Source of the DNA: Sphingobacteriales bacterium
GTDB lineage: Bacteria; Bacteroidota; Bacteroidia; Chitinophagales; Chitinophagaceae
Reading direction: 5' to 3'
Length of the DNA stretch: 25,042 nucleotides
NCBI GenBank assembly: GCA_024640385.1
Contig: JAHEFC010000005.1
Span: 1-25,042, forward strand
A model generated the notes under the pieces. It did not search any database and had not been told where the DNA came from. It saw only the letters and a list, made by a program, of their open reading frames with translations. This document shows positions 1 to 25,042 of this stretch, in pieces. Made by a program: the position numbers and the translations under genes. The first letter of the stretch is position 1, and each line of letters begins with the position of its first letter.

Positions 1-1066
1 GCAGTCATTGGTTTCCAAAGTTGTTCCAGAGGCAACCAAAGAAGAACAATTGAATGCCTTGCGAAAGGGCATGAAATATGCGGCATCATTGGGTATCACC
101 AGCATGCAGAATGCGAATGGAGATCTGGAAGAATATGATCTCTACCAAACGCTGTACAACAACAAAGAAATGACCATGCGATTTACCATGGCCTTCAGCG
201 TGGGCGCCAAAACCACGGACAAAGAGATCGCCGATTTTATCAAAATAAAAAATGAAAAAGGAAACACCGACTGGTTAAAAGGCCATGCCATCAAATTCAT
301 GGTGGATGGTGTGATCGAATCTCATACCGCTGTGATGGTGGATCCGTATAGTGATATACCGGTGAACGACAGGATGCAGGCGAAGCACTGGAACATCCCT
401 GTAGACAGGTACAGGCAACTGGTACTGCAACTGGATAAAGAAGGATTCCAATTGTATACCCATGCTATCGGAGACCTGGCAGTGAGAGAAGCGCTAAATG
501 CATACGCAGAGACGAGGAGCACAACGCGGAGACACAGAATAGAACATATCGAACAAGTAAGTGCAGCCGATATTCCAAGATTTGCTCAACTCGGTGTGCT
601 CCCTTCCATGCAGCCAATACACGCTGATCCCGGAACGGTAGATGTTTGGGGCAAAGCAGTGGGCGAAGAAAGATTGCCCCGTTCATTTGCATGGCAATCA
701 TTGCTGAAAAGCGGCGCCAAATTGGTATATGGGGCCGACTGGCCCGCCTGCATTTCTGTGAACCCCATGCGTGGTTTACATAGCGCGGTAAACAGGAGAA
801 CCACGGATGGCCAGCCTCCAAACGGTTGGGTACCCGAGCAAAGAGTAAGCATTGCTGATGCATTAAAAGCATATACAGTGAACAGTGCCTATGCATCGTT
901 TGATGAAAAACAAAAAGGCAAACTGGTACCGGGCTTCCTGGCAGACCTGGTGGTTCTCTCACAGGACCTGTTCACCATCCCCACAATGGACATCTATAAA
1001 ACTGAAGTGATGATGACCATGGTTGACGGGAAGGAAGTGTTCAAACACGAAAAATTCCAGGAATAG
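1..1066 (+). CDS. YtcJ-like amidohydrolase, 3' part (5' end outside window)
   Basis: This is the C-terminal 354 residues of a metal-dependent amidohydrolase of the YtcJ / amidohydrolase-3 type. The reading frame is open to the left edge (codons from base 2), so the start is missing; the TTG at base 8 is not a credible start. Visible family motifs are a metal-ligand HAIGD (about base 470), HRIEH (about base 535), GADWP with its likely catalytic Asp (about base 735), and a C-terminal GKLVPGFLADLVVL strand typical of the composite beta-domain. Such enzymes hydrolyse amide or imide bonds, but substrates differ widely and cannot be read here. The segment between HAIGD and HRIEH carries a short dispersed repeat in frame (503-538). 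I am confident of the family, not of the substrate or of the length of the missing N-terminus. Confidence 0.88.
   Translation, partial: QSLVSKVVPEATKEEQLNALRKGMKYAASLGITSMQNANGDLEEYDLYQTLYNNKEMTMRFTMAFSVGAKTTDKEIADFIKIKNEKGNTDWLKGHAIKFMVDGVIESHTAVMVDPYSDIPVNDRMQAKHWNIPVDRYRQLVLQLDKEGFQLYTHAIGDLAVREALNAYAETRSTTRRHRIEHIEQVSAADIPRFAQLGVLPSMQPIHADPGTVDVWGKAVGEERLPRSFAWQSLLKSGAKLVYGADWPACISVNPMRGLHSAVNRRTTDGQPPNGWVPEQRVSIADALKAYTVNSAYASFDEKQKGKLVPGFLADLVVLSQDLFTIPTMDIYKTEVMMTMVDGKEVFKHEKFQE
503..538. repeat. Dispersed repeat family A, copy 1 (inside amidohydrolase)
   Basis: The plus strand reads GCAGAGACGAGGAGC then GCGGAGACACAGA; the opposite strand therefore carries CTCTGCGT-type sequence. It aligns closely with the coding strand of copy 3 in the rhamnosidase gene (GCAGAGACAC...GAGACGCAGAG). 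It is in frame and encodes AETRSTTRRHR just before the conserved HRIEH motif, in what I believe is a length-variable linker of the family. Confidence 0.65.
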
Positions 1067-1080
1067 ATCATCCCTGGGTC

Positions 1081-1114
1081 ATATAACCTCAAAGCATTGA
1101 TTTATGGGTTATAT
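1081..1114. terminator. Possible hairpin downstream of amidohydrolase
   Basis: Perfect 8-bp inverted repeat ATATAACC (1081-1088) / GGTTATAT (1107-1114) with an 18-nt loop, 15 bp after the amidohydrolase stop codon. The stem is AT-rich and no T-tract follows directly, so a terminator role is only suggestive. The rest of the 238-bp gap up to 1305 is AT-rich and holds a candidate promoter. Confidence 0.25.
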
Positions 1115-1157
1115 CATATAAATACAAGCCAAAAAACTTCAATTTGGGGTTGTATCG

Positions 1158-1190
1158 TTTTTGAATAGAAAAACTGAGATTTTACCTTAA
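1158..1190 (+). promoter_or_regulatory. Candidate Bacteroidota-type promoter for methyltransferase
   Basis: TTTTTG at 1158-1163 could serve as the -33 element. A 19-bp spacer separates its TTG from TACCTTAA at 1183-1190, which matches 6 of 8 positions of the Bacteroidota -7 consensus TAnnTTTG. Spacing is right but the -7 box is imperfect. A start near 1197 would leave a leader of roughly 100 nt before the ATG at 1305. Confidence 0.28.
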
Positions 1191-1304
1191 AAAGAGGCGA
1201 AATTGGCTGAAAATTGGCCAAAAGAGGTCAAATAACCCTGATTTTTCACAGAAAATAGAAATTCTGCTTTTGAACATCCGCGCCAGATATTTGTTTTCCT
1301 AATC

Positions 1305-2003
1305 ATGAAAGCCAGCTTCCTCTCTCTCTGTCTCAGCGTCCTCCTCTGCGTCTCCGCGTCCACCCAGGAACGCTACGAACTTAGAAGCGGCGACCCCAAC
1401 GGTATCAACAAATGGTATTTGGGCCGGCAGATCGCCTATGTGATGAGCCACCAGGGGATCGATTGGCTGGAACGCCCGGAAAGGGAAAAAGAAGAAAACA
1501 GTTCGCAATTGCTGAGGAACATGAAGATCAAACCAGGAATGATCGTTGCGGATATCGGAGCTGGAAGCGGTTACTACACAGCAAGGATCTCCAAAAAGGT
1601 AGGCAATGGAACAGTATACGCTGTGGATATAGAACCCGAGATGATCAACTACCTGGATCAACGCATAGCCCGGGAAAAACTCACCAATGTAAAAACCATT
1701 CTCAGTACCGAGCAGAAAGTCAACCTTCCTGCTAACAGCATCGACCTCATGTTGCTGGTTGATGTCTATCACGAATTCTCGTTCCCCTATGAAATGGGGC
1801 GCTCGATGCTGGAAGCCCTGAAACCCGGTGGCCTTCTGTACCTGGTTGAATTTCGTGCGGAAGACAATAACGTGCCCATCAAAGCAGTCCACAAGATGAG
1901 TGAGAAACAGGCCGTGAAAGAATTAAAAGCAGCAGGGTTTCAATTTGAACGTAATATCTCCAATCTCCCCTGGCAGCATTGCATGGTGTTTAAGAAATCT
2001 TAA
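1305..2003 (+). CDS. Class I SAM-dependent methyltransferase with N-terminal signal peptide
   Basis: A 232-aa protein. Residues 83-89 read DIGAGSG, the SAM-binding glycine motif I of Rossmann-fold methyltransferases, followed by an acidic end of strand beta-2 (VDIEPEM) and a motif-IV-like LLVDVYHEF. Upstream of the fold is the stretch WLERPEREKEE, which I recall as characteristic of a subfamily of apparently exported methyltransferases. Residues 1 to about 20 (MKASFLSLCLSVLLCVSAS) look like a signal peptide, odd for an enzyme that needs cytosolic SAM. That peptide is encoded almost entirely by a family A dispersed repeat. The substrate is unknown. The gene runs head-on into eutC and the two stop codons overlap in TTAA. 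Confidence 0.85.
   Translation: MKASFLSLCLSVLLCVSASTQERYELRSGDPNGINKWYLGRQIAYVMSHQGIDWLERPEREKEENSSQLLRNMKIKPGMIVADIGAGSGYYTARISKKVGNGTVYAVDIEPEMINYLDQRIAREKLTNVKTILSTEQKVNLPANSIDLMLLVDVYHEFSFPYEMGRSMLEALKPGGLLYLVEFRAEDNNVPIKAVHKMSEKQAVKELKAAGFQFERNISNLPWQHCMVFKKS
1319..1362. repeat. Dispersed repeat family A, copy 2 (encodes the signal peptide)
   Basis: CT-rich run containing CTCAGCGTC, CTCTGCGTC and CTCCGCGTC in near-tandem. It covers codons 5-20 of the methyltransferase gene and encodes the hydrophobic stretch SLCLSVLLCVSAS. Orientation is CTCTGCGT-sense, opposite to copies 1 and 3 relative to their coding strands. Confidence 0.65.
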
Positions 2004-2764
2004 TGCTCAGGCCCCAACAACCCGCTGTTGTCTTTCAACATCACACCGCTGAGTTTCAACCTCAGCGACTCATTTACCAGGTACATGATCTTATCTGCCG
2101 CAGCATCATAACTGAGCCCGTTGGCATTGATGTTGGAAATGCAGTTTCTTTTCTCATCCGTATTACCGATAGCAGGCCCATAAGTCAGATAGGCCCCCAA
2201 ACTATCCGGCGAGCTCAATCCCGGCCTCTCGCCGATCAGGATCAAGGAAAGTTTCGCTCCCAATACAGACCCGGTTTCATCACTGATCGCCACACGTCCC
2301 TGCTCAATTATGCATACCGGGGAAAGTGACCAACCCGCATCTTTCATACGCGGGATCAGTATATTCAATAATGGTAAGGCATGGTTATTCACTGCCGTGG
2401 CAGATAAACCATCGGCCACACTAATGCAAACATCATAAGAACCGCTCAGGGTTCTCAATTCTTCCAGGGATTCTTCGTTCAACCTTCTTCCCAGATCCGG
2501 CCGCTGCAAATACTGCTGTCTATCCACCGCCCGTGAATGCAAAACCAAACAGGGATGCAATCGCTCAATCTGCAACCTGCAACCCGCCACCTGCAACCTG
2601 TCAAAAACTGCGTCTCTTGCAAACGCATGCGCAAGAGTAAAATGCAGGCTCTCAGAGGTGGGTACCGAAACACCTGCCCTGCCCAAAGCAATCCTTGCAT
2701 TGGTATACTTGCGCAAGCCAATCCAGGGGTCCTGATCGTTCCGATGTTGCAACGCTTCACTCAT
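2000..2764 (-). CDS. eutC: Ethanolamine ammonia-lyase light chain EutC
   Basis: A 254-aa small subunit of adenosylcobalamin-dependent ethanolamine ammonia-lyase, which with EutB splits ethanolamine into acetaldehyde and ammonia. Recognisable family stretches are DPWIGLRKYTNARIALGRAG near the N-terminus, YLQRPDLGRRL in the middle, LILIGERPGL and NCISNIN near the C-terminus. It is shorter than the E. coli protein (about 295 aa), mainly at the N-terminus, as I recall for EutC outside microcompartment operons. The start codon overlaps the eutB stop (ATGA), which indicates translational coupling. Residues around 55-65 (RLQVAGCRLQ) are encoded by a family B dispersed repeat between the conserved RDAV and LHSRA segments. 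No EutA reactivase gene is seen. Confidence 0.94.
   Translation of the reverse strand: MSEALQHRNDQDPWIGLRKYTNARIALGRAGVSVPTSESLHFTLAHAFARDAVFDRLQVAGCRLQIERLHPCLVLHSRAVDRQQYLQRPDLGRRLNEESLEELRTLSGSYDVCISVADGLSATAVNNHALPLLNILIPRMKDAGWSLSPVCIIEQGRVAISDETGSVLGAKLSLILIGERPGLSSPDSLGAYLTYGPAIGNTDEKRNCISNINANGLSYDAAADKIMYLVNESLRLKLSGVMLKDNSGLLGPEH
2567..2602. repeat. Dispersed repeat family B inside eutC
   Basis: Plus strand shows TGCAACCTGCAACCCGCC followed by ACCTGCAACCTG, a degenerate tandem of an ACCTGCA unit. It lies in frame within eutC, where the minus strand encodes RLQVAGCRLQ. In EutC homologues as I remember them this interval is a poorly conserved helix-loop, so the repeat occupies a tolerant site. 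Confidence 0.55.
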
Positions 2765-4134
2765 GACGAATATGATAATAAAGGATGATCTGCTCTTGCA
2801 GGTAACTGGTTCCCTTCCTCATCAAAAATTCCCTGCTGCACCAGCCAGGCTTCAAACTCCGGCGCAGGCCTCAGTCCCAATGCCTTCCGCACAAACAAGG
2901 CATCGTGAAACGAAGTGCTTTGATAATTCAGCATGATATCATCTGCCCCGGGCACACCCATGATATAATTGCATCCGGAAACACCCATCAGCAGCAACAA
3001 ATTATCCATATCGTTCTGATCCGTTTCAGCGTGATTGGTATAACAGATATCCATACCCATAGGAAGTCCCAACAGCTTGCCACAGAAATGATCTTCCAAC
3101 GCAGCACGCGTGATCTGTTTCCCATCGAAGAGATACTCAGGGCCAATAAATCCCACTACCGAATTCACCAGGTGCGGATCGAAATGCCTGGCCACCGCAT
3201 AAGCCCTGGCCTCGCAGGTTTGCTGGTCAAGGCCCTCATGCGCATTGGCGGAAAGCGCAGAACCCTGGCCTGTTTCGAAATACATGATATTATTCCCAAT
3301 TGTGCCGCGCTTCAACGAGAGCCCGGCTTCATATGCTTCTTTCAACAAGGAAAGATTCACACCAAAACTGGCATTGGTTTTCTCCGTGCCACCAATGGAC
3401 TGGAACACAAGATCAACTGGCGCATGTTGCTCTATCAGTTGAATCGTGGTGGTAACATGACTCAACACACATGACTGCGTGGGGATCCCGAACCTGCTGA
3501 TCAGTGAATTCAGCATATGCAGCAACGCATATACTTTGTCCGGATGATCCGTTGCCGGATTGATCCCGATCACCGCATCACCCGAACCATACATGAGCCC
3601 GTCAATGATCGATGCCGCTATACCTTGGAGGTCGTCTGTGGGATGATTGGGCTGCAGCCGTGCAGAAAATCTTCCTTTTAAACCGATCGTATCCCTGAAC
3701 CTGGTCACCACCCTGCATTTCTGCGCCACCAATACCAGGTCCTGGTTGCGCATGATCTTAGAAACAGCAGCCACCATTTCGGGTGTTAATCCTTTTTTTA
3801 TTTGCAAGATGGATCGTTCCGTTGCATCATCACTCAATAACCAATCCCGGAACTGACCCACAGTGAATGAACTGATTCTTTCAAAAGCATTTGCATCATG
3901 GCTGTCGATGATCAACCGTGTCACTTCATCAGTTTCATACGGCACCAACACTTCATTTAAAAATGTTCTCAGCGGAACGTCAGCCAAACATAGTTGCGCT
4001 GCCACACGCTCCTGGTAAGAATCCGCAGCCAGTTCCGCCAATACATCCCCGCTGCGGTAAGGACTGGCCTTAGCCATCAGCAACCTGAGACTGGGGAATG
4101 AATAAGTATGATGATGAACCGTGTACTTGTACAT
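2761..4134 (-). CDS. eutB: Ethanolamine ammonia-lyase heavy chain EutB
   Basis: A 457-aa large, catalytic subunit (TIM barrel) of AdoCbl-dependent ethanolamine ammonia-lyase. Near-identical family blocks are visible: FQSIGGTEKTNASFGVNL, EDHFCGKLLGLPMGMDICYT, TNHAETDQNDMDNLL and DIMLNYQSTSFHDALF, and the length is normal for EutB. The frame stays open upstream to 4326, but the extra 64 residues overlap the permease gene and look unlike EutB. I therefore take the ATG at 4134, giving MYKYTVHHHTYSF, 28 bp after the permease stop. It is the second gene of a three-gene operon (permease, eutB, eutC). No shell-protein, EutA or aldehyde dehydrogenase genes are adjacent. Confidence 0.96.
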   Translation of the reverse strand: MYKYTVHHHTYSFPSLRLLMAKASPYRSGDVLAELAADSYQERVAAQLCLADVPLRTFLNEVLVPYETDEVTRLIIDSHDANAFERISSFTVGQFRDWLLSDDATERSILQIKKGLTPEMVAAVSKIMRNQDLVLVAQKCRVVTRFRDTIGLKGRFSARLQPNHPTDDLQGIAASIIDGLMYGSGDAVIGINPATDHPDKVYALLHMLNSLISRFGIPTQSCVLSHVTTTIQLIEQHAPVDLVFQSIGGTEKTNASFGVNLSLLKEAYEAGLSLKRGTIGNNIMYFETGQGSALSANAHEGLDQQTCEARAYAVARHFDPHLVNSVVGFIGPEYLFDGKQITRAALEDHFCGKLLGLPMGMDICYTNHAETDQNDMDNLLLLMGVSGCNYIMGVPGADDIMLNYQSTSFHDALFVRKALGLRPAPEFEAWLVQQGIFDEEGNQLPARADHPLLSYSS

Positions 4135-4162
4135 CTTTCTAAAGTTCTGCAATTTCAGGGAG

Positions 4163-5491
4163 TTAGTCTTCGATCTGCAGCAAATTATCATCCAGGCGGA
4201 TCTTGTTACGTCCCGCCAATACAAATAGCGCAAGGCCCAGGGCAAGTCCTGCAAAAAATACCAGGGTGAGGAAGGCATTATAATAAGCGATGGCAGCAAG
4301 ACAAACCAGCGATAACACCAGCGCAATGATGGGAAACCAGGGGAAGAAGGGCGTCCTGAATCCGGCGATGGACCTGATCTCTTTATGCATCTTCAGCAGG
4401 CTGAGCATACTGATGGCATACATTACCACAGCACCCAGGGCAGAAATAATGATCACTTTGTCGGTAGTTCCCGTAGCCAGGCAGATCAGGCCCACAATAC
4501 CACCGGCGAGCAAAGCCCAATGTGGTGTACGGTATTTCAGGTTCACTTCACTCAATATGGAAGGCAGAAAACTGCTGCGCGACAGGGCAAAGATCTGTCG
4601 TGAGTAACCGATGATCAGCCCATGGAAAGATGCGATCAGCCCGAATAACCCGATGAATGCAAATGCCTTGGTAAGAACATTTTCTTTACCGATGGCCTGG
4701 CTGATGGCAGCAGGCAATGGATAATCGATCTTGACCAATTCCTGCCAATTTCCCACACCACCTGCGAGAATGATCACGGCCAGTGTGATCAATACCAGTG
4801 TAGACATACCCAATAAATATCCTTTGGGAATATTCTTCTGCGGATCGATCACTTCTTCCGCCACCATGGCTACACCTTCTATGCCCAGGTAGAACCAGAT
4901 GGCAAATGGCAGGGCGGCGAATATGCCGTTGAACCCGAAAGATCCATTATTGGCCAGAAACTTCCGGGAATCAAAATGCGGCAGTGTGAGTATAATGAAA
5001 ATCGCCAGCCCGATCAGCGCCAGTATCGTCACCACCATATTAAAAAGTGCCGATTCTTTTATACCCAGCAGGTTGATCAATGTGAAAATGAAATAACATC
5101 CAACAGCGGTATACATCACTGGAATATCTGCATTCAGAAAATGTACATAACTGCCAAGGGCAAACGCTATGGCCGGGGGTGCAAAAATGAATTCTATCAG
5201 GGTGGCATAGCCTGCTATCATGCCACCAATGGGTCCGAATGCTTTATACGCATAGGCGAATGGCCCGCCTGCATTGGGGATGGCAGAAGTCAGTTCAGTA
5301 AAGCTGAAAATGAAGGTGACATAGAGCACTGTAACAATCAGCGTGGAGATCAGCAGCCCCACCGTGCCCGCCACGCCCCATCCATAATTCCATCCGAAAT
5401 ATTCTCCGCTTATGACCAGCCCAACCGCCAGTGCCCAGAGATGTATGGGCCTAAGAACTTTGCGGAGAGATGCTGAGGGATGATGGCTCAT
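4163..5491 (-). CDS. eat: Ethanolamine permease, APC superfamily
   Basis: A 442-aa inner-membrane transporter with about 12 hydrophobic segments. The N-terminus (IHLWALAVGLVISGEYFGWN) and the following IPNAGGPFAYAYKAFGPIGG match the amino acid/polyamine/organocation family, and GEYFGWNYGW is characteristic of the ethanolamine permease branch as I know it. It stands first in the operon, 28 bp before eutB, so import of ethanolamine is the natural role. The specificity assignment rests on family recognition plus context. There is only a 56-bp gap to the hydrolase gene upstream on the same strand, with no visible cobalamin riboswitch. Confidence 0.9.
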   Translation of the reverse strand: MSHHPSASLRKVLRPIHLWALAVGLVISGEYFGWNYGWGVAGTVGLLISTLIVTVLYVTFIFSFTELTSAIPNAGGPFAYAYKAFGPIGGMIAGYATLIEFIFAPPAIAFALGSYVHFLNADIPVMYTAVGCYFIFTLINLLGIKESALFNMVVTILALIGLAIFIILTLPHFDSRKFLANNGSFGFNGIFAALPFAIWFYLGIEGVAMVAEEVIDPQKNIPKGYLLGMSTLVLITLAVIILAGGVGNWQELVKIDYPLPAAISQAIGKENVLTKAFAFIGLFGLIASFHGLIIGYSRQIFALSRSSFLPSILSEVNLKYRTPHWALLAGGIVGLICLATGTTDKVIIISALGAVVMYAISMLSLLKMHKEIRSIAGFRTPFFPWFPIIALVLSLVCLAAIAYYNAFLTLVFFAGLALGLALFVLAGRNKIRLDDNLLQIED

Positions 5492-5547
5492 TTCTGAAAA
5501 TACCGATAAAAATTGATCAGTAGATAAAGAACTATCTCTTTCAAAAT

Positions 5548-6846
5548 CTACCTATTTCTCAAATGAAGGGCCTTTACTATGGTAGCCAGTGATGCCTCAC
5601 TGTCTCTATTCCAATAACTGGTATGACCACCGGGGAAAAACCATATTGATTTTCTCTTTACAAAAATATCTCTAACTCCCGGACCAAATAGCCTTTGCAT
5701 CGGCCCTCCAATATAATCAGAAGAAAAATAGATATTGGTCCACCTGGTTACTGCAAACAAAGCTGCATGATGCAAAATTTTAACTGTTCTCTTGCCGTCT
5801 TTTATGTCGTAAGGATCAGAATTGTAATGAATACTCTTTTCCCTGTCATCAGCAACCGGGGGACAAACCGGAAACTCCCTTTGCTCTTTGAGTACATCAA
5901 ATGATACATTATTGACGATCAGGTAATCTGCATTGCATAAAGGCGATCCAATGGTGATAAAATCTGATATCCGCCATTTATTGCCTATGTTTTTTTGCTG
6001 CAACCAGCAATGATTCTGAAGTTCCTGGAACTCATCTATAGATGAGATTTCCTTTTTACCATTACTGTATTTTTCAATTTCAGATATTGCGGTTTGGTCA
6101 ACAACCGGCACATGTTCATAGCTGTCATCATACTCGGTCCATAAAATCCGCAAAAGATCATATGCCACTACACTCCCTAAACTGTGCCCAACAATAATTA
6201 TGCGATCGTACTTATCTTTCCCGACTCGCTCGTGTATTTTTTTGAGAAATGCCAATCCCTGCTGGCGAATCATGCTTCTTTCCCCAACATTAGCAGGTGA
6301 AGGTGTAAAATAGCGCCCCGCATCTCCTACAGAATTCAGAAAGGAATTCTTTATAAACAACGCAACGATTGAGAATAAAGAAGGCAATACTATTATGGCA
6401 GATAGAATAGATTTGATCTTATCATACCCCAAAATCCACAGCAGTAGTATGACGATCAGCATAACAGCGATAAAGAATATCCAGATTGTATTCCATACTA
6501 TCTTTACCCTGTCTGGTATCCTTTTTTTAGGGAACAGAAGCTTAAAAAGCCAGGATGTGATATGCCCAAACTTGTTCTCCCGCATATTATGCGCCCAGTA
6601 GAATTCGTAAAAATCGGTGATCGGACGATTACGGGATGCACTAAGACTGAGTCGCCTGGTTTCATAGATATCAGAAATACCATCAGGCTTGCTTCGGATC
6701 ACAGTATTCTTTTCACTTTCATCAGTTTTCAAAAGATACTGCCTGATCCCTTCCACAAATGAACGCAGAGTATCCATGGGTCGCTGTTCACCCATACCGT
6801 GAATGATAACTACTGCCTGTCTTTTATTATCATGCTTCGAAACCAA
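5548..6846 (-). CDS. Membrane-anchored alpha/beta hydrolase (lipase-like)
   Basis: A protein of about 432 aa. The sequence opens with AVVIIHGMGEQRPMDTLRSF, the oxyanion-strand HGxG region of alpha/beta hydrolases. RIIIVGHSLGSVVAYDLL follows near residues 215-232 (nucleophile Ser in GHSLG), and a late GGHTSYW offers a catalytic His. Two hydrophobic helices at about residues 117-140 and 145-165 interrupt the fold and should anchor it in the membrane. The frame is open to an ATG at 7074, but that overlaps the upstream gene by 188 bp. I choose the TTG at 6846, 40 bp after that gene's stop, because it precedes the first conserved strand; the start is uncertain. Substrate unknown; lipid or ester hydrolysis is inferred. 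Base composition is AT-richer than the flanking operons. Confidence 0.75.
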   Translation of the reverse strand: MVSKHDNKRQAVVIIHGMGEQRPMDTLRSFVEGIRQYLLKTDESEKNTVIRSKPDGISDIYETRRLSLSASRNRPITDFYEFYWAHNMRENKFGHITSWLFKLLFPKKRIPDRVKIVWNTIWIFFIAVMLIVILLLWILGYDKIKSILSAIIVLPSLFSIVALFIKNSFLNSVGDAGRYFTPSPANVGERSMIRQQGLAFLKKIHERVGKDKYDRIIIVGHSLGSVVAYDLLRILWTEYDDSYEHVPVVDQTAISEIEKYSNGKKEISSIDEFQELQNHCWLQQKNIGNKWRISDFITIGSPLCNADYLIVNNVSFDVLKEQREFPVCPPVADDREKSIHYNSDPYDIKDGKRTVKILHHAALFAVTRWTNIYFSSDYIGGPMQRLFGPGVRDIFVKRKSIWFFPGGHTSYWNRDSEASLATIVKALHLRNR

Positions 6847-6886
6847 AACTATTGTTTTCGGAATTTCAATAAAATAACACTTTGTA

Positions 6887-7384
6887 CTACCAGTCTGTTT
6901 TGAATAGGGTGCCGATCCAGGGGAAATTGAAAAGACTAAAGCTCCAGGGCAACTTTTCAAATAAGATATCGAACGCACGTTTCTCAATCCGCAAGTTGAT
7001 TTCATTGTCATCAATAACAAGTAACCCCCATCGTTGAAGAAAAAGAGTCTGCAAAGACTCAATGGAAGATCCATTCAGCACTTTCCAATGGCTGATTACT
7101 GACAATAACAATTCCCCGGATATAAATTTAATATTTTCAGGTATTGGTTGATCATCTACAATTTCCTTCCGGATGTCAAAACCACAGATAAGCTTGGGGA
7201 AAAGATAAATACCGTTCTCTACATGATCATCATTTGTTGCCAGGTAGTTTAATGATCTTGTCGCCATAACTGCTGCCTTTTCTGAGGTGAATAGACCATT
7301 TTCTATTAACCCGCATGCGTCAAGAAATCGCTCTAAAAATGGGAATAATAAAGTAAGACCGGCATTTTTAATTTCGAGTTCCAT
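6887..7384 (-). CDS. Orphan contractile-injection-system tape-measure-like protein
   Basis: A 165-aa protein. The N-terminus IKNAGLTLLFPFLERFLDAC, then YLFPKLICGFDI, then SHWKVLNGSSIESLQTLFLQ and a C-terminal LPWSFSLFNFPWIGTLFKTDW-like ending (conserved LPW, PW and terminal W) match, from memory, the CIS_TMP family of contractile injection systems. There it usually forms the end of a much larger tape-measure-like protein. Here the domain stands alone with no sheath, tube, baseplate or AAA+ gene in view. I chose the ATG at 7384. A GTG at 7447 would add 21 residues but sits inside a hairpin. It is followed closely by the membrane hydrolase, probably as a two-gene unit. Family is fairly confident; function here is unknown. 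Confidence 0.7.
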   Translation of the reverse strand: MELEIKNAGLTLLFPFLERFLDACGLIENGLFTSEKAAVMATRSLNYLATNDDHVENGIYLFPKLICGFDIRKEIVDDQPIPENIKFISGELLLSVISHWKVLNGSSIESLQTLFLQRWGLLVIDDNEINLRIEKRAFDILFEKLPWSFSLFNFPWIGTLFKTDW

Positions 7385-7434
7385 ATCAATGGAATAATGA
7401 AGTTTGTAGGGCCGGTTAAGGGAAATCTGATATG

Positions 7435-7471
7435 CACTACCCGGCACATTAGTGTTAAATACCGGGTAGTG
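7435..7471. terminator. 10-bp stem hairpin after SnoaL-like gene
   Basis: Perfect inverted repeat CACTACCCGG (7435-7444) / CCGGGTAGTG (7462-7471) with a 17-nt loop, 20 bp past the stop of the minus-strand gene ending at 7491. There is no strong T-tract on either side. It could end transcription or protect the upstream mRNA, and it separates that gene from the tape-measure-like gene. Confidence 0.4.
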
Positions 7472-7490
7472 ATCCTAACAAAAAGTGTTG

Positions 7491-7877
7491 CTATGCATTT
7501 ATCGTAACCGTATCAACAGCCTGGTAAAACCTGGCTAACTTCCCGTCTTTAACAGTCCAGAGATGGGCAGCCTGGGCCTTGAATCTCTTGCCTGTAAGTT
7601 TATTCACCCCTTCATAATAGCCTTCCATACAAACCCTGTCACCGGAGCCGAATATGTCAGTTACGGTAACCGTGAATCCGTCAAAATATTCACCGAGTTG
7701 CATAAAAACTTTCGCCACCACTGCTTCGGGGCCTATATACTTGCCGGAATCTTTTACAAATACCATACCGGGGCATTCGTTCCATTCAATGGCGGGATCC
7801 ATAGCACCCAGTACCGCGGGAACATTACCCGTTGCAAAATCTGCATAGATTTGTTTAACCATTTCAACATTTGTCAT
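7491..7877 (-). CDS. SnoaL-like / NTF2-like fold protein
   Basis: A 128-aa cytosolic protein with the cone-shaped NTF2-like fold pattern. An N-terminal helix MVKQIYADFATGNVPAVLGAM is followed by IEWNECPG, a strand-rich middle with EGYYEGVNKLTGKRFKAQAAH, and a final LWTVKDGKLARFYQAVDT. This resembles SnoaL / ketosteroid-isomerase-like proteins often annotated as nuclear transport factor 2 family. Members include isomerases, hydrolases and binding proteins, so no reaction can be assigned. It is a single gene, divergent from the DUF1810 gene with 129 bp between them, in which I see no convincing promoter match. Confidence 0.85.
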   Translation of the reverse strand: MTNVEMVKQIYADFATGNVPAVLGAMDPAIEWNECPGMVFVKDSGKYIGPEAVVAKVFMQLGEYFDGFTVTVTDIFGSGDRVCMEGYYEGVNKLTGKRFKAQAAHLWTVKDGKLARFYQAVDTVTINA

Positions 7878-8006
7878 GTCATTTTCATTTAACGTTTAAG
7901 GAACTATTTACAACATAAGATATAGATATTGATCGGATCTACAAACATTAGGCCCTGTTCATTCAATCATCGGCTAACTGGCATAACTTTAAAAAAATTG
8001 TAACCC

Positions 8007-8429
8007 ATGGACCTGCACCAACTGAATCGCTTTCTCACTGCCCAGGAAGATGTTTACTATGATGCCCTGGCTGAGATCATGCAGGGCCATAAACGCAGCC
8101 ATTGGATGTGGTTCATATTTCCTCAGTACAAAGGACTTGGACTCAGCGAAACCTCCCGGCATTATGCCATCAACAGCCTGGAAGAAGCCAGGGCCTACCT
8201 GGCACACCCGGTTCTTGGCAAAAGATTAAAAGAGATCACAGAAGCGTTATTGAAACATGGAGACAAAAATGCCTCTGAGATCTTCGGCTATCCCGATGAC
8301 CTGAAACTTCATTCCTCGCTCACTTTATTTGAAGCCGCCAGCGAGGGTGAAACTGTTTTCGGAAAAGCCCTGGAAACATTTTTCAAGGGCAAGCGTGACC
8401 AGAAAACGCTTGCCCTGCTGAAGAACTGA
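8007..8429 (+). CDS. DUF1810 family protein
   Basis: A 140-aa soluble protein. The opening LNRFLTAQEDVYYDALAEI, the central HWMWFIFPQYKGLG, and SLTLFEAASEG in the C-terminal third are the hallmarks of the DUF1810 family. Its biochemical function is not established to my knowledge. The length is normal for the family, and the ATG at 8007 places the conserved N-terminal helix at residue 4. It is convergent with the GH97 gene, with 18 bp between the stop codons and no room for a classical terminator. Confidence 0.88.
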   Translation: MDLHQLNRFLTAQEDVYYDALAEIMQGHKRSHWMWFIFPQYKGLGLSETSRHYAINSLEEARAYLAHPVLGKRLKEITEALLKHGDKNASEIFGYPDDLKLHSSLTLFEAASEGETVFGKALETFFKGKRDQKTLALLKN

Positions 8430-8447
8430 AAAAAGCTCCGGCAAACC

Positions 8448-10415
8448 CTACTCCCCGGCAACTTTATACAAGAACCCACCGCCCGGTGCCATATGCACAG
8501 GTATGTTCTTCAAGCTCTCGATATTCTTCTTACCCAATTTATGATCGCCCGCGTATCGGTGCGCATTGACCCCATCTTCACAATAAACTAGCCCATTTCC
8601 GTGCCCGGTTAGTTCATTCAATGGTAATTCGATATCGCGTGCTGTTTCATTGTTCAATCCCGCAACATACCATTCATCACCTTTACGCCTGGCCGTAACA
8701 ATATACTCCCCGATCTTTCCGTCCAGGATCTTTGTCTCATCCCAGCTTGTGGGTATACTGCCCAACAACTGCATGAACTCCGGCTCCAGCATCCCCTGGC
8801 TAATATTGCCGGAAAATATCTGGAGCGGACTGTCGTACACTACAAACATAGCGAGCTGATGACTGCGCGTCCCCCTGCTCATAGGGTTGTTGCCCACAGG
8901 CCTGAACTGCCCTTTCTGCGCATTCAATAAAAGACCGGGCTCATAATCAAGGGGGCCGGCCAACATCCTGGTATATGCAATGGCAACATCATGCTCGGGC
9001 GTTACCAGCTCGCTCCAGATATTCCATTCGGAGCCCAGTACGCCTTCATGTGTAATGATGTTGGGCCATGTACGGTTCAATCCCTTGGGAGGAAATGCAC
9101 CATGAAACATTACCGCAATCTTTCTCTCCGCACATGCTTTGGCAACACGATGATAGAAATTCACCGTAGGCTGGTCATCACGATCCATAAAATCCGTCAT
9201 GATCGAATGCACACCCCATGCTGCAAACTGATCTAATGCCCGGTCCAGCTGCTTATCGAGTGTTGAACAAAGCGTCCAGAGCATAAGGTTCACATTTCTC
9301 TCGCGCGCATATTGCAATAACGCAGGCATATCTATATCGGGATTGACCTTTGTAAGGTCGAGGTAATCACTCCAGCCTGCATCAAGCATGATCTGGTCGA
9401 AACCGAATTTCGCTGCAAAATCTATATAGTATTTATAACTGGCTGTGTTAAGTCCTGCAACAAATGGCACGTTGAACAGATTGATCCCCGTGATCCATTC
9501 ATCCGTACCCTTTGCGGGTTTGAGCCATGAAACATCTTTCAGCGATGTGGGCTCACCCAGCACATAGAAAAGATCGTTGTTAGGAAGTTCACGATCTTGC
9601 TTAGCCACCATAACAGCACGCCAGGGTAACATCCTTTTACCACTGGTGCGGGCAATATACTCCGCTCTCTCTGTAACAACAGCCTGCGGGAACTCACCTT
9701 TGGTCTGCGCTTCCTTCAGTGGATAAGCCGCGAACACCCCTTCAAGTCCAACTCCGGTTTTCTGCAGGAACATGCCCGGGTAATCGTACAGATTGGCATC
9801 CGATATGGCCAGGTGGTATCCGGTTGGCAGAGATATGGTAACAGGTGCATAAGTGAGCGCAGTATCTGCAATGGATACCCATGCGTGTTTTTTATATACT
9901 GCTTCATAACTGGTATGAAAACGATCCTGATCCATACGCTTGTCGATCGCTGCCATCCAGATCTCAGCTGCCTTATCGAATTCAAACCCGGCTATTTCCT
10001 TTTTCACTATCATAGAATCCCCGAACGCAGCACCTATGCAATAGGCCATACCGTTGTTGTATAGCCGAAATTGCAACCGGAATCCAGATCTGAAATCGAG
10101 CTCGAGTTCGGTGTATTTATCCATGACCATCTTCTTCCTGTAAGCCAATGGCGGCCAGATGGTGTCTTGTATTTTCCGGATATAATGTTTCCTGACACTA
10201 AGGTCGTCAGACATCTTCTTTCCATTCTGTAATTGCAGATCAATGGCCGACGATTGCATCAACATGATATCACCTGCATATAATTGATATGATAGTTTCT
10301 TATCTCCATTGATCTGCAATCGAAGTGAAGAATCCGGAGAAAACAACCAGTATGTTTTCTGCGCCAATGCATGCCAGGAAGTCAGCAATAGTAATGGAAG
10401 TATCAGATACCTCAT
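8448..10415 (-). CDS. Glycoside hydrolase family 97, retaining type (probable alpha-galactosidase)
   Basis: A 655-aa periplasmic glycosidase with a signal peptide (MRYLILPLLLLTSWHALAQ). An N-terminal beta-sandwich precedes the TIM barrel (DQIMLDAGW near residue 345) and a C-terminal all-beta domain. Asp408 in MTDFMDRDDQ occupies the position of the nucleophile in the retaining branch of GH97 (BtGH97b type), and Glu457 in THEGVLG is the likely acid/base. The inverting SusB branch lacks that Asp, so alpha-galactosidase-like activity is the better guess; this rests on motif memory. It is the last gene of an operon, 39 bp after the second M1 peptidase. Confidence 0.9.
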   Translation of the reverse strand: MRYLILPLLLLTSWHALAQKTYWLFSPDSSLRLQINGDKKLSYQLYAGDIMLMQSSAIDLQLQNGKKMSDDLSVRKHYIRKIQDTIWPPLAYRKKMVMDKYTELELDFRSGFRLQFRLYNNGMAYCIGAAFGDSMIVKKEIAGFEFDKAAEIWMAAIDKRMDQDRFHTSYEAVYKKHAWVSIADTALTYAPVTISLPTGYHLAISDANLYDYPGMFLQKTGVGLEGVFAAYPLKEAQTKGEFPQAVVTERAEYIARTSGKRMLPWRAVMVAKQDRELPNNDLFYVLGEPTSLKDVSWLKPAKGTDEWITGINLFNVPFVAGLNTASYKYYIDFAAKFGFDQIMLDAGWSDYLDLTKVNPDIDMPALLQYARERNVNLMLWTLCSTLDKQLDRALDQFAAWGVHSIMTDFMDRDDQPTVNFYHRVAKACAERKIAVMFHGAFPPKGLNRTWPNIITHEGVLGSEWNIWSELVTPEHDVAIAYTRMLAGPLDYEPGLLLNAQKGQFRPVGNNPMSRGTRSHQLAMFVVYDSPLQIFSGNISQGMLEPEFMQLLGSIPTSWDETKILDGKIGEYIVTARRKGDEWYVAGLNNETARDIELPLNELTGHGNGLVYCEDGVNAHRYAGDHKLGKKNIESLKNIPVHMAPGGGFLYKVAGE

Positions 10416-10454
10416 AGTAGAAAATACTGAAAATTGAATTAAAAACCGGAAATC

Positions 10455-12095
10455 TTACTTCCCCTTAAAATCAATATCAGCCAGCAAAACAGTCCTGGGA
10501 TCGAGCAATACCAAGGCGGGCTTATTAGAACAGGGGATCTTATATTCAACAGTTTGAGTGGTCAAGTCAAACTTAAGGCTCTGTGGTGTTCTGACTCCAT
10601 CTTCATACACCTGGATTTCAACCGGCGTCTCAAATAAAAATCCTGAAGGGTTAGCCTGAGTCAAATGAACAACAACCTGTTTGGCCTTGGCATCATAACT
10701 CCAGTCACCTGTTATTCTCAATACATCCGATCTGTTCAACCATTGATTGAAAAAGGGCTTTAAATTCTGGCCACTCACATTTTCCATTTCCGCAATAAAA
10801 TCAGCGGTGGTGGCATTGGCGTTCATATACTTCGCATAATATGCCTGGACCCCCTTCCTGAAATGATCATACCCCATCCTCTCCCTTAACATATGCAATA
10901 CCCATGAACCCTTCCGGTAAGTCATGAGGTTGGTCACCTGGCCTTTCTCTGGTGAACGATCATCAATAATTTTGTACGTCGGATCTTTCTGATAAAAGTC
11001 CAATACGGTTTTCCTGTCCTTCTTTAAATACTCTACATATTCATCATGTCCATAAGCATATTCCTGGAACAACAATGTAAAATAAGTAGCAAACCCCTCA
11101 CTTAACCAGGCATCATCCCAGGTGGTTTCAGTAACCGCATTGCCAAACCATTGATGGGCGATCTCATGGATCAATACATTCCTTAACCTGATATCCCCTT
11201 TCCCATTGATCAGTTTCTCTCCATAAAATATTGCTGAAGAAGTTTCCATTCCTCCACTAACACTGTGCGACTGAACATTGGCCAGTTTTTCATAAGCATA
11301 TGGCCCCACATAGTCAGTATAGAACTGTAATACCTGTTTAGAAGGATTGGCGAAATCATAAAATCCCGCTTCCCTGTCTTGCGGATATACCCAGGATTGA
11401 ATGGACTTACCATCAAACTGGCCTGCATGCTGAACGGCAAATTCCGCCACGCCCAAAACAAATAACCAACAGGATACCGGCACAGACTGCTTCCAGTGTG
11501 TTAACTTAAACTCTTTATTGATCTGTGATTCTTCCTGCAAGAGCCCGTTTGATATCACTTTGTATTTCACTGGTGCAGTTACAATAAATTCAGAAGTGGC
11601 CTTATCATAAGGATGGTCAACAGTCGGCAGCCAGTGCCTGGCATTGTTGGGCCAGTTCTCACAAAAGAAAGCCCTGTCGCCGTATTTCGTAGGACCGATC
11701 TTCAGTCCACCCGCCGGAATCCCTTTATACAGGATGACGAATTTGTATATTTTGTTCTTCTCTGCCGTTTTGCCCAACTGGATGAATATCGCATCGTCCT
11801 GGTGTTTGAATTCAAGGTTGCTGCCGTTTAGTATGACTGACTCCACTACCATACCCTTGCCGGATCTTTGCTCCGTTTTGTTGACCAGGTCAAGCCTGAC
11901 CTGGCGTATATCATCTGCCTTGAACAAAACACTGATCGTCGCTTGCCCTGAAATTTCGTCTGTATTGTCAAACAACTTCAGTTCAAAAGCATAGTGAATA
12001 ATATCTATGGAATAATTCCGAGGGTAGTCGTCTGCAAAACCATGAAGACTTGCAAGCAAAAAAAGCGCAGCTGATACAATTCGTATATATCTCAT
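10455..12095 (-). CDS. M1 family metallopeptidase (second of a tandem pair)
   Basis: A 546-aa zinc aminopeptidase-type protein with a signal peptide (MRYIRIVSAALFLLASLHGFA). It has the N-terminal beta-domain of M1 enzymes, then GGMETSSAIFYG as a variant of the GxMEN substrate-binding motif. The zinc site is HEIAH (His310, Glu311, His314) followed 18 residues later by Glu333 in LSEGFATY. The C-terminal helical domain is short, so the protein is smaller than PepN-type enzymes. Probably periplasmic or outer-membrane associated. Its ATG overlaps the stop of the upstream paralogue by one base (TAATG), implying coupled translation. Confidence 0.93.
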   Translation of the reverse strand: MRYIRIVSAALFLLASLHGFADDYPRNYSIDIIHYAFELKLFDNTDEISGQATISVLFKADDIRQVRLDLVNKTEQRSGKGMVVESVILNGSNLEFKHQDDAIFIQLGKTAEKNKIYKFVILYKGIPAGGLKIGPTKYGDRAFFCENWPNNARHWLPTVDHPYDKATSEFIVTAPVKYKVISNGLLQEESQINKEFKLTHWKQSVPVSCWLFVLGVAEFAVQHAGQFDGKSIQSWVYPQDREAGFYDFANPSKQVLQFYTDYVGPYAYEKLANVQSHSVSGGMETSSAIFYGEKLINGKGDIRLRNVLIHEIAHQWFGNAVTETTWDDAWLSEGFATYFTLLFQEYAYGHDEYVEYLKKDRKTVLDFYQKDPTYKIIDDRSPEKGQVTNLMTYRKGSWVLHMLRERMGYDHFRKGVQAYYAKYMNANATTADFIAEMENVSGQNLKPFFNQWLNRSDVLRITGDWSYDAKAKQVVVHLTQANPSGFLFETPVEIQVYEDGVRTPQSLKFDLTTQTVEYKIPCSNKPALVLLDPRTVLLADIDFKGK

Positions 12096-13720
12096 TATTG
12101 AACTGTTACTTTCTTATAATAATAACCCTTCGCATCCACTTGTGGAGGCATGGTGCTGTCCACTGTAATACCGTCTTTCCCAATGATCATCTTCTTCGTT
12201 CCTGCAGAAGTGGTGACCTCAAAAGGTAAATCCATGAAATAATTGTTCAGCTTTACCAGGTATTTCTGATACCCGGTTTCCTTTACTGATACATCGATCA
12301 GATCCGTAGTTCGGGTATAGAAATCAAAAAAAGGTTTAAGATCCTGCTTCGATTCACCACTGAAAAGCTTCTCCACATCGTCAGTAGTGACAAAATTGTC
12401 ATAAGTGTATTTTGGATCAGTAGCCAGTTTCTTCAGGGTGGCTAAAAAAACTTCGTCTCCAATGACATACCTCAAGCTATGCATGAAAAACGATCCTTTG
12501 GTATAGATGTCACTACCGGCATAAGTTTCATCCTCGGATAGTTCTTCACCGCCCACCATGGGCTTCTTACCCTTGATGGCCCGCCTGTGGCGGTTGATGA
12601 TCTGATCATACGCTGCCTGGCCACCCAGATCATAATGTATCAGGGCCTCGGCATAGGTTGCTATCCCTTCCTGGATCCACAGATGGGCCCAGTCTTTATT
12701 GGTAACCTTGTTTGCCCACCACTCGTGTGCATACTCGTGAAACAGGTTGGCTGAATAATCGCTTTCCCCGATCTTGCTGTATTCGAATTTGTTCTGGAAA
12801 GTGATCATGGTCTGGTGTTCCATCCCTGAATTAGGCACTGCACAGATCCCGATCTTTTCCTTTACCCAGGGATATTCACCGAAATATTTCTCCAGCACTT
12901 TTGAATCCCTTTCCTTAAGCTCAATTATTTTTTTGGCAAAGGCAGTGTCTTCTTCCAATACATAAAACTGAATAGGGACCTTATTCCCATTTATTGTAGT
13001 GTACTCTTTACTTACCACTTTATACTTGCCGATATTGAATACGATACAGTAATTGCTGATGGTATAATTTGTTTTCCAGTGGTAGGTTTTTTTATCTTTC
13101 CTGCTTGTCACTTTCTGCAAAAGTCCCGGACCTCCAACAACCAGATCTTTGGGGACCGTGATATACATATCTACCCCCTCATTGGGCTCATCACTTGGAT
13201 GATCTTTGCAGGGGAAATAAACCCGGCCACCTTCTTTCTGGCAATTGATAGCAACCCAGGGGTTGCCACTTCTGTCCTTGGTCCATGTAAATCCTCCATA
13301 CCAGGGCGGCCTTACCGCAACAGGAGGCACTCCGCCATATTCAATTTTAACCAACTGCTTCCCCGCCTGAAATCCTCCATCTGCGGTGATATAGATCTTA
13401 TCATTTCTATGTTCAAATTTCACGGGCTTATTATTGACCCTGATCTTTGACACTTCCAGCAGATGAACCAGGTCAAATAACAGTGTGTCAGCTTTGTTTT
13501 TCAGTATGATATCAATATCAGTACTGCCCGCAATTTTCTGTTGTGCTATATCTACATCCAAAGAAATAGTATAATGCCTGATATCCATATTCGCCTGTAG
13601 CGGATTCAACTTGCCGCCTGACGACAAATAACTGATATCCCGGTTCTGCGCCATGGCAAAAACCTGGATCAACAAACCGATGGCTAGTAACAATGATCTT
13701 GAATTGAAATAAGGATGCAT
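12095..13720 (-). CDS. M1 family metallopeptidase (first of a tandem pair)
   Basis: A 541-aa secreted zinc peptidase with a signal peptide ending near VFAMAQ. The catalytic motif is HEYAH (His328, Glu329, His332) with the third zinc ligand Glu351 in IQEGIATY, spaced exactly as in M1 peptidases. The usual GxMEN reads GMEH here, so the N-terminal amine-recognition Asn is replaced by His, which may alter exopeptidase specificity. It shares the architecture of its downstream neighbour but is clearly diverged, so duplication is old. It is first gene of the operon M1-M1-GH97. The 138-bp region to the divergent symporter is AT-rich; I see no good -33/-7 pair in it. Confidence 0.93.
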   Translation of the reverse strand: MHPYFNSRSLLLAIGLLIQVFAMAQNRDISYLSSGGKLNPLQANMDIRHYTISLDVDIAQQKIAGSTDIDIILKNKADTLLFDLVHLLEVSKIRVNNKPVKFEHRNDKIYITADGGFQAGKQLVKIEYGGVPPVAVRPPWYGGFTWTKDRSGNPWVAINCQKEGGRVYFPCKDHPSDEPNEGVDMYITVPKDLVVGGPGLLQKVTSRKDKKTYHWKTNYTISNYCIVFNIGKYKVVSKEYTTINGNKVPIQFYVLEEDTAFAKKIIELKERDSKVLEKYFGEYPWVKEKIGICAVPNSGMEHQTMITFQNKFEYSKIGESDYSANLFHEYAHEWWANKVTNKDWAHLWIQEGIATYAEALIHYDLGGQAAYDQIINRHRRAIKGKKPMVGGEELSEDETYAGSDIYTKGSFFMHSLRYVIGDEVFLATLKKLATDPKYTYDNFVTTDDVEKLFSGESKQDLKPFFDFYTRTTDLIDVSVKETGYQKYLVKLNNYFMDLPFEVTTSAGTKKMIIGKDGITVDSTMPPQVDAKGYYYKKVTVQ

Positions 13721-13858
13721 AGTTGGTATTTAGTTCTGGTAATGTTGATATTTTTAAATTTATCGACTTAAAAGCGATTTTTGATCGTTTTTACGGCTTT
13801 TAATTGAACTCAGGCAGCTTGTTTTTTTCTTTACCTTAATAAGTAATATGACGCCTGA

Positions 13859-15310
13859 ATGATCAGCTCTTTCATCATCCTCCTGTTCATTGTAATCTAT
13901 TTTTCGCTGCTGATGCTGATCTCCTGGCTCACATCACGCCGAACAAAAGATCATACTTATTTCGATGGTAACCGTGAATCACCCTGGTTCCTGGTTGCTT
14001 TCGGCATGATCGGCTCCGGCATTTCCGCCGTATCACTGGTATCCATACCCGGTAATGTGGGGAACGATAACTTGTATTATTTCCAGTTCATCCTGGGCAC
14101 CATCGTGGGTTATCTCTTTATCGCCTTCGTGCTGATCCCCATCTTCCATAAACTAAAATTGGTATCGATATACAGCTACCTGGATCAGCGTTTCGGTGCC
14201 ACTAGTTACCGGACAGGCTCATTGTTCTTCCTGGTATCCCAATCATTTGGCGCAGCATTCCGGCTACTGCTATCCGTTAAGATCCTGCAAACTGCATTCT
14301 TCGATCAGCTGGGTATCTCCCACGTGCTTACCGTGATCATCGTATTGCTCTTGATCTGGCTCTACACCAATAAATCGGGTATCAAAACCATTGTGTGGAC
14401 CGATGCCCTTCAGTCTTTCTTCCTGATCACCGTGATCATAGTGTCAATTTTAATGATCAAGTCATCCATGGGGCTCTCTTTTGGAGCAATGATATCCACC
14501 ATCGTGGAACATCCTTACTCCAGGCTTTTCAACTGGGATGCCAGTGCAGGATCAAACTTTTTCAAGCAGTTCATATCGGGCATACTGATCACCATTGCTT
14601 TAGTAGGACTTGACCAGAGTATGATGCAGAAATCGCTGACTGTAGGCAACCTGAAAGATGCGCGCAAGAATGTTCTCAGCTTCAGCTTCTTCATCGCATT
14701 TGCACAAACACTGTTTCTTGGTCTGGGTGTGCTGCTCTATGCCTATATGGCACAGAAAGGTATTTCATGGTCAATGGCGGATGGAATGTTTTTGAAAACA
14801 GATGAGATCTATCCATTCCTGACACAAAACTATTTTGGCATGATCGGCGCCATGGCCTTCTTTATTGGCGTAGTGGCTTCCACATTTGCCACTATTGATT
14901 CCTGTATCACGGCGCTGACCACCGCCTTCAGCTACGACTTTCTGAATTTTGAAAAACAATCGCATGCGCAAAGGGTGAAGATCAAGAACCGTGTATTGCT
15001 GGGTGTGAATACCGTGATCTTCCTGATCGTGATCTCGTTCTGGAACAGCCAGGGCGCCATCATCAATACCATATTTAAAGTGGCTGGTTACACCTATGGA
15101 CCCATATTAGGACTGTATTTACTTGGGCTGTTCACTACAATAAAATTGAAAGAAACCTGGGTACCCCTTGCCTGTGTTGCTGCGGCAGTATTGACATGGC
15201 TGCTTAACAGCTGGATGGTGGAGAGTTATCACTTTGATTTTGGTTTTATGAATATCCTGGTCAATGCTGTGCTGACCATATTGTTTTTACTCATCATCAA
15301 AAAGAATTAA
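13859..15310 (+). CDS. Sodium:solute symporter (SSS family)
   Basis: A 483-aa integral membrane protein with about 13 predicted transmembrane segments. The family signature region is seen as LVSIYSYLDQRFGATSYRTG, followed by KSGIKTIVWTDALQSF and VGLDQSMMQKSLTVGNLKDA, all typical of Na+-coupled symporters with the LeuT-like fold. The substrate cannot be read from sequence; sugars, amino acids or organic anions are possible. It is divergent from the peptidase/GH97 operon and directly followed by a GNAT gene whose ATG begins at the next base after the TAA, so the two are probably co-transcribed. Confidence 0.92.
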   Translation: MISSFIILLFIVIYFSLLMLISWLTSRRTKDHTYFDGNRESPWFLVAFGMIGSGISAVSLVSIPGNVGNDNLYYFQFILGTIVGYLFIAFVLIPIFHKLKLVSIYSYLDQRFGATSYRTGSLFFLVSQSFGAAFRLLLSVKILQTAFFDQLGISHVLTVIIVLLLIWLYTNKSGIKTIVWTDALQSFFLITVIIVSILMIKSSMGLSFGAMISTIVEHPYSRLFNWDASAGSNFFKQFISGILITIALVGLDQSMMQKSLTVGNLKDARKNVLSFSFFIAFAQTLFLGLGVLLYAYMAQKGISWSMADGMFLKTDEIYPFLTQNYFGMIGAMAFFIGVVASTFATIDSCITALTTAFSYDFLNFEKQSHAQRVKIKNRVLLGVNTVIFLIVISFWNSQGAIINTIFKVAGYTYGPILGLYLLGLFTTIKLKETWVPLACVAAAVLTWLLNSWMVESYHFDFGFMNILVNAVLTILFLLIIKKN

Positions 15311-15790
15311 ATGCAGATCACCCAAACAAATGATGAAGCCGTATTTGAGCAATGTGCAAAAATGATGGTTAAAAGCGAGCCCTGGATCACACTGGGCATT
15401 GACCTTGCCCGCTGTCGCTCTGCATTTGATGGTGAATGCAAAGAAGTATATGTTTTGAAAGAAGACGAGGCCCTCGCAGGCTTTGTGATCTTGCAGGTAT
15501 GCGGTTCTTTTAAAGGCTACATCCAAACCCTATGTATAGATGAATCCTGGCGGGGCCGTGGGTTAGGCACTAAACTGCTGGAATTTTGCGAGAAAAGAAT
15601 TCTGAAGATCTCTCCCAACATTTTTATCTGCGTCTCCTCCTTCAATAGCAATGCAATAAAACTCTATGAGCGCTTTGGCTTCAAGCTCGTAGGCGAACTT
15701 CAGGATTTTGTAAAGACGGGCTATTCCGAATTATTATTAAGGAAAACCTTCGGTCCCCTGGCAGGCTATCAGCCCAATGAAAAGATCTGA
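15311..15790 (+). CDS. GNAT family N-acetyltransferase
   Basis: A 159-aa cytosolic acetyltransferase. The acetyl-CoA pyrophosphate-binding motif A is clear: IQTLCIDESWRGRGLGTKLL (R-G-x-G-L-G type). The C-terminal motif B, SFNSNAIKLYERFGFKLVGE, is also typical, resembling RimI-like members. The acceptor is unknown. It starts immediately after the symporter stop and ends abutting the stop codon of the opposite-strand HIRAN gene (TGA then TCA, no spacer). Confidence 0.9.
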   Translation: MQITQTNDEAVFEQCAKMMVKSEPWITLGIDLARCRSAFDGECKEVYVLKEDEALAGFVILQVCGSFKGYIQTLCIDESWRGRGLGTKLLEFCEKRILKISPNIFICVSSFNSNAIKLYERFGFKLVGELQDFVKTGYSELLLRKTFGPLAGYQPNEKI

Positions 15791-16639
15791 TCAGAACTTC
15801 AGCTCCAAGAACTGCCTGCCCAGTTTATCCGCCACATTCACCATCCCACTGATCCGGTCGATATAAGATTCCATTTTTCTCACTGAGAGTACAATATAGC
15901 CTTCTTCATCAAACATCTGGTCCGCACTGTATAGTTCGGACTCGATGCTCTTAAGCTGCTCCGCCAATGATGACGGAAGCCGCTTCTTATTAACGATCAG
16001 AAAATCTACTTGCTTTCCATAATCAATTGCCGGATCAAATGATGTTTCGATCAGTTTTTTCACTTTTTCCTGCTTTGTGTTCTTTGTCAGCCATTGATAC
16101 GCGTTCACAGATTCCAGTTCATCATCATCCGAATTTTTGATCCGCATGATGGTTTGGTCTGCTCTTTTCAGTGTGCGGTAATGCGGAGTTTCCAGTTCAG
16201 TTAAGTAAGCGGCAGAAGATGGCAGTTGCTCAGATATAGGGATCTCCTTCAACACATAAATCGCAATGTTCACATTCTCCCAGGCCGCAGCTTCCGGTTT
16301 GAGGAAGATGATCTCGGCAATGAGTTCCGGTACTCCGATGTCCAACAGCTTGCTGAGCATCTCATTATCTTCCGCCGGCACGAAGCCGATCTTCTTATTG
16401 TTCCAGTGCAGGGCAATGGCACAGGGATCGTATTCATTCTCCGGCTCCCTAACCAATTCAAGCAGATCGCCCTCCTTCATCTGATCGATCAGTGCAGGAC
16501 CTTCATAATGCCTGAATCCCCGTACAAAACTCTGCAGCAGGTAGAATTTTTTAAACTGTTTGGCCTCAACAAATTTTCCGGAAAGAAAACTCATTCCGCC
16601 TATGGCGATCAGACCTTTAATGAAGTCTATGCGTTTCAT
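15791..16639 (-). CDS. HIRAN-domain protein with N-terminal export-like segment
   Basis: A 282-aa protein. Residues of about 30-125 match the HIRAN domain: FVRGFRHYEGP, then LVREPENEYDPCAIALHWNN and KKIGFVPAEDNEMLSKLLD. In helicases such as HLTF this fold binds 3' DNA ends. Here it is not fused to a nuclease or helicase. The N-terminus MKRIDFIKGLIAIGGMSFLSG resembles a signal or weak Tat-like leader, which fits poorly with a DNA-binding role. The remaining C-terminal 150 residues are helical and unrecognised. The gene is monocistronic between convergent and divergent neighbours. Confidence 0.8.
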   Translation of the reverse strand: MKRIDFIKGLIAIGGMSFLSGKFVEAKQFKKFYLLQSFVRGFRHYEGPALIDQMKEGDLLELVREPENEYDPCAIALHWNNKKIGFVPAEDNEMLSKLLDIGVPELIAEIIFLKPEAAAWENVNIAIYVLKEIPISEQLPSSAAYLTELETPHYRTLKRADQTIMRIKNSDDDELESVNAYQWLTKNTKQEKVKKLIETSFDPAIDYGKQVDFLIVNKKRLPSSLAEQLKSIESELYSADQMFDEEGYIVLSVRKMESYIDRISGMVNVADKLGRQFLELKF

Positions 16640-16702
16640 GCAGTTGTTATGGGTGTTTTCATTTAGAGAAAAAGATACTATTTTTCGAGTCTAACCAGCC
16701 AT

Positions 16703-17182
16703 ATGAAATATTTATCCATCCTTCTTTTGCTGACTATCACTGTTTATTCCCACGCACAAAACAAAAAAGGTAAGCCCATGCCTGAGATCAGTCTTCCCGG
16801 GCCCATGGGTAACGAGATCTCTGTTTCTTCATTGAAAGGCAAAGTAGTATTGGTAGACTTTTGGGCCAGCTGGTGCCGGCCCTGCCGCATGAACAATTCC
16901 AAACTGGTAAACGTATATGAAAAATTCAAAGACAAAGGATTTGAGATCTATGCCCTATCCATAGATACTGATAAAGCAGCCTGGCTCAATGCCATTACCA
17001 CCGATAAGATGTTCTGGACCAATGTGGTCGATACCCGCGGCAGCAAAACAACCATCCTGCCTGCATTCAATGTAGAAGCCATTCCTTCCAACCTCCTGAT
17101 CGATAAAAAAGGAATTATCCGCGGTTACAATGTAGACCCTGAAGATATGGGTAAGATGATCAACAAACTGTTGGCCGAATAG
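16703..17182 (+). CDS. TlpA-like periplasmic thioredoxin-family protein
   Basis: A 159-aa protein with a signal peptide (MKYLSILLLLTITVYSHAQ) and a single thioredoxin-fold domain. The active site is WCRPC (Cys58, Cys61), preceded by VVLVDFWASW and followed by the cis-Pro loop AIPSN. LKGKVVLVDFWA is typical of the AhpC/TSA-Redoxin-like ResA/TlpA branch used by Bacteroidota for periplasmic disulfide reduction. Partners are not evident locally. Only 3 bp separate its stop from the stop of the convergent rhamnosidase gene. Confidence 0.93.
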   Translation: MKYLSILLLLTITVYSHAQNKKGKPMPEISLPGPMGNEISVSSLKGKVVLVDFWASWCRPCRMNNSKLVNVYEKFKDKGFEIYALSIDTDKAAWLNAITTDKMFWTNVVDTRGSKTTILPAFNVEAIPSNLLIDKKGIIRGYNVDPEDMGKMINKLLAE

Positions 17183-17185
17183 TAG

Positions 17186-20011
17186 CTACTTGTTCCCGAC
17201 CACAAAACTATATTTCCCGGAACCCAGTTCCAGCATATTTTCACCAGTAGCTGTCTTGGATGAAGCAGCAACTTTGCCATTCACCTGCAAAGTACCCCCG
17301 GGGACTATGACTGTTGCTGAAGTATTCACCGGGATCTCCACATCAAGCACAAACGAACTGTTTGATTTCTTCCAATCCACACTGATCAACCCATTGATGG
17401 AATTATAGGAGCCTTTGGCCCAGTTGATGGATCCGCCAGGCTGTGGATGAATGATGAAATGTTTATAGGCTGGGGTATTAGGATCCGGATTGATACCCAG
17501 GATCACCCGATACATCCATTCGCCCACTGAGCCTAAAGAGTAATGACAAAACGAGTTCATGCCCGCATCCTGGAATCCTCTTCCTTTTACATATCCATCC
17601 CATCGCTCCCAAATAGTGGTAGCGCCCTGGTTGATGGAATAGAGCCAGGATGGCATCCGCTCAGATTCCAGTAATCGATAAGCAATATCATTTCTCCCGC
17701 GCTTTGTCAGCTCTTTCATCATCATCAGTGTAGTAATAAAACCAGTTGAGATGCGGTAATCATATTCCTTTATACACTCAATCATATGTTCAAATGCCAG
17801 GGCTTCTTTTTCTTTGGGCAACAATTCGAAATTGAGTGCAAGTGCATAGGCGGATTGAGTATTTCCTTTGATCCTGGCACTGTCATTTACATATGTTGCA
17901 TTGAACTTGGCCCGTATCTGTTCAAATAAGGTTCTATACTCCTCTGCGTCTCGGTGTCGACTCAGTGTCTCTGCGATCTTCGCAAACAACCTGGCTGAGT
18001 TCGCATAGAATGCTGTTGCAAAAACTTCTTTGGGAACTTCTCCTCTTTCTTTGGAATATCCCTCTGCGATCACCGTATTGGCATTCAACCAGTCACCGTA
18101 CTGATTGCCCACATCTTTCAGCCAGAGAAAGTCGGGATTCTGGCTCCTGATATTTTCGATATACCGTTTCATGGCATCATAGTGCTGACGCAGCAATTCC
18201 TTATCGCCATAATTCTCGTACATGCGCCAGGGAATGATCACACCCGCATCTGCCCACGCTGGCGCATTGGAAAAACGGATATCAGGCTTGTTGGTATGCG
18301 GAGCAATATCAGGAAAAGTACCGCGCTGCGATTGCGCATCCCTGATATCCTTCACCCATTTGCTGTAAAAAGCTGCCATGTCCATATTGAACATGGAATT
18401 CTGACAAAATACCTGTGCATCGCCCATCCAGCCCATACGCTCATCGCGCTGCGGACAATCAGTAGGCACTGAGGTCATATTATTGCGCTGGGTCCAGAGA
18501 ATATTCTGCCATAACTGGTTCAGCTTCTGATTTGAACAACTGAATGAACCTGTTTCTTCCGGATCGGAACTCAATGCGCAGGCACGGATCATCTCTATAT
18601 CTTTCAGATTCTTCAGCCCGCTGATCTCGATATACCTGAACCCGTGATAAGTGAAATAGGGTTCGAACAGATCATTGTTGCCAGACAGTATATATTCATC
18701 TTCCTGCACGGCAGCCGCGAGATTTGCTGTATAGAGGGAACCGTCATCGTCCAGCATCTCGCCATGCCTGATCCTGATCTTATCGCCCTTATTGCCTTTG
18801 ATCTTTAACTGCGTCCAACCCGTCAGGTTCTGGCCAAAGTCAATGATATATTTATCGCCAAGAGGCTTGATGCTCTGTGGCTGCAGGTATTTATAAATGC
18901 GGATGGGTTCGTTTTTTTGCGCTTCAAGGTTCTTCTTCACCGAGGCGTCCACATAGGCTTTGGCCCAGTTGCCATCATTAAATTCAACTTTGCGCCAATT
19001 TGCAGGGATATTCCGCGCATCGATTGTCTGGCCCAGGAAATTGTCCGCCATAATGATGAAGCCCTGGGTATTGATCTTCCAGGTTTCGTCGGTAACTACG
19101 ATCTCCTTTGTTCCATCTTCATATATCATCTCCAGTTGCGCGATCAGTCTCCTGTCGTCACCATATGCACCGCGCCGGGGATAGTCGTTATGCCATTTGG
19201 TAGGACCGATCATGCTCAGGTACCAACCATCACCCAAAACAGATGAAAGCACATTGGCACCTGGCTTTAGCGATTTCGTAACATCGTAGGCCTGGTACTG
19301 CACGCGCTTCTCATAATCGGTCCACTCCGGCGTCAGCACCTGGTTGCCCACTTTCTCTCCGTTCAGCCCCATCTCGTAATAGCCCAATGCAGATACATAT
19401 AATATGGCTTCTTTGAGTTTAGGACGAACAGAAAACGTCTTCCTTAACATGGGTGATGAAGGCCCTGGGGGTTTTTCGTTTTTAAACGCTTTATCATTTG
19501 GATCAAAGCTGGCCAGGTGAGCTTTGTAGGCTTTTTGTATGAGGTCTTGCTGATCGCCTATCCATTTGGCCCTCCAGTCTGATGGAGCCAGTAATCCCAT
19601 GGTCCAGAACGCCGGTTCGCTCCATGGCGTTGCAGCATCTTTATCATTCCATATCCTGATGGTCCAAAAACATTTTTGTCCGCTCACAAGTTTTTTTCCC
19701 TGGTATACGATCTGGGCATTGGCATCAGATTTCACCTTACTGCTATTCCAGAGATCTGCTTTGGCTTCGGTGAGTTTATCGGGAGAAGTGGCCACCAGCA
19801 CCTGGTAGGCTGATTGTTTTTGGGAAAAAACATTTTTCGCTATTGCTTCTGATTTCCAACTTAACCTTGGGCTGAGCACATCAATGCCGATGGGATTGAC
19901 CAGGTATTCGGTTCTGAGGCTGGTGACCCTGAGATTCGCAGGCGGGTTTGGATGGCAAAGGGAAACAAGAGGCAGTAAAACAAATATGACAAATATTGAT
20001 CTGAAATTCAT
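17186..20011 (-). CDS. GH78 alpha-L-rhamnosidase
   Basis: A 941-aa secreted glycosidase. Signal peptide MNFRSIFVIFVLLPLVSLCH is followed by the Ig-like N-terminal domain (PANLRVTSLRTEYLVNPIGI), the jelly-roll rhamnosidase N domain (YVSALGYYEMGLNGEKVGNQ), a second beta-domain, the six-hairpin catalytic barrel with TDCPQRDERMGWMGDAQ (catalytic acidic residues near Asp523/Glu524), and a C-terminal beta-sandwich. The frame is open to 20050 but I take the ATG at 20011, which gives a clean signal peptide. It removes terminal alpha-L-rhamnose from glycans or glycosides. Residues at about 680-690 (AETLSRHRDAEE) come from a family A repeat. Confidence 0.95.
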   Translation of the reverse strand: MNFRSIFVIFVLLPLVSLCHPNPPANLRVTSLRTEYLVNPIGIDVLSPRLSWKSEAIAKNVFSQKQSAYQVLVATSPDKLTEAKADLWNSSKVKSDANAQIVYQGKKLVSGQKCFWTIRIWNDKDAATPWSEPAFWTMGLLAPSDWRAKWIGDQQDLIQKAYKAHLASFDPNDKAFKNEKPPGPSSPMLRKTFSVRPKLKEAILYVSALGYYEMGLNGEKVGNQVLTPEWTDYEKRVQYQAYDVTKSLKPGANVLSSVLGDGWYLSMIGPTKWHNDYPRRGAYGDDRRLIAQLEMIYEDGTKEIVVTDETWKINTQGFIIMADNFLGQTIDARNIPANWRKVEFNDGNWAKAYVDASVKKNLEAQKNEPIRIYKYLQPQSIKPLGDKYIIDFGQNLTGWTQLKIKGNKGDKIRIRHGEMLDDDGSLYTANLAAAVQEDEYILSGNNDLFEPYFTYHGFRYIEISGLKNLKDIEMIRACALSSDPEETGSFSCSNQKLNQLWQNILWTQRNNMTSVPTDCPQRDERMGWMGDAQVFCQNSMFNMDMAAFYSKWVKDIRDAQSQRGTFPDIAPHTNKPDIRFSNAPAWADAGVIIPWRMYENYGDKELLRQHYDAMKRYIENIRSQNPDFLWLKDVGNQYGDWLNANTVIAEGYSKERGEVPKEVFATAFYANSARLFAKIAETLSRHRDAEEYRTLFEQIRAKFNATYVNDSARIKGNTQSAYALALNFELLPKEKEALAFEHMIECIKEYDYRISTGFITTLMMMKELTKRGRNDIAYRLLESERMPSWLYSINQGATTIWERWDGYVKGRGFQDAGMNSFCHYSLGSVGEWMYRVILGINPDPNTPAYKHFIIHPQPGGSINWAKGSYNSINGLISVDWKKSNSSFVLDVEIPVNTSATVIVPGGTLQVNGKVAASSKTATGENMLELGSGKYSFVVGNK
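17939..17976. repeat. Dispersed repeat family A, copy 3 (inside rhamnosidase)
   Basis: Plus strand reads CTCCTCTGCGTCTCGGTGTC and then CTCAGTGTCTCTGCG. The coding (minus) strand encodes AETLSRHRDAEE in frame, between helices of the catalytic barrel domain. The opening AET-x-S is shared with the unrelated amidohydrolase (AETRS), because both carry the same repeat in the same frame and orientation. Confidence 0.65.
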
Positions 20012-20079
20012 AAATGCAATTAAGTATATGAGGCCGGCTATTGACCTCATGCAACTTATTAAAAATTATGTTTGGGTTT

Positions 20080-20742
20080 CTATTTTAATGCCGGAGTTGC
20101 CTCTGTTTCGGCTCCCTTATTCTGCATGATCACAAAAAGGATCAATGCACTCAATACCGCTGCAAAAAAGCACCATACGGAAATCACATAACCCAGGAAG
20201 AAAAAATAGGAAATAAGCAAGGCCACCAGGAAGGCTCCGCCCAACAATTTCATGAACCGAAGGCTTGAGATGAAAAAAGGGATCAGGGTGACAAAAAAAT
20301 AAATGCTGCGCCGCAATTCCATATTGGGGAAAAACAGATAGTATTTGATATGTCCGCCTTCAATAACAGCCGAAACTTCGTAAACAAAAAGACAATACAG
20401 AAGGTAGATGGAAAATGCTCCTCCCAAATACATGAAATAGGATAGCATTTTCTTCCTGGTTGTATCGGGTTCCATCAACCATAAGGCAAACGGCACCCAT
20501 AGCGGCCAGATCACCTGGGCAAATAACAGGAAAAAATAAATAGACGAATCATGCCAGGGTGCTAAGTCCCGGTTCAGAAAGGTCAGCCATAATATCCCTT
20601 CGGCGAATTGCTGCACACCAAACAGGATGGGCACAGTGGCAAAGGGCAGCATCCCTGGCCTTTCTGTTTTTCTAATAGCGCCGATACCGGTACCGATCAG
20701 CATTGCACTTGCACCAAAACTCGCACCAGCAGAAAAACACAT
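20080..20742 (-). CDS. DUF6629-type integral membrane protein
   Basis: A 220-aa protein with about seven hydrophobic segments. It begins MCFSAGASFGASAMLIGTGI, the N-terminal signature I associate with the DUF6629 family (MCFSA-x-ASF), and continues with FGVQQFAEGILWL in the second segment. Function is not known. It lies 68 bp upstream of the rhamnosidase gene on the same strand and may be co-transcribed with it, without obvious functional link. A large palindrome stands 30 bp upstream of its start codon. Confidence 0.82.
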   Translation of the reverse strand: MCFSAGASFGASAMLIGTGIGAIRKTERPGMLPFATVPILFGVQQFAEGILWLTFLNRDLAPWHDSSIYFFLLFAQVIWPLWVPFALWLMEPDTTRKKMLSYFMYLGGAFSIYLLYCLFVYEVSAVIEGGHIKYYLFFPNMELRRSIYFFVTLIPFFISSLRFMKLLGGAFLVALLISYFFFLGYVISVWCFFAAVLSALILFVIMQNKGAETEATPALK

Positions 20743-20771
20743 AGGCTAGCTTTTAAAATGAATCGGCATCC

Positions 20772-20839
20772 CCCCCTACCTCCAAGGTCCCTACCTCCAA
20801 GGTCGGTACCTTGGAGGTAGGGACCTTGGAGGTAGGGGG
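20772..20839. repeat. Perfect palindrome, 32-bp arms, 4-nt loop (repeat family C)
   Basis: Left arm 20772-20803 and right arm 20808-20839 are exact reverse complements around the loop CGGT. Each arm consists of two tandem copies of the 15-mer CCCTACCTCCAAGGT, so the structure has four unit copies, two in each direction. The core ACCTCCAAGGT is itself a mini-palindrome (ACCT-CCA-AGGT). A degenerate relative, AGGTC-6 nt-GACCT, follows at 20844-20859. It lies between two divergent genes, so it is not an ordinary terminator. Confidence 0.93.
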
Positions 20840-20953
20840 AGGGAGGTCAAGGTAGACCTAAATCATTTCTGATCTCCATTTAATTCAGGCCTCCAATAAG
20901 AGGGCGGGCTCATCATTTCAACCGCCAGAATAAGCAGTTCATTCAGCAACCCA

Positions 20954-20984
20954 TTGCGTCCATATGATGGATTTTAAACATTTG
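20954..20984 (+). promoter_or_regulatory. Candidate promoter for OmpA-family gene
   Basis: TTG at 20954-20956, then a 20-bp spacer, then AACATTTG at 20977-20984, which matches 7 of 8 positions of the Bacteroidota -7 consensus TAnnTTTG. A start just after 20990 would leave a very short leader before the ATG at 21002. This also argues against the in-frame GTG at 20984 as the translation start. Confidence 0.35.
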
Positions 20985-21001
20985 TGGCACAACATCAGAT
21001 T

Positions 21002-22285
21002 ATGAAAAGCAGAATGGTCCTCTTACTGATTGCCGCCATGCCTATACTCGCCCAGGCCCAGATAGGCAGAAGCATAATAAACAAAGCGAAAGACAAGATC
21101 AACCAACGGATCGATAAAAAAGTGGATGCCACTATGGATAAGTCACTGGATGCCCTGGAAGGCAAGAACTCCTCAGCGTCTTCGGAATCCCCCTCCGAGG
21201 CATCTTCGTCTCCCTCTGCGTCCTCCGTGTCCCCCTCCGCGTCTCCTTACATCAAGTTTGACTTCATCCCCGGAGAGCAGATCATCTATTTCAATGATCT
21301 GGCCGCGGAGACCCCAGGCGAATTGCCTATCGGCTGGAACAGCAATGGCAATGGCGCCGTAGTTACCATCAATGGACTGCCCGGAAACTGGGTGCAGTTT
21401 TATAAAGACGCCGTCTATCTCACTGATAACAAGGAGAACTTCTCCGAAAACTTCACTGTGGAATTCGACCTGCTGATGCGTCGCAGCAACCCTAAAGAGG
21501 CATTCCCGCAATTCGCTTTCGGTGTGCTGGCATCAGGTGAAGAAGCACCAGGCTCCAATGTATTGCTCAAGGCCTATAAGAAATTCTTTTGCACCGAGCT
21601 CAAGATCCAGCCATCAGATTACAACGGATCCCATATGCACCTGGAAACTTTTGAAAAATATGAAGGCTACCTGAAAACCGATGTCAAGAAATATGGCGTA
21701 CTGGAGAACTTCTTCAACAAGCCCGTCCACATATCCATGCAGGTGCAGAAAGAAAGATTACGGGTATGGATAAACGAAAATAAATTGTACGACCTGCCTA
21801 AAGCCATACCGGCAGGTACCATCCTCAACCAGCTCTTCTTTTTTGTAAAAGGCAACGGCGGTAACGACGATGAGGTAGGATATGATATCAGTAACATCAA
21901 GATCGCCAAAGGTTTGCCCGATAGCAGGCATAAACTGATCGATGAAGGGAAATTCACTACTACCGGGATCCTCTTCGATGTGAACTCTGCCAACATCAAA
22001 CCCGAAAGCAGTGGCGTATTGAAAGATATCGCCGATGTATTGGCAAAGCACCCTGATATCAAAGTGAAGATCATCGGTCATACTGATGCCGACGGATCGG
22101 ATCAGGCCAATAACGAGCTCTCCCGTAAACGAGCAGCAGCAGTCAAAACCGCCCTCGTAAAGGATTTCTCCATCGCAGAAGACAGGATGGAAACCGATGG
22201 CAAAGGTGAATCAGTGCCTGTAGCCGATAACAAAACCAAAGAAGGAAAGGCTCAGAACCGCCGTGTAGAATTCATTAAACAATAA
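21002..22285 (+). CDS. OmpA-family envelope protein with central beta-sandwich-like domain
   Basis: A 427-aa protein with signal peptide MKSRMVLLLIAAMPILAQAQ. After a short charged helical stretch (about 20-55) comes a Ser/Pro/Ala-rich linker (SSASSESPSEASSSPSASS). A beta-rich region of about 210 residues with FSENFTVEFDLLMRRSNPKE suggests a LamG/concanavalin-like fold. The C-terminal OmpA domain contains GILFDVNSANIKPESSGVL, KVKIIGHTDADGSDQANNEL and the peptidoglycan-contact region LSRKRAAAVKTALV. It probably ties the outer membrane to peptidoglycan. I choose the ATG at 21002 over a GTG 18 bp earlier. It is followed after 24 bp by a second secreted-protein gene. Confidence 0.92.
   Translation: MKSRMVLLLIAAMPILAQAQIGRSIINKAKDKINQRIDKKVDATMDKSLDALEGKNSSASSESPSEASSSPSASSVSPSASPYIKFDFIPGEQIIYFNDLAAETPGELPIGWNSNGNGAVVTINGLPGNWVQFYKDAVYLTDNKENFSENFTVEFDLLMRRSNPKEAFPQFAFGVLASGEEAPGSNVLLKAYKKFFCTELKIQPSDYNGSHMHLETFEKYEGYLKTDVKKYGVLENFFNKPVHISMQVQKERLRVWINENKLYDLPKAIPAGTILNQLFFFVKGNGGNDDEVGYDISNIKIAKGLPDSRHKLIDEGKFTTTGILFDVNSANIKPESSGVLKDIADVLAKHPDIKVKIIGHTDADGSDQANNELSRKRAAAVKTALVKDFSIAEDRMETDGKGESVPVADNKTKEGKAQNRRVEFIKQ
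21205..21246. repeat. Dispersed repeat family A, copy 4 (Ser-rich linker of OmpA protein)
   Basis: TCGTCTCCCTCTGCGTCC is followed by CTCCGTGTC and CTCCGCGTCTCC. It encodes the SSSPSASSVSPSASP linker. Degenerate additional units (CTCAGCGTC, CTCCGAGGC) extend upstream to about 21172. Orientation matches copy 2. This copy could also be ordinary low-complexity linker coding, so the assignment is weaker than for the other three. Confidence 0.5.
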
Positions 22286-22309
22286 CTCAATCACACTAAA
22301 CATCATTGT

Positions 22310-23629
22310 ATGATCAGCAAAACCGTCATGGCCATGTTGGCCTTAGCATTCGCCATCACCAGCAGTTACGGGCAGGCGAAATCCAATACACAGGATACCG
22401 CCCTTACCGCAATGTTCAGAAAATTCAAAGAGATCAAAGACCCGAAAATTGCCGTAAAAGAAGTAGAGAAGAAACTGGAGACCTCCATGGGTAAGAAATA
22501 CCAGGAACTTCAGAATTGGTTAGCTGCCAATAAAAAAGAGGAAGACCAATTACTCCGCGATTATACGCCAACCTATAAACACAAGCAGGGCGATATGAAC
22601 CTCTACCCGATCTGGGAAGAGATTCCTTCTCCCATTCCTTCATTACCTGAAGCCAGCCAGGTCAATTTCGACGCTAAATACAAAAGCTATGAGTCGAAAG
22701 TGGAAATGCAACAGAAGCAATTGAGTGATATGTTGCAGCAGCATCTCGGTGACCAGAGAGACTCCAAAGCAGAGATCATGGCTGATGCCAGGAATATGGC
22801 CAACCGCAATGCCGCCGTACAAAAGATGGGCGGGGCCGACGCCCTGATGAATATGAGCGAAGCCGAAAGAAAAGCCGCGGGAGAAAAATTGAAAGCCGAT
22901 ATGATAAAAAATCCCGGAGCCTATACTGGCACCTCTGACCCCGGTATGCAGGCCATGATGCAGAAAATGATGAGCGATCCCGCATACCGGGAAAAATTCA
23001 GCAAAATGAGTGAGAAAGAAAAGCAGGCTGAAATGAAAAAGTTCATGTCTCCACAGATTGCCCCCAGGAATGATGTGGCCTATGAAGCCAGCATGAAAGA
23101 AAGGGACGATGCCAAAGCCGCGGTGGATCTTAATATGCTGCTATCAAAAACACAGGGCAATATGCAGGAAGCTGCTAAACCCTATGCCGAGGGAACCAAC
23201 CTGGCCAATGAATATTATGAAGGCCTCTACAGCCAACTCCGGACCTGGTACAAAACTCAATACGATGCGCTGCCCATGGAAGTGATGGGCGAAACAAGGG
23301 AGAAAAAAGGCCTCGCCGAACTGGACAAATTCAGCGCCATGATGTTCTACCTGATCCAGAAAAAAGAAGCTGCCACCCGCACCATATTATGGACCAGCCT
23401 TAAAAACCGCACCAAAATCGCTTTCGGCGAGTTCAATGATTTTATCGGGAACTATCCCTGGGGCCAGAAAAAAGGAGCCAGCCTGGTTGACGCAAGCTAT
23501 ACCGAACCACAGGTAGCTAATGCAGTCAACAGCATCTATAATGAAATGCTCAACCTGACCCGTGATTCAAAAAGTTTGACAAAAAAGCATAAAGGACAAC
23601 AAGAGCAGTTTGAGCTGATCATGAAGTAA
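22310..23629 (+). CDS. Secreted, helix-rich protein of unknown function
   Basis: A 439-aa protein that I do not recognise as a named family. It has a signal peptide (MISKTVMAMLALAFAITSSYGQ) and is otherwise strongly helical, rich in Lys, Glu, Met and Ala. Residues of about 180-250 contain NPGAYTG, then DPGMQAMMQKMMSDPAYREK and MSEKEKQAEMKKFM, reminiscent of the DP/STI1-type helical repeats of co-chaperones. The C-terminal part has WYKTQYDALPMEVMGETREK. It lies 24 bp after the OmpA gene and is probably co-transcribed, suggesting an envelope partner role. A family D hairpin follows 5 bp after its stop codon. Confidence 0.82.
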   Translation: MISKTVMAMLALAFAITSSYGQAKSNTQDTALTAMFRKFKEIKDPKIAVKEVEKKLETSMGKKYQELQNWLAANKKEEDQLLRDYTPTYKHKQGDMNLYPIWEEIPSPIPSLPEASQVNFDAKYKSYESKVEMQQKQLSDMLQQHLGDQRDSKAEIMADARNMANRNAAVQKMGGADALMNMSEAERKAAGEKLKADMIKNPGAYTGTSDPGMQAMMQKMMSDPAYREKFSKMSEKEKQAEMKKFMSPQIAPRNDVAYEASMKERDDAKAAVDLNMLLSKTQGNMQEAAKPYAEGTNLANEYYEGLYSQLRTWYKTQYDALPMEVMGETREKKGLAELDKFSAMMFYLIQKKEAATRTILWTSLKNRTKIAFGEFNDFIGNYPWGQKKGASLVDASYTEPQVANAVNSIYNEMLNLTRDSKSLTKKHKGQQEQFELIMK

Positions 23630-23634
23630 AATCA

Positions 23635-23670
23635 GTGTGCTGGCCGGTTAGTAAGTTAGCCGGCCAGTGC
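23635..23670 (+). repeat. Dispersed repeat family D, copy 1: 3' hairpin
   Basis: A 36-nt element whose core CTGGCCGG (23640-23647) pairs perfectly with CCGGCCAG (23660-23667). Adding G-U pairs extends the stem to 12 bp around a TAAG loop. It lies immediately after the stop codon at 23629. It matches the reverse complement of 24352-24387 at 31 of 36 positions. No U-tract follows, so it may stabilise the mRNA end rather than act as a classical terminator. Confidence 0.8.
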
Positions 23671-23749
23671 ATTAGATATGTATGTAAACTAAAGGGATCC
23701 TTAGCTCTAATTTGTTCATTATTTTTATGCACCACATACTCCCTACAAG

Positions 23750-24256
23750 ATGCGAGATGAAGATAGAATCAAATTGAGCCGGCTACGGCAAGAGCAGATG
23801 GTACAAAAAGAAATGAGCTCTGTTTTAGAAATTCTCAACCAGACTATTCCTGCAAACTCATTTAGTCTTCAGTATAATACTTCTATTTTAGAGCCATTCC
23901 CAACCGATAGGTGGAATAGAGAGTTGATTCTGCAGACACCTATCGAGAACCCTCACCCGATACAAGCAGTATTGGTACGTTTTTTATCAATGTCACCTGA
24001 AGATAACTGCGTTGTAATTCTTCCTAACTATTCGCGTGTAATGATCAAATTATCAAAGTCAACAATGCCCGTGATTTGGAAGCAGTTGATCGAGCTGGAT
24101 GGTGATGGTATTTTTTGTTTTCCTCCATTTTTCAAGGAGTTCATCTCAATTGATAAAGTTGAAGATCAATTTTTGAAAGAACCAGGATCAGGAAGGATTT
24201 GGCTCTATGAGCTGACATTTTCAAATATCAAACTTCGGGACCTTCTCAATACCTGA
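23750..24256 (+). CDS. Unrecognised 168-aa protein
   Basis: I do not recognise this protein. It begins MRDEDRIKLSRLRQEQMVQK, a charged helix with no signal peptide or membrane segment. A mixed alpha/beta body follows with PEDNCVVILPNYSRVMIKLS, an aromatic FCFPPFFKEF and a final GRIWLYELTFSN. The ATG at 23750 is the first in frame. Composition is AT-richer than the neighbouring genes, with frequent TTT, ATT and TTA codons. It stands alone between two inverted copies of repeat family D and ends before a separate hairpin. An orphan accessory gene is the best description; immunity-like or SMI1-like folds crossed my mind but no motif supports them. Confidence 0.7.
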   Translation: MRDEDRIKLSRLRQEQMVQKEMSSVLEILNQTIPANSFSLQYNTSILEPFPTDRWNRELILQTPIENPHPIQAVLVRFLSMSPEDNCVVILPNYSRVMIKLSKSTMPVIWKQLIELDGDGIFCFPPFFKEFISIDKVEDQFLKEPGSGRIWLYELTFSNIKLRDLLNT

Positions 24257-24302
24257 CATCAGACTCGGACTGCAACAAGCTGTGGACAGTTGTCGCAATA
24301 AC

Positions 24303-24336
24303 AAGAGTCATCTAAACCCGCATCTAGATGACTCTT
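24303..24336. terminator. Probable bidirectional terminator hairpin
   Basis: Perfect 11-bp inverted repeat AAGAGTCATCT (24303-24313) / AGATGACTCTT (24326-24336) with a 12-nt loop, followed on the plus strand by the T-rich CCTTGTTTATC. It lies 47 bp after the stop of the 168-aa gene and faces the convergent hemerythrin gene, so it may serve both directions. Confidence 0.65.
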
Positions 24337-24351
24337 CCTTGTTTATCTATT

Positions 24352-24387
24352 ACACTAACCGGCTAACATACTAACCGGCCAACACAC
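24352..24387 (-). repeat. Dispersed repeat family D, copy 2 (inverted)
   Basis: Inverted copy of 23635-23670 (31 of 36 positions identical), 14 bp after the stop of the minus-strand hemerythrin-like gene. Read as minus-strand RNA, it keeps all 12 stem pairs, because three of the four stem changes turn G-C into G-U and the fourth turns the outermost C-G into U-G; the remaining change falls in the loop. Confidence 0.8.
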
Positions 24388-24400
24388 TAAAAAGGGTCTT

Positions 24401-24874
24401 TCATTTCCAGAAAGCGTCCGCCTCATTGTCTTTGAACACCTCCTCTCCCTGCTTCTCCAAAATGGCCTGCAACTGCTGTTCTGTAGCCAGTTCCTGCACC
24501 ACATTGAACAAGGTCCTTTCTTCAAAACGGATATGTTTTTCCAGCAGATCGGCCAGGGCTGTATAGGCTATTTCATCTTTCCCTTTGGCTTCGAAATAGG
24601 CTTTCAGTTTCTTATGTTCATCCAGGGCCTGCACAATCAGCTCATGCTGATCGCCAAGTACCGGGTAAATGAATTTCTCCTCCATGTCAAAATGAGGCAG
24701 CGCATATTGCTGGTAAAACCAGGTCACGTATTGATCCACGCGATCCAATTCAACATGTTCTTTGAGCGCTTTCCTGATCTTCCATACCAGCAACAGTGTA
24801 TGATGATGATCACGGCTCAATGGCTGCAGGCTAATGTGCCGCTTGATCGGCTTTGATTGATTTTCCATATTCAT
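24401..24874 (-). CDS. Hemerythrin-like (HHE) domain protein
   Basis: A 157-aa soluble four-helix-bundle protein. Metal-ligand motifs run in order: SRDHHHTLLL, HFDMEEKFIYPVL, DEHKKLKAYF and KHIRFEERTLF, giving the His/Glu set expected for a non-haem di-iron HHE site. Proteins of this class bind O2 or NO, or act in iron and redox stress responses; which one applies is not evident. The start could be the ATG at 24874 or the one at 24868. It lies just downstream of a membrane protein gene on the same strand (31-bp gap), so the two may be co-transcribed. Confidence 0.9.
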   Translation of the reverse strand: MNMENQSKPIKRHISLQPLSRDHHHTLLLVWKIRKALKEHVELDRVDQYVTWFYQQYALPHFDMEEKFIYPVLGDQHELIVQALDEHKKLKAYFEAKGKDEIAYTALADLLEKHIRFEERTLFNVVQELATEQQLQAILEKQGEEVFKDNEADAFWK

Positions 24875-24905
24875 AATTTATCTGTTTTAATTAACTATAC
24901 CGTCA

Positions 24906-25042
24906 TCAGATCGTAAAATTGGTGATCAGATAAAAAATGGCCCAGCCGGCAAACAGGATCAAAGTGATCCATAGCCAACTGGGTACGCTCTGGGGCGTCT
25001 CACTTCCCACGATCAGAAATTTCTTCTGGTCACCTTTATCAT
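24906..25042 (-). CDS. C-terminal tail of a membrane protein (partial at right edge)
   Basis: The minus-strand frame is open from the right edge to a TGA at 24906-24908, backed by a second TGA directly after it. The 44 visible residues begin DKGDQKKFLIVGSETPQSVP and continue into one hydrophobic segment (WLWITLILFAGWAIFYLI), ending ITNFTI. This is a single-pass C-terminus. A small respiratory or cytochrome-oxidase-associated subunit is conceivable next to a hemerythrin gene, but nothing seen here proves that. Confidence 0.6.
   Translation of the reverse strand, partial: DKGDQKKFLIVGSETPQSVPSWLWITLILFAGWAIFYLITNFTI

What the first reader, a model, noticed from the sequence alone, without database searches (positions are those of the whole stretch)
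503..21246. One dispersed repeat family lies in frame inside four unrelated genes
Sequences built on CTCTGCGTCTC / CTCCGCGTC occur at 503-538 (amidohydrolase), 1319-1362 (methyltransferase), 17939-17976 (GH78) and 21205-21246 (OmpA protein). All are inside coding regions and none breaks the frame. Copies 1 and 3 are read on the GCAGAGAC strand and give charged linkers starting AET-x-S; copies 2 and 4 are read on the other strand and give hydrophobic or Ser/Pro-rich peptides. One DNA repeat thus supplies different peptide types depending on orientation, which suggests a small element that spreads by insertion into tolerant loops.
Basis: partly seen in the sequence, partly recalled or inferred. 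Interest (0 to 1): 0.72.

Follow-up and report, generated by a model that had tools for sequence, protein, structure and literature searches.

The report
DNA repeat that overwrites gene segments
A short repeated DNA sequence that mostly sits as hairpin arrays between the genes of one bacterium has also taken the place of small pieces inside working genes without shifting their reading frame, giving new loops when read on one strand and new secretion signals when read on the other.

Summary
The repeat is real. All four places are in frame; copies 1-3 are certain, copy 4 is a degenerate, probable copy. The family (15-bp core CTCYGYGTCTCYGYG, 20-bp unit) has 138 exact pattern matches in this genome (reversed control 2) and 1-2 in 3 of 59 relatives. 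Thirteen known copies lie in genes, each a single arm.

In GH78 the repeat stands in place of native codons with no length change against a 73%-identical orthologue; the amidohydrolase is 4 aa shorter than an 89%-identical homologue; TrpE gains 1 aa; four histidine-kinase paralogues gain 1 aa, between words shared with repeat-free paralogues. The other strand encodes signal-peptide-like N-termini in three genes, including the window's methyltransferase.

Best reading: array arms are patched over coding DNA at short shared words, then filtered by selection. The patching step is inferred; insertion plus trimming is not excluded. A new variant of dispersed palindromic repeats.

The parts
503..539 (-). 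Copy 1: two units of one arm (CTCTGCG sense on the minus strand, so GCAGAG on the gene strand), coding YAETRSTTRRHRIE in the amidohydrolase; takes the place of a longer native loop
   Evidence: two-unit score 38.8; P0021 and P0002, both 89% identical, have ENAAKLNGARDRRPRIEH or similar, 4 aa longer
2..1066 (+). Host gene of copy 1: Amidohydro_3 family protein, 5' end cut by the window edge
   Evidence: PF07969 E 1.3e-62
1319..1366 (+). Copy 2: two units and flanks, coding the hydrophobic core of a signal-peptide-like N-terminus MKASFLSLCLSVLLCVSASTQ
   Evidence: two-unit score 36.0; homologues with the same downstream protein have various N-termini, some repeat-like
1305..2003 (+). Host gene of copy 2: class I methyltransferase
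   Evidence: PF13847 E 3e-16
17939..17976 (+). Copy 3: two units of one arm (GCAGAG on the gene strand), coding IAETLSRHRDAEEY in the GH78 gene; replaces native codons without length change
   Evidence: two-unit score 41.1; gapless against G011 (73% identical over 328 aa) and 20 of 21 orthologues covering the region
17186..20050 (-). Host gene of copy 3: GH78 alpha-L-rhamnosidase family
   Evidence: PF17389 E 1.3e-122
21172..21246 (+). Copy 4, probable and degenerate: four 21-bp repeats coding SASSESPSEASSSPSASSVSPSAS, a Ser/Pro linker
   Evidence: 21208-21245 E 9.5e-7; two-unit score 6.2 against a null maximum of -5.0, single-unit score not above the null
20984..22285 (+). Host gene of copy 4: OmpA-domain protein (start uncertain; a later start at 21002 was chosen by my gene caller)
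   Evidence: PF00691 E 8.4e-24

Best explanation
The four segments are gene-internal outposts of one dispersed repeat family, expanded in this genome. SHOWN: the main form is intergenic, made of head-to-tail 20-bp units, often as two inverted arms with the purine (GCAGAG) arm first, close to gene 3' ends, and able to fold into long hairpins; shorter copies (one to three units of one arm) lie in coding sequence in frame; where a repeat-free relative can be aligned they stand in place of native sequence with little or no length change. INFERRED: DNA from an array arm is written onto a coding target that shares short words with it (for example GCAGAG and GGAGACGCAGAGGA on either side of the kinase loop), by ectopic gene conversion or a short-patch, microhomology-bounded replacement; selection keeps patches that hold the frame and fall in tolerant segments. 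The unit is open in all six frames, so many patches are readable. The purine strand gives charged loop or helix peptides; the pyrimidine strand gives Leu/Cys/Val/Ser/Ala-rich peptides that can serve as secretion signals. The intergenic arrays probably act as 3' hairpins (terminator or mRNA end); this too is inferred.
For: Family: 70+68 exact matches, control 2+0, against 1-2 in 3 of 59 relatives; 71 of 88 neighbouring unit pairs are 20 bp apart, and core variation is almost only C/T at four YG positions. Arrays: of 42 non-coding clusters 25 are inverted with the GCAGAG arm first, 2 doubly so, none in the opposite order alone, 15 single-armed; 28 of 42 have a gene 3' end as nearest end within 25 bp (null 31%, binomial 3e-6), 7 of 42 a 5' end (null 33%). 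Three complete arrays fold at z -7.0 to -9.3. Replacement: GH78 gapless; amidohydrolase -4 aa; TrpE +1 aa; kinases 40 residues against 39 in 16 of 17 repeat-free own paralogues, with 33 nt exchanged for 30 between GCAGAG and GGAGACGCAGAGGA shared with L500. The four repeat-bearing kinases are not one clade; two pair with repeat-free paralogues at support 0.90 and 0.94. Signal peptides: L041 against P0241; methyltransferase homologues.
Against: No patch was caught in the act: the nearest DNA comparison for GH78 is only 73% identical in protein, and for the 89-93% homologues only proteins were available. Donor arrays were not identified. The seed word GGAGACGCAGAG in repeat-free kinases could itself be an old patch. 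Methyltransferase homologues such as P0124 (MKASFLSLSLCILLFVSAYAQ) and P0132 look intermediate, so step-by-step change of a signal peptide is possible there. TrpE's loop varies in length among relatives anyway. Copy 4 is weak. No terminator or signal-peptide predictor was run.
Confidence: 0.58

Rival explanations
1. Insertion followed by trimming: a small mobile repeat inserts in frame, and native residues next to it are deleted later until the loop regains its length.
For: Insertion is the known way in which such repeats enter genes (Rickettsia palindromic elements; passage of PMC10969869). Some amidohydrolase homologues with repeat-like loops (P0006, P0007, P0009, P0016) are longer than the native form. 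P0133 seems to read through both arms at its N-terminus.
Against: Exact length is kept in GH78 within a segment that is gapless in 20 of 21 orthologues; four kinases all differ by exactly one codon; no coding copy found in this genome is longer than its native form by anything near a patch length.
Confidence: 0.22
2. Drive by point mutation, as in DNA uptake sequences: a recognised word is favoured, and coding sites drift towards it base by base with no DNA donated.
For: Length neutrality; one orientation and tolerant peptides; uptake sequences are known in reading frames (abstract of PMC2346458). Kinase paralogues form a graded series from no word through GDAEEI to the full two units.
Against: Coding copies hold two units at the array's own spacing, which a single-word drive would not need. 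Within the window 6 of 7 near-matches fall in the recognised copies, so there is no spread of half-built sites. About 138 exact matches, clustered in arrays, are few for an uptake signal.
Confidence: 0.1
3. Chance or codon-usage convergence: Leu/Cys/Val/Ser signal peptides and charged helices happen to use these codons.
For: Host segments tolerate such residues, and copy 4 is a low-complexity Ser/Pro linker with a weak score.
Against: Two-unit scores of 30.6-52.2 in ten coding copies against a maximum of -5.0 in 632,680 bases of relatives' loci; array spacing; the GH78 orthologue uses unrelated codons.
Confidence: 0.04

Closest known systems
Rickettsia palindromic elements (RPE)
   Same: Dispersed palindromic repeats found in frame inside unrelated protein genes as well as between genes (passage of PMC10969869)
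   Different: RPEs are about 150 bp and insert, adding a peptide (same passage); here 35-43 nt of one arm stand in place of native sequence with little length change, and the unit is a 20-bp array word
REP / BIME / REPIN repeats with RAYT transposases
   Same: Short units in inverted pairs forming hairpins between genes, in many copies (passages of PMC3116915)
   Different: No cluster of this family on either contig that holds a Y1_Tnp gene; the family also lies in coding sequence. A different family in this genome does flank a Y1_Tnp gene
DNA uptake sequences (DUS/USS)
   Same: Short words in reading frames with an orientation bias (abstract of PMC2346458); inverted pairs as terminators (recalled)
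   Different: Hundreds to thousands of single words in those genomes (same abstract); here about 138 exact matches, mostly in arrays; competence was not examined
Short-patch double illegitimate recombination, SPDIR (recalled; paper not held)
   Same: Short segments replaced by copies of DNA from elsewhere, bounded by microhomology, without large length change
   Different: Known (from recall) as rare, unselected events of any sequence; here one repeat family would be the recurrent donor
Small dispersed repeats (SDR) of cyanobacteria (recalled; named in a passage of PMC3116915)
   Same: Very short dispersed repeats without a gene of their own
   Different: Sequences not compared; the source paper is not held

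Membership tests
Rickettsia palindromic elements | Whole palindromic element of about 150 bp | tested here: not met
   Coding copies have one orientation only, 10 of 10 (and L041); the 20-bp unit differs
Rickettsia palindromic elements | Inserted in frame, lengthening the host protein | tested here: not met
   Length differences 0, -4, +1, +1, +1 aa for patches of about 35-43 nt
REP/REPIN with RAYT | Inverted pairs of a short unit forming hairpins between genes | tested here: met
   27 of 42 non-coding clusters contain inverted arms; folds
REP/REPIN with RAYT | Copies flank a RAYT (Y1_Tnp) gene | tested here: not met
   2 Y1_Tnp matches in the genome, C31 and C82; no cluster of this family on either contig. 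The genome is a 585-contig draft, so a missed gene is possible
DNA uptake sequence | Hundreds to thousands of single words | tested here: not met
   70+68 exact matches in 4.08 Mb, mostly in arrays
DNA uptake sequence | Uptake of DNA carrying the word is favoured | not testable with these tools
   needs a transformation assay
SPDIR-type replacement | Patch bounded by microhomology with the donor | tested here: inconclusive
   Seen for the kinase loop against paralogue L500; not resolvable at GH78 (73% identity) and DNA of close amidohydrolase homologues was not available
Known structured RNA (Rfam 15) | Match above the gathering score | tested here: not met
   20 matches at E up to 0.01 in window, L344, L345, L043 and L343, none reaching its gathering score, 19 of them microRNA models

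The most novel reading that the evidence does not exclude
A bacterial repeat family that spreads into genes not by inserting but by overwriting: array arms act as donors of short, homology-bounded patches written over unrelated coding sequences, so that one DNA word, readable in all six frames, repeatedly rebuilds protein loops from one strand and secretory signal peptides from the other. The pyrimidine strand would be a ready-made signal-peptide cassette that comes and goes among sister species.
Probability: 0.42. Interest if true: 0.85.

Novelty: new variant of a known kind. Interest (0 to 1): 0.7.

Why it matters
In-frame repeats in bacterial genes are usually explained as tolerated insertions. 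A length-neutral overwrite would be another way for non-coding DNA to enter proteins, gentler on folds and nearly invisible to scans for insertions. It would also give a concrete, testable origin for new signal peptides. The core word occurs in many phyla with partly shared flanks, so the process could act more widely.

Tried and rejected
Scans for the two-unit form with its spacer found 0 in viral contigs and 0 in genome contigs (near relatives of the window may be left out there). A 15-mer is expected some 480 times by chance in 257 billion bases on both strands (my arithmetic), so that count alone shows nothing; the partly shared flanks (CTCYGYG-like before, GGT or TGA-like after) are what suggest relatedness. 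Viral contigs may hold stray cellular DNA.

RAYT as the mobiliser was rejected for this family. Phage and plasmid collections gave no match to the array consensus. Rfam gave nothing over threshold.

The first control (one mismatch, 31+33 against 94+94) was poor, probably because the reversed pattern matches shifted units; the zero-mismatch control is 2.

Results against my reading: copy 4 is weak; L049's single unit does not pass the two-unit test (35 null pairs score as well), and its true start may lie downstream of the repeat; the copy at L045 3918-3952 is at a C-terminus and was not compared with orthologues, nor was L035.

Literature: the 15-mers are in no held paper; shorter words gave 122 papers, the 30 listed being unrelated by title. 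Topic searches. That this repeat is not in print rests only on these searches of an open-licence library. Papers seen: passages of PMC10969869 and PMC3116915, outline and abstract of PMC2346458; SPDIR and cyanobacterial SDR papers not held, so recalled.
Full report
CHECK OF THE OBSERVATION. Seven 15-mers within 3 mismatches of CTCTGCGTCTCCGCG occur in the window against 0.22 expected, six of them in copies 1-3. A weight matrix built from 153 non-coding units, two units at 18-22 bp, scores copies 1-4 at 38.8, 36.0, 41.1 and 6.2; the best of 632,680 bases of relatives' loci (some overlapping), both strands, is -5.0. Copies 1-3 are certain. Copy 4 is a degenerate, probable copy; its best single unit (11.8) is not above the null maximum (12.9).

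THE FAMILY. The window lies in an unnamed draft genome of 4.08 Mb in 585 contigs; a 90%-identical amidohydrolase is named as from a Chitinophagaceae bacterium (P0001). The pattern CTCYGYGTCYCYGYG has 70+68 exact hits there and 2 in the reversed control; among 59 relatives, 36 of them from the same genus, 3 have one or two hits. The unit is CTCYGYGTCTCYGYGT plus a YCCC-like spacer; 71 of 88 neighbouring unit pairs are 20 bp apart and variation in the core is almost only C/T at four YG positions. The two-unit form with spacer was not found in the 84,980 species of genome contigs, where near relatives of the window may be left out. The bare core occurs in many phyla with partly shared flanks. In the phylum, 15 of 147 other genomes sampled have hits, at most 21.

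PLACEMENT. In 51 stretches (286 kb; most chosen because they hold copies, eight as Y1_Tnp or arbitrary contigs, which held none) a codon-based gene caller and a cluster finder gave 54 clusters: 33 intergenic, 11 overlapping a gene end, 10 inside called genes. L041 adds one, since its ORF starts upstream of the called start. Copy 4 and a fourth kinase (L497) bring the known coding copies to 13; L049 among them is uncertain, as its start may lie downstream. Clusters from contigs beyond the capped list were taken from the BLAST list, so single diverged copies may be missed. With a looser merge there are 51 clusters, 42 counted as non-coding: 25 inverted with the GCAGAG arm first, 2 doubly so, none in the reverse order alone, 15 single-armed; for 28 of 42 the nearest gene end is a 3' end within 25 bp (null 31%, binomial 3e-6), for 7 a 5' end (null 33%). 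Those 42 include L041 and a merged L035 cluster, which are signal-peptide copies. Three complete arrays fold to -45 to -84 kcal/mol with z -7.0 to -9.3; two stretches holding one arm do not fold beyond chance (z -1.5 and 0.4). Coding copies have one orientation only (10 of 10).

OVERWRITING. GH78: own ATC GCA GAG ACA CTG AGT CGA CAC CGA GAC GCA GAG GAG TAT against ATT GCT GCT GTG TTG GAA AAT GAA AAA GAT GCA AAA GCG TAT in G011, 73% identical over 328 aa and gapless here; 20 of 21 orthologues that cover the region are gapless too, one lacks a single residue. Amidohydrolase: AETRSTTRRHRIEH against ENAAKLNGARDRRPRIEH in P0021 (89%), 4 aa shorter; of 60 homologues aligned, P0001 (90%) shares the repeat form and P0006, P0007, P0009 and P0016 (82-86%) carry other repeat-like loops (RDAEQRGDT type, judged by eye from protein only) at the same place; the rest look native, P0003 being unclear. 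TrpE (L335, anthranilate synthase component I): TLTLRQREEHRDAE against SIEFADKPNSRNS in G020, 76% identical, in a loop that varies in length among relatives. Histidine kinases: of 21 distinct own paralogues whose loop I read, four carry the repeat (40 residues), 16 have 39 and one has 43; the search listed more paralogues than I fetched. On a tree without the loop the four do not form one clade; two pair with repeat-free paralogues at support 0.90 and 0.94. One gain with later loss, or conversion between paralogues, cannot be excluded. The repeat-free paralogue L500 already has GCAGAG and GGAGACGCAGAGGA on either side of 30 nt that are 33 nt of repeat in L328, which is what a homology-bounded patch would need.

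SIGNAL PEPTIDES. On the other strand the repeat makes LCLSVLLCVSAS (methyltransferase), LCLCTLLCVSAFS (L041, Amidohydro_2) and LLCVSVSLSASLRS (L035, GH65-like). P0241 has the same sequence as L041 just after an unrelated N-terminus one residue shorter. Of the 39 other methyltransferase homologues inspected (P0122-P0160, of 120 listed), 12 match a simple repeat-type motif and 27 do not; P0124, P0132 and P0140 look similar but fail it, and may be intermediates. Only proteins were seen, so their DNA is not shown to be the repeat. P0133 reads as if both arms of an array overlap its N-terminus. By equal contig lengths, P0001/P0129, P0002/P0122 and P0015/P0136 appear to be neighbours on shared contigs; with the window they show all four combinations of repeat-type and other forms at the two neighbouring genes, which suggests that the sites turn over independently. 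That these are working signal peptides is judged by inspection; no predictor was run.

MECHANISM. Shown: the family, its anatomy, in-place coding copies and more than one event. Inferred: the donor is an array arm; targets are chosen by short shared words; selection keeps the frame; arrays act at 3' ends. Insertion with later trimming remains possible (0.22), point-mutation drive less so (0.10).

COMPARISON. It resembles Rickettsia palindromic elements in entering genes but not their insertion of a whole element. It resembles REPINs in hairpin anatomy but no RAYT gene was found beside it. It resembles uptake sequences in coding use but not in number or form. Short-patch double illegitimate recombination (recalled) is the closest process. 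I rate it a new variant of dispersed palindromic repeats.

Noticed in passing
window 20772-20839; G000:C82: A second dispersed palindromic family, unit CCTACCTCCAAGGTC with a 15-bp period: 58+46 matches at up to 1 mismatch in the genome, control 2. Its copies lie on both sides of a Y1_Tnp gene (C82:1930-2229; copies at 1702-1733 and 2401-2462), so it looks like a REP/RAYT pair.
   Followed up: partly
window 23634-23678 and 24344-24388: A 45-nt inverted pair, 87% complementary, 665 nt apart, enclosing a small ORF; perhaps a third repeat family.
   Followed up: no
L547, L549, L565: In other Bacteroidota genomes single copies of the core word sit a few bases upstream of an ATG that may be a start codon.
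   Followed up: no
L177-L256, L057-L136: The core CTCTGCGTCTCTGCG and its CTCYGYG relatives occur in Cyanobacteria, Planctomycetes, Acidobacteria, Pseudomonadota, Bacteroidota, an archaeon and viral contigs, often followed by GGTTAAA- or GTGAAA-like sequence: perhaps an undescribed cross-phylum repeat.
   Followed up: partly
G000:C504 (L328, L499, L500): Several histidine-kinase paralogues in a row; the genome gave 31 scored matches to one of them, 14 of the 35 relatives... for the counts per genome, which are capped at 31 scored candidates.
   Followed up: no
P0133: A methyltransferase homologue whose N-terminus reads TQRRREGTQRHREGTQRRRE then LCLCVSLCVSVFSS, as if a whole inverted array overlaps the gene start.
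   Followed up: no
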